Assembly: GCF_031458255.1 (NCBI RefSeq)
Contig: NZ_JAVDYC010000001.1
Coordinates: 1,178,001 to 1,242,000 of the forward strand
Reading direction: 5' to 3'
Source: Catenuloplanes niger
GTDB taxonomy: Bacteria; Actinomycetota; Actinomycetes; Mycobacteriales; Micromonosporaceae
Length of the DNA stretch: 64,000 bases
Under the pieces are notes generated by a model. It ran no database searches, had not been told where the DNA came from, and worked only from the letters and a program-made list of their open reading frames with translations. Both the position numbers and the translations under genes were made by a program. Position 1 is the first letter of the stretch; each line of letters opens with the position of its first letter. Positions 1 through 64,000 of the stretch are shown here, piece by piece.

Positions 1-39
1 GAGGCTCGGCGCCGGGCTCCGCGGCCGTCCCGGCCCTGC

Positions 40-330
40 TCAGGACGGGTTCTCGCCGACGACGACCTTCACCGTGGAGTGCTTACGACGCAGGTCTTTG
101 AGCGGCTGGTACTCCGGGGAGTCCCAGAACCGCTGGACGGTCTCCCGGTCGGGGAACTCGTGGATCACCAGCGTCGACGGCTTCCAGTCGCCCTCCAGGA
201 CCAGGGCGTTCTCGTCAGTGATGAGGTTGCGGCCACCGAATCGCTCGATCAGGGGCCCGGCGCCCTCGACGTACTGACGGAACCCGTCCGGGCCGGCGAT
301 GTCGAGGTCGATGACGACGAATGCGGACAT
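40..330 (-). CDS. DUF1330 family protein
   Basis: A 96-aa protein of the DUF1330 family (dimeric alpha-beta barrel, ABM-like fold), small cytoplasmic proteins of unknown function. The sequence shows the family pattern: an N-terminal beta strand (AFVVIDLDI), a central G-x-W-x-P-x-x-L-V-I-H-E-F-P segment and a W-x-S-x-E-Y-Q-P-L motif near residue 70. The length is normal for the family. The ATG at 330 has a good AAAGGAG ribosome binding site about six bases upstream. It is divergent from the AraC regulator at 463, so the two may share a control region. No catalytic role can be assigned. Confidence 0.9.
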   Translation of the reverse strand: MSAFVVIDLDIAGPDGFRQYVEGAGPLIERFGGRNLITDENALVLEGDWKPSTLVIHEFPDRETVQRFWDSPEYQPLKDLRRKHSTVKVVVGENPS

Positions 331-443
331 GCTGGCTCCTTTAGATCTTGGTCGGCACGGTTACCGACCTGCCCTCCACGTTAAGTACCGGAATTGAGCG
401 CCTCCATGCTTGATACGGCCCATTTCATACGTGGTCGTACCAG

Positions 444-462
444 TAGGCGATACGCTGGATAC
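444..462 (+). promoter_or_regulatory. Copy of TAGGCGA-N5-nGGATAC motif before the AraC gene
   Basis: TAGGCGA, five bases, then TGGATAC, ending one base before the GTG at 463. It is a weaker match to the motif found upstream of six other genes in the first 20 kb. Because it abuts the probable start codon it could serve autorepression, or control the divergent DUF1330 gene. Confidence 0.35.
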
Positions 463-1419
463 GTGGACATCTTCAGCGAGGTGATCGGCTCCCTGCGGAC
501 CGGCCGGGCCAAGTTCGCCCGGACCCGCCATCTGGGCACGTGGGGCAACCGTTTCGGCCCGGAGCCGGGGATGGGCTTCCACGTCGTGCTGGCCGGCAGC
601 TGCTGGCTGCTCACCGACTCGGAGCCGCCGGTGCGTCTGTCCGCCGGTGACGTCGTGTTGCTGCCCCGCGGAGCGGTGCACGGTCTGGCCGGCAGCCCGG
701 ACCGGGATCTCGCTCTCCTGCCGCCGGACTCGGGCGGCCCCGATCGCGGTGACGGCGACGAGGAGGCCGACTGTGCCACCCTGCTCTGTGGCGCCTACCG
801 CTTGGATCACGCGCAGCCGCACCCGTTCCTGAGGTCCCTGCCGGAGGTCATCCACCTTCCGGCGCAGCTCGGGCACCACCCCGCACTGCGGTCGGCGGTC
901 GACCTGCTGGCCGCCGACCTGTCCGACCCGCAGCCGGGCGCCGACGCGGCCCTGCCGGCCTTGCTGGACCTGCTGCTCGTCTACGTGCTGCGTGCCTGGC
1001 TGAGGGAGGAGGCGACGCGGCGTCCGGGTACGGGCTGGCAGGCCGCCCTCGACGATCCCGCAGTCGCGGCCGCCCTCCGCCAGATGCATGTCGCACCGCA
1101 GCGGCCATGGACCGTCCAGCAACTCGCGGCGCTGACCGATCTGTCCCGCACCACGTTCGCACGGCGGTTCGCCGCTGCCATGGGCGTGCCACCACTCGCC
1201 TACCTCACCTGGTGGCGGCTCAACCGCGCGGCCCAGCTCCTCGTCCGCGAGGACGCGCCACTGGCATCCATCGCCCGGCGGGTGGGCTACGCCTCGGAGT
1301 TCGCTTTCGCGAACGCGTTCAAACGGCGATTCGGGGTGTCACCGGGCCGGTTCCGCCGCACTCGGCGGCAGGAACCTGTCCAGCACGACTACGACCTGGG
1401 CGGGGTGTCGACCGCCTGA
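463..1419 (+). CDS. AraC family transcriptional regulator with N-terminal cupin
   Basis: Cytoplasmic DNA-binding regulator of about 318 aa. The N-terminal half is a cupin-like ligand domain (G-x-G-F-H-V-V-L near residue 35, followed by L-S-A-G-D-V-V-L-L-P-R-G). The C-terminal 100 residues form the double HTH of AraC/XylS proteins (W-T-V-Q-Q-L-A, L-S-R-T-T-F-A-R-R-F, then I-A-R-R-V-G-Y-A-S-E-F-A-F-A-N-A-F-K-R). I chose GTG 463 because the protein then begins MDIFSEVIGSLRTG, the usual start of this subfamily; in-frame TTG 394 and ATG 406 would add 19-23 unlikely residues. No Shine-Dalgarno is evident, so it may be leaderless. A copy of the regulon-like motif (444-462) abuts the start codon, which would suit autoregulation. 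Confidence 0.9.
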   Translation: MDIFSEVIGSLRTGRAKFARTRHLGTWGNRFGPEPGMGFHVVLAGSCWLLTDSEPPVRLSAGDVVLLPRGAVHGLAGSPDRDLALLPPDSGGPDRGDGDEEADCATLLCGAYRLDHAQPHPFLRSLPEVIHLPAQLGHHPALRSAVDLLAADLSDPQPGADAALPALLDLLLVYVLRAWLREEATRRPGTGWQAALDDPAVAAALRQMHVAPQRPWTVQQLAALTDLSRTTFARRFAAAMGVPPLAYLTWWRLNRAAQLLVREDAPLASIARRVGYASEFAFANAFKRRFGVSPGRFRRTRRQEPVQHDYDLGGVSTA

Positions 1420-1437
1420 TCCACGTCCGGGGATCAG
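1416..1437 (+). terminator. Inverted repeat after the AraC gene
   Basis: CTGATCC and GGATCAG, seven-base arms with an eight-base loop, overlapping the TGA stop of the AraC gene. There is no U tract, as is common in actinobacteria. It lies between convergent genes, so it can serve as a terminator. Confidence 0.45.
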
Positions 1438-1580
1438 ACGGCGACCGGGATCAGCCGGTACGCCTCCAGGCCGGACACGATGAGGCCGGTAGCTGAGCGA
1501 AGTTGTCCCGCATGAACGGCTGCTGCAGATGGGCCGGCACAGCCGCCTTTGACCGCGCCCGGCCATGAACCTCCGGGTCG

Positions 1581-3203
1581 CTATCGCGCCACGTCCCGTG
1601 CCTCGTCTCGCACGCCGGCAGCAGCCTGACCGGGATCGTCCTCCGGGCCCGCACTGCCGAGAAGGGCCGCCCAGCGGGCCTCCTCGAGATCGAGTCGCTC
1701 CTGGACCTGCCACATCAGCGAATCCTCCACCTCGTTGCGCGACGCCATGGTCACCAGCTCGCGCCGGAGATGCTCGAGCAGGCGCAGCCGTACCTGTGCG
1801 GTGTGCCGATCGTGGTCGGACAGCCCGCCGCCGCGCTCCCGCTCGTCCAGGAGGTCTGCGAGCACCCGCTCGACCGCTTCCGGCGACGCGTCACCCCGCA
1901 CCGCGGCCTGGTCCAGGGCGGTGACCGCCCGGTCGGCGAGGAGTCGATTGACCGCCCGCAGCGCCGGCCGCGGATCGTCGTGGTCCGCACCGATACGCGA
2001 CCAACGGATCACCAGCGGCAGCGTCGCGCCCTGCACGAGCAGGGTCATCGCGACCACCACGAACGTCAGGATCAGAATCTCTGGCCGGCCGGGGAAAGCA
2101 GCCGCGGCCACCACCGCAGGCACCGTCAGCGCGGCCGCGATGGAGATGCCGCCCCGCATGCCGGACCAGCCCAGCACCAGCAGGGTCCGGGCCGGCGCCC
2201 GCAGCTCCCGTTGGACGGGCCTGCGGTCCACCAGCCGAATAGTCCAGGCGCTGGCGAAAAGCCAGGAGATCCGTACGGCCAGCACCACCACCGCGATCAG
2301 CGCGCCCCACCCCACCAGGCGCAGCGCCGCCCCAGGCTCCACCGCGGTGAACAACCGGCGTGCCTGCAGACCGCTGACCACGAACAGCGCACCGCCGAGC
2401 AGGAAGGTGGTGATCTCCCAGAAAGCGAAGGCCTGCAGCCGGGTCCGGCCCGCCGTGATCCGACGAGACCTGCGGCTGACGGTCAGCGCGCAGGTCACCA
2501 CGGCGACGACAGCTGACCCGTGCACGGCCTCGGCGGGCACCGCCGCCGCGAACGGCAACGCCAGCGCGACCGCACCGGTGACCACCGGATCCACCACCCG
2601 GCGCAACACCAGTAACCCGAGCGCGCCGGCCAGGAGACCGGCGGCCAGACCGGACGCGTACGAGCGCAGCATGTCCACCCCGAACGACCAGCCGTCGGTG
2701 GCGTGGCCCTGGCTCACCGCGATCACGGCCGCCAGCACGACCAGCGCCGTACCGTCGTTGATCAGGCTTTCCGCCCGCAGCACCGTCATCCATCGGCCAG
2801 GCAGCGCCCGGGCGTACGCCGCGACCGCGCTCGCATCAGTCGGCGCGACCGCCGCACCGAGCGCCCACGCGGCGATCCACGGCAGTCCCGCCGCGCGCGC
2901 GGCCACCGCCACGGCGGCAGCCGTGAGCAGGACCAGCGGCACGCCGAGCAGCAGCACCGGCCGCCAGTAGCGGCGCAGATGGTGGATGGAGGTGGAGTAG
3001 CCCTCCCAGAACAGCAGCACCGGAAGCACGATCAGCAGCACGGCCTCCGGCGGGAGTTCGACGTGCGCGGCGGCGGGGACGGCCGAGAGCAGGCACCCGG
3101 CCAGGAACAGGATGGTGGGCGCCGGCAGCCGAACGAGCCGGGCCAGGGCTGGCGACACGGCGATCAGGCACACCATCATCACCAGGAGAAGCTGAACCTG
3201 CAT
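1581..3203 (-). CDS. CPA1-family Na+/H+ antiporter
   Basis: Integral membrane cation/proton antiporter of about 540 aa, probably exchanging Na+ (or K+) for H+ across the cytoplasmic membrane. The N-terminal ~400 residues are strongly hydrophobic with about 12 predicted membrane segments. They carry the CPA1 signatures A-P-T-D-A-S-A-V (the TDP-like ion-site region) and A-E-S-L-I-N-D-G-T-A-L-V (the ND motif). The last ~130 residues are a charged cytoplasmic tail. ATG 3203 is preferred over the far upstream in-frame start because the first membrane helix begins at once and GGAGGG lies correctly upstream. A perfect hairpin covers part of this ribosome binding site. Convergent with the AraC gene. 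Confidence 0.9.
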   Translation of the reverse strand: MQVQLLLVMMVCLIAVSPALARLVRLPAPTILFLAGCLLSAVPAAAHVELPPEAVLLIVLPVLLFWEGYSTSIHHLRRYWRPVLLLGVPLVLLTAAAVAVAARAAGLPWIAAWALGAAVAPTDASAVAAYARALPGRWMTVLRAESLINDGTALVVLAAVIAVSQGHATDGWSFGVDMLRSYASGLAAGLLAGALGLLVLRRVVDPVVTGAVALALPFAAAVPAEAVHGSAVVAVVTCALTVSRRSRRITAGRTRLQAFAFWEITTFLLGGALFVVSGLQARRLFTAVEPGAALRLVGWGALIAVVVLAVRISWLFASAWTIRLVDRRPVQRELRAPARTLLVLGWSGMRGGISIAAALTVPAVVAAAAFPGRPEILILTFVVVAMTLLVQGATLPLVIRWSRIGADHDDPRPALRAVNRLLADRAVTALDQAAVRGDASPEAVERVLADLLDERERGGGLSDHDRHTAQVRLRLLEHLRRELVTMASRNEVEDSLMWQVQERLDLEEARWAALLGSAGPEDDPGQAAAGVRDEARDVAR

Positions 3204-3213
3204 GGCGGGCCCT

Positions 3214-3239
3214 CCATCGAGTCGAGATCGACTCGATGG
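3214..3239 (-). promoter_or_regulatory. Perfect hairpin/palindrome overlapping the antiporter ribosome binding site
   Basis: CCATCGAGTCG and CGACTCGATGG form perfect 11-base arms around AGAT. On the minus strand the 3' arm merges with the GGAGGG Shine-Dalgarno of the antiporter (plus-strand 3210-3215). As RNA it could hide the ribosome binding site; as DNA it could be a dimeric repressor operator. Confidence 0.6.
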
Positions 3240-3260
3240 TTCGCCATGTCGCGCCCTGTC

Positions 3261-3280
3261 GTATCGGTGACGGCTACCTA
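3261..3280 (-). promoter_or_regulatory. Regulon-like motif upstream of the antiporter gene
   Basis: On the minus strand: TAGGTAG, six bases, CCGATAC, about 57 bases upstream of the antiporter start. The second half matches the shared motif exactly and the first half in four of seven positions. The 3204-3595 stretch between antiporter and ABC genes is otherwise a divergent promoter region with no gene. Confidence 0.45.
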
Positions 3281-3461
3281 AATGGGTGTGGGAGGCCTTC
3301 ATGACCGCGGACGTATTCGGTTAGCGGACCGCGCGCTGGGCGCTCGTCGGCCGGCCACGAGAGCTTGGGACGGACACGACGTTCGACCGGCATCACTACG
3401 TTCCGAGCGGCGGCCGGCGGACCGCGACCACGTGCGGGCAGCCTGCACGGTGCGGTGACCG

Positions 3462-3481
3462 TAGGCGATCACCACCGATTC
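3462..3481 (+). promoter_or_regulatory. Regulon-like motif upstream of the ABC transporter pair
   Basis: TAGGCGA, TCACCA, CCGATTC: an exact match to the TAGGCGA-N6-CCGATnC pattern, 115 bases before the ABC ATPase start and on the same strand. Confidence 0.5.
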
Positions 3482-3595
3482 GATCCCACCGCACCTTCGC
3501 GATCGTCACACTGCCGCCCGTGTCGGGCGGGGGGCCTGACCGGCTGGCACGGCCGGTCGACGCCGCCACCATCGACTCACGCGACAGGACCGAAG

Positions 3596-4324
3596 ATGCA
3601 ATCAGACACGGTGATCGCCCTGGAGGGCGTCAGCCGCACCTATGGGGCCGGGCCGACAGCGGTCCGCGCCGCCGACGGCATCGACATCAGTTTCCGGCGA
3701 GGCAGCTGGACCGCGGTGATGGGTCCGTCGGGTTCGGGCAAGTCGACCCTGCTGCACTGCGCCGCCGGCCTCGAACAAGTCGACGCCGGCCGGGTGATGC
3801 TCGGCGACACCGACCTGACGACCCTCGACGACGACGCGCTGTCGCGGCTGCGCCGTACCCGGATCGGCTTCATCTTCCAGAGCTTCAACCTGGTAGGCGC
3901 GCTCACCGCGGAGCAGAACGTCGCGCTTCCGCTGAGGATGGCCGGTCGGCGGCCACCCCGTGCCGAGGTGCGAAACGCGCTGGCGGCCGTCGGACTGGAG
4001 GAACGGGCCGGACACCGCCCCCGCGAGCTGTCCGGCGGCCAGCAGCAGCGGGTCGCCATCGCCCGTGCCATGGTGACGCGGCCGGAGGTACTGTTCGCCG
4101 ACGAACCGACCGGCGCGCTCGACACCAGCTCGGCCCGCGATGTGCTGCGGCTGCTGCGGGCTTCCGCCGACGGCGGGCAGACGATCGTGATGGTGACACA
4201 CGATCCGGCGGCCGCCGCCCGCGCCGACGCGGTCGTGTTCCTGCGTGACGGACGCATCGTCGACCGGCTCGCCGGTGCCGACGTGCGTGCCGTCGCGGAC
4301 CGTCTCGTCGCGCTGGAGACGTGA
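3596..4324 (+). CDS. ABC transporter ATP-binding protein (MacB/LolD-like)
   Basis: A 242-aa cytoplasmic ATPase that powers the FtsX-type permease encoded directly downstream. Walker A is GPSGSGKST near residue 43, the signature is LSGGQQQRVAIARA, and Walker B is VLFADEPTGALD followed by the H-loop V-T-H-D. The Q-loop segment F-I-F-Q-S-F-N-L-V is typical of the MacB/LolD lipoprotein and efflux subfamily. ATG 3596 was chosen because the family begins immediately (V-I-A-L-E-G-V-S-R-T-Y-G) and AGGAC precedes it; the long upstream extension is non-coding. The substrate is unknown. It is followed one base later by the permease, so the two form an operon. Confidence 0.93.
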   Translation: MQSDTVIALEGVSRTYGAGPTAVRAADGIDISFRRGSWTAVMGPSGSGKSTLLHCAAGLEQVDAGRVMLGDTDLTTLDDDALSRLRRTRIGFIFQSFNLVGALTAEQNVALPLRMAGRRPPRAEVRNALAAVGLEERAGHRPRELSGGQQQRVAIARAMVTRPEVLFADEPTGALDTSSARDVLRLLRASADGGQTIVMVTHDPAAAARADAVVFLRDGRIVDRLAGADVRAVADRLVALET

Positions 4325-4325
4325 C

Positions 4326-6233
4326 ATGCTGCGACTGAGCTGGGCGGGCTTCCGTGAACGCCGGGCGCTGTTCGCCGGTGCCGTGCTGACGGTGTGCCTG
4401 GGCGTGGCACTGGTGCAATCGTCGGTGCTGCTCCTCGTCTCGGCGGCCACCACCAGCGCACCACCCGGTGCTACCGCCCTCGCTCGCATGCGGTTCGACG
4501 CGAGCACCGAGGCGGCGGTGGCGCTGCTGGGAGTGACCCTGGGGTTCGCGGCGCTGCTCACGGTCTTCATCATCAGCTCCACCTTCGCGTTCACGGTCGA
4601 ACAGCGCCGCCGAGAGCTGGCTCTGCTGCGGCTGGTCGGGGGAGCCCGCCGTCAGATACGGCGGCTGTTGCTCGGTGAGGCGGTCCTGCTGGGCTTGGTG
4701 GGATCGGCGTCGGGTGTGCCGGCCGGGGTGGCGCTCATGGCGGTGCAGACCTCGCTGTTGCGCCGTCTCGGATTCGTGCCGGACGGGTTCACCGGTCAGT
4801 GGCGTGGCTGGATCGTCGCCGTCTCCGTGGGCACCGGGGTGGTGCTGGCCGTGACCGGCGTGCTGCTCGCCGCCCGCCGCGCCGCCCGGGTCCGGCCGTT
4901 GGACGCGTTGCGGGAGACCGGGGAGGCGGCGCGGGTGATGACCATGCCCCGGCTGCTGACCGGGCTGCTGTTCCTCGTCGGCGCGATCACCCTGATCGGG
5001 CTGTCCCCCGTGGGAGGGGCCGTCGGCGGACAGGCCATGGCGATGACCGTGTCGGTCTGCGCGGCGATCGCGTTGACCCTGCTCGGGCCGGCTCTTGTGC
5101 CGGCGGTGGCGCGCCTGCTTCCGGTCCGGGCCGCCGGTGTGCTCGGCGAGCTCGCCGCGGCGAACCTGCGCGACGACCGGCGACGCACCGCGTCCACCGC
5201 GGCACCGGTGATAGTCCTGGTCGCGCTGGTGCTCGGACAGGCCGCCGCGTCGTCGTCGTTCACCGCCGCGGGCCAGCGGGAGCAACAGCGGCTGATCTCC
5301 GCCGACCTGGTGGTCGACGGGCCGGCACCGGACGGCGTGCGGGTCACCGCCATCCCCGGTGTGGAGAGCGCGTCGACCGAGGTGGAGGTGCCGATCGCCT
5401 TGACCACCGGCGGCGGCGAACTGGCCTACACCCGGTCCGCCACCGCGTTGCTGATCGACCCCGCGGCGTACGCGCGGGCGCATCCCGCGTCCGGTGACCT
5501 GACCTCGTTGCGGGAAGGCGCGGTGGCGGCGGGGCCCGGCGCCGACGGCTTCTCGGTCGGTGACATGGTGAGCGTCCGCGTGGGTGACCGTGACCTCGGT
5601 CCGCTGCCGGTTGTGGTCGCGGTACCGCAGGCGATCGGTGGGGGCGCCACGGTATTGCTCCCGGCCGGCGCGATGCCGGCGGAGCAGCTTACCGATGTGC
5701 CGTCGCACACCTTCGTGCGGCTGGTGCCAGGGGTGTCCCGGCAGCGGACGGTCTCGGCCCTCGCCGAGGTCGGCACGGTCTCCGGCCTGGGTGCGTGGCT
5801 GGAGCGGGACAGCGCGGCCCGTACGGCCACCAGCACCGGTGTCCTCATCATGGTCATGGGTCTGGGCGGACTGTACGCGCTGATCGGGGTCGTCAACTCG
5901 GTCGTGGTCGCGGGTGCGACGCGGCCCCGGGAGTTCGCCGCGGTCCGCATCACCGGACTCACCCGGCGACAGGTGGTCCGCACGGCGGTGACCGAGTCCG
6001 TACTGGTCGCCGTCGCAGGGCTGTTCCTCGGCCTGCTGGCGGCGGCGGGAACCGTGATCGGGGCGATCGCCACGACCGCGGCCGTCACGGGCATCGTCAC
6101 GGTGGACGTGCCCTGGCTGCTGGTGGGTACCGTCGTTGCCGGCACGGTGCTTGTCACCGGGGTGAGCAGTGCGCTGACCACCTGGTCGGCCACCCGCGAG
6201 CATCCCGTCGCCCTGCTGGGCGCGCGGCAGTGA
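4326..6233 (+). CDS. FtsX-like ABC transporter permease
   Basis: Membrane permease of about 635 aa paired with the preceding ATPase. It has an N-terminal membrane helix, two FtsX-type (MacB/ABC3) transmembrane blocks (about residues 65-220 and 500-630) joined by further helices, and an extracytoplasmic middle domain rich in V and G. The sequence Q-R-R-R-E-L-A-L-L-R-L-V-G-G-A-R-R-Q-I is the canonical coupling segment after the first helix of the block. It is repeated as R-P-R-E-F-A-A-V-R-I-T-G-L-T-R-R-Q-V in the second block. ATG 4326 lies one base after the ATPase stop. Function in antimicrobial-peptide or lipoprotein export is inferred from the family only. Confidence 0.9.
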   Translation: MLRLSWAGFRERRALFAGAVLTVCLGVALVQSSVLLLVSAATTSAPPGATALARMRFDASTEAAVALLGVTLGFAALLTVFIISSTFAFTVEQRRRELALLRLVGGARRQIRRLLLGEAVLLGLVGSASGVPAGVALMAVQTSLLRRLGFVPDGFTGQWRGWIVAVSVGTGVVLAVTGVLLAARRAARVRPLDALRETGEAARVMTMPRLLTGLLFLVGAITLIGLSPVGGAVGGQAMAMTVSVCAAIALTLLGPALVPAVARLLPVRAAGVLGELAAANLRDDRRRTASTAAPVIVLVALVLGQAAASSSFTAAGQREQQRLISADLVVDGPAPDGVRVTAIPGVESASTEVEVPIALTTGGGELAYTRSATALLIDPAAYARAHPASGDLTSLREGAVAAGPGADGFSVGDMVSVRVGDRDLGPLPVVVAVPQAIGGGATVLLPAGAMPAEQLTDVPSHTFVRLVPGVSRQRTVSALAEVGTVSGLGAWLERDSAARTATSTGVLIMVMGLGGLYALIGVVNSVVVAGATRPREFAAVRITGLTRRQVVRTAVTESVLVAVAGLFLGLLAAAGTVIGAIATTAAVTGIVTVDVPWLLVGTVVAGTVLVTGVSSALTTWSATREHPVALLGARQ

Positions 6234-6238
6234 CACCG

Positions 6239-6274
6239 GGCCCGGCGGGGCACCTGACCGGGACCCGCCGGGCC
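6239..6274 (+). terminator. Terminator after the ABC operon
   Basis: GGCCCGGCGGG and CCCGCCGGGCC, perfect 11-base arms with a 14-base loop, six bases past the permease stop. No U tract. Confidence 0.7.
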
Positions 6275-6459
6275 ACCGCGTTCGTTGTCGTCCAGCAGAT
6301 AGGTGATCGCCACGGATTCGCCGCCGGCCAGCCGGCCGGCATGGTGAACGCCGACAGACGACCCGTCCGGGTCGTCGCCTCCGGCGCGGCAACCGCGCCG
6401 GACGTCCCTCACCCTTCCCGCAGCGGAGTGATGGGGACGAGTTCACCGGGAGCCGGGCC

Positions 6460-6819
6460 ATGACCTCTTCTGTGTTCATCACCGTCGACGACCGGTACCG
6501 CCGTGCCGCGGTGATCACCCTGCACGGCGAGTTCGACATCAGCGGTGTGGACGCGGTCACGGAAGCGGTCGAGACTCTGTTCTCCGCCAGCCGACGCTAT
6601 CTCCTCGTCGACCTGCATCACCTGGCCTTTCTCGACATGGCCGCCACCGGCGCCCTGCTGAGGTGCCGCGCCGCCGCGGCCTGCGCCGGGGTGGACCTGC
6701 AGATCGCGGGCTCGCGGGGCTTCGTCCGGAGAGTTTTGGACATCGCCGGAGTCCTCCCTCTGCTGGAGCGGGCGGTGGCGCGGGACCGCTTCTACACGAC
6801 GCTCGTCGCGGTGTCCTGA
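6460..6819 (+). CDS. STAS-domain protein (anti-sigma factor antagonist-like)
   Basis: A 119-aa single STAS domain of the SpoIIAA/RsbV type, which usually binds an anti-sigma kinase to release a sigma factor. The fold is visible: A-V-I-T-L-H-G-E-F-D-I-S-G-V-D at residues 15-30, then Y-L-L-V-D-L-H-H-L-A-F-L-D-M-A-A-T-G-A-L-L at about 46-66. In canonical members the D-S-S-G-L segment carries the phosphorylated serine. Here it reads D-M-A-A-T-G, so the usual Ser is absent and control by phosphorylation may be lost or moved to Thr. No partner kinase is nearby. Its 3' end overlaps the convergent XRE-NB-ARC gene by 28 bases. Confidence 0.85.
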   Translation: MTSSVFITVDDRYRRAAVITLHGEFDISGVDAVTEAVETLFSASRRYLLVDLHHLAFLDMAATGALLRCRAAAACAGVDLQIAGSRGFVRRVLDIAGVLPLLERAVARDRFYTTLVAVS

Positions 6820-9068
6820 TCGGAACCGGGCAGGTGCCGCAGCCTCCTCCTCGTCCGCGCGGCGCCGTCCTCGTCATCCGCGGCCTCCTGCAGCCGCAAG
6901 ACGGTCTCCAGGTCGTCCCGGGCAGCCGAATGCTCCCCGAGGTGCTGGTATGCCTCGGCTCGCCGCCCGAGCAGCCGGATCCGATGCTGGAACGGAATCG
7001 GCGTCTCGTGGGGCCGCAGTGCCGTGTCGACCGATTCCACCGCCTTCTCCCACTGCCGCAGGTGCACATGAACATGGGCGGCGTGCGCATGCGCCGATAT
7101 CGTCGTGAAGTAGGCGATGCTCGATCTCGGCGCGGTCCGCGGGTCCGTCACCAGCGTGAGGGCGTGTTCTATCGCATCGAGCGCTTCCTCGTGCCGCCCC
7201 AGGGAGCGCAGCACGTTGCCCAGGCCGATCAGGGCCTGGGGCAGCCCTTCGCGGTCACCAGCGGCGGCGAAATGCTCGACCGACTCCCGCGCGGGGGCGA
7301 GTGCTTCCAGGTAGCGGTCCTGCGGCAGCAGCGCCCACGCCTGATACGTCCGCGCCCACGCCATCTGCTGACGGTCACCGGCCCGCTGGGCGAAGAAGAA
7401 CGCGCGTTGTGCGAAGCGGGAGCCGGCTTCGTACTGAGCGAGGCAGAAATTGTGCGCCCAGGAGAGATAGCCCAGGTGAGTGGCCTGCAATCGGTCATCG
7501 CAGAGACTGCTGGCCGCCGCGCTCGACAGGGCGAACACCTCATGCCAGCGGCCCCAGCCGAGCCAGTGGTCGGAGAACCAGTGCAGTGACTCGGCGACGT
7601 CGACGACCCGCTGGTGGTCACCGATCTCGGCGGCCTCGGCCAGAGCGCCGAACCAGTTCTCCGCCTCCGCCTTCAGCCACGCCTTGGCGGCCTCCGGCGA
7701 GTCGATCGCGGTGCCCCGCACGTCGGGCCGCTCCACGGCACTGTCAGGCTCGTACCACAGTCCCGCGACGATAGTGGTGTCCAGCAGCCAGTTCCGCAGC
7801 CGCGTCCGGACCGCGGTGACATCGTCGGGGTCGTCGTCCTCGCGTAGTTTGGCTTTCGCATACAGCCGGAGCAGGTCATGGAACGTGACGCGGTGACCCT
7901 CCGACTCCTGGAGCAGGCCGAGCTCGATCAGCTCGTCCAGGGCGTCCTCCGCCTCGACGACGGACTGGGGTTCGACGATCGCGGCGATCGCTGCCCCGCA
8001 GGTCGCGCCATAGGTCAAGGAGAGCCGCCGGAAGAGTCGTCTGCCGTCGACGGACAACTGCTCGTACGACAACGAGAAGGCGGCGCTGACCTTCAGTTCA
8101 CCCGCGGAGAGCGCGGACAGCCGGTGTTGCTGATCGGACATCCGGGCGAGAAGGTCACCCGCCGCCTTGTCGGTCCGGCTCGCCAGACGGTTGCCGGCGA
8201 CCCGGATCGCCAGCGGCAGGTTGGCACAGAGGCGGGCCAGCTCGCGAAGCTCCGCCTCGCCGGCGGGGCGGTCAGCGCTGATCTCCGCGAGCAGGGTGAC
8301 CGCCTCCCGCTCCTGGAACGGGGACAGCACGACGCGGTCCACGCTTTCCAGCCCGCTGAGCAACCGCCGGCTCGTCACGATGACGAGGGCGGGCCCGTGT
8401 GCCGGCATCGCGGCGCGGACCTGTGCCTCATTCGCCGCGTTGTCCAGCACGATGATGATCCGTTTGCCCTTGCTGACACTGCGCCAGACGGCGGTGACAT
8501 CGGCCAGCCGGGGAGGGAACGAGCCGGCCGTGGGCTCCACCGCCTGGATCAGGCGCATGAGCAGTACCTCCGGGCTCAACGGATGGTCGGCGAGCCCCTG
8601 CAGGTCGACGAAGAACCGGCCGTCCGGAAACAGGGGCGCCAGCCGCGTCGCCGCCTGCACGGCCAGCGCGGACTTCCCGATCCCCGGCTCGCCGTTGATC
8701 AGAACGGCCGGGCACGCACTGCCAGCCGGGGTGCGGCTCACCACGGCCTGAATGGTCGCCAGCTCCGCGGCCCGGCCGGTGAAATCCGCCAGCGCCGAAG
8801 GTAGCGGCAGAGTCTGCGCCATAGCCATCTGACCGCGTCTACGGCCGGCGTGGGCGGCAGCGGACAACGCCGCCCGCGCAGTCGCGTCGAGCCGGAGGGC
8901 GTCGGCGAGGGCCTCGATGGTGCTGGCTCGCGCGCCCCGGCTGGCGCCTCGCTCCAGGTCACTGAGCGCGCGATCGGTGACACCGGCGGTGGTGGCGAGC
9001 TCCTCCAGCGTCATGTCCGCCGCCACGCGCAGGCGGCGCAGCATCGGCGCGAGCGCCTCGCCGTTCAT
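6792..9068 (-). CDS. XRE-HTH / NB-ARC / TPR regulator
   Basis: A 758-aa cytoplasmic STAND-type regulator. Residues 1-75 are an XRE helix-turn-helix (M-T-L-E-E-L-A-T-T-A-G-V-T-D-R-A-L-S-D-L-E-R-G). An NB-ARC ATPase follows, with Walker A G-E-P-G-I-G-K-S, Walker B-like I-I-I-V-L-D-N-A and sensor V-I-V-T-S-R-R. The C-terminal ~350 residues are TPR-like helices. It resembles the ATPase/TPR part of AfsR-type regulators but with an XRE head instead of a SARP domain. ATG 9068 is preferred over GTG 9077 because GGAGGT sits 7-8 bases upstream of it. Target genes unknown; the divergent SDR cluster is one possibility. Confidence 0.88.
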   Translation of the reverse strand: MNGEALAPMLRRLRVAADMTLEELATTAGVTDRALSDLERGASRGARASTIEALADALRLDATARAALSAAAHAGRRRGQMAMAQTLPLPSALADFTGRAAELATIQAVVSRTPAGSACPAVLINGEPGIGKSALAVQAATRLAPLFPDGRFFVDLQGLADHPLSPEVLLMRLIQAVEPTAGSFPPRLADVTAVWRSVSKGKRIIIVLDNAANEAQVRAAMPAHGPALVIVTSRRLLSGLESVDRVVLSPFQEREAVTLLAEISADRPAGEAELRELARLCANLPLAIRVAGNRLASRTDKAAGDLLARMSDQQHRLSALSAGELKVSAAFSLSYEQLSVDGRRLFRRLSLTYGATCGAAIAAIVEPQSVVEAEDALDELIELGLLQESEGHRVTFHDLLRLYAKAKLREDDDPDDVTAVRTRLRNWLLDTTIVAGLWYEPDSAVERPDVRGTAIDSPEAAKAWLKAEAENWFGALAEAAEIGDHQRVVDVAESLHWFSDHWLGWGRWHEVFALSSAAASSLCDDRLQATHLGYLSWAHNFCLAQYEAGSRFAQRAFFFAQRAGDRQQMAWARTYQAWALLPQDRYLEALAPARESVEHFAAAGDREGLPQALIGLGNVLRSLGRHEEALDAIEHALTLVTDPRTAPRSSIAYFTTISAHAHAAHVHVHLRQWEKAVESVDTALRPHETPIPFQHRIRLLGRRAEAYQHLGEHSAARDDLETVLRLQEAADDEDGAARTRRRLRHLPGSDQDTATSVV

Positions 9069-9417
9069 GTCGCCCACCTCCGTGCGGATCGGTCCCGGTC
9101 CGTTCGCGCGGTCGCTCCGGAGACGTACACGGTATGTCGTAGCCGGCGAATCCGATGAAGGCGTGCCAAAGACGTCACATGCGGCGGGCCTGTGGTCGTG
9201 GACACCGGCGGGGAGCCGGACCGGACCGGTATCTCCGGTGAGACCGCGGCATAGGTGTCATCGCCGATGTCGGTACGGCCCGGCGCGGCTTCTCTGGCGT
9301 CGCCTTCGCCCGGTGGCCGGCGCGATCGCGGCCCGTGTTGTTAGGCGACAGACACGGATACGGGCAACCCCCGCCGGTTGGGACAGTCGAATTGCCCGAC
9401 ACGGAAGGAGGCCAACG
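9069..9417. other. Intergenic region between NB-ARC regulator and SDR operon
   Basis: About 350 bases between divergent genes. The only thing recognised is the regulon-like motif at 9342-9361; the rest shows no coding bias or repeat. Confidence 0.5.
9342..9361 (+). promoter_or_regulatory. Regulon-like motif upstream of the SDR operon
   Basis: TAGGCGA, CAGACA, CGGATAC, 56 bases before the first SDR start. It differs from the consensus second half by one base. Confidence 0.5.
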
Positions 9418-10212
9418 ATGAGACTCGACGACAAGACCGTCGTTCTGACGGGTGCGACGAGCGGCATCGGGGAGGCGGCCGCGCGGCTGCTCGCGCCGTC
9501 CGTTCGTACGCTCGTCATCCAGGGGCCGGAGCCGGCGTCGGACGTCGCGCCGCTGATCAAGGAGCTCGGCGGCGAGACCGACGTCCACTACGTGCGCGCC
9601 GACTTCACGTCGTTCGCTCAGGTGCGGCGGGCGGGAACCGAGATCCGGGCGGCGGTGCCCGCGATCGACGTCCTCGTCAACAACGCCGGCGTGCCCGGCG
9701 CCGGCCGCCGGCGGGTCACCACGGACGGCAACGAACGGACCCTGCAGGTCAACTATCTCGCACTGACCCTGCTCACCCAGCGGCTGCTGCCCGCAATCCA
9801 CCGCGGCGGACGCATCGTGAACGTCAGCTCCACCACGCATCGGATGACCGGGCTCGCGCTGGACGACCTCAACCTGACCGACGGCTACGACGCCGTGCGG
9901 GCCTACGCGCAGTCCAAACTGGCGATCCTCAGCTACTCGCTACGGCTCGCCGGCGAGTTGGCCGGTCGCGGTGTCGACGTCGTCACCATCAGCCCCGGCG
10001 TCATCAGCACCGGACTGCTGCACGCCATGTTCGGCGGCGGCGGGGTCCGGGTGGAGCACGGCGGCCGGCGCGTCATCGAGGCCATCACCGCAGAGGTGCC
10101 CACCGGTACCTACATAGACGACGGAGAGATCGTGGCGCCGAGCGACGAGGCACGCGATCCCTCTGTTGCGGCTGCGCTCGCAGCACGCACCACATCACTC
10201 ATCCGGCACTGA
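9418..10212 (+). CDS. Short-chain dehydrogenase/reductase (SDR 1)
   Basis: A 264-aa NAD(P)-dependent oxidoreductase of the classical/retinol-dehydrogenase-like SDR group. It has the Rossmann motif T-G-A-T-S-G-I-G near residue 11, N-N-A-G-V at about 94, catalytic S in V-S-S-T-T-H and the Y-x-x-x-K pair Y-A-Q-S-K. ATG 9418 follows a strong GGAGG; the longer upstream frame is non-coding. It heads a run of three SDR genes in one direction, so an operon acting on related hydroxyl/keto substrates is likely. Substrate unknown. Confidence 0.92.
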   Translation: MRLDDKTVVLTGATSGIGEAAARLLAPSVRTLVIQGPEPASDVAPLIKELGGETDVHYVRADFTSFAQVRRAGTEIRAAVPAIDVLVNNAGVPGAGRRRVTTDGNERTLQVNYLALTLLTQRLLPAIHRGGRIVNVSSTTHRMTGLALDDLNLTDGYDAVRAYAQSKLAILSYSLRLAGELAGRGVDVVTISPGVISTGLLHAMFGGGGVRVEHGGRRVIEAITAEVPTGTYIDDGEIVAPSDEARDPSVAAALAARTTSLIRH

Positions 10213-10228
10213 GGCTCAAGGAGGAGCA

Positions 10229-10966
10229 ATGGGAAAGCTCGACGGCAAAGTAGCCATCATCACCGGCGGCGCCCGCGGCATGGGTGCGGCGCACGCCCGC
10301 CGGTTCGTGCGGGAGGGAGCGAGCGTCGTCATCGCCGACGTGCTCGCCGATCTCGGTGCCGAGCTGGCCGACGAGCTCGGCGACCGGGCGTTCTTCGCCG
10401 AACTCGACGTCCGTGACCGCGCGCGCTGGACCGACGTCGTCGCGCAGACGGTGGAGCGGTTCGGCCGGCTCGATGTGCTGGTGAACAACGCCGGCATCTT
10501 CCGGCGCGAGTCCATCGAGACGCACTCCCACGAACTGTGGGACGAGGTCATCGGCGTCAACCTGACCGGCATCTGGAACGGCACGAAAGCGGTCATCCCG
10601 GCCTTGAAGGCAGCCGGCGGTGGCTCGATCATCAATGTCTCCTCGACGGCGGGAATGACCGGATATGCGTGGCTACCCGCGTACACGACCTCGAAGTGGG
10701 GCATCCGTGGCCTCACGAAGACCTCGGCCCTCGACCTCGGCCAGTACGGCATCCGCGTCAACTCGGTGCACCCCGGTTTCGTGCGCACACCGATGACGGA
10801 GGAGCTCGGTGACAACACCGCCAACGTCGCGCTGCATCGCACCGCCACCGACACCGAGCTGACCCCGCTGGTGCTCTTCCTCGCCAGCGACGACTCCGCC
10901 TTCAGCACCGGGGCCGAGTTCATCGCCGACGGCGGCGAGTCGGCCGGTCTGCCCGTTCACAACTGA
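10229..10966 (+). CDS. Short-chain dehydrogenase/reductase (SDR 2, FabG-like)
   Basis: A 245-aa SDR resembling 3-alpha/20-beta-hydroxysteroid dehydrogenase and FabG-type enzymes. Motifs: T-G-G-A-R-G-M-G at residues 12-19, N-N-A-G at about 87, catalytic S in N-V-S-S-T-A-G-M, Y-T-T-S-K, and the family end S-T-G-A-E-F-I-A-D-G-G. ATG 10229 lies 16 bases after the first SDR and has GGAGG just upstream. Part of the three-SDR operon; the substrate is not evident. Confidence 0.92.
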   Translation: MGKLDGKVAIITGGARGMGAAHARRFVREGASVVIADVLADLGAELADELGDRAFFAELDVRDRARWTDVVAQTVERFGRLDVLVNNAGIFRRESIETHSHELWDEVIGVNLTGIWNGTKAVIPALKAAGGGSIINVSSTAGMTGYAWLPAYTTSKWGIRGLTKTSALDLGQYGIRVNSVHPGFVRTPMTEELGDNTANVALHRTATDTELTPLVLFLASDDSAFSTGAEFIADGGESAGLPVHN

Positions 10967-10997
10967 CACCAGTTCACCCCAGGAAAGGAAACCGACC

Positions 10998-11774
10998 ATG
11001 AGCACCGTTCTGACGGGAAGCCCGCTTTCCGGCCGCATCGCGGTGGTGACCGGCGCGTCCAGTGGCATCGGCGAGGCGACCGCTGAGCGGCTCGCCGTGC
11101 TGGGCGCCAACGTCGCTCTGCTGGCCCGCCGCGAGGACCGCCTCACCGCGGCCGTCGCTCGCATCACCGAGCGCGGCGGCCACGCGCTGGCGGTGCCGAC
11201 CGACGTCACCGACCGCGCCGCGCTGGCCCGCGCCGTCGAGGCCGTGCACGACGAGTTCGGCACCGTGGACCTGGTGTTCGCCAACGCCGGGGTCCAGCAC
11301 GTCTCCCCGATCGGCGACCTGACGATCGACGACTGGGACGAGCAGATCAACCTGAACGTCAAGGGTGTCATGAACACCGTTCAGGCGTTCGTGCACGACC
11401 TCGAGTCGGCGGCCGCTGCCGGTGGCTCCGCAGACCTGATCTTCACGTCGTCGATCGCCGCCACCCGCGTCCTGGAGAAGTTCCAGGTGTACTCCGGCAC
11501 GAAGGCCTACCTCAGTCACCTGGCTCGGGTGCTGCGCACCGAACTCGGGCGCAAGAAGGTGCGTGTGTCGGCCGTCGAGCCCGGCATGGTCGACACCGAG
11601 CTGCCACTGCACGTCACCGATCCCGACGCCACCAAGCTGATGGCGGACCTGATCAAGCAGATCGACGTGCTGCAGTCCGCTGACATCGCCGAGACCGTCG
11701 CGTTCCTGGCCTCGGTACCCAAGCACGTGAACCTCACCGAGATCACCATCCTGCCCACCGAGCAGATCATCTAG
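10998..11774 (+). CDS. Short-chain dehydrogenase/reductase (SDR 3, YdfG-like)
   Basis: A 258-aa classical SDR. T-G-A-S-S-G-I-G-E-A-T appears near residue 18, A-N-A-G-V in place of the usual N-N-A-G, catalytic S in F-T-S-S-I-A-A-T-R, and Y-S-G-T-K as the Y-x-x-x-K motif. The C-terminal E-I-T-I-L-P-T is typical of YdfG/serine-dehydrogenase-like SDRs. It lies 31 bases after SDR 2 with AGGAAAGG upstream. A strong hairpin follows, so it probably ends the operon. Confidence 0.92.
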   Translation: MSTVLTGSPLSGRIAVVTGASSGIGEATAERLAVLGANVALLARREDRLTAAVARITERGGHALAVPTDVTDRAALARAVEAVHDEFGTVDLVFANAGVQHVSPIGDLTIDDWDEQINLNVKGVMNTVQAFVHDLESAAAAGGSADLIFTSSIAATRVLEKFQVYSGTKAYLSHLARVLRTELGRKKVRVSAVEPGMVDTELPLHVTDPDATKLMADLIKQIDVLQSADIAETVAFLASVPKHVNLTEITILPTEQII

Positions 11775-11795
11775 GTCCAGCACCGCGCGGGGCGG

Positions 11796-11840
11796 CGGCT
11801 GCCGGTGGAGGTCGTGGGGGGCGACCTCCACCGGCAGCTG
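11796..11840 (+). terminator. Strong hairpin after the SDR operon
   Basis: CTGCCGGTGGAGGTCG (11799-11814) pairs perfectly with CGACCTCCACCGGCAG (11822-11837) around a seven-base loop, and extends outward by about three more pairs. No U tract. Likely the operon terminator. Confidence 0.8.
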
Positions 11841-11993
11841 CGCGCCGAGCCCGCGGCGGGCCAACTCTTCGTGTCTTCTTCCTGGTCTCCGGATGGCGGA
11901 ACGGCTTCGATGAAGGGACCAGGAGAAGACAGCCGTACGTGGGGGAAGCCGAATGCGCACCATCGCCGCACCATGTGACCTGGGAACCGGCCG

Positions 11994-14642
11994 ATGAGCG
12001 CCAGCGCCACGCTGTACGAACGTGACGAGGACCTCGCCCGTATCGGCCGGCTGTTCGACGCCGTGCGCGCCGGGTCGGGCACCGCGGCCGTGATCCGGGG
12101 CGCCGAGGGGATCGGCAAGTCCGCACTCGTCGAGCACTCGCTGAGGACGTACGCCGCGGGTTTCACGATCCTGCGGGTGGTGGGGAGCCACCACGAGCGC
12201 AAGGTGCCCTTCGCCGGGTTGCACCTGCTGTCCTGCGCGCTCGGCCCTCGCGGCGACAACCTCGCCTCGTCGGCGCCCGTCCTGCACCAGGTGGTGAACT
12301 CCGCCGATCTGCCGCTGGAGAAGACCCCGGTCCTCATCGCGGAGCTACTGAGCTGGCTGGCGGACGCCGCGCGGTGCGGCCCGGTCGTGTGCGTGGTCGA
12401 GAACGCTCAATGGATCGACCTCGCCACGCTGGCCGTGCTGCGCAGCGTCGCACCCCGGCTGGCCGGGCTCCCGGTGCTCCTGCTGTTCGCGCACCGCGAC
12501 GGTGCCGCCACGTCGTTCGACGGACTCCCCGCGGTGACCCCGGCCCGGCTCAGCGATGCCGCCGCCAGGGACTTCCTGACCACCCGCGCGCTCACCCCGA
12601 TGGATCCCCGGGTGAGAGAGCGCCTCGTCGCCGAGGCGCGCGGCAATCCGGGCCTGCTGACCGACTTCACCGCGACGACGCCGTGGGCGTTCGGCGGAGG
12701 ATACGACTGCCCACCGCCGCCGAGCTGGACCAATGCGCTGGAAACCCCATTTCCGGTGCTGGCCACACTGCCCGATGCGACCAGACAACTGCTCACCGTG
12801 GCCGCCGCGGACCCGACCGGTGATCCGGCGCTGCTGGCCGCCGCGGCGCGGCACCTCGGCCTGCCCGAGGACACGCTCCGCACGGTGGAAGAGGCGGGTC
12901 TGCTCACCATCGACTCGCATGTGAGGTTCCCGAACCCCCACACCCGCCACACCGTCTATCACGCGGCCACCCCGGAAGGCCGTCAGGCAGTGCACCGGGC
13001 GATCTCCGCGGTCATCGACCCGCGGACTGACCCGGACCGGCGTGCTTGGCACCGGGCATTCGCCAGCGACGCCCTCGACGAAGACGTCGCTCAGGAACTC
13101 GCCGACGCGGCTCCGGACGCACGGCGGCGTGGCGGGCTGCCGGCCGCGGCCGTCCTGCTCGGTCTGGCGGCCGCCCGCACACCGGACGCGGATCGGCGGC
13201 GCAGCCGTCTGCTGGCCGCGGCGGACGCCCACCGGCTCAGCGGGAACCTTGAAGCCGCGACGGCGCTGACGATCGCGGCGCGCACACATGCCACGTACAC
13301 CGGCAGTTCGGCCGCGGCCGACGTACTGGAAGCGCGGATAGTCCTGGCCAAGGGACACAACCGCGAAGCCCTGCGCATGCTGCTAGCGGCCGCGGAGGCG
13401 GCGGAGCTCAGCGATCCCGCCGAGGCACGCCGAATCCGGCGGGATGCGTACGCGGTCACCGTTCTGCAGGGACGATTCGCCGACCCACAGATCGTGACGC
13501 AGCTCAGGGCAACGCTCACCGCGACGCCAGCCGGTGCGGGCGAAGGCGATCTCGCCGTCCTGGGACACCTCGCCAGGCAGGCCGGCGACGCATGGGACGA
13601 GGACGGATTCCGGGCGGCCACGCGGCATCAGCTGGTGAGGGCCCGGCAGGACGGCGCCCTCGGATCGGTTCCGGTCATCGCCGCCTACCAGGCGCTCTGG
13701 CATCTGCACGCCGGTGAGTTCGCGGAGGCAGCAGCTCTGGCCGACGACGGTGACACGTCAGCCGCCGCCATCGGGGTCCCCCCGCTGCCGCACGTCAGTG
13801 TCGCCGTCGCCGCATGGCAGGGCGGGCAGAGCCATGTGGAACGGCTGATCACCGAGCGGACGCCCGGCATGGTCGCCCGCGGTGAGGGTTGGTCCTTGAC
13901 CGGCTTCGATTACGCCAGAACGGTGTTGTTCAACGGGCTGGGCCGGTATGCCGACGCCCTCGAGGCGGGCCGGCTCGCGGCTGAACTCGACGAGGGCGGC
14001 TTTCACGCCTGGCTGCCGGTGGAGGTCGTCGAAGCCGCGGTCCGGGCCGGCCGGCCGGAGATCGCCGAGCCGTTGGCGCGGCGGCTGTCGCAGCGGGCAC
14101 AGCTTCACCCGTCCGCCTGGAGCCGCGGGCTGGCCGCGTTGTGCGGTGCCCTGGTCACACCCGGCGCCCAGGCCGAAGACCATTACCGGATGGCGCTTGA
14201 CGAGCTGACGAACAGTAACGCCGTGCCGCGGCTGGCACGGGCGCACCTGCTCTACGGGGAGTGGCTGCGCCGGGAAAGGCGCAAACGCGAGGCCCGCGTC
14301 CAGCTGCGTCTGGCGCACCGTCAGCTCACCGCGATCGGGGCCGCCGCTTTCGCCGAGCGCGCCGCGCGGGAACTGGCCGCGACGGGAATGAGTCTGCGAC
14401 GGGGCGGTGGTCAGTCCGCCGGCCAGCTCACCGCTCAGGAACTCGCCGTAGCCCGGCTGGTCGCCGGCGGCGCCACGAACCGGGAGGTGGCGCAGGCGTT
14501 GTACCTGAGCCCGCGCACCGTGGAGGCGCACCTGCGTAACGTCTTCGCCAAGCTGCGTGTCACCTCCCGGCGGGAGCTTGCCGACCTCGGCGACCTCACC
14601 GGGCCGGCGACCGACGCGGCGCTCACGGCGATTCCGGCCTGA
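11994..14642 (+). CDS. LAL-type LuxR family regulator (1)
   Basis: An 882-aa large ATP-binding LuxR regulator. Walker A is GAEGIGKS at residues 36-43, and the Walker B-like segment V-V-C-V-V-E-N-A-Q-W-I-D is near 130. A long TPR/helical sensor region follows. The LuxR HTH occupies the last ~65 residues (L-T-A-Q-E-L-A-V-A-R-L-V-A-G-G-A-T-N-R-E-V-A, then L-S-P-R-T-V-E-A-H-L-R-N-V-F-A-K-L). These proteins usually activate neighbouring metabolic operons. A close architectural paralogue lies at 17096. ATG 11994 has GGGAACCGG upstream, a weak ribosome site. Convergent with the amidohydrolase. Confidence 0.92.
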   Translation: MSASATLYERDEDLARIGRLFDAVRAGSGTAAVIRGAEGIGKSALVEHSLRTYAAGFTILRVVGSHHERKVPFAGLHLLSCALGPRGDNLASSAPVLHQVVNSADLPLEKTPVLIAELLSWLADAARCGPVVCVVENAQWIDLATLAVLRSVAPRLAGLPVLLLFAHRDGAATSFDGLPAVTPARLSDAAARDFLTTRALTPMDPRVRERLVAEARGNPGLLTDFTATTPWAFGGGYDCPPPPSWTNALETPFPVLATLPDATRQLLTVAAADPTGDPALLAAAARHLGLPEDTLRTVEEAGLLTIDSHVRFPNPHTRHTVYHAATPEGRQAVHRAISAVIDPRTDPDRRAWHRAFASDALDEDVAQELADAAPDARRRGGLPAAAVLLGLAAARTPDADRRRSRLLAAADAHRLSGNLEAATALTIAARTHATYTGSSAAADVLEARIVLAKGHNREALRMLLAAAEAAELSDPAEARRIRRDAYAVTVLQGRFADPQIVTQLRATLTATPAGAGEGDLAVLGHLARQAGDAWDEDGFRAATRHQLVRARQDGALGSVPVIAAYQALWHLHAGEFAEAAALADDGDTSAAAIGVPPLPHVSVAVAAWQGGQSHVERLITERTPGMVARGEGWSLTGFDYARTVLFNGLGRYADALEAGRLAAELDEGGFHAWLPVEVVEAAVRAGRPEIAEPLARRLSQRAQLHPSAWSRGLAALCGALVTPGAQAEDHYRMALDELTNSNAVPRLARAHLLYGEWLRRERRKREARVQLRLAHRQLTAIGAAAFAERAARELAATGMSLRRGGGQSAGQLTAQELAVARLVAGGATNREVAQALYLSPRTVEAHLRNVFAKLRVTSRRELADLGDLTGPATDAALTAIPA

Positions 14643-14654
14643 ACGCCGCGCCGG

Positions 14655-14688
14655 CGCAGTCCCCGGGCGGGCGGACCCGGGGACTGCG
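14655..14688. terminator. Bidirectional terminator hairpin
   Basis: CGCAGTCCCCGGG and CCCGGGGACTGCG form perfect 13-base arms around an eight-base loop, 12 bases after the LuxR stop and just before the end of the convergent amidohydrolase gene. Confidence 0.8.
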
Positions 14689-14693
14689 GGGCC

Positions 14694-16085
14694 TCACTGC
14701 GCGGCGGCGAGCAGCCGGTCGCGGGACGCCTCGATGTCGTTCCTGAGTGCCGGCAGGTCGACGTCCAGAACGGCGCCCTCCCACTTGCGGACCTGCCCGG
14801 CGATGAAGACAGCGTCGATATTGCGGGCGTCGCTGCCCAGCACGACCGTACCGATCGGGTCGTTGAGCGGCATGTTGTTGAGGTCGTCGGCGCGGATCAG
14901 CAGCAGGTCCGCCTGCTTGCCGGGGGTCAGCGAGCCGGTCACCGATTCCAGGCCGTTGGTGCGCGCACCCTGCAGGGTGGCGAAGTCGAGCACATCGTGT
15001 GTGGTGATCCGGGGAGGGATCTGATCGGTGCCGTAGCCGGCGCTGACGGCGCGCATGCGTTGGATGGAGAGCAGGGTGCGCATCTGGATGAACATGTCGC
15101 CCGGCAGGGCGACCTCCACGTCGATGCTCAGGCCCGGGCGGATGCCGACGGCGAGGGCTTCGTCGACGGCGGGCACCGCGGTCTCCAGACCAATCTGGGC
15201 CTCGGAGACCGGGGCCAGCGCCACGGTGCCGCCGGTGTCCCCGATCACCTTCCAGGCCTCACCGGTGAGGCCGGTCGAATGGATGAGGGTGACGCCGGGG
15301 TTGAGCAGACCGTCGCGCGCCCAGCCGAGAATCGCGGTGGACGACGTGGTACCGAAGACGGCGTCGATGCTGACGCCGATGCCCAGGTCGCGGGCGACCT
15401 GCGCCAGCCGCGGCCCGTAGGCCAGGTCCGGACCGGCGATTTCGTCCGTGGCGAGAGCCGCCAGGCGCAGCGTGAGCAATTGGTCCGCGGAGCTGAAGTA
15501 CTGCTGCTGCAGGCGGGTGAGGTCGGCCGGCCACTGCCCGTCCCAGTCGCCGAAGTGTGGCCGCATCGAGGCGTGGACACCGCGGATGCCGCTGTCCAGC
15601 AGCGCCTGGATGGCGTGGTCGGAGTGCGCGGCGGTACGGGCGTTGTGCGAGAAGTCGAGCAGGCAGGTGATGCCGCTGTCGATGGCGCTGAGCGCGGCGA
15701 GCCGGGTGCCGAGATAGATGTCCTGGGGCTGATAGACCGGCGCGTACCGGGCGAGGGTGGACATGACGTACTCGCCGAGGTCGTTGACATCGGGCATGAT
15801 CCGCCGCAGGGCCGCCTGCCAGGAGTGGCGGTGGGTGTCGACGAAGCCGGGGCACAGGATGGCGCCGGTCGCGTCGATGACGACCGCACCGTCGCCGGCA
15901 CCCTGCGAGCGCAGGTCGGGAGCCACCGCGGCGATCCGGGCTCCCTCCACCAGCAAGTCGCCGCGGCGGAGGATCCCGATCTGCGGGTCCATCGAGATGA
16001 TTGTGGCGTTGGTGAACAGGATCCGGCGCTGCGGGTCAGCTGCCCGCTGACGCAGGCCGGCCAGGGTGGCGGTGCGGTCGGTCAT
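14694..16085 (-). CDS. Amidohydrolase (ATZ/TRZ/cytosine-deaminase-like)
   Basis: A 463-aa metal-dependent hydrolase with a TIM barrel flanked by the two-part beta-sandwich. The N-terminal sandwich strand I-L-F-T-N-A-T-I-I-S-M-D is followed by the metal motif G-F-V-D-T-H-R-H-S near residue 70. Later come the barrel histidine segment I-H-S-T-G-L-T, then L-S-I-D-V-E-V-A-L-P-G-D, and the C-terminal G-S-L-T-P-G-K-Q-A-D-L-L-L-I typical of ATZ/TRZ chlorohydrolases and aminohydrolases. ATG 16085 has a clear AGGAGG upstream; the frame beyond is non-coding. The substrate is unknown. A shortened relative of this protein appears fused in the gene at 20176. Confidence 0.9.
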   Translation of the reverse strand: MTDRTATLAGLRQRAADPQRRILFTNATIISMDPQIGILRRGDLLVEGARIAAVAPDLRSQGAGDGAVVIDATGAILCPGFVDTHRHSWQAALRRIMPDVNDLGEYVMSTLARYAPVYQPQDIYLGTRLAALSAIDSGITCLLDFSHNARTAAHSDHAIQALLDSGIRGVHASMRPHFGDWDGQWPADLTRLQQQYFSSADQLLTLRLAALATDEIAGPDLAYGPRLAQVARDLGIGVSIDAVFGTTSSTAILGWARDGLLNPGVTLIHSTGLTGEAWKVIGDTGGTVALAPVSEAQIGLETAVPAVDEALAVGIRPGLSIDVEVALPGDMFIQMRTLLSIQRMRAVSAGYGTDQIPPRITTHDVLDFATLQGARTNGLESVTGSLTPGKQADLLLIRADDLNNMPLNDPIGTVVLGSDARNIDAVFIAGQVRKWEGAVLDVDLPALRNDIEASRDRLLAAAQ

Positions 16086-16189
16086 GGGTTGTTCCTCCTG
16101 GTTCTGGCACTGCGGGGAGAGAGGCCGGCGTCGTACCACCGGCGGCCGTGATCGGCTGATCCGACGATGACAGCCGAGGCGACCGCGTC

Positions 16190-16209
16190 GAATCGGCGGC
16201 TTTCGCCTA
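16190..16209 (-). promoter_or_regulatory. Regulon-like motif upstream of the amidohydrolase
   Basis: On the minus strand TAGGCGA, AAGCCG, CCGATTC: an exact match to the shared pattern, 105 bases before the amidohydrolase start. Confidence 0.5.
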
Positions 16210-16273
16210 GAAGTGCCGAGCCCATCCACTGTTCCGGGAGCCTGGCGCCGTCGCCGGACTCCGACGGCTCGGA

Positions 16274-16292
16274 TAGGCGACGTCACCGATTC
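16274..16292 (+). promoter_or_regulatory. Regulon-like motif upstream of the Rossmann protein
   Basis: TAGGCGA, CGTCA, CCGATTC: exact half-sites with a five-base spacer, 78 bases before ATG 16370. It lies back-to-back with the copy at 16190-16209 in the same divergent region. Confidence 0.5.
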
Positions 16293-16369
16293 CACGCGCA
16301 CCGAGGTCCGGGAGAGTGAGCCGCCATCGCACCACCGCTGCCGCGTCAGAGGAATCAGGAGGGTGCCAG

Positions 16370-16924
16370 ATGGAGATCGCAGTCGTAGGGCGCGGGCATC
16401 TCGGTTCAGCCCTGTCCCGGTTCTGGACGAAGACCGGCCATCAGGTCACGACGCTGGGACGCGACGGCGGGGACGTCACCCGCGCCGACGTACTCGTCAT
16501 CGCCGTGCCGGCTGCCGCGATTCCCCGGGCCCTGTGGCACGTGCGCGGCTATCGCGGCGCGATGACCATCGATGCGACGAACCTTCAGGGCCCGCCGCCG
16601 GCCGGGCACCCGTCCCTGGCGCACCTGGTGCAGTCGCTGGTCGGTGGTCCGGTCGCGAAGGCGTTCAACACCGACTACGCGTTGTTGTACGACGATATCG
16701 AGCGCCAGCCGATCCGCCCGAGCCACCTGTACGCCGCCGACGCGGCGGCGCGGCCGGTCACCGAGCATCTGATCCGCGACATCGGGTTCACCCCGGTGTT
16801 CATCGGGGATCTCAGCCGTGCCGCACTGCTGGAGCAGCACCTGCGCCTGGTCCGTGCCATCGCCGGCAACGGCTACGGACCGCACTTCGCCTGGTATCGC
16901 CTGCCGGAGGACCGGTGGGGGTGA
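16370..16924 (+). CDS. F420/NADP oxidoreductase-like Rossmann protein
   Basis: A 184-aa protein with an N-terminal dinucleotide-binding fold (M-E-I-A-V-V-G-R-G-H-L-G-S-A-L) like NADPH-dependent F420 reductases. Also matching the family are V-L-V-I-A-V-P-A-A-A-I-P, M-T-I-D-A-T-N-L and the K-A-F-N-T segment. The second glycine of GxGxxG is kept (G-R-G-H-L-G). It is shorter than typical F420 reductases (about 210-220 aa), with the C-terminal part reduced. ATG 16370 follows GGAGG closely. Divergent from the amidohydrolase with facing copies of the shared motif, so co-regulation is likely. Confidence 0.82.
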   Translation: MEIAVVGRGHLGSALSRFWTKTGHQVTTLGRDGGDVTRADVLVIAVPAAAIPRALWHVRGYRGAMTIDATNLQGPPPAGHPSLAHLVQSLVGGPVAKAFNTDYALLYDDIERQPIRPSHLYAADAAARPVTEHLIRDIGFTPVFIGDLSRAALLEQHLRLVRAIAGNGYGPHFAWYRLPEDRWG

Positions 16925-17095
16925 CGCTGGACACCCAGGATGGCCGAAAACGCCCTTTGGGTAGGCAAAGCGACGTGCTGGCGGCCGGATGTGATCAGGT
17001 CGACGCACGCCGGCAAAGGTGTGGACCGTTTCCGCTCGTAGGCTCGTCCGAATGTTGAACTCTGCCGGCGCGTGGACCCCGGTGCCCGATCAAGC

Positions 17096-19867
17096 ATGAC
17101 CTTCCTTGGACGACGCCAGGAGCGCGCCGCACTACGCGAACACATCGAGGCGGCCCGTCGTGCGACCGGCGGCGCCATCCTCGTCACCGGGCCGGCCGGC
17201 ATCGGCAAGACCGCACTCGTCGGCGAGACGATCCAAGCCGTGACCGGTGTGCGAGTCCTGCAGACCGTCGGCGCTCAGTACGACATGGAGTTGCCGTACG
17301 CGGCCCTGCAACAGCTGCTACAGCCGCTGACCGACAGCATCGAGTCCCTGCCGGAGCAACAGGCCCAGGCGGTCGCCTCCGCGTTGGGGATGGGGATGGG
17401 GAAGACCGTGGCGCCGTCGTCGGTGCTGGTCGCCCTCGGGACGCTGAATCTGCTCGCCGGGACGGCCGAGGATCTCCCCGTGATCTGTGTCGTCGACGAC
17501 GCCCACTGGCTGGACGACGCCTCGTCGCAGGCGCTGGCCTTCGTAGCCCGCCGGTTGGGCGGCATGGCGGTGTCCCTGATCTTCGTGGCCCGGGAGCCGC
17601 TCACCTCGGACGTGCTCAACGGTGTGACCGTGCTACGGCTGCACGGCCTCGAGGACACCGACGCCCGCATCCTGCTGCGGACCAGTCTGCGTGCTCCGCT
17701 CGACCCACGCGTTCGGGATCGCATCCTCGCCGAGGCTCAAGGCAATCCGCTGGCCCTGCTGGAGCTGCCGCGCAGCGCGGACATGGGGGCTCTGGCCGGC
17801 GGCTTCGGCATCCCCGCAGGCGCTCAGCTGCCCCGCACCCTGGAGGCGGGCTTCCAGGAGCGCCTGGAACGGCTACCGGCCCACGCCCGCCTGTTCCTGC
17901 TGGTCGCGTCGGCGGATCCGACGGGCGACCCGGTGGTCGTGTGGCGTGCGGCGCGTCATCTCGGGCTCGACCCGGTCTCGGCGTCGCACGGGGTGGACTC
18001 CGGGCTGATGCAGACCGACATCCGGATCCGGTTCCGGCACCCGCTGGTGCGCTCCGCGATCTACGAATCGGCCACGAGTGACGACCGCCGTGCCGTACAC
18101 GACGCGCTGGCCCTGGCCACCGATCCGCTCATCGACCCCGAACGCCGGGCATGGCATGCGGCGCAGGCGGCGGTCGAGCCGGACGAGCGGCTGGCAGAGG
18201 AACTCGAGCGGCTGGCAAACCGGGCCCGGGCCCGTGGCGGCCTGGCCGCCTCCGGGGCGTTTCTCGAACAGTCCGCGGCCCTGACGCCCGACATCGGCGC
18301 CCGGGCCCGGCGCCTTCTTGCCGCCGCCCTCGCCCGTCGCGAATGCGGCGACTTCAGCCGCGCTCTGCGGCTGGTCGCCGAGGCCGAGGCCGCCGGGCAC
18401 GATCCGGTGGTGCACGCCGAAGCGCAGGTGGTCCGCGCCCGGGTCGCCTTCGACCGAGGCCGCGACGAGTCGGCCGTTCGTGAACTGATCGCGGCCGCCA
18501 AGGCCGTCGGTCCCTTCGACGTACTGCTCGGCCGCGACGTCCTCTTCGATGCCCTCGCTGCGGCGACGTTCCTGGGGCGGATCGCCACCTGGTCACTGAC
18601 CGTGGACCTTGCCGAGGCCGTCCTGGGTCTGCCGGTCGTTGAGGACCGTAAGCGCCCGCTGGACCGGCTGCTGGACGGGTTGATCTCCAGGATCACCAAC
18701 GGCGGCAAGGTCGACCAGCAGGCTATTCGGCCTGTTCTCGCCCTCTACATGAAGCATGGCAGCGAAGCCGGTCAGGACACTCGGGCCGACGAGCGTTTCG
18801 GCATCGGCGAGCTGTGGCTGGCGTGCAGCGCCGCCGAGGACATCTGGGACGACCGGATCTTCGTCGCGCTCGCCCGCCAGCAACTCGACTACGCCCGGGA
18901 CAACGGTGCGCTCGCCGCGATGCCGGTCGCGTTGAGCTATCGGGCGCTGAGTCTCGTCCACGAGGGCCGGTTCCCGCCGGCCCAGCGTCTCGTCGACGAG
19001 GCGTACGCCGTATCGGACGAGATCGGAGCGCCGCGAATGGCTTTCGTCGACATGGCCATCGCCGCCTGGCAGGGCGATCGGCAGCGGGTACGGAAGCTCA
19101 CCGAGCAGGCCGCAGCCGACGCGACCGCCCGCGGCGAGGGCCGGCTGCTGACCGCCGCGGAGTACGCCACCGCTGTCCATTTCAACGGCATGGGCGAGTT
19201 CGAGGCCGCGGCCGACGCCTGCCGGACAGCGGTCCACCTCGACGAGCCCAGCTTCCCGGTCTGGCTGATCCCGGAGTTCGTCGAGGCCACCGCGCGGTCC
19301 GGCCAGCGGGAGGAAGCGCTCGAGGTGGTCCGGCGTCTGGAACAGGTCGCTGCCGGACTCGACACCGACTGGTGCACCGGAACAGCGCGCTACATCCGTG
19401 CGCTGGTGAGTGCCGGCGACGAGGCGGACACCGCCTACCAGGAGTCGATCACATATCTGGCCCGCACCAGCGGCCGAATCCACTTGGCGCGAGCCCGTCT
19501 CGCTTACGGCGAATGGCTCCACGGCGAGGAGCACAAGGGCAGGGCACGCGAGCAGTTGGAAGCCGCACACGAGATGTTCCTGTCCATGGGCGCCCGGGAT
19601 TTCGCCGGCCGAGCCAGTCGCGCACTGCGCGCTGCCACCGGAGTGGTCCGGCGCCACAACGCCGGAGAGGCGGCGCTGACCGCTCAGGAGCAGGCGGTGA
19701 CCCGTTTGGTCGCGCGCGGAGCAACCAGCAAGGAGGCGGCGGCCGAGCTGTTCATCAGTCCGCGTACGGTCGACGCGCACCTGCGCAGCATCTTCGCCAA
19801 GCTCGGTGTCAAATCGCGCCGCGAACTGCGCGACATGTACCGAGAAACGGCGGACGGCGGACGGTGA
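17096..19867 (+). CDS. LAL-type LuxR family regulator (2)
   Basis: A 923-aa large ATP-binding LuxR regulator. Walker A is GPAGIGKT at about residues 32-39, Walker B-like V-I-C-V-V-D-D-A-H-W-L-D-D is near 140, and TPR-like helices fill the middle. The LuxR HTH is C-terminal (L-T-A-Q-E-Q-A-V-T-R-L-V-A-R-G-A-T-S-K-E-A-A, then I-S-P-R-T-V-D-A-H-L-R-S-I-F-A-K-L). The start is uncertain: ATG 17096 gives the normal N-terminus (TFLGRRQER), while in-frame GTG 17072 would add eight residues. Neither has a clear ribosome site. It shares architecture with the regulator at 11994. A diffusible or nucleotide inducer is possible but unknown. Confidence 0.9.
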   Translation: MTFLGRRQERAALREHIEAARRATGGAILVTGPAGIGKTALVGETIQAVTGVRVLQTVGAQYDMELPYAALQQLLQPLTDSIESLPEQQAQAVASALGMGMGKTVAPSSVLVALGTLNLLAGTAEDLPVICVVDDAHWLDDASSQALAFVARRLGGMAVSLIFVAREPLTSDVLNGVTVLRLHGLEDTDARILLRTSLRAPLDPRVRDRILAEAQGNPLALLELPRSADMGALAGGFGIPAGAQLPRTLEAGFQERLERLPAHARLFLLVASADPTGDPVVVWRAARHLGLDPVSASHGVDSGLMQTDIRIRFRHPLVRSAIYESATSDDRRAVHDALALATDPLIDPERRAWHAAQAAVEPDERLAEELERLANRARARGGLAASGAFLEQSAALTPDIGARARRLLAAALARRECGDFSRALRLVAEAEAAGHDPVVHAEAQVVRARVAFDRGRDESAVRELIAAAKAVGPFDVLLGRDVLFDALAAATFLGRIATWSLTVDLAEAVLGLPVVEDRKRPLDRLLDGLISRITNGGKVDQQAIRPVLALYMKHGSEAGQDTRADERFGIGELWLACSAAEDIWDDRIFVALARQQLDYARDNGALAAMPVALSYRALSLVHEGRFPPAQRLVDEAYAVSDEIGAPRMAFVDMAIAAWQGDRQRVRKLTEQAAADATARGEGRLLTAAEYATAVHFNGMGEFEAAADACRTAVHLDEPSFPVWLIPEFVEATARSGQREEALEVVRRLEQVAAGLDTDWCTGTARYIRALVSAGDEADTAYQESITYLARTSGRIHLARARLAYGEWLHGEEHKGRAREQLEAAHEMFLSMGARDFAGRASRALRAATGVVRRHNAGEAALTAQEQAVTRLVARGATSKEAAAELFISPRTVDAHLRSIFAKLGVKSRRELRDMYRETADGGR

Positions 19868-20101
19868 TGCCGGACGGGTGCGGGTTCGCCCTGAGCCCTG
19901 TTCAAAGCTGCCCAGCTCGTTGCCACCGTCGCCGCAGGTGATCGTCAGACGGTTCCCGACCGTCGGTCCCCACGCGCGGCTCCGGCCTTGGCCGCGGGCG
20001 GATGCCGGCCTGCCGGCCCCGCTGAGGTGAGCGCGGTAGGTAACACACTTGCCGCCTGCCGAGTCCCGGGTATCCGTGCTGGTCGCCTGTCCCAGCGGCG
20101 A

Positions 20102-20121
20102 TAGGCGACAATCACCGATGC
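20102..20121 (+). promoter_or_regulatory. Regulon-like motif upstream of the Atu4866 protein
   Basis: TAGGCGA, CAATCA, CCGATGC: exact match, 55 bases before GTG 20176. The 19868-20175 gap otherwise shows no gene. Confidence 0.5.
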
Positions 20122-20175
20122 GAACCGGGCGCGAACTTCCGATCCTGGATGCAGGGTCCGGCCGAGAGGAGAACC

Positions 20176-20892
20176 GTGGTGCGCGGAGGTCTTCGTGCGC
20201 TTGCCGCGACCGTCGTAGCCGTGACGGTCATATCTCAGCAGGCGTGCTCGGCCGGGGTCACCCGGACGTCGGCCACCACTTCTGCAGGAGGAACCGTGCT
20301 GTTCAAAAACGTTCAGGTCCATGGCCCTGCGGGGAGCCTGCTCGCGGACGTACGGGTGAGGGACGGCTACGTCACCGCCGCCGGACCGGACTCCGAGGTG
20401 ATCGACGGCTCGGGTCTCGGCCTGGTTGCGGTGGTGCCCGCGATCGGTGGGAATCGGGGGCACATGGTCGGGCGCGTCGAACCGGGCATCCCGGCCGACC
20501 TGCTCCTGGTACCTCAGGCGGCGATGCCTGAACTCGGCACGCCCTGGTGGCGTGTCATCGTGACCCGCCGTGACGTCCGCGCGCTGCTGACCCGGGGCCA
20601 GGTGATGATCCGCGATGGTGACCCGCTGGACCGGCCGGCGAACCCCGAAGGCGCCCGGATCGGAGTATGGGTCGACCAAAACGACTGGCTCCATCAGGAG
20701 TTGCTCCCGCGAGGACGCTACGACGAGACCCGCGGTGGGCGCGAACATGCTTACACCGGCCGCTACTGGCTCGACGGGGATCGCATCGACTACCTTGACG
20801 ACTCCGGCTTCTACGCCTTCGGCGAGTTCATCGGCGACCAGCTGTTCCACGCCACATTCGTCATGCGGCAGCAAGCACCCGCGCGCCACTGA
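20176..20892 (+). CDS. Exported protein: remnant amidohydrolase sandwich fused to Atu4866 domain
   Basis: A 238-aa protein. GTG 20176 follows AGGAG at proper spacing. The N-terminus is a signal peptide (charged start, then A-A-T-V-V-A-V-T-V-I) ending in Q-Q-A-C; the Cys suggests a lipoprotein, but the lipobox is imperfect. Next is V-L-F-K-N-V-Q-V-H-G, the first beta-sandwich strand of an amidohydrolase, and soon after G-R-V-E-P-G-I-P-A-D-L-L-L-V, the last strand. The whole metal-binding barrel between them is missing. The final ~80 residues (V-W-V-D-Q-N-D-W-L-H-Q-E-L-L-P-x-G-R-Y-D-E-x-R) match the Atu4866 domain. Probably not a hydrolase; function unknown. Confidence 0.75.
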   Translation: MVRGGLRALAATVVAVTVISQQACSAGVTRTSATTSAGGTVLFKNVQVHGPAGSLLADVRVRDGYVTAAGPDSEVIDGSGLGLVAVVPAIGGNRGHMVGRVEPGIPADLLLVPQAAMPELGTPWWRVIVTRRDVRALLTRGQVMIRDGDPLDRPANPEGARIGVWVDQNDWLHQELLPRGRYDETRGGREHAYTGRYWLDGDRIDYLDDSGFYAFGEFIGDQLFHATFVMRQQAPARH

Positions 20893-20971
20893 AACTGCAA
20901 AGGCAGTCAGCTGGATGCTCAGCCACGGCGTTTGTAGCGGCTGAGTCAAGCTTGGCGCGGTGCCAGTATGA

Positions 20972-21005
20972 CCACCACCAGATGTAGACGGGTTGATGGT
21001 GGTGG
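20972..21005. repeat. Inverted repeat CCACCACCA / TGGTGGTGG
   Basis: Nine-base perfect arms (20972-20980 and 20997-21005) with a 16-base loop, 80 bases after the Atu4866 gene. Possible terminator. Confidence 0.4.
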
Positions 21006-21539
21006 ACCGCCGCCCGGAGGCACTCCCGCGGTCCGAACCGGAGCCGCGCCGGTTACAGGGGACACGAACCGAGATCAGACACTCGCCGCACACCGTTGCT
21101 GGGCGAGAGCCGACGTCAATCGGACGAATGCCCATGCGGACGAGTGAGGCAAATCGGCCGGATCGGGCCAGGCGAGGCCCCAGTCGACATGCGAAGCCCT
21201 CCTAATCACCGCATCCCTGAACAAAACGTCCAGTGATGCGGTGTCCCGGCGGCCAGCCAAGCGCCCGGAGCAGTCGTCGCGCGGACACCCGGCCCGATCG
21301 GTCACAACGCGCCACGTCGAGCGCGCCGCCGTCAGCGGCAGCAACACCAACTAGCGAAGGACGGGGCAGGGCCGGCATCGCAGCCCGCTTGAGATCAGCA
21401 GACGGCCGATCAGGCGGCAGAAGCGCCCCCATCACCTGCTCGCGGCCGGCATCGTGAGACCGCTCGGGGCTCATACCGTCCATGATCGCCGCCCGCAGGC
21501 AGCCGCGCGCACATATCCCAAAAGCCGGTAACGACTAAT

Positions 21540-21565
21540 AGCCGAATCGATCAACCGATTCGGCT
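21540..21565. repeat. Perfect 10-bp hairpin
   Basis: AGCCGAATCG, loop ATCAAC, CGATTCGGCT. Strong small hairpin in the non-coding stretch, eight bases before another one. Could be a terminator for the minus-strand membrane gene or an operator. Confidence 0.5.
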
Positions 21566-21573
21566 GCCGCCCC

Positions 21574-21595
21574 TCATGGTGAAATTCCACCATGA
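21574..21595. repeat. Perfect 8-bp hairpin
   Basis: TCATGGTG, loop AAATTC, CACCATGA. Second hairpin in tandem with 21540-21565. Confidence 0.45.
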
Positions 21596-21814
21596 CTGGT
21601 GTCCGAGGATCGACTCGAACTCGTAACACACACGCCGGTGCTCGGAGCATGGTCAACGTGGATCGAGTTAGTAGCCGCTAAATGACGACAAATGCTGCCG
21701 GGATGCCGACCGCGCGCCAGCGGCGCCCAACTCAGGGCCGACCACTGGCATCTCAGCAGCGCAGAGACCCCTGCCGGTCCACGTTCCTCCTCAGGCACGT
21801 AGACGGCTTCCGGA

Positions 21815-22600
21815 TCATCCCGCACGCCGCGTTCTGTAGGCGCCCGAGTTCCTCCGCAGGATGACCTTGACGTCTTCGTAAGCCTTGTCGATCTCGCTTT
21901 GTGGCCGAAATTCTCCTTCGGTATCGTCGAAGTCGCGGAGAAATGCTGCCAGAGCTGGAAACTCGTCCTCGTCGCGAAGGATCTTACTGACTCCCATCGG
22001 CCGAAACATTTGCTCAGAGTTTGCTGACTGGGATCTATCGGTGTTCTTCGCCAAGCTCTGGATCCTCATCTCCAAGATCTTCTTGTCCAGCGATTCCTGC
22101 CGGCTGACGCGCAGCAGCCTGAGCTCGTGCTCCTTCACGATCGGCTTGAGGTAGTGCCGCATTCGGTGGATCTGCTGCCGCAGCGTGCCGTCACTGTTGT
22201 ACACCTCAGGCAGGGCGATGACCCGCCGCAGCAACGCCCGCATTTCGCGGCATCGCTCCACGAGATCCGCGTATGTCCTGGCATCCGGTGTCGAGACCAG
22301 ACGCATCGCCGCGCCTTCGATCGCGTCTTGACCTACGACGAGGTCTTGCAGGATTGCCGTCCACGACTCCCTCCTCGCCCGGGTGATGTCGACTTGCCGA
22401 AACACCGCAGTGATGAGGCCAGTGCCGGCCAGCACCGTACCGAGCTGAAGCAACCACCGTCCGATCTCAGACCAGACCCCGGAGGCTGTCGGCGCGCCGA
22501 TCAACAACAGGATCCCGGCGACCGTGACACCGGTCGCGAGCAGAAACAGCACGACGGCGAGAACCACGATTCCGCGTGGTCGCCAGGCACTCATCCTCAT
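21815..22600 (-). CDS. Two-TM membrane protein, divergent from the kinase-STAND gene
   Basis: A 261-aa protein of no recognised family. Two hydrophobic helices lie at about residues 9-33 (I-V-V-L-A-V-V-L-F-L-L-A-T-G) and 48-66, followed by a charged, largely helical cytoplasmic domain of ~190 residues rich in R, E and L. A polar C-terminus ends in R-R-N-S-G-A-Y-R. This resembles generic 2TM effector layouts in bacterial immunity, but that is only an analogy. ATG 22600 was taken; ATG 22594 is also in frame. Only 61 bases separate its start from the divergent kinase-STAND gene, so the two may be co-regulated and work together. Confidence 0.7.
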   Translation of the reverse strand: MRMSAWRPRGIVVLAVVLFLLATGVTVAGILLLIGAPTASGVWSEIGRWLLQLGTVLAGTGLITAVFRQVDITRARRESWTAILQDLVVGQDAIEGAAMRLVSTPDARTYADLVERCREMRALLRRVIALPEVYNSDGTLRQQIHRMRHYLKPIVKEHELRLLRVSRQESLDKKILEMRIQSLAKNTDRSQSANSEQMFRPMGVSKILRDEDEFPALAAFLRDFDDTEGEFRPQSEIDKAYEDVKVILRRNSGAYRTRRAG

Positions 22601-22661
22601 GCCGAAAGCCTGCCACGCCTCACCGGTTCAGTTGATATCCATGGCCGGTTAGATTGACAAG

Positions 22662-25600
22662 ATGGAGCGCCTCATGGACCGGCCTGCATGGGACCGGGGA
22701 CCGGGTAAGGCACACAAGAAGCTTCTCGATGCGCTGGCTAAGGCTCTGGAGACACGTAACTGCCAACTCCAGCACGTGAAGTGGTTCGGCGCCGGCCGCA
22801 GTGACTACCCGGTAGCCAGTATCATCCGCTACGAGGACGGGCCCGACCACCGCATCCTCAAGTTCAGCACCGATGAGCAACAACAGCGCATGGAAGCAGC
22901 ACTACTTGGGGAGAACGCCTTCGTCGCGCAACATCTGGCCACGGTCGAGAGGGAGCGGATCCCGCTCGGCGGCAACAGATGCGCCGTCTACATGCAGATC
23001 GCCGGCGACGACGTTGATGATCTTCTGTCGTTGGAGGACCTCCGTGCCCGAGGCCGGACGGTCGACTACGGCTTCATCGTCCGGGCGGTGGTTGGTGAAT
23101 GGAACGAAGGTAAGCCGATCCCGGTCAACCGGTCCGCACGATCTGTGGTCGCCCGCATCGTCGGTCGATGGCGTGGGCCAGCGCTCCGTTGGATTCGTGC
23201 AGCATCGCACTTGGACGACTTCTCGCCGATCGCCCTACTGGCTGGCAAGGCGGGCCGTCAGGTGGTCCAGAGCGTGCTACTGGGCAAGGCGCACGGTGAC
23301 TTGAGCTCGCGTAACATCCTCATCCCTGCCAACCTTCGGGTCGAGTCCAGCGGGTTTCACCTGATCGACTACGACCACTTCAGCCAGGACGCCCCGCTGG
23401 CCCGCGATCCGATGCATCTGCTTGTGGGATTAGCTCTCGACGAGTTCGCCGATCGACCGGCGGTACGCGGAGAGATTATTAAGGCGATCGTCAACCCCGG
23501 CAACCCGGATATTTCTCCCGAGGTCGGCGACTTCGCTCTTGTCAGTGCGGCGATCCATAACGCCTGCGCCGATAGCTTCCCGAGACGGCGGGGACTCTCC
23601 CGGCACATGCGCGAGCAATGTCTGCTCGCGTTGGTCGGTGTCGCCCTCCGCCACGTCGGACGTGATCGGCGAGTGAAGAATCCTGAGGAAGTCAAGCGCT
23701 GGTGTTATGAGCTCGCGGTCGCCGCTGCGCACCGGTTCGAGGAGGTATGCGAGCAGTACGAGGACCCCCCGCGGATCTCTCGGGACCCCGACGGGCCCAC
23801 GCCTCCAATCATCGACCGATATTTCGAGCGTGAAGACCTAACCTATCGATTGGCGTACGGCCCGCATGGGGTCGTTTCCGTCGAGGGGAAGCGTGGCATC
23901 GGCAAGACCAAGCTGGTCGATGTGGTGCTGGAGGATGTGGCCAAGCATCACGGTAGGGATGGGCTGCGGGCCGAGCGACACCACGCTACCGCAAATCGAA
24001 GCCTGGACCTGCGGACCTTGGTTGAGCTCATCAGTGCCCGACGTGCTCCGGTCAGATCCGGTTCACCGTTGGTGCTACTCGAGTCCGTGTTGCGCAAGCT
24101 GCGGAACACACCGGTCGTCGTCACCGTCGCGGAAGCGGAGAACCTGCTGGAGCCAGATACCCATCAGATCGCCGATCCTGACCTAGCCGAAGCCTTTGAC
24201 ATGATCAGCACGGAACCGGGCCACCGCGTATCGGTTGTGCTCGAAACGGAGCACGGTGCCGTGCTGCCGTCGACACAGTCCTGGCCCGACAATGAGCCTG
24301 TGGTCGTTCCCCTTATGGAGGAGAACGACTTCCTAGACATGCTGCGCGCCTTGCATCCGCGTATGGGCAGACAGCTGGACGACCTGCCGAACGCCGAGCA
24401 GGGGTCGTTGTGGGAATCGGCCGGCGGTAATCCGCGGATGGCTGAGCTCATCTGTGCCTCGGTGTGCGAGCACCCCGTCATGACCCTGCCGGAACTTGTC
24501 GTGGAGCTGTACAGATACCGCGAAGAGCCAGTTGCTTGGCTGATCAAGCGACTTCTTAAGGGCATGCCCCGAGTCGCGAGGCGAACTATGCGCGCACTCG
24601 CCGCGCTCCGAGTGCCGCTGCCTGCCGTGATCATCGCGAAGCTGGTGGAAGAGCCAGAGAGCATGGTTCGCCAGTCCCTCGATAACCTCTCAGGCCGTCG
24701 AGTGATCGGCCAACAGGGAGATTTTTACTTCATCTCACCTGCGGAAGCGACGATTGTTATCCATACCGTCCGGCAGTCGAAGCGGTTGGAGTTGTACGAC
24801 GCCGCCGCCGATGTCCTGGCCGCGTACAGGGAATCTCAGCCCGCTCCGCGGCGGGTGGACGACCTCCGCTACCACCTCGCCGAGGTGGACTGCCTGATCG
24901 ATGCCAGCGCTCATGGCGCTGCTTGCGACGAGATTGCTAAGATCGACAAGTACCTGGTGCAGTGGAACTGCGCCAGGCTGTTGCTGCGCCGGCGCGAGCA
25001 GATTCGTGGGCGACTCGACACGACGCGGCAGGAGATGCACAACGAGGATGCTCTCGGCGGCATCTACGTCGACATGGGCAAGCTGGACCGGGCTGGCAAA
25101 GCGTACAAACGTGCACTGCGGCTCGCCGGACCTGATACCCCGCCCGCGGTCATGGCCCAATTGCAGGCGAACATCGCCGACATGTATTGGGCCGCCAACG
25201 ATATGGGCCGTGCGCAGCGCTCCAACGAGATAGCGCTGGCGAAGGCGGCCGAGGCGGGCAACCAGCTCGCCGTGATGAAGTCGCTCATCGGCCTGGCCGA
25301 CTGCCATCGACGTCGGGGCGATTTCACTGCCGCAATCACGCGCGCGAATCAGGTCTTCAGCATCGACGAGCTCGCGAAGCTGGTCACGACGAACTGGGAG
25401 GCCCGAGTCCAAGCGGTCACTGCGGCCGTGCGATTGGCCCGCTGGCATGCCGAACACGATGGGTCCGCCGACCTCGGCCAAGCTCGCCAGTGGTTGGCGC
25501 GGGCCGAAGAGCTCTCTAGCAGCGGGAAAGCCTGGCACCGGGCTGTCTACCTGGATGCATTAGCCGACCTACGGCTGACTGAAGGCCTGGTAGACGGCAA

Positions 25601-26138
25601 TGTCGATGAGGCGGAGGCCGCGGCCCGCGAAGCCATCAGCCTCGCCTACCGTGTCCAGGACCAAGCAGTTTTGCTGCAATCCCGAACAACCCTATGCGTC
25701 GCTCAGCTGCAGCGTGGACGATACCCGCAGGCCGCTCAGGAGATCCGAAGAGCCGTACGATACCGCCCTGAAGGCCGTCATCTCGTCATACCGGCCCTGC
25801 TCGCGCTGACCACCCGCCTGGTCGGCGATCACGACGCAGCTACCCAGCACTTCAACGAACTCCGAGCCGGGGCAGCAACTCGCATCGACCGAGAACCTGG
25901 CGCCCCGAGCGACTTCGGCGCCCGGCACTTCCACGGATTCGCGATGTGCGGGCTGTTCGTCGCCGGTCACGGTGACATGGAAACGGCCAAACGCTCGCTG
26001 GGTGTGGTAGACCTGCGGCACAAACCACACGCGCCTGGACTGATCGCCCGGATGGTGTTCCTCGTGCAGAAACTCGATGAGTCCGGGCCCCGGCCCGGGA
26101 TGCTCCAGCCCGCGATTGACGCCCTCCGAAGCCCCTAG
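22662..26138 (+). CDS. Kinase-like / STAND NTPase / TPR fusion protein
   Basis: An 1158-aa cytoplasmic multidomain protein. Residues ~1-370 look like a protein-kinase/phosphotransferase fold: K67 in I-L-K-F-S, the catalytic-loop motif H-G-D-L-S-S-R-N at 211-218 and a DFG-like I-D-Y-D at 235-238. A P-loop ATPase follows, with Walker A G-K-R-G-I-G-K-T at 409-416, and helical winged-helix-like segments. The last ~400 residues are TPR-like repeats (A-G-K-A-Y-K-R-A-L-R-L-A and similar). The order effector-STAND-TPR is that of NLR-like immune sensors, so a kinase effector switched on by TPR sensing is a reasonable inference. No clear ribosome site precedes ATG 22662. Confidence 0.8.
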   Translation: MERLMDRPAWDRGPGKAHKKLLDALAKALETRNCQLQHVKWFGAGRSDYPVASIIRYEDGPDHRILKFSTDEQQQRMEAALLGENAFVAQHLATVERERIPLGGNRCAVYMQIAGDDVDDLLSLEDLRARGRTVDYGFIVRAVVGEWNEGKPIPVNRSARSVVARIVGRWRGPALRWIRAASHLDDFSPIALLAGKAGRQVVQSVLLGKAHGDLSSRNILIPANLRVESSGFHLIDYDHFSQDAPLARDPMHLLVGLALDEFADRPAVRGEIIKAIVNPGNPDISPEVGDFALVSAAIHNACADSFPRRRGLSRHMREQCLLALVGVALRHVGRDRRVKNPEEVKRWCYELAVAAAHRFEEVCEQYEDPPRISRDPDGPTPPIIDRYFEREDLTYRLAYGPHGVVSVEGKRGIGKTKLVDVVLEDVAKHHGRDGLRAERHHATANRSLDLRTLVELISARRAPVRSGSPLVLLESVLRKLRNTPVVVTVAEAENLLEPDTHQIADPDLAEAFDMISTEPGHRVSVVLETEHGAVLPSTQSWPDNEPVVVPLMEENDFLDMLRALHPRMGRQLDDLPNAEQGSLWESAGGNPRMAELICASVCEHPVMTLPELVVELYRYREEPVAWLIKRLLKGMPRVARRTMRALAALRVPLPAVIIAKLVEEPESMVRQSLDNLSGRRVIGQQGDFYFISPAEATIVIHTVRQSKRLELYDAAADVLAAYRESQPAPRRVDDLRYHLAEVDCLIDASAHGAACDEIAKIDKYLVQWNCARLLLRRREQIRGRLDTTRQEMHNEDALGGIYVDMGKLDRAGKAYKRALRLAGPDTPPAVMAQLQANIADMYWAANDMGRAQRSNEIALAKAAEAGNQLAVMKSLIGLADCHRRRGDFTAAITRANQVFSIDELAKLVTTNWEARVQAVTAAVRLARWHAEHDGSADLGQARQWLARAEELSSSGKAWHRAVYLDALADLRLTEGLVDGNVDEAEAAAREAISLAYRVQDQAVLLQSRTTLCVAQLQRGRYPQAAQEIRRAVRYRPEGRHLVIPALLALTTRLVGDHDAATQHFNELRAGAATRIDREPGAPSDFGARHFHGFAMCGLFVAGHGDMETAKRSLGVVDLRHKPHAPGLIARMVFLVQKLDESGPRPGMLQPAIDALRSP

Positions 26139-26683
26139 ATCCAGCCGCGATCGCGGGCATGCACGACAGCCTCTATCCGGTTACTTGCGCCTATCTCCCG
26201 GTACAGCGCGGCCAGCAACCGGAACATGGCTCGCTCGGAGTACCCCATCTGGGTAGCCAGCTGAGCCACCGTCATGCCCGACGCCAACTTCCCGAGCCAT
26301 GCGATCCGATCCGGATCGACTGCCCCGGCCTGCTGTTCACCGCCGTTGGCGAGCAGAGACACCACTGCCGTAGGCAGGACTGACTGGCCGTCTATGGTGG
26401 CTTCGACAGCTCGGCGCAGCGAGTCATGGGCAACGCCCCGTGGGAGAACTGAGCGTGCGCCAGCCCGCACCGCGCGGACGCCGTCAGAGGCGGAACCTTC
26501 GTCGACAAGTGCGATGACCTGAACCGTCCGCAGGCCGTCAAGTAGTCGCCATTGCGGTATGCCAGCCATGGTCAGCAGAACCAAGGCCGACGGCCGTCGA
26601 GCGGCCCAGCTAACGGGGTCCGTGGGCGTCTCGACCTGATGGCCGGCGGCGGACAGCACGTTGGCCACCCCCTCTCTGAACAT
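26135..26683 (-). CDS. Degenerate NarL-type response regulator
   Basis: At least 182 aa. The N-terminal part is a receiver-like domain lacking the normal phosphoacceptor Asp (L-V-L-L-T-M-A-G in its place) and the conserved Lys (S-V-L-P-R-G). The C-terminal ~55 residues form a LuxR-type HTH with an unusual end (V-A-Q-L-A-T-Q-M-G-Y-S-E-R-A-M-F-R-L-L). ATG 26683 is the first canonical start. The frame, however, stays open to 26729 and encodes a typical first receiver strand ending in V-A-I-I-D-P-L-P, with no ATG, GTG or TTG. It overlaps the convergent kinase-STAND gene by four bases. Phosphorylation-independent regulation is inferred. Confidence 0.7.
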   Translation of the reverse strand: MFREGVANVLSAAGHQVETPTDPVSWAARRPSALVLLTMAGIPQWRLLDGLRTVQVIALVDEGSASDGVRAVRAGARSVLPRGVAHDSLRRAVEATIDGQSVLPTAVVSLLANGGEQQAGAVDPDRIAWLGKLASGMTVAQLATQMGYSERAMFRLLAALYREIGASNRIEAVVHARDRGWI

Positions 26684-26873
26684 CGGGAGGGGGTCGATGA
26701 TCGCGACGTAAGCCGTGGCGTGATCCCTTCTCTAGTCCGGCACCCTGGATCATTTCGCACCGCGGGGGCGTTGCGGGCGGCGCGCCCGGGACACCATCTG
26801 GCAGGGCCATGACCCAGATCTGTCATAGACCGGCGCGCGGCAACATTCCTACTGTCGAATTCAGGGGTTCACA

Positions 26874-27212
26874 GTGGTCTATGACGATGACACCGGGCGG
26901 CGAGTGCATCTAAGCCTGCCGCTAGAGAGCATGAAGGAACTGGCCGCGAGAATGTCGAACCGGCCGCTACCAGCCATTGTTGATGCCATCGCGCGGGCCG
27001 TGAGGCGTCGCGCAAAGGGACCGAATCGACCCAAAGTCAGCCCGTCCCGGATCAAGTCTGATCTTCGCCGCTCACAAATCGATGTGACAGTCGAACAGGT
27101 GGCCTGGGTAATGGTGAACGAAATGCGGGCACCCGAGGTTACTCAGCCTCCGCGCCCCCGCTCACGGCAACAAACCCGCACTCCTCGACGGTCAGGCAAA
27201 ACTCGCGAGTAG
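26874..27212 (+). CDS. Small hypothetical basic protein
   Basis: A 112-aa, Arg/Pro-rich protein of no recognised family. It starts with GTG 26874 behind CAGGGG. The N-terminal part (R-R-V-H-L-S-L-P-L-E-S-M-K-E-L) looks structured; the C-terminal ~30 residues are basic and probably disordered. It lies divergent from the degenerate regulator and upstream of the helicase/methylase operon. It could be a DNA-binding accessory protein, but coding status itself is moderate. Confidence 0.45.
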   Translation: MVYDDDTGRRVHLSLPLESMKELAARMSNRPLPAIVDAIARAVRRRAKGPNRPKVSPSRIKSDLRRSQIDVTVEQVAWVMVNEMRAPEVTQPPRPRSRQQTRTPRRSGKTRE

Positions 27213-27735
27213 CCGAATACCTGCATCGCTCTCGCCATAACCCGAATAAGTCACTGAGCGACGTCAACTGATCGTCGTGTCCCGATTTCCACAACCGCAG
27301 TTGCGGGACGCCTGGTCCACGCAACCGCGCGACCGCGCCCACCCGAGCGAGCCCCGGCTCAAATCTGACGCGCATGGACGATATCGCCGTTCGGACAAGC
27401 AGACTGCGCGCCCGAGCCCCATCCGGCAAGTCGATGTCCGGGAGATGGCGGGGCACCGGGCATCAGCTCTCGCGCCGGCCGCGTCAGCGATCTTCGTGCG
27501 ACCGTCGTCCAAAACAGGACGCCAGGGCTGGCCGCCATCGACACGGATCCGAGCGCCTTCCAGAACTCCACTCGACAGTCGACTTGAGGCGACATTTCCT
27601 CTAAAATCACCCAAAATTTGCACCCGCCATCCGCACGACCATCCCGCCAATAGGCATCAGGACTTCACCCGCAAGGTAACAAGAAGTATCTTTACGCCCA
27701 CGGATTGCTTCGGTTGCCGGCTCGGGACAAGGTGG
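27213..27735. other. Leader region of the DISARM-like operon
   Basis: About 520 bases without a supportable gene; the open frame upstream of 27736 has non-coding composition. Around 27590-27720 the DNA turns A/T-richer than its surroundings (TCTAAAATCACCCAAAATTT, then AACAAGAAGTATCTTTA), which suits the operon promoter. I could not define a -35/-10 pair with confidence. Confidence 0.4.
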
Positions 27736-28251
27736 ATGGCGTACAACAAGTTCAACCATCAGGGCTACTTCGGAGAGAGCTTCGTCCGGGTGCTGGTCAG
27801 TGCCGCCGGCCTGATCGCCGGCCAGCAGGATGTCGATCACACCGGTGTGGACTTCTCGATTGATCTTCCCGGCGTTCGGGGCACGGCGCGATTTCCCAAG
27901 ATCGAGGCGCAGGTCAAGTCATGGTCCGCGCCCAAGGGTAACGATCTCTACTGGCAGTACCCGATGGAAGTCGGCAACTACAACAACCTGGCGGGTGAGG
28001 GGTTCTCGGTGCCCCGCTATCTGTTCCTCATCGTCGTGCCGGATGACGTTGACCAGTACGCACACGTGGACGAGACCGCCACGCGGCTCAGCCACTGCGG
28101 CTACTGGGCGTCCCTTCGCAACCTACCGGTGATCGAGGACGGTTCCCAGAAGACGATCACGGTGCGGGTGCCGAAGCAGAACCTGTTGACCGTCAAGGCG
28201 CTCCGCACTCTGCTGCAGCCGGTGCCGATTCAGCGGGTGCCCGCATCATGA
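27736..28251 (+). CDS. DUF4365 domain protein
   Basis: A 171-aa protein of the DUF4365 family. Seen are the opening G-Y-F-G-E-S-F-V-R-V-L-V-S-A-A-G-L, a D-x-T-G-V-D-F-S-I-D segment and I-E-A-Q-V-K-S-W. The spacing D(x)n-E-x-Q-V-K resembles a PD-(D/E)XK nuclease core, as proposed for this family. DUF4365 proteins recur in defence loci. ATG 27736 is chosen because the family begins there; AAGGTGG lies immediately upstream. Its stop overlaps the next start (ATGA), so the two are translationally coupled. A nuclease role is inferred. Confidence 0.75.
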   Translation: MAYNKFNHQGYFGESFVRVLVSAAGLIAGQQDVDHTGVDFSIDLPGVRGTARFPKIEAQVKSWSAPKGNDLYWQYPMEVGNYNNLAGEGFSVPRYLFLIVVPDDVDQYAHVDETATRLSHCGYWASLRNLPVIEDGSQKTITVRVPKQNLLTVKALRTLLQPVPIQRVPAS

Positions 28252-29363
28252 CCCCCGTCAGCGCGGATGAGCTGCGCACCGCCGAGGCACTTGAGCCCGA
28301 GGCCTTCGCCCAGTACCTGTCGACCACCGGCTGGTCTCTTGCACAGCAGCTCGAACGAGCGACCCTATGGACTCGCAGCGAGACCGATGGAGAGTTTCAG
28401 GTGCTGGTGCCCGGGGACCGGGCTCTCCGGGACTACGCAAGCCGGGTGTCCGATCTCCTCGCCACGGTCGCCACCGTCGAGGAACGACCGGTTCGGCTAC
28501 TGCTCGACGAGCTGGAGTCCGGCGGTGTCGACACACTCTCGTTCCGGCTCCTGCCCGGCGGCCCCTCCGGCACCATCCCGCTGTTTAACGCGACCGATGC
28601 GCTTGCTGGTGTGAAGGAGCTCGTCGTCTCATCGACCTTCTCCCTGCTGAGCCCCGAACCGATGCTCGTACAGGGGCGCCGGCCAGACGCGGTGCTCGAC
28701 TTCGCGAAGTCTGTTCGGCTCGGAACGCCCCGGGCCGGAAGCTGGGCCATCGCGGCACAACTGGCCCTGCCCGACAACGCAACGAACGGCGAGATACCTC
28801 TAGCCCGTCAGGTGGCACTGCGGATGCACAGCGCGGTCCGTGCGTGCTACGCCGCGTCCGGTGAGGCGTTGCGCGATTACGACATCGGGCTCTTCCTCAG
28901 TCGTACCGGCGAAGGGGTCTCCTCGAATGTGTGCGATGCGCTCGCCAAGCTCGGTCGGGACAACGTCCCGTATGACATGCGGTTCAGCTGGGCACGGTCC
29001 CTGCCGGCCAGCGTTCCCGCGCGCTCGTTCCGCTTCAATGCCGCCAGGATCGAAGTGCTGCGGACTGCCGCCGAGCAGCTAAAGGTTGCGGTCCCGGACG
29101 GTGAAACCACGATCGAGGGTACGGTCAGCAAGCTCCGGCGGGATATCGGCGAGGGCGGTCAGGCCACGGTCCGCGGTCCGCTCTCGACGGCCTACGGCTC
29201 GTCGGAACGCCCGGTAAGGGTCTTGCTGCCCGATCACCTGTACCAGAGCGTCGTCAGCGCGCATGGACGCCAGCAGCAGGTGCGCATCACCGGGGTTGCT
29301 GTGCGAGGCCGCATCGAAAGGGTAACCAGCGTCGAGATACTGGACGAGACAACGCAAATATGA
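28248..29363 (+). CDS. Unknown protein in DISARM-like operon
   Basis: A 371-aa protein I do not recognise. It has no signal peptide or membrane helix. Mixed alpha/beta composition, with regularly spaced hydrophobic segments and a C-terminal beta-rich part (V-R-I-T-G-V-A-V-R-G-R-I-E-R-V-T-S-V-E-I). Its start overlaps the DUF4365 stop by four bases, and the SNF2 helicase follows 145 bases later on the same strand. Position implies it is a dedicated component, possibly a partner of the DUF4365 protein, and not a shared housekeeping gene. Confidence 0.75.
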   Translation: MTPVSADELRTAEALEPEAFAQYLSTTGWSLAQQLERATLWTRSETDGEFQVLVPGDRALRDYASRVSDLLATVATVEERPVRLLLDELESGGVDTLSFRLLPGGPSGTIPLFNATDALAGVKELVVSSTFSLLSPEPMLVQGRRPDAVLDFAKSVRLGTPRAGSWAIAAQLALPDNATNGEIPLARQVALRMHSAVRACYAASGEALRDYDIGLFLSRTGEGVSSNVCDALAKLGRDNVPYDMRFSWARSLPASVPARSFRFNAARIEVLRTAAEQLKVAVPDGETTIEGTVSKLRRDIGEGGQATVRGPLSTAYGSSERPVRVLLPDHLYQSVVSAHGRQQQVRITGVAVRGRIERVTSVEILDETTQI

Positions 29364-29508
29364 GGTCTCTGCCAGCGACGATTCCCTCTTTCGGCTGATA
29401 GGCGCAACAACCGAACGACGGCAAAGAATCCGTACGTGCGGTTCCATCCGGCTGTGTTGATCTGGATACGATCAACGCTGCCCAACGACTGACAGAGGTG
29501 AGGCGACC

Positions 29509-32373
29509 ATGAGCGAGAATCGTTCCGGGGAACCGCTGGAAATAGCGCCGGGGTCGGTTGTGGTCGTCCGGGACGAGGAGTGGCTCGTCCAGACTGCCGA
29601 GGACACAGCGGACGGACTGCTCATCCGGGCCCGAGGCCTCAGCGAGCTGGTCCGGGACACCACTGCCGTCTTCTACAGGTCGCTGGACCGCATCGAGCCG
29701 CTGGACCCGGCCGAGGCACTCGTCGTGGCCGACGACAGCCCGAAGTACCGCCGGGCGCGCCTCTGGCTCGAATCCACGTTCCGCAAAACCGCGGTCCCGC
29801 TCGGCGATGAATCCCTCTCCGTGTCCACGCAGGCGCTGGCCAAGCCGCTGCGCTACCAGCAGGCCGCTGTGCGCAAAGCGCTCGATCCGGCCAATCTTCG
29901 GCCACGGATCCTGCTGGCCGACGCGGTCGGCCTGGGCAAGACCCTCGAGATCGGAATGATCCTCTCCGAACTCGTCCGGCGTGGCCGCGGTGACCGCATC
30001 CTGGTCGTCACCCCGCGCCACGTCCTTGAGCAGATGCAACAGGAATTGTGGTCGCGTTTCGCGTTGCCGTTCGTCAGGCTCGACTCGGCGGGAATTCAGC
30101 GGGTTCGGCAGAAACTGCCGGCGAACAGGAATCCTTTCACCTATTTCCGTCGTGCCATCATCTCCATCGACACACTGAAGTCGGAGCGGTACGCCGCCAG
30201 CCTGCGTAAACAGCGGTGGGATGCGGTCGTTATCGACGAGGCGCACAACCTCTCCAACGCGACCACACAGAACAACAAGCTGGCGCGGACTCTGTCGCGA
30301 AACACCGAAACGCTGATCCTCGCCTCAGCGACGCCACACAACGGCCGGGCGGAGTCGTTCGCCGAGCTCATCCGGCTGCTCGACCCGTCTGCCATCCCGC
30401 CGAACGGCGAGCTGATGGATGCCGAGATCAAACGTCTCCGCGTCCGCCGCCACCGGCACAGCCCTGAGGTGGCGGGTGAGGTCGGCGCCGACTGGGCCGA
30501 ACGCCGCGAACCGGAGAACATCCTGATCCCGGCCGGTCCCGCGGAGAACGCGGTCGCCGCGGAGCTGGAGCACGTCTGGCTGTGGCCCTCGAACGAACGC
30601 ACCCCGTACTCCGGCCAGAACGCATCGCTCTTCCCATGGACTCTTGCCAAGGCCTTTCTGTCCTCACCGGCCGCCCTTGCCGAGACGGTCAAACAGCGTA
30701 TAGATCGACTCGGCGCTGAAGCTGCGGCAAAGGCTGAGCGAGTTGCTCTGGAGCGGCTTGCCGCGCTCAACGCGGTCTCCCAGGCCGAGGGCTCCGCCAA
30801 GTACGCCCGCCTGATCTCGCGGCTTCGAGAGCTCGGCGTCGGCAAGGGATCGTCGACGCGTGCCGTTGTCTTCGCGGAACGGGTCGCCACCCTCACCTGG
30901 TTGCACGAGCACCTACCCGCCGACCTCGGCATGCCGGCCGAGGCGGTCGAGATCATGCACGGCGGGCTGCCGGACGACGACCAGCAGCGGGTCGTCGACG
31001 CTTTCAAACAAGCACACACGCCGGTACGGATCCTGGTCACCGGCGATGTGGCCTCGGAGGGCGTCAACCTTCACTCGCAATGCCACGAGCTGATCCACTA
31101 CGACATTCCGTGGAGCCTGATCCGGATCGAGCAGCGCAACGGCCGGATCGACCGCTACGGCCAGCTGCATCCGCCGGGCATCACCACGCTGCTGTTGGAG
31201 CCGTCCGGCGGCCGGTTCGGCGGCGACATCCGCATCCTTGCGAAGCTGGTCGACAAGGAGAACGAGGCGCATCGCGCGCTCGGTGACGTCGCCTCGCTCA
31301 TGGGCGAGTACGACGTCAAGGGCGAGGAGGAGGCGATTCGCGCTGTCCTCTCCGGCCGGAGAAAACTCGACGACGTGGTCCGCACCCCGGACGACGTGCT
31401 GGCCGGCGGCGATTTGGACGCCATGTTCCTCGGGTTCCTCGACGACGACACGGACGAGGAGGAATCACGGGACGTCACCACCACGCCGGGTTCCGGGCTC
31501 TACCCCGACGACATCTCATACCTCGACGAGGCCCTGCACACCGCGTTCATCGACCCGGCGGCGCCGCTCAGCAACAGCGGCGTCTCCTGGCGGCGTGACC
31601 CTGCCTTCGGCACCGCGGAGCTGACCCCGCCGCCGGACCTGATCCAACGCCTTGACGTGCTGCCGCAGACCTACCTCGCCGACCGCCGCGTCACCGATAA
31701 GCTGGTGCTGGCCACCACCGTCGCCCGCGGCATGGACAGGATGACCGAGGCACTGCGGGACGACAACGGATCGAGCTGGCCGGACGCGCACTATCTGAGC
31801 CCGCTGCACCCGGTGCTCGACTGGGCCTCCGACCGGGCGCTGTCCGGGCTGGGACGCAACGAAGTCTTCGCGGTGCGGGGCGGCGTGGACGCGCCGACCG
31901 TCATGTTGCTGGGAACGCTGACGAACAAGCGGGGGCAGGTCGTCTCCGCGGCCTGGATGACCGCCGAGTTCCCGATGCCGGACGATCCGTCGTTCGCACT
32001 GGTGACGCCGCATTCATCGGCAGCCGATGCACTGGCCGCGCTTGGCTGGGACAGCGTCCGGTCCAACCCGGGACCGGTGGCCGGCGCCGGTGAGCTTCGT
32101 CGGTTCATCCAGCCGGCGGTGGCCAACGCCCGCGTACAGATGCGCGACCTGTTCGCCGCCGCGGAGAAGGATGTCGCGCACCGGGTCGAGGAGTGGTCCC
32201 GCCGGCTCGCCCAGTGGCAGAACGATGCCGATGCGCTCATCCAGCGCAGCGACCTCAAACAGCGGCGGGTCAGCATCAAACAGGAACAGCATCTCGTCGC
32301 CGAGATGAATCCGGACCGGCAGCTGGTACGCCCGCTGCTGGTCGTCGTTCCGTCAACGGGAGAACAGGTATGA
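29509..32373 (+). CDS. SNF2-type helicase (DrmD-like)
   Basis: A 954-aa superfamily-2 helicase. Motif I is A-V-G-L-G-K-T at about residue 137-143, motif II is V-V-I-D-E-A-H-N near 240, and motif III is L-A-S-A-T-P-H-N-G. Motifs V/VI read V-A-S-E-G-V-N-L-H and I-E-Q-R-N-G-R-I-D-R-Y-G-Q near 535-550. This is the SNF2/RapA-like pattern of DISARM DrmD. It probably translocates on DNA. ATG 29509 has AGAGGTGAGG upstream. Its stop overlaps the methylase start by four bases (ATGA), so expression is coupled. The DrmD label rests on order and motifs, not on a database match. Confidence 0.85.
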   Translation: MSENRSGEPLEIAPGSVVVVRDEEWLVQTAEDTADGLLIRARGLSELVRDTTAVFYRSLDRIEPLDPAEALVVADDSPKYRRARLWLESTFRKTAVPLGDESLSVSTQALAKPLRYQQAAVRKALDPANLRPRILLADAVGLGKTLEIGMILSELVRRGRGDRILVVTPRHVLEQMQQELWSRFALPFVRLDSAGIQRVRQKLPANRNPFTYFRRAIISIDTLKSERYAASLRKQRWDAVVIDEAHNLSNATTQNNKLARTLSRNTETLILASATPHNGRAESFAELIRLLDPSAIPPNGELMDAEIKRLRVRRHRHSPEVAGEVGADWAERREPENILIPAGPAENAVAAELEHVWLWPSNERTPYSGQNASLFPWTLAKAFLSSPAALAETVKQRIDRLGAEAAAKAERVALERLAALNAVSQAEGSAKYARLISRLRELGVGKGSSTRAVVFAERVATLTWLHEHLPADLGMPAEAVEIMHGGLPDDDQQRVVDAFKQAHTPVRILVTGDVASEGVNLHSQCHELIHYDIPWSLIRIEQRNGRIDRYGQLHPPGITTLLLEPSGGRFGGDIRILAKLVDKENEAHRALGDVASLMGEYDVKGEEEAIRAVLSGRRKLDDVVRTPDDVLAGGDLDAMFLGFLDDDTDEEESRDVTTTPGSGLYPDDISYLDEALHTAFIDPAAPLSNSGVSWRRDPAFGTAELTPPPDLIQRLDVLPQTYLADRRVTDKLVLATTVARGMDRMTEALRDDNGSSWPDAHYLSPLHPVLDWASDRALSGLGRNEVFAVRGGVDAPTVMLLGTLTNKRGQVVSAAWMTAEFPMPDDPSFALVTPHSSAADALAALGWDSVRSNPGPVAGAGELRRFIQPAVANARVQMRDLFAAAEKDVAHRVEEWSRRLAQWQNDADALIQRSDLKQRRVSIKQEQHLVAEMNPDRQLVRPLLVVVPSTGEQV

Positions 32374-35300
32374 GCGTGTCCGACGCGATCCTGGTCGGCG
32401 AGGCCTGGATCTCCGAGCACTACTTCACCACCGAGACCACCAAGGAGTCGTTCCAGGCGAAGGTCCTGGAGCGCCGCAAGGAGTGGGACGCCGAAGCAGC
32501 CGCTGGGCGCCGCACGCCGCGCAGCCGGTTTACCGAGGCGCGGCTGGAACTGGAAGCGGACCTGGCCAAGCTCACCGAGCTAGCCGACGTCGAAGCCGAC
32601 CTCGGGGTAACCGACCGGCACACCACCGACGACGCGCTCGCGTCGATCTACGAGCGGATCATCGGCCTCCTCGAGCTGCGCGACCACGGCCTGAATGTTC
32701 AAGAGAACGGGCCGATCCTTCGCGTCTCTGCGCCGGGCATCACCGACCGCGCGCCACTCGCCGTCGTGCGCGCTCAACCAGCCGGCACGGTCGAGGACGT
32801 GCTCGCCAAAGATGGGCCCACACTGGCCGCACCGGTACGCCTGGACGAGGACGGCGACGAGCTGACCTCGGCCGCGCGTCTGGTGTCCGCGCTGTTCCGC
32901 GAGGACGACGCACCCAGCCTGATCCTGATCCTGGCCGGCCGCTGGGCGGTGCTGGCCGAGCAGGAACGCTGGGCAGAGGGCCGCTACCTCGCCGTCAACC
33001 TGCAGCTCATCTGCGAGCGCAACGACACCAAGCGCGGCGGCGAGATCGACCGCGCCCTGACCTGCCTGAGCGCCGAATCGATCGCACCCGACGGGGACGG
33101 CAGCCTGTGGTGGAACGGCGTCCTCGAAGAGTCGATCAAGCACACGGTCGGCGTCTCGAAGGACCTCCGCGACGGCGTCCGGCTCTCCATCGAAATCATC
33201 GCGAACGAGGTCGTCCAGCGACGCCGCGCCAAGGGCCTCGACCCGCTGCCAGCCACCGAGGCCCAGCCGCTGGCCAAGCAGTCGCTACGGTTCCTCTACC
33301 GCATCCTCTTCCTGCTCTACGCCGAGGCGTCGCCCGAACTTGGCGTACTGCCGATCGGCGCCCCCGAGTACGACCAGGGCTACAGCCTCGACCGCCTCCG
33401 CGAACTCGTCCAGGTCGAGCTGGCCACCCCGCGCGCCCGCGCTGGCACCCACCTCTACGAATCCCTCGGCGTGCTCTTCCGGCTGGTGGACCAGGGTCAC
33501 GTGCTGGAGGAGCCCGACGAGGAGGCGCTGACCACGCAGGGCCTGACGTTCAACCCGCTGCGCGCCGACCTGTTCCGCCCCGAGGCGACCGCGCACATCG
33601 ACGAGGCCGGCCTCGGCAACGCGGCACTCCAGCAGGTTCTCACCCACCTACTGCTGAGCAAGGAGAAGCGAGGCAAGGACAGAGGCTTCATCTCGTACGC
33701 GGAGCTGGGCATCAACCAGCTCGGCGCGGTGTACGAGGGACTCATGTCGTACACCGGCTTCTTCGCCGAAACCGACCTCTACGAGGTGGCGAAGGGCGGC
33801 GACGGCAGCAAGGGCTCCTGGGTCGTGCCGGTCTCCCGGGCCGACGGCATCGCGGCCACCGACTTCGTCAAGCAGCTCAACGTGGCGACCGGCGAGATGC
33901 AGCCGGTGCTGCACGAGCAGGGATCGTTCGTATTCCGTCTCGCCGGCCGCGAACGCCAGCAATCCGCCTCGTACTACACCCCCGAAGTGCTTACCAGATT
34001 CACGGTCGGGCAGGCGCTGGAAGAGCTCCTCACCGAGGAGACCCGCGCCTCAGAGATCCTCGAGATGAAGATCTGCGAGCCGGCACTGGGCTCCGGCGCC
34101 TTCGCAATCGAGGCGGTCCGGCAACTCGCCGAAGAATATCTCAAGCGCCGCCAGGCCGAGCTGATCGACGAGGGCAAGCGAATCGACCCGGACGATTACC
34201 CGCGCCGCCTCCAGGAGGTCAAGGCCTACCTGGCGCTGCACAACGTCTACGGCGTCGACCTCAACGCCACCGCCGTCGAACTCGCCGAAGTCTCCCTCTG
34301 GCTCGACACGATGGTGCAGGGCCTTTCCGCTCCTTGGTTCGGCCTGCACCTGCGGCGCGGAAACTCGCTGGTCGGTGCCCGTCGCGCCGTCTACACGCGC
34401 AAGCAGGTGGCCGACAAGTCGTGGCTCGGCGCGGTACCAACGGAGGTGCCGCTGACACCGCTGCGTGAGGACATGGCGGAGCGCCGGGTCGGCACCGATG
34501 GCATCCACCACTTCCTCCTCCCCGCCGACGGCTGGGGCTCCGCCGCCGACGCCACGGAGGCCGCGAAGCTCGCCCCGGAAGCCGCGAAGGCGCTCAAAAC
34601 CTGGCGTGGCAAGACCAAAACGAAACCCACCAAAGCCCAGCTCGACGGGTACGCCGAACTGGCGCATCGCGTCGAGACACTGTGGCAGATCGCCTGGCGT
34701 CGCTTGGACATCGCCGAGAAGTCAATCCGCCGCGACATTCCGGTCTGGGAGGCCGGCCCTCTCGACGACGGCGCCACCATCCAGCGCGAAGAGATCGAAC
34801 GCGCGCTGGCCGACGAGGGCGGTGCCTACCAGCGACTGCGCCGAGTGATGGACGCCTGGACGGCCCTTTGGTTCTGGCCACTCACCGAGGCCGCCGCGAC
34901 AGTGAACGGCGTGGTGATTACGCCTCCGACGACCGAGCAGTGGATTGCCGGTCTTCAAGGGCTTCTCGGCCGGAACCCCGACGTTCGCAAGCGCGGCAAG
35001 TCGGCCGAGACATCCTTCAGCGCGGACATGGACTGGCACGCGCTAAACGAAGCCGAGCCCCTCGAACTTGGCCTCGCCAGCGCAAACTCCATCGGCGAAG
35101 TACTTCGCGATCACCCCTGGCTCGTCGTCTGCGAACGCATCGCCGAACGCCAGGGCTTCTTCCACTGGAACCTCGACTTCGCCACCGTCTTCGCCCGCGG
35201 CGGCTTCGACCTCCAGGTTGGAAACCCGCCTTGGGTCCGGCCACGGTCTGACGTGGATGCGCTGCTTGCCGAAGGCGACCCTTGGTGGCAGCTCGCCCAG

Positions 35301-37079
35301 AAGCCGAGTCAGAGCCAAGTTGATACCAAAAGAGTTGAAACGCTGGCACTAGCCGGAATCCCCGATCTAGTGATCGATGGAACCGTTGAGGTCTCGGCCA
35401 TGGCGGCTTTTGTAGGATCTGCCCGACAGTATCCATACCTTCTTGGCCTTCAACCTGATCTATACCGCTGCTTCATGGAATCGATGTGGCGACACAGCTC
35501 CAGGCGAGGCACAATCGGGATGATCAGTCTAAACACTCACTTTACCGACGAAAAAGCAGGGCCGCTACGCTCCGAATTGTACCACCGACTTCGTCGGCAC
35601 TGGCACTTTATCAACGAACTAAAGCTCTTCGAAATTCATCATCACAATCACTTCGGAGTGACCATTCACGGCGCCAGAAGGGAAAATCCGGAGTTCACCC
35701 AAGCCACCTCGCTCTATCATCCGGACACCGCAGTTCGATCACTGACACATGATGGGTCCGGATCCGAGCCCGGGCTAAAAGACGATCAGGGCCGCTGGGA
35801 TGTGCGCCCACATCGTGCCCGAATTTCGCGCATTACAGAACCCACGCTTCGCATTTGGCATGCCGCACTAGAGGCAAACGACGTTCCAGTGACGCAAACT
35901 CGGATGGCGTATACCGTAAACGCATCCACCGCGACCGCACTCGAGAAGCTCTCTAAGGCGACGCGAATTGAAAGCTTAAAGCTGCAATTCTCTGCCGGTT
36001 GGCACGAGAAGAATGATCGAATTAAAGGGCGATTCCAATCGAACTGGGCAATTCCTAAGAACTGGAATTCTGCAATTCTCCAGGGGCCACATCTATATGT
36101 TTCAACCCCGCTATACAAATTTCCCAATCCAACCATGCGAAACAACCAAGACTGGTCCGCAACGGATTTCGAAAGACTAACGGACCAAGATATTCCCGCG
36201 ACCGCATACCAACCGATCGGGGAGCTCCGGGATTACGACCGCGCGTACACGGACTGGGGTAACGGGTCGCACTCAGACCCAGCCAGAGACCACTACCGCC
36301 TGGCCTGGCGAGCCATGGCAGATAGTCAGAACGAGCGCACACTAATCCCTGCAATCATTCCTCCCGGCTCTGCCCATATTCTGACGATTTATTCAGCGGC
36401 GCCCCTCGACCGAGATGCCTCAAGCCTGGCCATTGCAACCGGGTTCCTGTCATCGATTCTTTCGGACCTTCTTGTCAGAGTTTCCCCAAAGTCAGCAATT
36501 CTTGCCGGAACCATCGATCGACTCCCGATCAACATCAGCCATCCCTTATCTGCAGAAATTGCCCTTCGAGCACTTCGCCTAAATTGCATCACCCTGGCCT
36601 ACGCCAACCTTTGGCGAGATTGCTACAAAGAACTTTTTGAGAAAGACACGTGGGCCACCAGATCCCAGCATATCCGCAGAGTAGAACTAGGCAAAGTGAG
36701 CCCGTATTGGACCTCGCAAACGCCACTAAGGATCGCCCTTGATCGCAGGCAAGCGCTGGTAGAGATCGATGCACTGGTCGCCTTAACACTGGGGATTTCA
36801 GCAGAGGAGTTGTGTACGATCTATCGCGCACAATTTCCAGTTCTTCGCGGATATGACCGTTCCACCTATTTTTATGATTACAATGGGCGCCTTGTCCCTA
36901 ATGCTGTTCTATCCGCATGGCGTAAGAAAAAAGACCGCATTAGCGAGGACGAGCGCACCGCCACCAACCAGGCAGGCACCACTTACACCTACGAGCTGCC
37001 GTTCGTCACCCTTGATCGGGAGGCGGACATGACCGAGGCGTACAACCACTTCGAGCAGCGGCTTCGGGAGCGTTCGTGA
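32370..37079 (+). CDS. N6-adenine DNA methyltransferase (PglX/DrmMI-like)
   Basis: A 1569-aa gamma-class adenine methylase. SAM motif I is C-E-P-A-L-G-S-G-A-F near residue 569, followed by V-Y-G-V-D-L-N. Catalytic motif IV N-P-P-W lies near 951, and a long C-terminal target-recognition region follows. The size and layout fit PglX/DrmMI of BREX and DISARM, which mark host DNA. From about 35300 to 36960 the DNA is clearly A/T-richer than before or after, with A/T-ending codons. This coincides with the predicted recognition domain and suggests a swapped module. ATG 32370 overlaps the helicase stop; its own end overlaps GTG 37076. Confidence 0.88.
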   Translation: MSVSDAILVGEAWISEHYFTTETTKESFQAKVLERRKEWDAEAAAGRRTPRSRFTEARLELEADLAKLTELADVEADLGVTDRHTTDDALASIYERIIGLLELRDHGLNVQENGPILRVSAPGITDRAPLAVVRAQPAGTVEDVLAKDGPTLAAPVRLDEDGDELTSAARLVSALFREDDAPSLILILAGRWAVLAEQERWAEGRYLAVNLQLICERNDTKRGGEIDRALTCLSAESIAPDGDGSLWWNGVLEESIKHTVGVSKDLRDGVRLSIEIIANEVVQRRRAKGLDPLPATEAQPLAKQSLRFLYRILFLLYAEASPELGVLPIGAPEYDQGYSLDRLRELVQVELATPRARAGTHLYESLGVLFRLVDQGHVLEEPDEEALTTQGLTFNPLRADLFRPEATAHIDEAGLGNAALQQVLTHLLLSKEKRGKDRGFISYAELGINQLGAVYEGLMSYTGFFAETDLYEVAKGGDGSKGSWVVPVSRADGIAATDFVKQLNVATGEMQPVLHEQGSFVFRLAGRERQQSASYYTPEVLTRFTVGQALEELLTEETRASEILEMKICEPALGSGAFAIEAVRQLAEEYLKRRQAELIDEGKRIDPDDYPRRLQEVKAYLALHNVYGVDLNATAVELAEVSLWLDTMVQGLSAPWFGLHLRRGNSLVGARRAVYTRKQVADKSWLGAVPTEVPLTPLREDMAERRVGTDGIHHFLLPADGWGSAADATEAAKLAPEAAKALKTWRGKTKTKPTKAQLDGYAELAHRVETLWQIAWRRLDIAEKSIRRDIPVWEAGPLDDGATIQREEIERALADEGGAYQRLRRVMDAWTALWFWPLTEAAATVNGVVITPPTTEQWIAGLQGLLGRNPDVRKRGKSAETSFSADMDWHALNEAEPLELGLASANSIGEVLRDHPWLVVCERIAERQGFFHWNLDFATVFARGGFDLQVGNPPWVRPRSDVDALLAEGDPWWQLAQKPSQSQVDTKRVETLALAGIPDLVIDGTVEVSAMAAFVGSARQYPYLLGLQPDLYRCFMESMWRHSSRRGTIGMISLNTHFTDEKAGPLRSELYHRLRRHWHFINELKLFEIHHHNHFGVTIHGARRENPEFTQATSLYHPDTAVRSLTHDGSGSEPGLKDDQGRWDVRPHRARISRITEPTLRIWHAALEANDVPVTQTRMAYTVNASTATALEKLSKATRIESLKLQFSAGWHEKNDRIKGRFQSNWAIPKNWNSAILQGPHLYVSTPLYKFPNPTMRNNQDWSATDFERLTDQDIPATAYQPIGELRDYDRAYTDWGNGSHSDPARDHYRLAWRAMADSQNERTLIPAIIPPGSAHILTIYSAAPLDRDASSLAIATGFLSSILSDLLVRVSPKSAILAGTIDRLPINISHPLSAEIALRALRLNCITLAYANLWRDCYKELFEKDTWATRSQHIRRVELGKVSPYWTSQTPLRIALDRRQALVEIDALVALTLGISAEELCTIYRAQFPVLRGYDRSTYFYDYNGRLVPNAVLSAWRKKKDRISEDERTATNQAGTTYTYELPFVTLDREADMTEAYNHFEQRLRERS

Positions 37080-40000
37080 GCGAGCTGCTGCCCACAGTCC
37101 AAGCTGCGAACGTCCGGCACAGCCTGGTTGACTATCTGACCACGACCTTCGCGCTGACCGACTCGGACGCGCGTGACGGGCTGGACCGTTTCCTGTCAGA
37201 GCCGGTGAACGGCATGTTCAAGGGCCCCTACGTGCGCCTACGGCTGCCGTTCCGCCCTGCGGACGAGGGCTGGCGGGAGCACCTGGACTGGTACGAGGGC
37301 CACAATCCGTACGGTCATCAGGCAGGTGCCTTTGCCCGTCTCTCCTCAAGAGCCGGCCACCGGCCGAAGCCCACGCTGGTCACCACCGGCACCGGTTCCG
37401 GCAAGACCGAGGCGTTCCTCCACCCGATCCTGGACCACGTGCGCCGCGCCCGGCTGGAGGGCGTGACCGGCACCAAGGCGCTGATACTCTACCCGATGAA
37501 CGCGCTCGCCAACGACCAGGCGAAGCGTCTCGCCGGTCTGCTCACCTCGCACTCCGAGCTGTCCTCGATTACCGCTGCCCTCTACACCGGCCAGAAGGGC
37601 AAGCCGCGGACCATGGTCTCCGCGGACGGCCTGATCACCGACCGCGGGATCATCCGCGACAGTGCGCCGGACATCCTGCTCACCAACTACAAGATGCTCG
37701 ATCAGCTGCTCCTGCGGCACGACGACCAGGGCCTCTGGCAGCAGTCCGCGACCAGCCTGCGCTACCTGGTGCTGGACGAGTTCCATACCTACGACGGCGC
37801 GCAGGGCACCGACGTTGCCATGCTGCTACGCCGTCTCGGCCTGGCGTTGAAGAGCCACTGGCACGACGATGATCCCGGCCTGTCGAGCGAGGATCGTGCC
37901 CGCCCACTCGGCCTGATCACACCGGTCGCGACATCAGCGACGCTCGGTGACAAGGGCGATCCCGGCGCAATGCTGAGCTTCGCGGAGACCGTCTTCGGTG
38001 AGAATTTTCCGCCGGAGGCCGTGGTGGTCGAGTCCCGTCAGACGTTGGATGAGTGGGTCGGCGACGCCGCGGCCACCGTCGACGCCGCCGGGTTCACCGC
38101 GCCGCACGACTTCCCGATCGCCGAGATCCGGGACGCGGTCGAAGCATTCGGCACCGACCCGGACGGCGAGGCGCTGGCCCGTACCGTCCTCGGAAGGCTC
38201 TGGAACGGTCCGGAGGACCGTCTTGCCACCGCAGGCCCCGAGCTGCTGCTGGCGCTGACGAAGGCGAACCAGCTCGTGCAGGAGCTCGCCTTCGAGTGTG
38301 TCGACGCGGTCAGCCTGGACGACCTGGTTCGCCGGATCGGTGGGCAGGCCGGCCGCCGCACGTCGAGCTTGGCCGCTGGCAACGTGGACGAGGACTGGAC
38401 GACCGTCATCTCGGCCGTGGTCGCGACGCTCGGGCACGTTCGCGCGCTCGTCGGCCGGGACGCGCTCTCCGTCGAGGTGCATCTGTGGGTGAGGGAGCTG
38501 ACCCGGATCGACCGGGCGGCGGACACCACGGCGAGCTTCCGGTGGGGCGACGACGGCCCGCCGGTCGCGGGCGGCGACACCGAGGATGTACGCCCGTCCT
38601 TCCCGGCCGTGCACTGCCGTCATTGCGGTCGATCCGGCTGGGGCGTCGCCCTCGCCCCGGTCGGCACCAGTCTCGCGGTCGACGACGAGTCGATCCGGCG
38701 CAATCACGCGACGCGGGAGGGTCGTTTCCGGGCCCTGCTCTACGCGCCGGCTGAGGCGGGCGCCGCCTATGCGGGCGGCGGGCTCTCCGAAGGGCTGGCC
38801 TGGTTCTCGGTGCGCGGCCGTGAGCTGCGGTACGAGGTGCCGGCCGACGACGATCCGGAGCTGCGTGATGGCTGGATCCTGCCGGTGCTGACTAGCGCCG
38901 GCAAGGATGCTGACAAGGATGCCCGGGATGACAACTGTCCGTCCTGCGGGCAGGCCGACGGCATCCGCTTCCTGGGCAGCGCGATCGCGACCCTGGTGTC
39001 GGTCTCACTGTCCACACTGTTTGGCTCCGCCGCGGTGGACGTACAGGAGAAGAAGGCTCTGGTCTTCACGGACTCCGTGCAGGACGCGGCGCACCGCGCG
39101 GGCTTCGTCGAGGCCCGCTCGCACACCTTGACGCTGCGTGCGGCGCTGCACGCCGCGGTCGCCGCTGGCTCGATCAGCCTGGACATGCTGGTGGAGGAGG
39201 CGATTCAGCAGACCGGCCGGGATGCGTTCCAGCGATATCGGCTGCTCGCCCCGGACTGCGCGGATCGTGACTCGTTCGCCCCGTTCTGGACGACGTCCGC
39301 GCTGCGTGGCGTGCCGGCTCCGGTGATGCGCCGTGTCCGGCGTCGGCTGGCGCTCGACGTAGCGCTGGAGTTCGGGCTCAACTCCCGGGTCGGTCGCACG
39401 CTCGAGCTGACCGGCGCCGCCGCCGTCGAGGTCGCGGCGGGAGCGCCCGCGCGGATGGCTGCAGCCGCCCGTGCTGCGCTGCACGGTTTCACTCTGCAGA
39501 ACGCGCTCGACGCGGACTCCGGCGAGCCCAGCGACGACGCGCTCGTGCAGTGGGTCCGCGGCGTGCTGGACCGGATGCGGGTGCAGGGCGCCATCGACCA
39601 CCCGTGGTTCGTCACGTACCGGCAGGAGGACGGGCGGCGCTACTCGATCTGGGGCGGACGCCCCCGCGCGGACGGCATGCCGGCGTTCCCTCGCGACCGG
39701 CCCGCCCCCGCCTATCCGAGGGTCGGGGGTGCGGCCGACTCGGGCGGCGACAACCTCGACGCGGTCACATCGTCGCAGTCCTGGTACGCCCAGTGGACGT
39801 CTCGCGTACTTCCGGTCAGCCCGGCTGACGGCGGCAGGCTGGCCCGGTTGCTGTTCGACCGGCTGGTGCGGGACGGCGTCCTCACGGCGACTACCAGTCA
39901 GTCCGGGGCCACGGTCTACGGAATCCCGGCATCCGGCGTCGTCGTCATACCCACCTCGACGGACGACCTGGCCGCCGGTCATCACATGTTGGCCTGCGAC

Positions 40001-43000
40001 ACCTGCCGCTCGCTCACGCCTGGCAGCGTCGCCGCCGTCGAGCAGCTCGACGGCGCGCCGTGCATGCTCGTCCGCTGCCGTGGCCGACTCACCAGGGAAC
40101 CGCTGCCGGACAACTTCTATCGCCGCCTGTACGCGTCTCCGGACATGCGGCGGATCGTGGCCCGTGAGCACACCAGCCTGCTCGACGACGAGACCCGCGT
40201 GCGGTACGAGGAGGGTTTCAAGAGCGCCGCGACGGTGCCTCAGGCGCCGAACGTCCTGGTCGCCACGCCCACGCTGGAGATGGGTATCGACATCGGCGAC
40301 CTGTCCACCGTGCTGCTCTCCTCACTTCCACGGACCGTCGCCTCCTACCTGCAGCGTGTCGGCCGTGCCGGCCGTCTGACCGGCAATGCGCTGAATCTGG
40401 CCTACCTGACCGGCCGCGGCGACCAGCTCCCCAAGCTGGGCGAGCCACTGTCGGTGATCAACGGCGAGGTACGGCCACCAGCCATTTATTTCCAAGCCGA
40501 GGAGATCCTTCGCCGCCAGTACACCGCCTGCTTGGTCGACGCCATGGCCCGCGATCCGCTCCGCAAGCGGCCTAGAAGCGCCGGCGGGGCGATGGGGTCA
40601 AGCGATCGGGACTCGTTCCTCGGCGATCTGATTGCCGCCGCCGAGGCGGGTGGACAGCAAGCGGTCGAGCGTTTCACCGACTCGCTCGCCCCACTCCCGC
40701 AACAGGTCATCGATGATCTGAAGGGCTGGGTACGGCCGATCGCCGGCGCGGGCACGAGCATGTTCGCCGCTCACGTGCACACGGCGAGCCGTCGCTGGCA
40801 GGTGACGGTGGAGACGCTCAAGCTGCGCGAGAAGGAACTCGCGAAGGTGATCCCCGAGTTGGAGGCCAAGGAGCAGTCACCGGCAGCCACCGACGACGAC
40901 CGGCGCGCGCTCCGATCCGCCCGGGCGACCCGCTCGCTGACCCAGGGGCAGCTGGCCCACCTCCGCGGCGAGTACTGGATCGGCGTGCTCGAAGAATACG
41001 GCCTGCTGCCCAACTACACGCTGCTCGACGACACCGTCACGCTGGACGTGGGCATCAGCTGGACCGACCCGGACTCCAACGACTTCCGAAACGATCACGC
41101 ACAGTTCCAGCGTGGGTCAGCCCAAGCGATCCGGGAGTTCGCGCCCGGCGCCACGTTCTACGCCCGTGGCTGGGAGATCGCGATCGACGCGATCGACCTG
41201 GGCATCGACGGCGAGTCCATCCGCCCCTGGACGTTCTGCCCTGCCTGCGGCTTCGCCGTCGACACCGCGGCCTCCGGCCAAGAGCGGCAGGTCACGGCGT
41301 GCCCACGGTGCGGCAGCACCGGGATCGCGGACACCGGACAGCGGCTGGACGTGGTCGAGCTCTCGCACGTCTCGGCCGAGGTCCGACGGGACGAGGCGAT
41401 GATCTCCGACCGCCGCGACCAGCGGGAACACATTCCGTTCCAGGTCATCACGGCGGCCGACATCGATCTGGGCAACATGCAGCGACGATGGTTCGCCGAG
41501 GACACCGGGATCGGCTGCACCTACCTGCGCACGATGGATCTGCGCTGGATCAATGTGGGCGTGCCCGGGCACGGCGCCACCCGGATCATCTCGGCCGACG
41601 AACGTACCGGCTCGCTGTTCCGGGTCTGTTCCGGGTGCGGCAAGCTCGACACCGACACAGGCCGGAACAAGCCTCACGAGCATCGTGCGTGGTGTCTCTA
41701 TCGGACGGCGATCACGGAGAGCACGGCGACGATCGCATTGTCGCGCACGTTGCGCACCCAGGGCCTGCTGATTCGTCTCCCGCATGCGGTGACCCTCGGC
41801 GACGACTTCGCCGTGCCCAGCATCGCCGCTGCGCTTCTGCTCGGCCTGCGCGAGCAGGTCGGCGGGCATCCCGATCACATCCGGGTCGAGCACGTCATCG
41901 ACCCGACGCTCAGCGACGGCACGGACAACCACGACGCGCTTCTCCTGCATGACGTGGTGCCCGGCGGCACTGGATACCTGGCCGATCTGGCCGCTCCGGA
42001 GCAGCTCCGCGAACTGCTCGATCTTGCATGGGAGCGAGTACGCAGATGTGAGTGCCAGTTTGAGGAGCGGCTAGCCTGCCATCGCTGTCTGTTGCCGTTC
42101 GCCGCACCGGCTGCTGTACGGCGTACCTCACGAGCGGCAGCCGTGCGTCACCTCAGCGCTTTGCTGGGCCTCGCGGATGACGCGGAGTCGACCGACGGGC
42201 CTGCCTGGAGGATCACCGAGACCCCACCCCAGGATGATCCCGAGTCTCACCTCGAACAGCGGTTCCGAAAGGTCTTCCTGGAGGGGTTGAAGGCCGCTGG
42301 TGCTGCCATCACCGAAGTCCCGAAGGCATGGGGGAATGCGCTGCGGTTCACCCTGCCTGGTGCATCTCGCCAGTGGACGCTTACGCCGCAGGTCAATCTC
42401 GAGAACTCGAGGCCAGACTTCGTTCTCGAGTCGAACGACACTTCTGTTCCTGCGGTCGCCGTCTTCACGGACGGCCGCTCTTTCCACGCGGTCGCCTCGC
42501 GTAACCGGTTGGCGGATGATGCAGAGAAGCGTGGCATCCTGCGCGATACCGGACGGATCGTCCTGGCGATCAGCGCACAGGACATAACAGATGCGGAGCG
42601 CGGCACGGTCGCCGCCCCGAGCTGGTTCGTACCGGCTGCGGTGGCGAAGCTACTCAAGCAGCAGCAGTTCCTCACGACCCCGGCGGCGTACGACGGCCTT
42701 CGCGCCGGGCCGCTCACCTGGCTGCTCAACTGGGTGGCAGAGCCGAAGCCGGCGGACATCGGCATCGTCGCCAGAGCGGTACCGATGTTCATGCTCACCG
42801 GCCAGAAACCCCATAAGGTCGCCGACGGCGTCAGTCTGGCGACCGCCGGACGGGCGGCGCTCCTCGGAGAGGAAATCCCGGCTGGCACCCGATCTGTGGT
42901 GATCAAGCAGTTCGGCTCCCTCGCCGTGGTCGTCGAGTCCGCTGCCTCAGAAATCGGCGTCGCGCTCGTCCTCGACGACCGAGACGAGATGCTCGACACG

Positions 43001-43447
43001 GCTCACGCTGGCGCCTGGCGGCTGTGGCTACAACTCGCCAACGCGCTCAGCCTCCGCGACTGGCCGACCGTCATCACCACAACGAGCCTGACGGTGCAGC
43101 AGACCAAGACTCCTTCCCCGAAGACCGAGGCAGAAGCGGACGCCTTGCCGGCGGGGACCGACGAAAGCTGGCTGGCTCCCTACGAGTCGGCAGCACCGGG
43201 CATCGAGCGCCAGCTGATCCGTCTGCTCGCAGAGCACGGCGGCATCCAGGCGCCAGTCGTCGGGGCCGAGGGTCCGCAGGGCATCCCGATGGACCTCTCC
43301 TGGCCGGATCGGCAGGTCGTCGTCGCCGTCTACGACATGCCGGACGAAGACCGGGCCGATCTGACTGCCGCGGGCTGGGTCGTGGTGGAGGCTGAGCTGG
43401 CAACCATCATCGCGGCGCTGGCCCCGACCGAACTTCTGGAGCACTGA
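37076..43447 (+). CDS. Giant DEAD-box helicase with DUF1998 and nuclease-like tail (DrmA-like)
   Basis: A 2123-aa SF2 helicase. Motif I is T-G-T-G-S-G-K-T near residue 103-110, motif II is L-D-E-F-H-T-Y near 232, and motif VI is Q-R-V-G-R-A-G-R near 1093. Several Cys pairs suggest zinc ribbons (C-R-H-C, C-P-S-C, C-P-A-C with C-P-R-C, C-S-G-C). The DUF1998 segment G-G-T-G-Y-L-A-D-L with C-E-C-Q-F and C-H-R-C-L-L lies near 1630-1690. A tail at about 1720-1845 contains R-P-D-F-V-L then V-A-V-F-T-D-G and D-A-E-K-R, like Vsr/PD-(D/E)XK nucleases. It may combine DrmA and DrmB roles. GTG start overlaps the methylase stop. Confidence 0.85.
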   Translation: MSELLPTVQAANVRHSLVDYLTTTFALTDSDARDGLDRFLSEPVNGMFKGPYVRLRLPFRPADEGWREHLDWYEGHNPYGHQAGAFARLSSRAGHRPKPTLVTTGTGSGKTEAFLHPILDHVRRARLEGVTGTKALILYPMNALANDQAKRLAGLLTSHSELSSITAALYTGQKGKPRTMVSADGLITDRGIIRDSAPDILLTNYKMLDQLLLRHDDQGLWQQSATSLRYLVLDEFHTYDGAQGTDVAMLLRRLGLALKSHWHDDDPGLSSEDRARPLGLITPVATSATLGDKGDPGAMLSFAETVFGENFPPEAVVVESRQTLDEWVGDAAATVDAAGFTAPHDFPIAEIRDAVEAFGTDPDGEALARTVLGRLWNGPEDRLATAGPELLLALTKANQLVQELAFECVDAVSLDDLVRRIGGQAGRRTSSLAAGNVDEDWTTVISAVVATLGHVRALVGRDALSVEVHLWVRELTRIDRAADTTASFRWGDDGPPVAGGDTEDVRPSFPAVHCRHCGRSGWGVALAPVGTSLAVDDESIRRNHATREGRFRALLYAPAEAGAAYAGGGLSEGLAWFSVRGRELRYEVPADDDPELRDGWILPVLTSAGKDADKDARDDNCPSCGQADGIRFLGSAIATLVSVSLSTLFGSAAVDVQEKKALVFTDSVQDAAHRAGFVEARSHTLTLRAALHAAVAAGSISLDMLVEEAIQQTGRDAFQRYRLLAPDCADRDSFAPFWTTSALRGVPAPVMRRVRRRLALDVALEFGLNSRVGRTLELTGAAAVEVAAGAPARMAAAARAALHGFTLQNALDADSGEPSDDALVQWVRGVLDRMRVQGAIDHPWFVTYRQEDGRRYSIWGGRPRADGMPAFPRDRPAPAYPRVGGAADSGGDNLDAVTSSQSWYAQWTSRVLPVSPADGGRLARLLFDRLVRDGVLTATTSQSGATVYGIPASGVVVIPTSTDDLAAGHHMLACDTCRSLTPGSVAAVEQLDGAPCMLVRCRGRLTREPLPDNFYRRLYASPDMRRIVAREHTSLLDDETRVRYEEGFKSAATVPQAPNVLVATPTLEMGIDIGDLSTVLLSSLPRTVASYLQRVGRAGRLTGNALNLAYLTGRGDQLPKLGEPLSVINGEVRPPAIYFQAEEILRRQYTACLVDAMARDPLRKRPRSAGGAMGSSDRDSFLGDLIAAAEAGGQQAVERFTDSLAPLPQQVIDDLKGWVRPIAGAGTSMFAAHVHTASRRWQVTVETLKLREKELAKVIPELEAKEQSPAATDDDRRALRSARATRSLTQGQLAHLRGEYWIGVLEEYGLLPNYTLLDDTVTLDVGISWTDPDSNDFRNDHAQFQRGSAQAIREFAPGATFYARGWEIAIDAIDLGIDGESIRPWTFCPACGFAVDTAASGQERQVTACPRCGSTGIADTGQRLDVVELSHVSAEVRRDEAMISDRRDQREHIPFQVITAADIDLGNMQRRWFAEDTGIGCTYLRTMDLRWINVGVPGHGATRIISADERTGSLFRVCSGCGKLDTDTGRNKPHEHRAWCLYRTAITESTATIALSRTLRTQGLLIRLPHAVTLGDDFAVPSIAAALLLGLREQVGGHPDHIRVEHVIDPTLSDGTDNHDALLLHDVVPGGTGYLADLAAPEQLRELLDLAWERVRRCECQFEERLACHRCLLPFAAPAAVRRTSRAAAVRHLSALLGLADDAESTDGPAWRITETPPQDDPESHLEQRFRKVFLEGLKAAGAAITEVPKAWGNALRFTLPGASRQWTLTPQVNLENSRPDFVLESNDTSVPAVAVFTDGRSFHAVASRNRLADDAEKRGILRDTGRIVLAISAQDITDAERGTVAAPSWFVPAAVAKLLKQQQFLTTPAAYDGLRAGPLTWLLNWVAEPKPADIGIVARAVPMFMLTGQKPHKVADGVSLATAGRAALLGEEIPAGTRSVVIKQFGSLAVVVESAASEIGVALVLDDRDEMLDTAHAGAWRLWLQLANALSLRDWPTVITTTSLTVQQTKTPSPKTEAEADALPAGTDESWLAPYESAAPGIERQLIRLLAEHGGIQAPVVGAEGPQGIPMDLSWPDRQVVVAVYDMPDEDRADLTAAGWVVVEAELATIIAALAPTELLEH

Positions 43448-45573
43448 TGCCGACCATCATCATGACCAAGTGGCCGCTCAAGATCGACGGTTCGGTCAAG
43501 GCGAAGGCGATGACGTTCCTGCAGAAGCTGTCGGAGGACGACACGATGCCGGGCCTGCACGTCGAGCCGATCGCTCATGCGGCCGATCCGCGGGTACGGA
43601 CGGGCAGGGTCGATCAGTTCTGGCGCGCCGTGATGTTTCGCCTCGACGGCGAGGGCGGCAGCCACTACGTGGTCCACGGGGTGTGGCCGCACGACGACGC
43701 CATCTCCGTCGCGCACCGCGTACGCCTGAAGGTCAATCCGATCAACGGCCTGCCGCAGATCGAAGAGACCGAGCAGCCCAGCTCTCCTGCCGTACCGCCG
43801 AAGCCTCAGGTTGTGGAGCCGCTTCTGCCGAGGCTCGGACGGACACTCGGCGACCTGGTGGAGCGGCTCGGCATCCCCGAGGAGGTGGCGGAGCAGGCGC
43901 TCGCCGCTCCGGACGAGGACGCGGTCCTGGAGCTGGCGCAACGCCACGAGGGCTGGCTCGGCCTGCTGCTGGTCGACCTGACGGGTCGGGATCCCATCGA
44001 CACGATCGCCGACCGGCTTCAGCTAGAGGCGCCGGAACAGACCGGCGACGAAGACGCCGACCTGCTCGTGTCGCTGAAGAAGCCGGGCGCACAGTCGCAG
44101 TTCGCGTTCATCGACGGGCAGGAAGAGCTGCGCCGTGTCATCGAGGAGGACGACTTCGGATCTTGGCGCGTGTTCCTCCACCCGGAACAGCGTCGATACG
44201 TGTCCCGCTCCTACTCCGGCCCGTTCCGGCTCTCCGGCGGTGCCGGCACCGGAAAGACCGTCGTCCTGATCCATCGCGCCCGCTCCCTGGCCCGCCGGAA
44301 TCCGGCAGCCCGGATCGTACTGACCACCTTCACCACCAATCTTGCCGAGTCGCTGAAAGACGGGCTTGCCCAGCTCGATCCCACCGTGCCGCAGGCCGCC
44401 AAACTCAACGACCCTGGCGTACACATCGCCGGGGTCGATGCGCTGGCGGCCTCCGTGATCCGCTCCGCGGGCAGCGCCATCGCAGACGCAGTACAGACCG
44501 TCCTCGGAGACGCCCGCTCCGCGCCCACCGGGCGCACGCCGAGCGGGCGCTGGCGGGAGGTCGTCGAGTCCTCCGGCACGACGCTTCCTGCGGAGATCGC
44601 CAACGAAACCTTCCTCAGCGCGGAATACGCGCTGGTCGTTCTCCCGAACCAGGTCAAGAACGAGGATCAATATCGGCGGGTACGACGTCCAGGGCGTGGC
44701 GTGGCGCTCGATCGGGCGCGACGAGATGCGGTATGGGCGTTGATCGCGGCATATAGGGCGCAGAGCCGCATTGACGGGACGCTCGACTTCTCCGAGGCTG
44801 CCGCGGTCGCCGCCGCACATCTCGCCGCGGCCGGCGGCGCAGCCGACCACGTCTTGATCGACGAGGGGCAGGACCTCTCGCCGTCGCACTGGCAGATGGT
44901 TCGCGCGCTGGCCGACGAGGGCGCGGATGATCTGTTCATCGCCGAGGACTCCCACCAGCGCATCTACGGCAACCGGATCGTCCTGGGCCGGTACGGCATC
45001 CGCATCGTCGGCCGTTCGCAACGACTCACGCTCAACTACCGCACCACCGCGCAGAACCTCCGCTACGCGATGGCGATCCTCGACGGCGGCGACTTCCTCG
45101 ATTTGGAGGAAGAAGCCGAATCGACCGGCTACCGGTCCGCCCGTTCAGGACCCGAGCCGGCTGTGGACGATGCCGGCTCGCTGATCGCCGAGCTCGACAT
45201 CATCGCCACCCGAATCAAGGCATGGCTCTCCATGGGCACCCGTCCTGAGACAGTCGCGGTACTCGTCCACGACAAGCTGCAGCGGGAGCGGGTCGTCAAC
45301 GCGCTCACCGAGCGAGGTGTCCCGGCCAGGGCGGTCGACCGCGACCGGCCGACTGACGGCCGGGTGCTGGTGATGACCATGCACCGCGCGAAGGGCATGG
45401 AGTTCGCCAAGGTCGTCCTGGCCGATGTCGGCTTCCAGTCCGCCGCGGAGAAGGAACGGTTGAAACGCCTCGACGACAGCGAACGCCGCGACGCGGAGCT
45501 TCGAGCCCGTTCCCTGGTCTACGTGGCTGCGACGCGCGCCCGCGACGAGCTGGCGGTGGTGCAGCGGAGGTGA
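43447..45573 (+). CDS. UvrD/Rep-type helicase-like protein
   Basis: A 708-aa superfamily-1 helicase. Residues ~1-100 form a separate domain with D-P-R-V-R-T-G-R-V-D-Q-F-W-R-A-V, similar to RelE/ParE-like folds found at the head of some defence helicases. Walker A G-G-A-G-T-G-K-T is near 264-271, Walker B is V-L-I-D-E-G-Q-D-L, then L-N-Y-R-T-T, M-H-R-A-K-G-M-E-F and the last motif Y-V-A-A-T-R-A-R-D-E-L. The start overlaps the previous stop (TGATG), so it is the last coupled gene of the operon. Unwinding or ssDNA translocation is expected; the N-terminal role is unclear. Confidence 0.85.
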   Translation: MPTIIMTKWPLKIDGSVKAKAMTFLQKLSEDDTMPGLHVEPIAHAADPRVRTGRVDQFWRAVMFRLDGEGGSHYVVHGVWPHDDAISVAHRVRLKVNPINGLPQIEETEQPSSPAVPPKPQVVEPLLPRLGRTLGDLVERLGIPEEVAEQALAAPDEDAVLELAQRHEGWLGLLLVDLTGRDPIDTIADRLQLEAPEQTGDEDADLLVSLKKPGAQSQFAFIDGQEELRRVIEEDDFGSWRVFLHPEQRRYVSRSYSGPFRLSGGAGTGKTVVLIHRARSLARRNPAARIVLTTFTTNLAESLKDGLAQLDPTVPQAAKLNDPGVHIAGVDALAASVIRSAGSAIADAVQTVLGDARSAPTGRTPSGRWREVVESSGTTLPAEIANETFLSAEYALVVLPNQVKNEDQYRRVRRPGRGVALDRARRDAVWALIAAYRAQSRIDGTLDFSEAAAVAAAHLAAAGGAADHVLIDEGQDLSPSHWQMVRALADEGADDLFIAEDSHQRIYGNRIVLGRYGIRIVGRSQRLTLNYRTTAQNLRYAMAILDGGDFLDLEEEAESTGYRSARSGPEPAVDDAGSLIAELDIIATRIKAWLSMGTRPETVAVLVHDKLQRERVVNALTERGVPARAVDRDRPTDGRVLVMTMHRAKGMEFAKVVLADVGFQSAAEKERLKRLDDSERRDAELRARSLVYVAATRARDELAVVQRR

Positions 45574-45622
45574 CTGGCGGTGGTTCGCGCCATCCTCGCC
45601 CCGCTGATCGGGCCAGCAGACC

Positions 45623-45648
45623 ATGCCTCCCGCACATCGGGGAGGCAT
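45623..45648. terminator. Hairpin between convergent helicase and PHP-SMC genes
   Basis: ATGCCTCCC and GGGAGGCAT, perfect nine-base arms with an eight-base loop, 50 bases past the UvrD stop. Probable terminator of the defence operon. Confidence 0.65.
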
Positions 45649-45652
45649 CGTC

Positions 45653-48271
45653 TCACCGAGCCGCGCGGTACCGCCGTGCGCGGTCCTGGAATGCCTTGTC
45701 ACCGCCTTCGAGGATCTGACGAGCTGCGTCCGCTACCCTCGGCTCGTCGATGGCGCCGCAGGCGACGACGGTGCTCTGGTCGATGTTGGCGTCCAGTGCC
45801 ATGATCATCTCTGCATCACCGAGGATCGGGATGTTGGGGTTGTGGGTCGCCACGATGATCTGGCGCCGGTTGGCGACTTCGGCGAGCTGACGCACGACCT
45901 GGTCATAGATGTATCGGTTGTCGAGGTCGTCCTCGGGCTGGTCGATAATCAGAGGGTTGTTTCCGGTGACCAGCGCGAGGGACAGCATGGCGGTGGCCTT
46001 CTGCCCAGGGCTCACCTTGCGCACGTCGAGCCAGCGGGGCTGTTCGGGTTCGCCAAGGTTGATCTCGACGACGATGAAGTCTGGGGTGGCGCACTTCTCG
46101 ATATCGCGTACCCCAACTGGGGAGAGCTCGCGGAGCTTCCCAGCGGTGGACTTGCTCACGCCCAGCTTGACCAGCTGGTCCTCGTCGCCGCGGATCGCGC
46201 TGGCTACCTGCGCGGGCCCAGCGTCCGCCAACTTGACCAGCTGATCTCGGTTGATGTACTTCCCCACAACAAGGGTTACCAACAACTCGAGCAGGTCGTC
46301 GCGGTCTGCCAGCGGCCGCACTGTCACCCGCACACGTCCACCGACGGTGGACGACACTGTGGTCGCCGCTGCCTGCAAGAGCTGCGAGATCGTTCCGCGG
46401 ATATCACGGAGCGACTCGAGCTGAGCGATATACGTGGTACGCAGTTCCTCCAGGCGCTGTCGCTGATCGGGGACCTTGGCTACGGCACGTTCGAGTTGAG
46501 CTGCCGTGCGTTGCAGGCGCGCCAACTCATCGGGATCCCTGAGTCCAGCATCGGCCAGTGCCGCGTTGATCTGATGCCGACGTTCCTGGACCAGGGCGTT
46601 GTGCTCCGCGACAGCGGGTCCCACAGCGTTCTGGGCGATGCGTGCGGCGTCGGAAATCATGGTGGCCGCGGCGAGTATCGCGGATCGCACCTGAGCGGTC
46701 GCAGCGGTCAGGGCCGGAGGAACGCTGTCATGCGCGCGAATATCCGGTGCCTCGGCTGCGGTCTCAACTCGGCCGGCGAGCGGCTCGATTTCAGACAGCC
46801 AGGTGACCGTGGCTGAGACTTCCTCCTGTACTGCGGTGAGTTCGCGGGAGGCCTCGACCTGTTGCGCCGCTCCCCGCTGGCTGGCGGTCTCGAGCTGGTC
46901 GCGTACGTCCTTTAGCTTCTCCTCGTTGTCCACGGACTTCGCCAGCGCGGATTCGAGCGCGCCGAGCTCGGCGCCGAGCTTCTCAAGCTCCCGAAGAGAA
47001 GCACTCTCCCGCGTCTGCGCGCCTTTCAGCTCCGGATCGGCGGAGATTGCGAGAAACTCGCGGAGCCCGTCCTGATCGTCGGGGAGCAGAGCGAGCTCGC
47101 GCTGGCCGTAAACGCTGATACCGAACCGGCGGTTCACGTCGATGCCGGTGTCGGCGCCGTTGCGGAGAAGTTGAGGTGGCGTGTCATCGCCGGACCGCAC
47201 GATCTCGTAGATCAGTCGGTCTCCAGTGACGATGTCGAGGCGCGCGGTCGCGTTGGCCGAAAAGTTGGCGATCCGGTTCTTATGGTTGTCTGACGTCTTC
47301 GGCGCAGCCCCTGCGCACACGTGGCGCATGATCTCGATCGCGGTGGACTTTCCGGTCCCCTTGCCTCCGATGATGGCGTTGAGGCCTGGCCCGAGTTCGA
47401 CAGCGAGGCGATCGTGAAAGCCACCTTCGACAGTCAGACGCGTCATGCGTGGCCAGGTGGGCTCCGTGTCGTCGATGAATCGCAGGCCTGGGACCCGGCC
47501 GAACTTCGTGCGAAGGTGCTCGGGAAAGCGAATGCGCTGTTCGGGCATGAGGAACGCCTGGCGCAGGCCTTCCAGCGTCGGGGGCGTGCCGAGCTTCAGA
47601 TAGACGGCGCGTTTGCCGACCGTCTCGAAGTCACGGACGTCACCCGAGACGAACCAGGCCGGAACGTCGTCGCCGAATTCGTAACGGGGGTTGCGCAGGA
47701 CCTCTGCACCCTCGTCTCCCCAGACATCGAAGCCGACGACGAATCCGCTCTGCGCAACCTGGCTGCTGATGTTGCACACGCTGCGCGCGAAGAGCCCGAT
47801 GCCCTTCGCGGTGGAGTGCGGAGCGAGCACCAAGGCGCCGTACTTCGTTGCAGCAAGCTTGACCAGCTCGAGCGGCGAGCCCGTAGAGGTAGGGCTCGGC
47901 TCCCGCCGCGCGCTCAGCGCGGGCGGCCCGTCCGGCGGGAACAGCACGTCCAGAAACTGGAGACCGCGCCGATAGCCGTCCTCGTTGCACTCCCAGATTG
48001 CCATCAGGTGGCACTTGTTGACGTTGAACTCGATCCCCGGAAACACCACCACGCCGTGCCGGCGCCCCGCTGCGGCAAGTTCCGGATACCAGGCCAGGGT
48101 GTTGTGATCGGTCACCGCGATGACCGTCACGCCAGCATCCGCGTGCGCCTTGACCAGCCGGTCTGCGAAGGTCTGGTTCGGCGTCGGACCGCCCACGTCG
48201 CCGTACTTCTGGTGAAAATCGGCCGGCGTATGCACTTGCAGATCGGCCAGCACCCATCGGGAGTATCCCAC
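45653..48271 (-). CDS. PHP-domain / SMC-type ABC ATPase (TrlF-like)
   Basis: An 872-aa fusion. The N-terminal ~230 residues are a PHP phosphoesterase: D-L-Q-V-H-T at 9-14, V-T-D-H-N-T-L, G-I-E-F-N and A-P-H-S-T supply likely metal ligands. Then comes an SMC/RecN-like ATPase with Walker A G-G-K-G-T-G-K-S-T near 300, a coiled-coil-rich middle, signature V-S-P-G-Q-K-A, Walker B L-I-I-D-Q-P-E-D-D-L and H-loop A-T-H-N-P-N. The arrangement matches TrlF-type PHP-ATPases. An ATP-gated nuclease or phosphodiesterase role is inferred. It converges on the helicase operon and may be an added module. ATG 48271 taken; no strong ribosome site. Confidence 0.85.
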   Translation of the reverse strand: MGYSRWVLADLQVHTPADFHQKYGDVGGPTPNQTFADRLVKAHADAGVTVIAVTDHNTLAWYPELAAAGRRHGVVVFPGIEFNVNKCHLMAIWECNEDGYRRGLQFLDVLFPPDGPPALSARREPSPTSTGSPLELVKLAATKYGALVLAPHSTAKGIGLFARSVCNISSQVAQSGFVVGFDVWGDEGAEVLRNPRYEFGDDVPAWFVSGDVRDFETVGKRAVYLKLGTPPTLEGLRQAFLMPEQRIRFPEHLRTKFGRVPGLRFIDDTEPTWPRMTRLTVEGGFHDRLAVELGPGLNAIIGGKGTGKSTAIEIMRHVCAGAAPKTSDNHKNRIANFSANATARLDIVTGDRLIYEIVRSGDDTPPQLLRNGADTGIDVNRRFGISVYGQRELALLPDDQDGLREFLAISADPELKGAQTRESASLRELEKLGAELGALESALAKSVDNEEKLKDVRDQLETASQRGAAQQVEASRELTAVQEEVSATVTWLSEIEPLAGRVETAAEAPDIRAHDSVPPALTAATAQVRSAILAAATMISDAARIAQNAVGPAVAEHNALVQERRHQINAALADAGLRDPDELARLQRTAAQLERAVAKVPDQRQRLEELRTTYIAQLESLRDIRGTISQLLQAAATTVSSTVGGRVRVTVRPLADRDDLLELLVTLVVGKYINRDQLVKLADAGPAQVASAIRGDEDQLVKLGVSKSTAGKLRELSPVGVRDIEKCATPDFIVVEINLGEPEQPRWLDVRKVSPGQKATAMLSLALVTGNNPLIIDQPEDDLDNRYIYDQVVRQLAEVANRRQIIVATHNPNIPILGDAEMIMALDANIDQSTVVACGAIDEPRVADAARQILEGGDKAFQDRARRYRAAR

Positions 48272-48538
48272 GACTGAGCACTGTAGATCAGAATCACCCG
48301 CAGTGACGAGCAGGTTTTGTCCCGCTCACCCCAGATTCACTCTTGAACTGCTGAAATATAGAACAACAAGATGCCAGGCTCACCCAGAAGGGTGTACGCA
48401 GAGCTACCAATCTGATGCTAACCGCCTCCGGTACCTGAGCCGGGCGTGGGAACGGATGATCGGCCGCTTAACAGGACTTGGTCGACTGGTCGGCGAGATG
48501 GCTGGTGGAGCTAAAGGCCGCCTCGCGGCTGGCTCAGC

Positions 48539-49831
48539 TCAGCCCACGCGCACGATCTCTGGCATCAAGGTGATGATCTCCCGGTACGTGGCGGCTGTCA
48601 GATCTTCTGGGACCTCCGCATCGCGGGCCTGGACGAGGTCGTCAAGCAGGGTACGAACCTCGGAGCGGTGCCCTGCGCGGTAGGCGATACGGATGGCGTC
48701 GAGCCATGGGTGGTCTTCGGCGCGTTCCTGGTCCGCTTGCCAGGCGATGTCGACGGCCCAGCGGGCGCTGGCGAGGTCGCCGGTGTCGAGGCAGAGGGCG
48801 ACGTATTGGTGGACGGTATCGACGATCGCGGAGACGAGGTGGTGCGGCTGGATTGCGCTGTCCGGTAGCCAGGCGTATGGGGTGCGGTAGCGGGTGGAGT
48901 AGGTGAGATCGGCTCCGGCGAGCGGCCGGCCGCGGACGAGCTCGAGCGCACGCCGCAGATCTGCAGCGCCGTCGGGGCCGGCAAGTTCGGCGCGGGTGCG
49001 CAGGCGGCGGAAGAGGTGCCAGTCGAGGAGGTACCCGTCGTGGAGATGGTAGGTGCGGTCGATGCTGTTGTTCGGTGGGAGCCAGGGTTCGCCGTCGGGG
49101 GTTTCGGCCAGCCAGCGGCGGGTGCGGCTGATGGCGACGCGGCGGCTGCGTGGGCTGACGATGGTGTCGGGCCAGAGGGCGGCGTCGAGTTGTTCTCCGG
49201 TGGCGCCGTGGCGTCCGCGGGAGGCGAGGTAGACGACGATCTCGCGGTGGAACCGGAGTCGTTCGTCGGGTGGCGGGCCGGCGGCCTGGACATCGACCGG
49301 GCCGAGGATCGCGATGCGCAGCCGGGTGGACGCCGGATTGCGCCAATCCGCGAGATCCGCATCCAGGGCGGCATCGTCGTCCAGTGCCCGGCGCCAGCGG
49401 GTATCGATCCCCGCCGTGGGTGCGGGCTTCGGCAGCGTGTTGCCGGCGGGCTCTGCGCTGGGAGCGGCGATGGCCGGGGCGGGCAGGAGGTGCCCGTGGG
49501 CGTCGGCGCCGTTGGCCCATTCCTCAGTTGCAGCTGGTACCGGCTCGTCGACGGGCGCGGATGCGGTGGGCTGGCGGGACTGTGCGCTGCGGGTCCAGAC
49601 GTTCACCGGCTGGAGCACGTCCGCACGACACCCGGCCGGCAGCAGTGACCTGACCGTGGCGGTGATGTCGCTGCTGATGAGCGGTCCTTCGGCCAGCGTG
49701 AAGGTGCAGCCGTGGTTGGTGGTGGCACGGAGGTCCTACAGGACACCGAACGCGCGCCGGATCATGTCCGGCACCGTCTCAAGGCCCGCGTCGGCCGGCA
49801 CCGGGAACGTGTTCCAATCGAACGCCGTCAT
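48539..49831 (-). pseudogene. BTAD-domain protein interrupted by an in-frame amber codon
   Basis: One continuous minus-strand reading frame from ATG 49831 (31 codons), then TAG at 49736-49738, then open to 48539. Downstream of the TAG the first usual start is GTG 49618, giving 359 aa. Residues 100-359 of that part match the C-terminal winged-helix plus BTAD repeat region of large LysM/BTAD proteins of actinobacterial mobile elements (L-R-I-A-I-L-G-P-V-D-V, A-L-W-P-D-T-I-V). The usual N-terminal membrane/LysM portion is absent. It may be a decayed remnant, a gene restarted at 49618, or a TAG read-through case; remnant is most likely. Confidence 0.65.
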
Positions 49832-49927
49832 GCCGATCAGGTTAGGACGACCACATCCTGCACGCGTTGTAGTTTTGGGTAACGACCGGGATGCCTGGCA
49901 GACGGGCGCGAGCGCGGGAGCGCCGAT

Positions 49928-50473
49928 ATGCGGGATGAGCAGCTGGAACTGATCGCTGAGCTGGTGCGCGAGCGCAACGCGATCGATGCGCGGATCGCCG
50001 GGATGATCGGCCGTCCGATGGTCTCCGGCCACCTCGGCGACTGGATTGCTGCGCGTATCTTCGATATCACCCTGGAGCGCTCAGCCACCGCTGCGGCCTA
50101 CGACGGCCGGTTCGTCGGCGGGCCGCTCGCCGGCCGGACGGTGAACATCAAGTGGTACGCCAAGCGGGAAGGACTTCTCGACGTCACCGAGTCTGACCTG
50201 CTCGACTACTACCTGGTCCTGGCCGGACCGCCTGCACCGGCGACCCACTCGCGCGGTGCGATCCGTCCTTGGCTCATCGCCTCGGTCCACCTGTTCGATG
50301 CCCGGCAACTGCTCGCCGAACTCCGAAGCCGCGGAGTCAAAATAGGCACGGCCTCCAGCGTCCGGTCGGCGCAGTGGGACGCCGCCGAGATCTACCCGCG
50401 GCAGCGCCAGCATGCCCTGACCGTCTCGCCCGAACAGGCATCGCTACTCGCTCGGTTAGGGCTGGAGAGGTGA
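49928..50473 (+). CDS. Hypothetical actinobacterial protein
   Basis: A 181-aa soluble protein with a short N-terminal helix (L-E-L-I-A-E-L-V-R-E-R-N-A-I-D-A-R-I) and a mixed alpha/beta body (V-N-I-K-W-Y-A-K-R, then D-L-L-D-Y-Y-L-V-L-A-G-P). The I-K-W-Y-A and Y-Y-L-V-L-A-G-P pattern recalls a restriction-endonuclease-like fold and similar proteins of integrative elements, but no family is assigned with confidence. ATG 49928 was used. It is divergent from the broken BTAD gene and ends eight bases before the convergent DUF397 gene. Confidence 0.7.
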   Translation: MRDEQLELIAELVRERNAIDARIAGMIGRPMVSGHLGDWIAARIFDITLERSATAAAYDGRFVGGPLAGRTVNIKWYAKREGLLDVTESDLLDYYLVLAGPPAPATHSRGAIRPWLIASVHLFDARQLLAELRSRGVKIGTASSVRSAQWDAAEIYPRQRQHALTVSPEQASLLARLGLER

Positions 50474-50481
50474 AATCGGTA

Positions 50482-50676
50482 CTATCGATTACGGAGATCG
50501 GCGACGAAGGTAAACCAGGCGTTGCGGGAGAACCTGAGCATGTCGCCGTCCGGGTCCTTGGAGTCACGTACGGCGGTCGTCGAATCCTCGTCTCGGACTT
50601 CGACGCAGTTGTCGGCGGGGCCGCTCCGGTTGCTCTTTCGCCACCCGGTTCGGCTTCCCGGCATCGATTCGCTCAT
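50482..50676 (-). CDS. DUF397 domain protein
   Basis: A 64-aa DUF397 protein: W-R-K-S-N-R-S-G-P-A-D-N-C-V-E-V near the start, V-R-D-S-K-D-P-D-G, and the C-terminal W-F-T-F-V-A-D-L. In actinobacteria such proteins pair with XRE-DUF5753 regulators (WhiJ-like system) and modulate them, affecting development or acting like an antitoxin-toxin pair. That pairing is present here: the partner ends 15 bases upstream. ATG 50676 is the first start; ATG 50664 is an alternative. Confidence 0.9.
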   Translation of the reverse strand: MSESMPGSRTGWRKSNRSGPADNCVEVRDEDSTTAVRDSKDPDGDMLRFSRNAWFTFVADLRNR

Positions 50677-50691
50677 CGCACATTCCCTTCT

Positions 50692-51567
50692 TCATTCGAC
50701 GGCTTCGAGCTCGGCCGCGGCCCTGGACAGATAGCGCACGCTCGCTTCGGGTGCCAGCGCCGCGACGGCCAAGCGGCTGTAGAGCTCGGTGTACGGCGCG
50801 ACGTCGTCCGGCGAGTCGTACACAAGATCCTCGGTTTCGGTATCGACCGCGGTCACAAGTGGATCGCCATCGCCGTAGACATACTGGGAGAACGGCGAGC
50901 GCGGAAGCCAGTAGTCGGTGATCCGGGCGTTGAGCGGCAGCACCCGTATCGTCACCTTCTCCGTCCGCCCGGCCTCGACGAGGTGCAGGAGTTGATCCCG
51001 CATGACGTTCGGCGGCGCGGCGAGCCGGCGGATCGCGACCTCGTCGAGCACGACCTCGTACCGCGGCCCTTCGTCGCGCGCGAGGACGCGCTGCCGCATC
51101 GCCTTGGCGTCCAGCGCGTCCTGCACCTCCGAGGCGTCCGGCGGCTCGCCGGGCAAGCGCCATGACGTCGAACGGGCCCGCGTGTAGGCGCGGGTCTGGA
51201 GCAGACCCGGAACGACGACCGGCTGATACTCCCGTACGGTCTGCGCGCCGTACTCCAGATCCGCATAGACCTTCTGGCGCTCGCCGAGCGCGTCGTAGGA
51301 CTCCCACCAGCCGCGTGTCGCCGCGTCGCCGGCCATGGTCAGCATGGTGTCCATCGTTTTGCCCTCGGCCATGCCGAGTGCTTCGAGGATCGCGACGACT
51401 TCAGCCGGGTCCGGCCGTCCGACCGCGTTCTCCAACCTGCTGATCTTGAAACGGCTACCGCCTCGGATCCGGCGTGCGAGCTGCTCGGAGGTCAGTCCGG
51501 CGTCCTGCCGCAGTCGATGCAGCTCCCTGCCCAGCCGTCTGCGCCTCACGAGTGGACTGGACGCCAC
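50692..51567 (-). CDS. XRE regulator with DUF5753 (WhiJ/Scr1-like)
   Basis: A 291-aa DNA-binding regulator. Residues ~10-70 are an XRE HTH (L-G-R-E-L-H-R-L-R-Q-D-A-G-L-T-S-E-Q-L-A, then F-K-I-S-R-L-E-N). The rest is DUF5753, with E-Y-Q-P-V-V-V-P-G-L-L-Q-T, V-V-L-D-E-V-A-I-R-R and I-R-V-L-P-L. It is followed by its DUF397 partner and lies 25 bases after the TPR regulator, forming a three-gene operon. It likely represses its own operon. ATG 51567 fits the family start. Confidence 0.92.
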   Translation of the reverse strand: MASSPLVRRRRLGRELHRLRQDAGLTSEQLARRIRGGSRFKISRLENAVGRPDPAEVVAILEALGMAEGKTMDTMLTMAGDAATRGWWESYDALGERQKVYADLEYGAQTVREYQPVVVPGLLQTRAYTRARSTSWRLPGEPPDASEVQDALDAKAMRQRVLARDEGPRYEVVLDEVAIRRLAAPPNVMRDQLLHLVEAGRTEKVTIRVLPLNARITDYWLPRSPFSQYVYGDGDPLVTAVDTETEDLVYDSPDDVAPYTELYSRLAVAALAPEASVRYLSRAAAELEAVE

Positions 51568-51592
51568 CGGTCACCTCCGCGAGGGGCGGACC

Positions 51593-52981
51593 TCATACGA
51601 GTGCCAGCCGCAGCTCGTCGCGAAACTCGTCGACAGCCTTCTCTCCTCGGTACGGGGCCGATTCGGACTCCAAGGTGGAAAGATATGCCCGGAGGCGCAT
51701 CGAGCTGGGCACCTGCGCGGTCATCTCTATTGCCGAGCGGCCGTCGTTGCAGGCTTGTTCGAGTTCGCCTTGGGCGAATCGCGCGCGAGTGAGGTCGATC
51801 AAGCTGTAGCCGCGTTCGCGCACGAAGGCGATGTCCCAGCCGTGTAGCGCGTCGACTGCCTGCGCCTCCGCCTTGGCCGCCAGCTCTGGACGGTGTGGTG
51901 CCAGGTCCAAGTAGGCGTCGGAGGCGTGGCTGCGAAGTTCCGGCTCGCCGAGGTAGTAGAAGACCGACCCGAGCCATTCCGGTGGCTGTACGGATGTCGC
52001 GTCCGCGGAGAGTTCAAAGGCCAAGTCGATCGCGGCACACGCTTCCGTCGACCGGGAGGCTCCCATGCCGGCCAGCACTCGGCCTTTCACGCTCCACAGC
52101 ATGGCACGCACGCTGTGGAATGCCTGGTCGTTGGGGAGCTGAGCCAACGCCACCTCAATGAGTCGTTCGGCACCGGCAAGGTCGCCGAGCGTCCGGAGCT
52201 GGCGCACCATGTCACCGAGGATCGCCACCACGACCAGCGGGGCGCGTTCGTCGGTCGACTCGCGCGCGGCCTGCAGCCCGTAGACGAAGTATCGCTGCGC
52301 GGGGCCATTCATGCCGGCGTCGTGGCTCATGTAGCCGATCTCGCCGGATAGTTTGGCGATGGCGGCCAGCATCCGGTTGCCGGTCTCGCCGTCGTAGCTG
52401 GACTCGTCCAACAGGTCGACGGCCCACTTCAACTGCCCAAGTGCCGCCTCGCGGCTAAGGCCTCCGCCGACCGCGGTGTCACTGGCCACGCAGTGCTGGA
52501 TCGCCCGCTCCACGGCGTTCACCGCGCCGAGGTTGATACGCCCGGACCGCGACGCGGGGTCGACCGCCGCCAGGCCGTTCTGCCCGAGGTCGAGCCAGCG
52601 CAGAAGTGGATCCGTCAGGGTTGAACCGGTAGTGGCTTCGATGGCTGCCGCCAGCAGCGCACGCCTGGTCAGCATGTCGCTCCTCAAGAAGATCCCAAGT
52701 TCTTCCAGAGTACGCGCAGGAACCCATGCTTGTAGATATGCCGGGACCTGTGGACCGCCGGATCGGGCTTCCGGCCAGATGACAGCCGGTGGGATCGGAA
52801 CGCCCCACGCGGTGCTGAGCAGGCCGGCGACGACCTCAGGGTGATCACAACCGCCACCGTCGATCCACCGGCGCACGCTCGGAGCTCCGTAGGTCAACAG
52901 AAGACCGTGCTGTTCCCGCCCGTATCTGTTGATCGAATCAGCGAAAGCGGCGAGAGATCGAAAGCCTCCACCCGAAATCAA
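51593..52981 (-). CDS. HTH/TPR transcriptional regulator next to the IS element
   Basis: About 462 aa. An N-terminal XRE-like HTH (F-A-D-S-I-N-R-Y-G-R, then A-P-S-V-R-R-W-I-D-G) precedes a helical TPR-like body (L-E-R-A-I style repeats, A-L-A-Q-L-P-N-D-Q-A-F-H-S). This layout is common in actinobacterial regulators found beside DUF5753 genes. I prefer TTG 52981, where homology begins; the longer frame to 53194 reads into IS3 DNA and its first ~55 residues are antisense to the transposase. The IS end lies 45 bases upstream, so the native promoter, or a few N-terminal codons, may be lost. Confidence 0.7.
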   Translation of the reverse strand: MISGGGFRSLAAFADSINRYGREQHGLLLTYGAPSVRRWIDGGGCDHPEVVAGLLSTAWGVPIPPAVIWPEARSGGPQVPAYLQAWVPARTLEELGIFLRSDMLTRRALLAAAIEATTGSTLTDPLLRWLDLGQNGLAAVDPASRSGRINLGAVNAVERAIQHCVASDTAVGGGLSREAALGQLKWAVDLLDESSYDGETGNRMLAAIAKLSGEIGYMSHDAGMNGPAQRYFVYGLQAARESTDERAPLVVVAILGDMVRQLRTLGDLAGAERLIEVALAQLPNDQAFHSVRAMLWSVKGRVLAGMGASRSTEACAAIDLAFELSADATSVQPPEWLGSVFYYLGEPELRSHASDAYLDLAPHRPELAAKAEAQAVDALHGWDIAFVRERGYSLIDLTRARFAQGELEQACNDGRSAIEMTAQVPSSMRLRAYLSTLESESAPYRGEKAVDEFRDELRLALV

Positions 52982-53026
52982 GATCCGCAGACACGGATTG
53001 GCTGCGTGGCCATCACGTGGCTCTGA

Positions 53027-53043
53027 TGCACCGATAGGTGACA
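53027..53043 (+). repeat. Left terminal inverted repeat of the IS3 element
   Basis: TGCACCGATAGGTGACA. Pairs with 54263-54279 with one mismatch. Confidence 0.85.
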
Positions 53044-53086
53044 TCTGAGATGGCTTGCCATGACGGCGGGCTGGAAGGATGTTGCT

Positions 53087-53395
53087 GTGCCCAAGCCCTA
53101 CCCCCGTGAGTTCCGCGATGACGTCGTGCGGGTCGCCCGTGACAGGGACCCCGGCGTGACGGTCGAGCAGATCGCGAAGGACTTCGGGGTCCACCCGATG
53201 ACGTTGTTCAAGTGGCTGCGCCAGGCCGGCATCGAGGAAGGCGCCCAGCCCGGTGCGAGCCGCAGCGACTCGGTCGAGCTGCGTGAGGCCCGTAAGCGGA
53301 TCAAGCTTCTCGAACAGGAGAACGAGGTCCTGCGCCGAGCCGCAGCATATTTGTCGCAGGCGAACCTGCCGGGAAAAGGCTCTACCCGCTCGTGA
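53087..53395 (+). CDS. IS3-family transposase OrfA
   Basis: A 102-aa DNA-binding protein. It begins P-K-P-Y-P-R-E-F-R-D-D-V-V-R-V-A, with the HTH V-E-Q-I-A-K-D-F-G-V-H-P-M-T-L-F-K-W-L, and ends in a leucine-zipper-like helix (L-L-E-Q-E-N-E-V-L-R-R). GTG 53087 follows GGAAGG at good spacing; a longer frame from 53060 is less likely. It binds the IS ends and is fused to OrfB by -1 frameshifting. Confidence 0.9.
   Translation: MPKPYPREFRDDVVRVARDRDPGVTVEQIAKDFGVHPMTLFKWLRQAGIEEGAQPGASRSDSVELREARKRIKLLEQENEVLRRAAAYLSQANLPGKGSTRS
53371..53380 (+). other. Probable -1 ribosomal frameshift site (OrfA to OrfB)
   Basis: GGGAAAAGGC. Slipping back one base on AAAA moves the ribosome from G-K-G-S-T-R-S-stop into K-R-L-Y-P-L-V-N-E-L, the standard beginning of OrfB in this group, so a fused OrfAB transposase can be made. 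Confidence 0.65.
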
Positions 53396-54255
53396 ACGAG
53401 CTCGCCGACGACGGGATCCCCATCGCGGTCACGTGCCGGGTGCTGAACATCGCTCGACAGCCCTACTACCGGTGGCGTGCCCGCCCGGTCACCGACGCCG
53501 AACTGGCCGAGGCCTACCGGGCGGACGCGTTGTTCGACGCTCACCGTGACGACCCGGAGTTCGGCTACCGGTTCCTGGCCGACGAAGCCCGTGCCGCAGG
53601 CCAGGCGATGACCGAGCGTACTGCCTGGAAGATCTGTTCCGGCATGGGCTGGTTCAGCACGTGCAGCCGCAAGCGGCGGCGAGGAAAGGGCGGGAGGCCG
53701 GGCCCGCCGGTCCACGACGACCTGGTCAAACGCGATTTCACCGCGAGCGGCCCGAACCGGTTGTGGCTGGCCGACATCACCGAACACCGCACCGGTGAGG
53801 GCAAGCTCTACCTGTGCGCGATCAAGGACGTATGGTCCAACCGGATCGTCGGCTACTCCATCGACTCACGGATGAAGTCGAGGCTGGCGGTCAACGCCTT
53901 GCGCAATGCGGTCACCCGGCGCGGTGACGTGGCCGGTTGCGTGCTGCACACCGACCGTGGGTCGCAGTTTCGTAGCCGGAAGCTTGTCGGTGAACTGCAC
54001 CGTCACGACATGATCGGATCGATGGGCAGAGTCGGTGCCGCCGGCGACAACGCCGCCATGGAATCGTTCTTCGGCCTGCTGCAGAACAACGTCCTCGACC
54101 GCCGGACCTGGCCCACCCGGCAGGCGTTGAGGACCGCGATCGTGACCTGGATCGAACGCACCTACCACCGCCGCCGACGCCAACGAAGCCTGTCCCGGTT
54201 GACCCCCATCGAGTACGAGACCATCATGACCCCACCGGCCAGTCAGGCCGCGTGA
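53392..54255 (+). CDS. IS3-family transposase OrfB (DDE integrase domain)
   Basis: A 287-aa catalytic subunit. The DDE triad is intact: D in L-W-L-A-D-I-T, D in V-L-H-T-D-R-G-S-Q-F, and E in A-A-M-E-S-F-F-G-L-L-Q. An upstream HTH_21-type region contains F-G-Y-R-F-L. GTG 53392 overlaps the OrfA stop, but the functional product is probably the frameshifted OrfAB fusion starting upstream. All key residues are present, so the element looks potentially active. Confidence 0.92.
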   Translation: MNELADDGIPIAVTCRVLNIARQPYYRWRARPVTDAELAEAYRADALFDAHRDDPEFGYRFLADEARAAGQAMTERTAWKICSGMGWFSTCSRKRRRGKGGRPGPPVHDDLVKRDFTASGPNRLWLADITEHRTGEGKLYLCAIKDVWSNRIVGYSIDSRMKSRLAVNALRNAVTRRGDVAGCVLHTDRGSQFRSRKLVGELHRHDMIGSMGRVGAAGDNAAMESFFGLLQNNVLDRRTWPTRQALRTAIVTWIERTYHRRRRQRSLSRLTPIEYETIMTPPASQAA

Positions 54256-54262
54256 CTTGACC

Positions 54263-54279
54263 TGTCACCTATTGGTGCA
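54263..54279 (+). repeat. Right terminal inverted repeat of the IS3 element
   Basis: Complement reads TGCACCAATAGGTGACA; 16 of 17 match the left end. Confidence 0.85.
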
Positions 54280-54587
54280 GCAGACCCCGTATCCCCATGC
54301 CGAAGCCTCTTCTACTCGGAGGTCGCCGAATCCTGACGACGTGCACTGTGCACGCTAGTGCACTGTCGTCTGATCAACATAGACCCGCTCCGGATGCATT
54401 CGGTCGCACTTCCGAAGGACTACACACCCCACTTGACGGTCGATTCGCGGTCGATATAGCGACCTACTCGCCACCTTCACAAAACGGCGGGAAGCCGAGT
54501 TGGGTGTTTAGCAGCACAGGAAAGCACTTGCGCAGGTAGAAGTGCCACAAGGCGCTCTGCAGAGATCATTATGAAGGGGATCGCGGC
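54280..54587. other. Non-coding stretch with clustered GTGCAC palindromes
   Basis: About 300 bases between the IS and the next genes. It holds three GTGCAC palindromes (54341, 54348, 54358) within 23 bases, a candidate regulator-binding cluster, and no supportable ORF. Confidence 0.4.
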
Positions 54588-54659
54588 ATGACTGCACTGA
54601 CGTACTTCTCGCCCAGCATTCAGGTCGTACCGCCTCCGTTTGCCATCTGGTGCGGCTGA
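54588..54659 (+). CDS. 23-codon leader ORF
   Basis: ATG 54588 preceded by AAGGGGA at good spacing encodes 23 aa, hydrophobic and aromatic, with a run of three prolines (V-V-P-P-P-F-A-I-W-C). Its TGA overlaps ATG 54659 of the next gene (TGATG), so the two are probably translationally coupled. It could be a regulatory leader peptide or a very short secreted or modified peptide; nothing decides which. Confidence 0.4.
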   Translation: MTALTYFSPSIQVVPPPFAIWCG

Positions 54660-54913
54660 TGGACGCCGCCGTCGAGACCGCGCTGACCGCCGAACTCGTC
54701 ATCGGCGTCGTTCCTGGCGTGCCGGCACCGTGGCCGCGGATCAAGACCGACACCGCCACCTCCCCGTTCAACTGCACCCGCCCGGCAGAGGCTGCCGTGC
54801 GGATCAGCGGCGTCGCCCTGACCGGCCTGGTCTCCCCGCTGGCCGGCCTCGACCAGGTCGACGCACACCAGCGGCTGCGTGACCTCGCCGACACCCTCAA
54901 GGCCACACGATGA
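54659..54913 (+). CDS. Small hypothetical protein upstream of GPP34
   Basis: An 84-aa protein with no known family (V-E-T-A-L-T-A-E-L-V-I-G-V-V-P-G-V-P-A near the start). ATG 54659 is chosen because it overlaps the stop of the leader ORF and the frame then runs to an ATGA overlap with the GPP34 gene. A GTG at 54650 is in frame but lacks a ribosome site. Context suggests a component co-expressed with the GPP34 protein. Confidence 0.55.
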   Translation: MDAAVETALTAELVIGVVPGVPAPWPRIKTDTATSPFNCTRPAEAAVRISGVALTGLVSPLAGLDQVDAHQRLRDLADTLKATR

Positions 54914-55587
54914 GCACCGCGACGGTACGGGATCGACTGTTCCTGCTCGCCCACGACAACGACCACGACCTCGCCCCGCACATCCGGCCCGATCTGCTCG
55001 ACTTCGGCCTCGCCGGCGCGACCCTCATCGATCTACTCCTTGACGGCTGGATCCAGGTCTACGACGGCACGATCTGGCTCACCAGCGCCACCGGCCTGCC
55101 CGGTGACATCATCGGCGATCGGACCCTGCAGCACCTGTTCACCCGTACCAGCCCGCGGCCAGTCCGAGATGTGCTCTACGAGATCAGCCCGACCATGTAC
55201 GCCCGCACCCGGGCCATCCTTATCGCCGACGGCACCATCCGGGAACGTCGGCGTCGCTTCCGCGGCCCGGCCTACCGGATCAGCGACCCCCGGGCGGCCG
55301 GTGTCCCGCGTGCCGGCGTCCGCGCCGTAGTGCTCGCCGCCGCGGAACGAAAACCCCTCACCCGCCTGGCCGGTACTGACGCGCTCGCCGCGCTGGTCAA
55401 CGCAGTGCATCTATATCCGCCGCTGCATCTCGACCTGCGGGACGCGCAGATCCGTAGCCTGCTCAACCTCAACACCCGTGCGATCGCCGTCCGCGCCCGG
55501 CCCGGGGCGCCGGCCCGTGCGATCCCGTTCATCGCCGGTTGCGTCGAGGACGCGGTCGCCGAACACGCCGTCGCCGTCTACGGCTGA
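54910..55587 (+). CDS. GPP34 (Golgi phosphoprotein 3-like) family protein
   Basis: A 225-aa GPP34-family protein. The family's opening R-D-R-L-F-L-L-A-H-D, the L-L-D-F-G-L-A-G-A-T-L-I-D-L-L-L-D-G motif and the R-R-R-R-F-R-G stretch are clear. In eukaryotes GOLPH3 binds phosphatidylinositol-4-phosphate; many actinobacteria carry soluble homologues of unknown role, often several per genome. ATG 54910 overlaps the preceding stop by four bases. Confidence 0.9.
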   Translation: MSTATVRDRLFLLAHDNDHDLAPHIRPDLLDFGLAGATLIDLLLDGWIQVYDGTIWLTSATGLPGDIIGDRTLQHLFTRTSPRPVRDVLYEISPTMYARTRAILIADGTIRERRRRFRGPAYRISDPRAAGVPRAGVRAVVLAAAERKPLTRLAGTDALAALVNAVHLYPPLHLDLRDAQIRSLLNLNTRAIAVRARPGAPARAIPFIAGCVEDAVAEHAVAVYG

Positions 55588-55774
55588 ACACCCCTTGTGC
55601 TCCCGCTCGCCACAGCCGCGAGCGGGACGGGCACGCCGCGCCGCTTCCTGGCCCGCAACGTGGAGGCGTCTAGGCGGCCTGCCCACCCGGTGTGCCGCCG
55701 CCCGACCGGCCCGCCAGCCGCGCGGCGGCACACCACCCCCGCCTACGTCCCCCTCCCACGATCGAGGTCTCGCA

Positions 55775-56128
55775 ATGACAGGTCTGACGAAGACTCCACA
55801 CCCGCCCTTGGAGAACCGGGCCACACGCGCGCACCCGCCGCGCATACGGGCCATGAACAGCGCAGATGCCCGCCCTGTTCCCGAGACAGCCGCCACCCAC
55901 CCGGCCGCTGAGATAGAAGACGTCCTGGCCGAATGCCGAGACGCCGGGCTGGTCGTGGACGTGGCGCCGCACGGGCCGTTGTGGGGCTGGGTCAGGTGCT
56001 CCACGGGAGCTCGCAGCATGACAGTGCGCGCGGACCCGCCGGACGGGGCACGGCATGCCTGCGAGTTGCGGTTGTTCCTGAACGGCCACTACATGCACCA
56101 CCCGAGACGGAAGCGGGGTGCGCGGTGA
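55775..56128 (+). CDS. Hypothetical protein
   Basis: A 117-aa protein of no recognised family. The first ~35 residues are Pro/Arg-rich and probably disordered; the rest (D-V-L-A-E-C-R-D-A-G-L-V-V-D-V-A, then W-G-W-V-R-C-S) looks like a small alpha/beta domain. ATG 55775 has GAGG upstream; ATG 55853 is a possible shorter start. Its stop overlaps GTG 56125 of the next gene, implying coupling. Confidence 0.5.
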   Translation: MTGLTKTPHPPLENRATRAHPPRIRAMNSADARPVPETAATHPAAEIEDVLAECRDAGLVVDVAPHGPLWGWVRCSTGARSMTVRADPPDGARHACELRLFLNGHYMHHPRRKRGAR

Positions 56129-56667
56129 CCGCGGTGTTCCAGTTCTCCATCTGGATCAGCCCGTTGCCGGGTGAGGACCAGGTACAGCGGATCCTGGCGC
56201 TCGGCGACTTCACGACGGTCGAACTCGCGCACGAGGAAGACCTCGGCAGAGTCCGATTCGACCGGCCGGCAGCCGGCCTGGCCGACGCGATCGTCGCGTC
56301 CGTGCGTGACCTGGAACGTCTCGGGCTGTGGCCGACGAATGTGGAGGCGCGTGACGAGGTCACGATCCTCGAGGCGGCGGCCCGGCTCGACCGCCCGGCG
56401 GAGGCGCTCCGCAGCTGGCTTACCGGCACACGGCGTGAGCCTGATGCGCCGAGGCCGTACCGGAAGACAAGGCACTCCAACGAATCCGAGCGGGTGTACA
56501 GCTGGAACGACCTCACCGAGTGGGCGCGGGATCGGCTGGACGCGACGGTCCTGGATGACACTCCGATCATCACCGCGGCGAGCCTGGCGTTACGGCTGCG
56601 CCGGTGCCGGCAGACCGCACCCGGGGTGGAACCGCTCATCACCGGCCTGGTCGGCCCGCCACGGTGA
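56125..56667 (+). CDS. Putative HTH-containing small protein
   Basis: A 180-aa protein. The first half is a ferredoxin-like or unknown domain (F-S-I-W-I-S-P-L-P-G-E-D). The second half contains I-L-E-A-A-A-R-L-D-R-P-A-E-A-L-R-S-W-L followed by a basic loop and Y-S-W-N-D-L-T-E-W-A-R, a MerR/AlpA-like HTH arrangement. GTG 56125 overlaps the previous stop. A DNA-binding role is tentative. Confidence 0.6.
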   Translation: MTAVFQFSIWISPLPGEDQVQRILALGDFTTVELAHEEDLGRVRFDRPAAGLADAIVASVRDLERLGLWPTNVEARDEVTILEAAARLDRPAEALRSWLTGTRREPDAPRPYRKTRHSNESERVYSWNDLTEWARDRLDATVLDDTPIITAASLALRLRRCRQTAPGVEPLITGLVGPPR

Positions 56668-56797
56668 CGCCGGTACGGGTGGTCTTCGGACCACTCGTAC
56701 CAGCAGCGATGAGAAGGTCCGGCCGGTGACGCGACGGTTCGTCTGTGGATCGGTGACCTGCCCGGGGTCGGCCGGGTCGAGTAGGAGGAGGTAGGCG

Positions 56798-57373
56798 ATG
56801 TCGTATCCGCGGGACCTGGTGCTGCGGAAGCTGTCCAGACTGCTGAAACAGGCACACTGGGACGCCGCGGTCACGGTGGGTGTGGCGGCACAGTGGGTCA
56901 GGGCCGCGCCGTCCACGATGTACGCGATCGAGGCCGGCACCCTGCTGCCCGGGCCCGACACCGCCGAGGCTCTGCTGGAGGTGTACGAAACGCCGGCGGT
57001 ACTGCGGGCTGCCGACACAGGCCTTGTGGCCGATGGTGAAAAGTCGCCGCCGTGGTGGTTCGCAGACCGGTCGGTGCTGCAGCCGGGTGAGGGCCTTCAC
57101 CTGAGCATGGAGCAGGCGGCGCGCCACCTCCGCTACTACGATCCCACCGTCCTGCCCGCGATGCTGCAGACCGACGCGTACGCCATGGCCCTCCATGCCC
57201 GCCACCCGAGGGTAACCGCGGAGCAGGTGAGGCGCCGTGCCGGGGTGCAGCGGCGCCGGCGGGCACTGGCCGGCACCGGGCGGGCACGGCTCGACTCGGT
57301 GGTCAACGAGACAGCCCCGCAGCGACTGACCGCCCCCGGTGTCGCGCACGAGCGGGCGGTGAGGTGGGGATGA
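56798..57373 (+). CDS. Short XRE/DUF5753-type regulator
   Basis: A 191-aa protein. It has an N-terminal HTH (G-V-A-A-Q-W-V-R-A-A-P-S-T-M-Y-A-I-E-A-G) and the first half of DUF5753 (L-H-L-S-M-E-Q-A-A-R-H-L-R-Y-Y-D-P-T-V-L-P-A-M-L-Q-T). Full-length relatives are about 280 aa, so the C-terminal half of DUF5753 is missing. The stop overlaps ATG 57370 (ATGA), so the gene may be an established short form and not merely broken. ATG 56798 has GGAGGAGG upstream. Confidence 0.75.
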   Translation: MSYPRDLVLRKLSRLLKQAHWDAAVTVGVAAQWVRAAPSTMYAIEAGTLLPGPDTAEALLEVYETPAVLRAADTGLVADGEKSPPWWFADRSVLQPGEGLHLSMEQAARHLRYYDPTVLPAMLQTDAYAMALHARHPRVTAEQVRRRAGVQRRRRALAGTGRARLDSVVNETAPQRLTAPGVAHERAVRWG

Positions 57374-57675
57374 GCGCACCCGAGCGCCCGCTGGTCCGCG
57401 GGGAAATCCTCCAGCTCGCCTGTCAGGACTACAAATTCGGCACACTCGACCCGTTGCGGTTACAGATCGGGACCGTGGGCGGGGAACACCACCTGGACGA
57501 CGGGGTATGGATCGAGGTCGTGGGCGTGGTCCTCGCGGATGACGGTTCACCGGTCCGGCCTCGCCCGACCACCCTGATCAGAGCGGCGGCGATCAACCGG
57601 GCCCGGCAGGCGGAGCAGACCGGCGTCGCAGCGGCCCGGCGGGCGCACAGGCGCACCGGGCCTGCCCCGGAATGA
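57370..57675 (+). CDS. Hypothetical protein coupled to DUF5753 regulator
   Basis: A 101-aa soluble protein with no recognised family. Beta-rich core (L-R-L-Q-I-G-T-V-G-G-E-H-H, then V-W-I-E-V-V-G-V-V-L-A-D-D-G) and an Arg/Ala-rich tail. ATG 57370 overlaps the regulator's stop; GTG 57364 is an alternative. Probably a partner of the upstream short DUF5753 protein, in the position where DUF397 proteins usually occur. Confidence 0.6.
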   Translation: MSAPERPLVRGEILQLACQDYKFGTLDPLRLQIGTVGGEHHLDDGVWIEVVGVVLADDGSPVRPRPTTLIRAAAINRARQAEQTGVAAARRAHRRTGPAPE

Positions 57676-57750
57676 TCCGGTTCGGCTTCGACGAACAGAC
57701 GGATGAACCAACTACCGGATCGTCTCCCGCTCACCCGCCCAATGACGTGC

Positions 57751-59199
57751 TCAGCGGCTGCGGCCCTGAAGACGGTCGGGCGACGCGGTCGGCACCGGCG
57801 GTCCCTGTCCTCGTAGCCGCGCCGGATGGGCCACCCTGCTGGAGCGAACCTTGTCGAGCTGGCCCGCGATCGCGGTAACGCTGCCCGCCGCCTTGCCCTC
57901 GCCGATATGGCGGCGTCCGTCGGAGGCGAGCGCGTAGAGACGGTGACACAGTAGTGCGACGGGCCCGTCGAGCTCGGTCATGACCTCCCACCGCGGCACC
58001 GTGCGATGCACGAGCCCGGGGCCGTTTCTGGCCAGGTCCAGCCGGTACCCCAGCAGCAGCCCATGGCCAATCCCGTACTTGATCGCAGACAGCATGCCCG
58101 CGGTGAGATCCGGCAGGCACGCCGCCGCCGTATGTACCAGCTCGGCCTGCGTACCCCGGATGGTCTGGCCGGACAACTCGCCGAGCAACCGGGCCGCTGC
58201 GGCGATCCGGGCGCGCATCGGATAGCCGGTCGCCGGCTGGGCACCCAGCGCGGCGGCCATGCGCACCGCCTCGTGCCACGCCTCGGCAGTTTCCCGCGCC
58301 TGGGCGACGGTCTCGGGTGCGCGTGTTGTCCGTCCGACGTCGGCGGCGACCTCGGCGAGTCGCGCGCCGAGCTTGCACGCATCCGCGATGTGCACCATCG
58401 TCACCGACTCCGGATGCTGGAACATGTCCGCGGCGACAGCCTGCACCACCGCGAGAACGTCGCGGATCTTCATCACCGAGTGCGCAGACACGTCGCTCGG
58501 CGCGGCTATCTGCAGGTGCCGTAACGCCGACGGCGGTGCCACCTTCGCCATATGGTCCAACTGCGCCGGGACCGCCGCGTCGGCCAACATGGCAATCGAT
58601 ACCAGCTCGGCACCGTGGACCTCACGCAGCACACCACCGTCGTCAGATCGGTCCGTAAGCCACCGATGCAGCTGCCGGTCGGCGCGGCAGGCTACGGCGG
58701 AAACCCTGCACAGATCGCCGAGCGCGCCGGCGACACCGGCGCCCCGGCGTATCGCCGCGCCGACCTGGCTGCGCGGCATTCCGGCCGGCTCGATATGGCT
58801 GGACAGCACATCCCCGGCCGTCCTCAACGCCGACGCCGCAGCCATCAGATCCTGAGCAAACGGATCACGGGTACGCGGCGGTGGCCACCGTCGGGACTCG
58901 CCCTGCGCCGCTATCGACGACACCGTCCGCAGTAACCGGTTCGCATCCGCCGGCCTGCCGCGCCGCCCGGCCACGAACAGCGCCTGCAACTCCGCCGGGG
59001 ACTGCCGGAATGCGCGGACCGCCTCCTCGTCGCTACCCACCACCAGCTGCCGTAGCCGCTCCACCTCCGCATGCACCATCCGCCGGGCGGCCAGCGCCGC
59101 CACCGCGCTCGGATGCTCCACGACATCAGCCGTCTCGAACGCCGCACCCGCAGCCTCCAGCGACACCAGCGCACGATCCAGCCATCCGCCGTAGCTCAT
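57751..59199 (-). CDS. Large helical protein in excisionase-led operon
   Basis: A 482-aa protein that is almost entirely alpha-helical (Ala-, Leu-, Arg-rich) with no signal peptide and no recognised domain. ATG 59199 overlaps the preceding gene's stop (ATGA), so it is translationally coupled; the 18 residues upstream in frame are discarded. Similar long helical proteins downstream of excisionase-like genes occur on actinobacterial mobile elements, but function is unknown. Confidence 0.65.
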   Translation of the reverse strand: MSYGGWLDRALVSLEAAGAAFETADVVEHPSAVAALAARRMVHAEVERLRQLVVGSDEEAVRAFRQSPAELQALFVAGRRGRPADANRLLRTVSSIAAQGESRRWPPPRTRDPFAQDLMAAASALRTAGDVLSSHIEPAGMPRSQVGAAIRRGAGVAGALGDLCRVSAVACRADRQLHRWLTDRSDDGGVLREVHGAELVSIAMLADAAVPAQLDHMAKVAPPSALRHLQIAAPSDVSAHSVMKIRDVLAVVQAVAADMFQHPESVTMVHIADACKLGARLAEVAADVGRTTRAPETVAQARETAEAWHEAVRMAAALGAQPATGYPMRARIAAAARLLGELSGQTIRGTQAELVHTAAACLPDLTAGMLSAIKYGIGHGLLLGYRLDLARNGPGLVHRTVPRWEVMTELDGPVALLCHRLYALASDGRRHIGEGKAAGSVTAIAGQLDKVRSSRVAHPARLRGQGPPVPTASPDRLQGRSR

Positions 59200-59612
59200 C
59201 CCAGCCGGCACGCCGAACTGCGCAGATCCGCCGCCGCAGTCGCCAGCGCCCACCGCCGCTCATCAGGCAGGCCGGCAACGACACTCAGCACGTCCAAGCC
59301 GTCCGCGGCCGCCAACGCCAGCTGCTGCCCCGCCTTGAGCACCGTCACGTCATCCGGTGCCGCGGTGACCATCAGCTTGTACCGCATCTGGTCCGGGAAC
59401 AGCATCGACACCATCAGGTCCGCTTCCAGACCCAGCCGGTCCCACCCACGCGCGATCTCGGTCCTGGCCGGCGCACTCATCCAGCCGTGCGCCAGCAGCT
59501 GCAACGCCACCGGCACCGCTTCTTCAACCCGCCCCGGATCCAACAACGCCGCGTGTACGACCCGGATCGCCTCCGGGAACTCGTCGTAGCCGATCTCTTC
59601 CGTGTTCGACAT
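59196..59612 (-). CDS. Hypothetical protein, middle gene of excisionase-led operon
   Basis: 138 aa from ATG 59612, which has GGGAGAGG upstream. GTG 59654 is in frame and would overlap the excisionase stop (GTGA), so it is also possible. The sequence is helical (E-F-P-E-A-I-R-V-V-H-A-A-L-L-D, then E-A-V-P-V-A-L-Q-L-L-A-H-G-W-M). Its stop overlaps the next start. No family recognised. Confidence 0.65.
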   Translation of the reverse strand: MSNTEEIGYDEFPEAIRVVHAALLDPGRVEEAVPVALQLLAHGWMSAPARTEIARGWDRLGLEADLMVSMLFPDQMRYKLMVTAAPDDVTVLKAGQQLALAAADGLDVLSVVAGLPDERRWALATAAADLRSSACRLG

Positions 59613-59650
59613 GACCCTCTCCCCCACCTCTGGCGAGCGCATCCGGCCGG

Positions 59651-59896
59651 TCACTCCACGCCGAGCAGCTCGAGAATCGACGGAATCGGCACCACATACC
59701 GGCGCCCGATCCGCAGCAACCGCACCGGAAACTCATCCGCCTTCGCCAGCTGGTAGGCCTTCGACCGGCCGATCCCGAGAATCGCCCCGGCCGTCTCCAC
59801 GTCCGTGGTCATGCCGAGACCCCGTACCGCGTCGATCGTCCACACCCTGCCGCGGCGCTGCGCCGCACCATTCGCCTCTGCCGTACCCGTAGTCAT
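59651..59896 (-). CDS. Excisionase/AlpA-type HTH protein
   Basis: An 81-aa DNA-binding protein. The core V-E-T-A-G-A-I-L-G-I-G-R-S-K-A-Y-Q-L-A-K, then F-P-V-R-L-L-R-I-G-R-R-Y-V-V-P, is the MerR-like excisionase (HTH_17) pattern. ATG 59896 has GGAGG upstream and is preferred over the longer form. Such proteins direct excision of integrative elements, but no integrase is present in the window, so it may now be only a regulator of its operon. Confidence 0.85.
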   Translation of the reverse strand: MTTGTAEANGAAQRRGRVWTIDAVRGLGMTTDVETAGAILGIGRSKAYQLAKADEFPVRLLRIGRRYVVPIPSILELLGVE

Positions 59897-60292
59897 ACGC
59901 CACCTCCGCGCGTGCCAGCGGAAGCGATGTGGATACAACGCCCGCCTGTGGATGACCGCGCAGACATTTCCGTCCGCGTGTTAGCGGCCCCGCTGCGCCG
60001 GCTGTCCGCCCGCCATTCTGGAGCAGGACAAACGTGGCACCGCAGAGAAGGATCGAGGCCGTGGATGATCAGCGTCTACCCAGCGCCGTGGCCGTAGACG
60101 CAGCGACGAAGCGATCCGCGGTGAACGGCGATCCCGCGTTCGAGGTGTTGGCTCGGTTTGGGGCGCGCCCGCCGCGTCAGCAGAAACGCGATCGGCCCTC
60201 GCGCACCGCGATCACGCATCCGCTCATGCCGCAGGTCGCCCTCCGACCGCAATCGGGTCTCCGGATCTGCCGCGACGGCGGCCGGAGTCGGC
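59897..60292. other. Intergenic stretch without clear gene
   Basis: About 400 bases. A plus-strand frame beginning near 60061 (GTG, D-D-Q-R-L-P-S) runs into the antisense of the next gene. Its third-position bias is weaker than that of neighbouring genes, so I do not call it. No repeat or terminator recognised. Confidence 0.4.
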
Positions 60293-61360
60293 TCATGTGG
60301 ATGCGAGTGCCCAGAGCAGTCCGGTGTCCTGGTGAGGGTGCTGGGTGACAAGCCGCGTCCTGAACTCTGCGAGATCGAGGTGCCCGAGTGCCTCGGCTAG
60401 CCGCCGGTAGGTGACGTAGTCGACGCCTCGGCCGCGGGCGGTTTCCTCCCACATGGACAACTCGTCGAACACTGCGGCGGACGGCTGCGAACGGGGCCGT
60501 GGTCTTGCCGCCTTGCGACGCTCGATGTCGAGTTCCGTACCGCCGAGGATCTGGATGGCGATCTGCTCTGCCTCTGTGAAGGAGGCGGTGTCCGTCAGCG
60601 CTGCCAGCAGCGGGTTGATGCCGCTGACGGCGTGCATGCTCATCTCGTGCACGACCGGACTGGTGTCGTCGAGATGGACTGGGAGTCCGGCGTCTCGGAT
60701 TTCTACCGTGCCGCGCAGGCCGAGCGTCGCGGAGGCCAGCAGCGCAGAGGCCTCGGTGGGATGCCATCGGAGGATGGGCAGAATGGGTTTCCAGGCCTCC
60801 GGATCGAGTCGCCGTATTGTGGCGTCGCCGGTACGCTGGAGCACGAGCGCGGCGGAGAGCTCGCCGTCGACTCCGGGCCCGGCGATCCACGCCGCCGCGC
60901 CGGGGAGGTCTACGCAGGCGGACCCTGTCAGCGCGTCCGCGAGTGGGCTGCGAAGCCCGGCGTCGCCGGGCCGTCCGAGCAGATCACCCCCGACATCGAT
61001 CACGCGAACGTGGCCGGCGCCGAGCGTCGCGGCAGCGGAGATGATCTGCGCTCGCAGCCCACGCGCACCGTCGTACGGATCCAGGAGGATCAGCGGCAGT
61101 GGCAGTTCGGCGGCGAGTCGCGGCAGCGTGGACCCTGCGGGTGCGATCGGGCGGCTGCCGGGCATGACCTGCCACCAGCCGGTGTGACGGTGCAGGCCCG
61201 TGAAGTCGGCAGCGCCGCGAGGGCCGGGGAGCGGGTCGATGATCAGCCGGTCCCACGCCAGGGTCGCGATGCCCACCGCGCCGTCGGGGGCGAATCCGGC
61301 CATGGCGGCCGCCGCGATGGCGTCGCCCCCTCCGCCTGCGGCGACCAGTAGCGTTCCCAC
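60293..61360 (-). CDS. DUF1152 domain protein
   Basis: A 355-aa protein of the DUF1152 family: the N-terminal nucleotide-binding-like L-L-V-A-A-G-G-G-G-D-A-I-A-A-A, I-D-P-L-P-G-P-R and V-R-V-I-D-V-G-G-D segments are typical. Biochemical function is unknown. ATG 61360 is 72 bases from the divergent GntR start at 61433, with a palindromic operator between them, so GntR probably controls both. Confidence 0.85.
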   Translation of the reverse strand: MGTLLVAAGGGGDAIAAAAMAGFAPDGAVGIATLAWDRLIIDPLPGPRGAADFTGLHRHTGWWQVMPGSRPIAPAGSTLPRLAAELPLPLILLDPYDGARGLRAQIISAAATLGAGHVRVIDVGGDLLGRPGDAGLRSPLADALTGSACVDLPGAAAWIAGPGVDGELSAALVLQRTGDATIRRLDPEAWKPILPILRWHPTEASALLASATLGLRGTVEIRDAGLPVHLDDTSPVVHEMSMHAVSGINPLLAALTDTASFTEAEQIAIQILGGTELDIERRKAARPRPRSQPSAAVFDELSMWEETARGRGVDYVTYRRLAEALGHLDLAEFRTRLVTQHPHQDTGLLWALAST

Positions 61361-61395
61361 TGCTCCAGCCTAGTGATGCGATAATCCGATCACGG

Positions 61396-61414
61396 TGGCC
61401 AATGGCATTGGCCA
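61396..61414. promoter_or_regulatory. Palindromic operator between DUF1152 and GntR
   Basis: TGGCCAATGGCATTGGCCA: perfect nine-base arms around one central G. It is placed to control both divergent genes. The segment 61395-61407 (GTGGCCAATGGCA in reading order) matches the first methyltransferase-promoter repeat in 11 of 13 positions. Confidence 0.7.
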
Positions 61415-61432
61415 GTCACAGAAGGTAGCGAG

Positions 61433-62176
61433 TTGCCAGAGATCCAGCGAGTCGTCCCGAAGTACCTGCAGATCGCCAACTACGTGCGCGATCAGATCCT
61501 TCGCGGCGACCTGCAGCCCGGCGACGAGGTGCCGTCGGAGCGGCAGATCGCCAGTGACTGGACCGTGGCCCGGCCGACCGCCACCCGTGCGCTGGAGGCG
61601 CTCCGGCAGCAGGGGTTCGTGGAGAGCCGTCAGGGATCGGGCACCTACGTGCGTGATCGCATGCGACCGAACCGGCTGGCGCGTGAGCGGTACATCCGTG
61701 CCCGGGAGACCGGAAAGATCTATCCCGCGAACGAGCGCGCGGTCATCCTCGCGGCTGGCCGCGACATCGCTCCCGCGCACGTCGCTGACGCTCTCGGGCT
61801 CGCCACTGACGCTGGGGTCGTCCGTCGGCAGCGCGTGATCTACGCCGACGACACACCGGTAGAGGTCTCCACCGCCTGGTACGCGTCGTCGATCGGTGAT
61901 CTCGCCCCCGACCTGCTGGTCCGCGAGCGCATCCGGCAAGGCACCCTCGCCTATGTGGAGCAGTGCACCGGCCGGCACGCACAGCACGCACGCGACGAGA
62001 TGAGCGCGCGGCTCGCCACCAGTGAGGAGCGCGGGCAGCTGCAGCTCGACGACCCGTCCGCGATCCTGGTGGTGCGGCACGTGGTGTACGACAGCGAGGA
62101 CCGGCCCCTCGAATTCACCGAGGCCGTGCACCTGCCGCATCGCTGGGCTTTCGAGTCCACCTACGCCCTGTCGTAG
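61433..62176 (+). CDS. GntR/UTRA family regulator
   Basis: A 247-aa repressor-type regulator. The N-terminal winged helix has Y-L-Q-I-A-N-Y-V-R-D-Q-I-L-R-G-D-L-Q-P-G and P-S-E-R-Q-I-A, then G-S-G-T-Y-V; the C-terminal UTRA ligand domain ends in F-T-E-A-V-H-L-P. TTG 61433 with GAAGGT upstream gives the normal N-terminus. Its gene is followed by the lanthipeptide locus, whose promoter contains related palindromes, so it is the likely cluster repressor. Similar GntR proteins also occur on conjugative elements. Confidence 0.88.
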   Translation: MPEIQRVVPKYLQIANYVRDQILRGDLQPGDEVPSERQIASDWTVARPTATRALEALRQQGFVESRQGSGTYVRDRMRPNRLARERYIRARETGKIYPANERAVILAAGRDIAPAHVADALGLATDAGVVRRQRVIYADDTPVEVSTAWYASSIGDLAPDLLVRERIRQGTLAYVEQCTGRHAQHARDEMSARLATSEERGQLQLDDPSAILVVRHVVYDSEDRPLEFTEAVHLPHRWAFESTYALS

Positions 62177-62220
62177 TTACTCAACGCAACGAGCCGCCTC
62201 TGCCACTCTTGCCGTCACAT

Positions 62221-62235
62221 AGTGGCCTATGCCAC
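62221..62235 (+). promoter_or_regulatory. Operator-like repeat 1 upstream of the FxLD methyltransferase
   Basis: AGTGGCCTATGCCAC: GTGGC/GCCAC arms around CTAT. First of two copies 25 bases apart. Confidence 0.6.
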
Positions 62236-62245
62236 AATGCACTTG

Positions 62246-62261
62246 AGTGGACTATGCCACT
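62246..62261 (+). promoter_or_regulatory. Operator-like repeat 2 upstream of the FxLD methyltransferase
   Basis: AGTGGACTATGCCACT: AGTGG/CCACT arms around ACTATG; 14 of 15 positions match repeat 1. The 25-base spacing places the repeats on nearly the same DNA face. Confidence 0.6.
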
Positions 62262-62440
62262 TGATCGACGGAGCGAGAGTGCGCGGTCCGCCGGGCACGA
62301 GGCACCACCTCAGGCAGGGAGGTGCCGCGACTCCGACGTTCCGCAGGGTCGCGCACGCCGCTGGCCGGCTACTGCACGCAGCGCGAACGAGTAACCCTGG
62401 GATCCCAGTTAAATCGCCGCCTGACACGAAAAGGACTGCC

Positions 62441-63694
62441 ATGGATTTGGTCGACGGCACCGACACGATCAGCAGCGAAGACCTCCATCGACGGATGGTG
62501 GAGCAGCTGATCGAGGACCACGCCGGGAAAGGCCTGGTCATGCGGCCCGAGGTGGAGGCGGCGCTACGGGTGGTGCGTCGTCATCAGTTCACGCCGGGAG
62601 TTCCGCTGGAGGAGGCGTACGGCCCGTACTCCGCCGTCGTCACCAAACGCCGCGGTGACGAGGCCATCAGCTCGGTGTCGGCGCCGTCTCTGATCGCGGC
62701 GATGCTCGGCCAGGCCGCCGACGCACTCGACGGTATCGAGGGTCGGCACGTGCTGGAGATCGGATCGGGCGGCTACAACGCGGCGCTCCTGCGCGAGCTG
62801 GTTGGCCCGGCCGGGTCGGTCACCACCGTGGACATCGACCCGGACGTGACCGACCGGGCGAGTGCATGCCTGACCGCGGCGGGCTACGACGACATCCGCG
62901 TGGTGTGCACGGACGCGAACCAGCCAATCGACGCCGGCCGCCGCTACGACCTGATCATCGTGACCGTCGGCGCCTGGGACATCCCGCCAGCCTGGACCTC
63001 CCAGCTGACCGACACAGGAGTGCTGGTCGTGCCGCTACGCACGTTCGGCATGACCCGCTCCTGGGCGCTGCGCCTGCACGGCGACCGGCTGGTCAGCCAC
63101 AGCCAGCAGATCTGCGGATTCGTCGCCATGCAGGGCTCCGGAGCGCACGAGCTCCGGTACGTCGACATCGCCGACGGTGTCCACCTGCGGCTGGACGAAG
63201 GCGAGCAGGTCGACGCCGACGCGATCGGCGCGCTGCTGACCGCGCCGCGGCAGCAGGCATGGACCGGGGTGAGTCTGCCCCCGCGGACCGTGCTGGCCGA
63301 CCTGGACCTGTGGCTCGCCGCGTGCCTGACCGCCGAGGCGGGCCAGTTCGTCATCCTCACCGCGCAGCAGGAAGCTGTCGACGCCGGGACCGTTTCTCCG
63401 GCCTGGCGGTTTGGCACGCCGGCCGTCGTAGGCGACGGCACGATCTGCTACCGGTCGGCGCTGGCCTGGACCGGCGACCTGTTCGACCTCGGCGCCTGCG
63501 CGCACGGTCCCGCCGCCGCGGCCGCGGCCGGGCGGATGGTCGCGCACATGCGGGCGTGGGCGGACGCCGGCGAACCCGCCCCGGTGTTGCATGTATTGCC
63601 CGCCTCGACTCCCGACGGCGACCTGCCGGCCGGGACGGTGCTGGACAAGCGGGACCGCCGCCTCGTCCTCACCTTCACTCCCGCACCCGCGTGA
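62441..63694 (+). CDS. FxLD-system methyltransferase (PCMT/LanS_A-like)
   Basis: A 417-aa SAM-dependent methyltransferase related to protein-L-isoaspartate O-methyltransferase. L-E-I-G-S-G-G-Y-N-A-A-L-L is motif I (about residue 102), with T-T-V-D-I-D-P-D-V next, and a long C-terminal extension is typical of the FxLD subfamily. Related LanS_A enzymes methylate an Asp of class I lanthipeptides, leading to isoaspartate or aspartimide. ATG 62441 has AAGGA upstream; the long upstream frame covers the operator repeats. The precursor gene starts 16 bases after the stop. Confidence 0.88.
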   Translation: MDLVDGTDTISSEDLHRRMVEQLIEDHAGKGLVMRPEVEAALRVVRRHQFTPGVPLEEAYGPYSAVVTKRRGDEAISSVSAPSLIAAMLGQAADALDGIEGRHVLEIGSGGYNAALLRELVGPAGSVTTVDIDPDVTDRASACLTAAGYDDIRVVCTDANQPIDAGRRYDLIIVTVGAWDIPPAWTSQLTDTGVLVVPLRTFGMTRSWALRLHGDRLVSHSQQICGFVAMQGSGAHELRYVDIADGVHLRLDEGEQVDADAIGALLTAPRQQAWTGVSLPPRTVLADLDLWLAACLTAEAGQFVILTAQQEAVDAGTVSPAWRFGTPAVVGDGTICYRSALAWTGDLFDLGACAHGPAAAAAAGRMVAHMRAWADAGEPAPVLHVLPASTPDGDLPAGTVLDKRDRRLVLTFTPAPA

Positions 63695-63710
63695 GAAAGG
63701 GAAACCGCAC

Positions 63711-63878
63711 ATGGACACCAGCGAACTGACCCCATCCACCACCGAGGTTCACGACGAGTACGAGCGGCTGGATCTGACCCTGGTCGACGCCGGACCGGTC
63801 GCGACCGGCTACGCCACCGGCACCGACGACGGCTGCGGGTCGGGTAACACCGGCTCCAGCGCCTGCTCCGGCAAGTAA
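63711..63878 (+). CDS. FxLD-family class I lanthipeptide precursor
   Basis: A 55-aa precursor peptide. An acidic leader carries the FxLD-like box R-L-D-L-T-L-V-D near residues 19-26. The core (G-T-D-D-G-C-G-S, then S-S-A-C-S-G-K) has several Thr/Ser and two Cys for lanthionine formation, and a Asp-Gly step suited to aspartimide formation by the neighbouring methyltransferase. AAAGGGA precedes ATG 63711. The strict F-x-L-D phenylalanine is replaced, so this is a divergent member. Confidence 0.85.
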   Translation: MDTSELTPSTTEVHDEYERLDLTLVDAGPVATGYATGTDDGCGSGNTGSSACSGK

Positions 63879-63884
63879 CCACCC

Positions 63885-63911
63885 GGGCCCGGCGCCAACT
63901 GCGCCGGGCCC
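63885..63911 (+). terminator. Hairpin between precursor and dehydratase genes
   Basis: GGGCCCGGCGC, loop CAACT, GCGCCGGGCCC: perfect 11-base arms, six bases after the precursor stop. Probably a partial terminator that keeps precursor mRNA in excess over the enzyme genes. Confidence 0.75.
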
Positions 63912-63930
63912 ACGCATCCGCGGAGGCCGT

Positions 63931-64000
63931 CATGTTCGCCACGCCCGGCGCCGCGCTGATCAGGGCCGCCGCCTACCCGGCCGGCCTCGACCTTCCTCCG
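63931..64000 (+). CDS. Lanthipeptide dehydratase (LanB-like), 5' end only
   Basis: ATG 63931 with GGAGG upstream encodes F-A-T-P-G-A-A-L-I-R-A-A-A-Y-P-A-G-L-D-L-P-P before the window ends. Such an opening is normal for LanB dehydratases, and the position after an FxLD precursor supports it. It would dehydrate core Ser/Thr using glutamyl-tRNA. The rest is outside the window. Confidence 0.6.

Follow-up and report, generated by a model that had tools for sequence, protein, structure and literature searches.

The locus at 27736–48271 of the window (the whole 64,000-nucleotide stretch of Catenuloplanes niger DNA analyzed here) is probably an ARMADA Type II operon that has been inherited with a two-gene front module, PDC-M02A/B. 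All seven of its open reading frames are present and uninterrupted. Four of them, spanning 29509–45573, very probably correspond to ARMADA Type II (ArmA-B-C-D), gene for gene and in the same order. This four-gene anti-phage system was named in a September 2025 preprint (PMC12458937); the E. coli system tested there comprises four genes, is functional, and loses protection upon deletion of any one of them. The first-pass annotation had described the locus as a DISARM-related but distinct anti-phage system, which holds for these four genes, but the system already carries a name. It had also listed four other proteins as added; these additions do not form a single set. M02A and M02B are a candidate pair that can be separated from the core (PADLOC PDC-M02), whereas the PHP-SMC gene is a TrlF-family neighbor found in none of the 23 other close loci.

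We then examined the core proteins, all encoded on the plus strand. ArmA (29509..32373) is a DrmD/BrxHII/RapA-like SNF2 helicase with motifs GLGKT at 141 and DEAH at 243; it matched the PADLOC models DrmD (3.4e-92) and BrxHI/BrxHII (2.8e-54), the NCBIfam RapA model, and NCBIfam DrmD at 334.8 bits, under the cut-off of 610. ArmB (32370..37079, ATG at 32370) is a PglX-like DNA methyltransferase with motifs GSGAF at 573 and NPPW at 951, whose best PADLOC model was the type IIG model REase_MTase_IIG (E = 0, residues 2–1566), followed by DrmMI (3.5e-56) and PglX (7e-7; PglX models weak and below cut-off). ArmC (37076..43447; 2123 aa) is a YprA-family helicase with a fused DUF1998/MZB region, in which Pfam recognized DEAD, Helicase_C and MZB domains, DEAD and MZB exceeding their cut-offs (MZB, 40.9 bits versus 24.2). 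It matched PADLOC DruE3 far better (8.9e-83, 277 bits) than DrmA (1.3e-18, 64 bits), and reached 23 bits against NCBIfam DrmA, where the cut-off is 999. The D, DG, H and KR residues of its Vsr-like C-terminal motif are invariant (n = 17 aligned sequences), and a profile of this C-terminus run against the PDB returned one engineered repeat protein and no Vsr match. ArmD (43447..45573) is a UvrD/GajB-like helicase (Pfam UvrD, 4.3e-19; GajB among its PADLOC matches) with a putative RelE/YoeB-like N-terminal domain. The profile of this N-terminus (n = 23) matched the toxin-like protein 2khe and YoeB chains (E 0.0019–0.005), ranking below one unrelated match at 0.0014, and Pfam ParE models each matched 1 of the 23 N-termini, none of these being that of the window. 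K110 and D234 of the window's ArmC bear the same numbers as residues mutated in the preprint, and the other Arm motif positions lie within about 32 residues of its mutated sites (PMC12458937).

Overlaps of 1–4 nt join M02A to M02B and the four Arm genes to one another. M02B and ArmA, however, are 145 nt apart in the window (measured to the upstream ATG), and therefore the locus is not one seamless train. As for recurrence of the seven genes as a unit, ArmA-B-C-D was found in 24/24 close loci, window counted (including one locus over two contigs, one with a truncated ArmA and one frameshifted), but the complete set occurred in no second locus among these 24. We extended the comparison to 92 ARMADA II loci, all from one bacterial order and one of them on a plasmid, calling genes in fetched loci with a simple script trained on the seven window genes. 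All four Arm genes lay on the ArmC strand in 69/92 loci, and only ArmC-ArmD was seen in 17, mostly of the kinase lineage and some at contig ends. Several more distant loci had other genes called between ArmB and ArmC, so gene order is not strict in all loci. ArmC matches of 31–36% were considered as ARMADA Type I and rejected: in the ten such loci fetched first, ArmD comes after ArmC and, where visible, ArmA and ArmB lie ahead, which makes them Type II.

Ahead of this core lie M02A (27736..28251, plus strand; 171 aa) and its partner M02B (28248..29363, plus strand; 371 aa). M02A is a DUF4365/DREN-type PD-(D/E)xK nuclease (PADLOC PDC-M02A, 3.5e-68; Pfam PF14280, DUF4365, 1.9e-18). Its open frame begins at 27277; the gene caller placed the start at 27736, in agreement with the homologues. 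D39, Q59 and K61 are invariant in 16/16 aligned sequences and correspond to the DREN catalytic residues reported as D41/Q60/K62 (PMC12205087) and Q62/K64 (PMC10810196). The four best PDB matches of a modest structural model (mean pLDDT 53) were SPARDA chains (E 0.0023–0.051), and in a sequence-profile search of the PDB a weak unrelated match reached 0.024 and a DUF4365 protein 1.1. We rejected SPARDA itself as the identity of the pair, M02A consisting of the nuclease domain only and the seven proteins showing no Argonaute-type Pfam match. M02B matched PADLOC PDC-M02B (1.4e-115) and no Pfam or NCBIfam model at 0.001. Its structural model, with a mean pLDDT of 46, was poor as a whole; confidence was limited to the region near the C-terminus, and the model was unusable outside the last domain (residues about 284–369), for which the PDB structure matches from Foldseek were OB folds, SSB and PriB foremost; the C-terminus is accordingly a predicted OB fold. 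Metal-binding SilF chains were the best-scoring OB folds of one match list and sugar-binding OB folds were also present, so the fold alone does not imply binding of single-stranded DNA. Searching the PDB with an M02B sequence profile returned a repetitive antifreeze protein and weaker matches, none convincing. Pattern scans found nothing in genome contigs with M02B alone and neither M02B nor M02A in viral contigs, and the term PDC-M02 occurred in no paper of the literature searched.

What occupies the slot in front of ArmA differs from lineage to lineage, and this is apparently the new element here. M02AB occupied the slot in 9 loci and a DISARM-like DrmA-DrmB pair did so in 17; another 28 had a Ser/Thr kinase there, and 14 had none or another gene. 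The other 24 of the 92 ArmC rows had no determinable slot and are left out of the counts. We assigned these labels from BLAST or HMM matches to a small number of representatives, and the PADLOC/Pfam check of front-slot genes covered a single DrmA-DrmB pair, a single kinase and a single methylase. Hand assignment to DrmA-DrmB was made for six rows: in five, a small divergent gene separates DrmB from ArmA (G036, G333, G244, G007, G253), and in one ArmA is truncated (G161). G215, split over two contigs, was likewise assigned by hand, to M02AB. Among the 14 "none or other" loci are L134, with a 537-aa piece that matches ArmC; L138, where a DrmB piece and three further genes precede ArmA; and L140, with a divergent kinase. 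The front modules form clusters on the ArmC tree (6 changes versus a shuffled mean of 34.8), a FastTree reconstruction of the loci of this analysis only, with several long branches flagged.

M02AB occupies the front slot in the window's clade only, where it lies directly ahead of ArmA-D in 9 of 11 loci (9/24 close loci, window counted), two loci of that clade lacking it. In the sister clade, DrmA-DrmB pairs precede ArmA-D, and M02AB lies behind ARMADA in 3/13 loci. M02AB was thus seen beside ARMADA 12 times against a rough chance expectation of 0.08 over 67 loci, an estimate based on an 8-Mb genome with even spread, which takes no account of defense-island clustering. Across eight loci, pairwise distances correlated with those of ArmC for M02A (r = 0.95) and M02B (0.92), as for ArmA (0.97) and ArmD (0.945), while ArmB reached only 0.83. 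M02AB is likely a separable module co-inherited in the window's clade.

Whether this module works with the core is a closer matter. Functional cooperation is plausible, at somewhat under even chances. The alternative that two independent defense systems share a defense island, M02AB being a nuclease system in its own right that is carried along with ARMADA but has no interaction with it, is a substantial possibility, though we would not wager on it. It draws on the M02B-ArmA gap (29364..29508, plus strand; 124–196 nt across loci by the gene caller), which contains at about 29456–29476 an inverted repeat whose arms, GTTGATC/GATCAAC, flank a TANNNT box. In an alignment of eight loci the repeat is complete in the window, whereas the other loci retain only part of it; the element is promoter-like, with a putative function. 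Ahead of M02A, an alignment of nine loci revealed a conserved promoter-like stretch (27684..27735, plus strand), which may act as a promoter. The independent reading also accords with the varying position and strand of M02AB beside ARMADA and with its wider distribution. In the M02B tree, 32/44 rows are not beside ARMADA, and M02AB without ARMADA occurs beside DISARM, Druantia and HerA-like genes, among others. (Of 68 M02B matches, 52 were the window or fetched, the remaining 16, mostly weak or fragmentary, being left out; under the BLAST rule, 8/40 fetched non-ARMADA loci contributed no row for M02B. The label "alone" is rough: one locus so labeled, L080, has an adjacent divergent gene of the DrmMI-like cluster.) M02B-like genes were also found on 14 plasmid records from several phyla, with a DUF4365 gene annotated adjacent in 2 of the 3 examined. 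Against independence, M02AB keeps the same place and strand in each of the window clade's 9 linked loci, M02A and M02B distances track ArmC, and M02AB is further associated with YprA-type systems (ARMADA, DISARM-like and Druantia-like).

For the core, analogy with the E. coli work (PMC12458937) suggests that ArmB methylase activity would be required, probably for self-marking, and that the ArmA, ArmC and ArmD motors would target phage DNA lacking the mark, stopping replication while leaving the cell alive; any cutting by ArmC would probably come from its Vsr-like C-terminus. M02AB, probably under its own promoter and separable, could add a nuclease: the M02B OB fold would bind single-stranded DNA that the helicases or phage replication expose, and hold or activate M02A, a DREN nuclease silent alone and DNA-cutting once assembled. 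We put forward this OB/ssDNA-nuclease mechanism tentatively, as one possibility. More speculative, and on balance unlikely, is a broader scheme in which ARMADA II is a modular defense chassis with a front slot open to interchangeable sensor/effector modules (a DREN nuclease and its OB partner, the DISARM pair DrmA-DrmB, or a Ser/Thr kinase, alone or with an N6-methylase) and in which the window's M02AB would be a second tier when the direct, non-lethal helicase-methylase core fails, M02B binding ssDNA exposed by the core or the phage and assembling M02A into an active, collateral DREN nuclease.

The first-pass annotation had further noted that the first three DISARM class 1 roles appear in the same order and that drmB and drmC are missing. 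Both observations stand: ArmA matches DrmD and ArmB matches DrmMI in PADLOC, and a YprA helicase follows, an order equal to drmD-drmMI-drmA, and neither missing gene had a model among the PADLOC matches listed for the seven proteins, with no phospholipase-D in Pfam. That the locus is a variant of DISARM class 1 in which drmC was lost and drmA became fused to drmB is nevertheless very improbable. The YprA helicase is closer to DruE than to DrmA by the bit scores above, the top PADLOC model of ArmB is type IIG rather than DrmMI, and no NCBIfam DISARM model reaches its cut-off in the seven proteins; moreover, the sister clade carries DrmA-DrmB pairs ahead of ArmA-D, which means that ArmC does not stand in for DrmA. 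The PHP-SMC gene (45653..48271, minus strand) encodes a TrlF-family ATPase (NCBIfam NF045780, 406.7 bits versus a cut-off of 350); its best PADLOC model was Ppl (5.1e-34), an identity we rejected (NF042955, 157.1 versus 1000), and a literature search on TrlF and Ppl gave nothing usable. A single seven-gene system with this protein as effector has next to no likelihood, as the gene adjoins ArmD at 79 bases but convergently, and it is missing from the 23 other close loci, 22 of which reach at least 2.7 kb beyond ArmD, and from 181 fetched loci, many ending short of that downstream point (window positive as control); it is a neighbor, not a conserved part of the system.

The ARMADA II operon with its M02AB front module can be set beside known systems. 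It shares with DISARM class 1 a SNF2 helicase, a PglX-like methylase and a YprA helicase, in that order, but has a fused DUF1998, a DruE-like helicase and an added UvrD protein, and lacks DrmC. DruE3, the best PADLOC match of ArmC, recalls Druantia, yet no Dru protein was among the PADLOC matches listed for the other proteins of the locus; no PglZ phosphatase of BREX was matched by Pfam in the seven. M02A has the DUF4365/DREN domain and catalytic residues of SPARDA (DREN-APAZ plus short Argonaute), but the pair has neither APAZ nor Argonaute, and the partner ends in a predicted OB fold. The adjacent M02A and M02B both match PADLOC PDC-M02 strongly; PADLOC lists the pair as a candidate, whereas here it is linked to ARMADA II, and this uncharacterized pair gains a likely catalytic part (DREN nuclease) and a possible nucleic-acid-binding part (OB fold). 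The nuclease pair, DISARM helicase pair and kinase are natural variants of the front slot that could be exchanged in the laboratory to probe its role. The main text of PMC12458937 contains none of the words DUF4365, DREN and kinase. With the ARMADA Type II described there, the window shares the four gene types, their order, catalytic motifs and the fused DUF1998, and perhaps also the Vsr-like motif at the ArmC C-terminus and, with weak support here, a RelE-like ArmD N-terminus; it differs in that its core is preceded by a DUF4365 nuclease and a partner with a predicted OB fold, while the E. coli system consists of the four genes.

All seven open reading frames that the first-pass annotation had united, between 27736 and 48271, as a DISARM-related but distinct anti-phage system were found uninterrupted at their claimed coordinates, and profile searches (PADLOC, Pfam, NCBIfam) assigned four of them, in the same order, to the already named ARMADA Type II, an assignment that does not extend to all seven. 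These are ArmA (29509-32373, a DrmD/BrxHII-like SNF2 helicase), ArmB (32370-37079, a PglX/type IIG-like methylase), ArmC (37076-43447, a YprA-type helicase nearer DruE than DrmA, with DUF1998/MZB fused) and ArmD (43447-45573, a UvrD/GajB-like helicase), all on the forward strand. In the sections of PMC12458937 covered, ARMADA II is defined as those four gene types in that order, with a RelE-like domain preceding the helicase in the last gene, and in E. coli it is reported to give direct, non-abortive anti-phage protection that is lost upon deletion of any single gene of the four. Walker and NPPW motifs are intact in the window's Arm proteins, and ArmC K110 and D234 are numbered identically to the residues mutated in that study's ARMADA II. 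A RelE-like domain at the ArmD N-terminus was weakly supported by a profile of 23 N-termini; Pfam ParE models each hit 1/23 of these and did not hit the window's. The ArmC C-terminus carries a D...DG...H...KR motif conserved in 17 sequences, a pattern that we take to resemble the Vsr motif. The Vsr assignment for this region comes from the covered text of PMC12458937, and a PDB profile search gave no sequence match to any solved Vsr structure. Judged by sequence, these four genes add a further member to the named ARMADA Type II system.

In front of ArmA lie M02A (27736-28251) and M02B (28248-29363), the PADLOC candidate pair PDC-M02A/B (M02AB), also on the forward strand. The proposed coupled gene train holds within the pair (4 nt overlap) and within the Arm genes (1-4 nt) and breaks between M02B and ArmA, which 145 nt separate. 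The PHP-SMC gene (45653-48271, reverse strand), of the TrlF family, is indeed convergent, 79 bases beyond ArmD. The genome is a single 9.74 Mb contig with one full ArmC gene copy; since 0/4 other searched genomes of the genus matched ArmC at the limits used, the ARMADA locus is accessory. Nearby are a TPR protein with a TCAD9-like stretch (22662-26138) and an HTH/NB-ARC/TPR protein (6792-9077); two adjoining ORFs at 53060-54255, of which the downstream-listed one has an rve integrase core, are probably an insertion-sequence transposase.

A 700-aa ArmC segment, searched against 300 genomes of the window's family, matched in 61/300, in two groups by identity: 63-82% (23 genomes, not counting the one that holds the window) and 31-36%. 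The order A-B-C-D was present in 24/24 loci of the closer group, window counted (one spread over two contigs, one with ArmA truncated, one frameshifted). M02AB stood directly in front of ArmA in 9/24, every one within the window's clade of 11, and behind the ARMADA block in 3/24 (one convergent), all three with DrmA-DrmB in front too; it was not detected in 12/24. The TrlF-family gene occurred in 0/23 other close loci, 22 of which reach at least 2.7 kb past ArmD; no other close locus held all seven genes. M02B was seen near ARMADA blocks 12 times, against a rough chance expectation of 0.08 that ignores defence-island clustering. In a named collection that lacks only the window's locus, seven of eight M02AB loci (Actinoplanes-group, Micromonospora, Salinispora and Spirilliplanes records) have ARMADA genes behind or the contig ending inside them, and the eighth, from Rugosimonospora (fetched locus L056), is without ARMADA. 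The L056 pair is 71-73% identical to the ARMADA-linked kind, and MzaC/MzaE-like genes adjoin it. Order-wide, ArmC matched in 43/397 genomes. Two observations speak against A-B-C-D as a rigid unit: the complete Arm set was visible in 69/92 ArmC loci, and extra genes were called between ArmB and ArmC in several (e.g. L134, L139, L141, L142, L153, L161, L163). These loci, L155-L158 and L166-L169 have either such genes or no ArmA/ArmB seen in the ~11 kb before ArmC.

Front modules, which occupy the slot directly before ArmA, have been exchanged among ARMADA II loci. All 13 sister-clade loci (63-70%) carry two genes in this slot, one encoding a helicase and the other a protein from a different cluster; in the one locus checked they match DrmA (5.3e-102) and DrmB (6.7e-31), and in 5/13 a small divergent gene separates the pair from ArmA. 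DISARM-like DrmA-DrmB precedes ArmA-B-C-D in L030, L026, L028, L042, L048 and related loci, and in L124, the Tsukamurella plasmid NZ_LR134452.1, which carries DrmA-like, DUF1998 and ArmA-B-C-D genes. Such DISARM/ARMADA hybrid arrays span several families within a single order and also occur on a plasmid. Among ten loci of the 31-36% group, ArmA is visible in eight, and in each of these the slot is filled by a Ser/Thr kinase (Pfam Pkinase 7.7e-40 in one). In some of them another gene precedes the kinase; the single example checked encodes an N6-methylase. In L105:368-3405 and other such loci the kinase is tightly coupled before ArmA, at times together with an N6-methylase that has MADS-like matches. 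A census of 92 ArmC rows, after the order-wide search and 57 further loci, gave 28 kinase, 17 DrmAB, 9 M02AB and 14 none/other slots, with 24 not assignable. Slot type required 6 changes on the ArmC tree versus a shuffled mean of 34.8 (FastTree; some long branches); kinase loci form one side of a single branch, and M02AB-slot loci fall within one supported clade of 11, two members of which are without M02AB. The kinase-ArmA gap is -4 to 66 nt in 27/28 loci (246 in one). The M02B-ArmA gap is 124-196 nt by gene caller and holds a partly conserved promoter-like element; in the window, an inverted repeat (GTTGATC/GATCAAC, 29456-29476) that flanks a TANNNT box ahead of ArmA is a possible operator or promoter, and relatives retain it in part.

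M02AB also occurs beyond ARMADA. The best of PADLOC's M02B models matched 58/300 family genomes and 0/14 control genomes; M02B-like genes were found on 14 plasmid records (23-32% identity). Most fetched non-ARMADA M02AB loci had no ARMADA, DISARM, Druantia or HerA-type neighbour. In four (L052, L053, L054, L057), M02AB is followed by a small gene and a ~1030-aa HerA/mad8-like double ATPase, the family verified in L053 alone; this ATPase is another recurrent partner. M02AB follows a DrmMI-DrmA-677-aa gene run in L078 and L079 (DrmMI and DrmA verified in one locus) and DruE plus a cytosine methylase in one locus. In L080, a divergent gene of the DrmMI-like cluster adjoins M02AB. At least three changes between ARMADA and other contexts on the M02B tree (44 rows) fit an association that may have arisen more than once. 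Across eight complete loci, distances correlated with those of ArmC at r 0.95 for M02A and 0.92 for M02B, and less for ArmB (0.83).

M02A is a DUF4365/DREN nuclease whose D39, Q59 and K61, invariant in 16 aligned sequences, correspond to DREN catalytic residues D41, Q60 and K62 (PMC12205087) and Q62/K64 (PMC10810196), as described in the portions of those papers covered. The four best PDB matches of a modest M02A model were SPARDA chains (E 0.0023-0.051). The 371-aa M02B was modeled confidently only in a C-terminal OB fold. It may bind ssDNA, a cautious reading because OB folds bind other things too and SilF, a metal-binding OB fold, scores highest in the structure search. Beyond the observed composition, order and motifs of the locus, we infer a mechanism in which ArmB would mark self DNA, ArmA, ArmC and ArmD would supply motor and nuclease action, M02B would sense ssDNA and the M02A nuclease would be switched on. 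Since the SPARDA DREN domain is inactive alone and activated by assembly (PMC12205087, part covered), analogy suggests that M02B could play the assembling part for M02A.

As far as covered, the main text of PMC12458937 contains neither the M02AB-ARMADA II arrangement nor the lineage-wise slot difference, and no occurrence of kinase, DUF4365, DREN, PDC, accessory, upstream or Mrr. PMC13192584 and PMC12904381 also mention ARMADA, and no paper in the literature searched describes the arrangement by title or abstract opening. The four-gene core is already named; the M02AB-ARMADA II arrangement and a front slot that differs by lineage look new.
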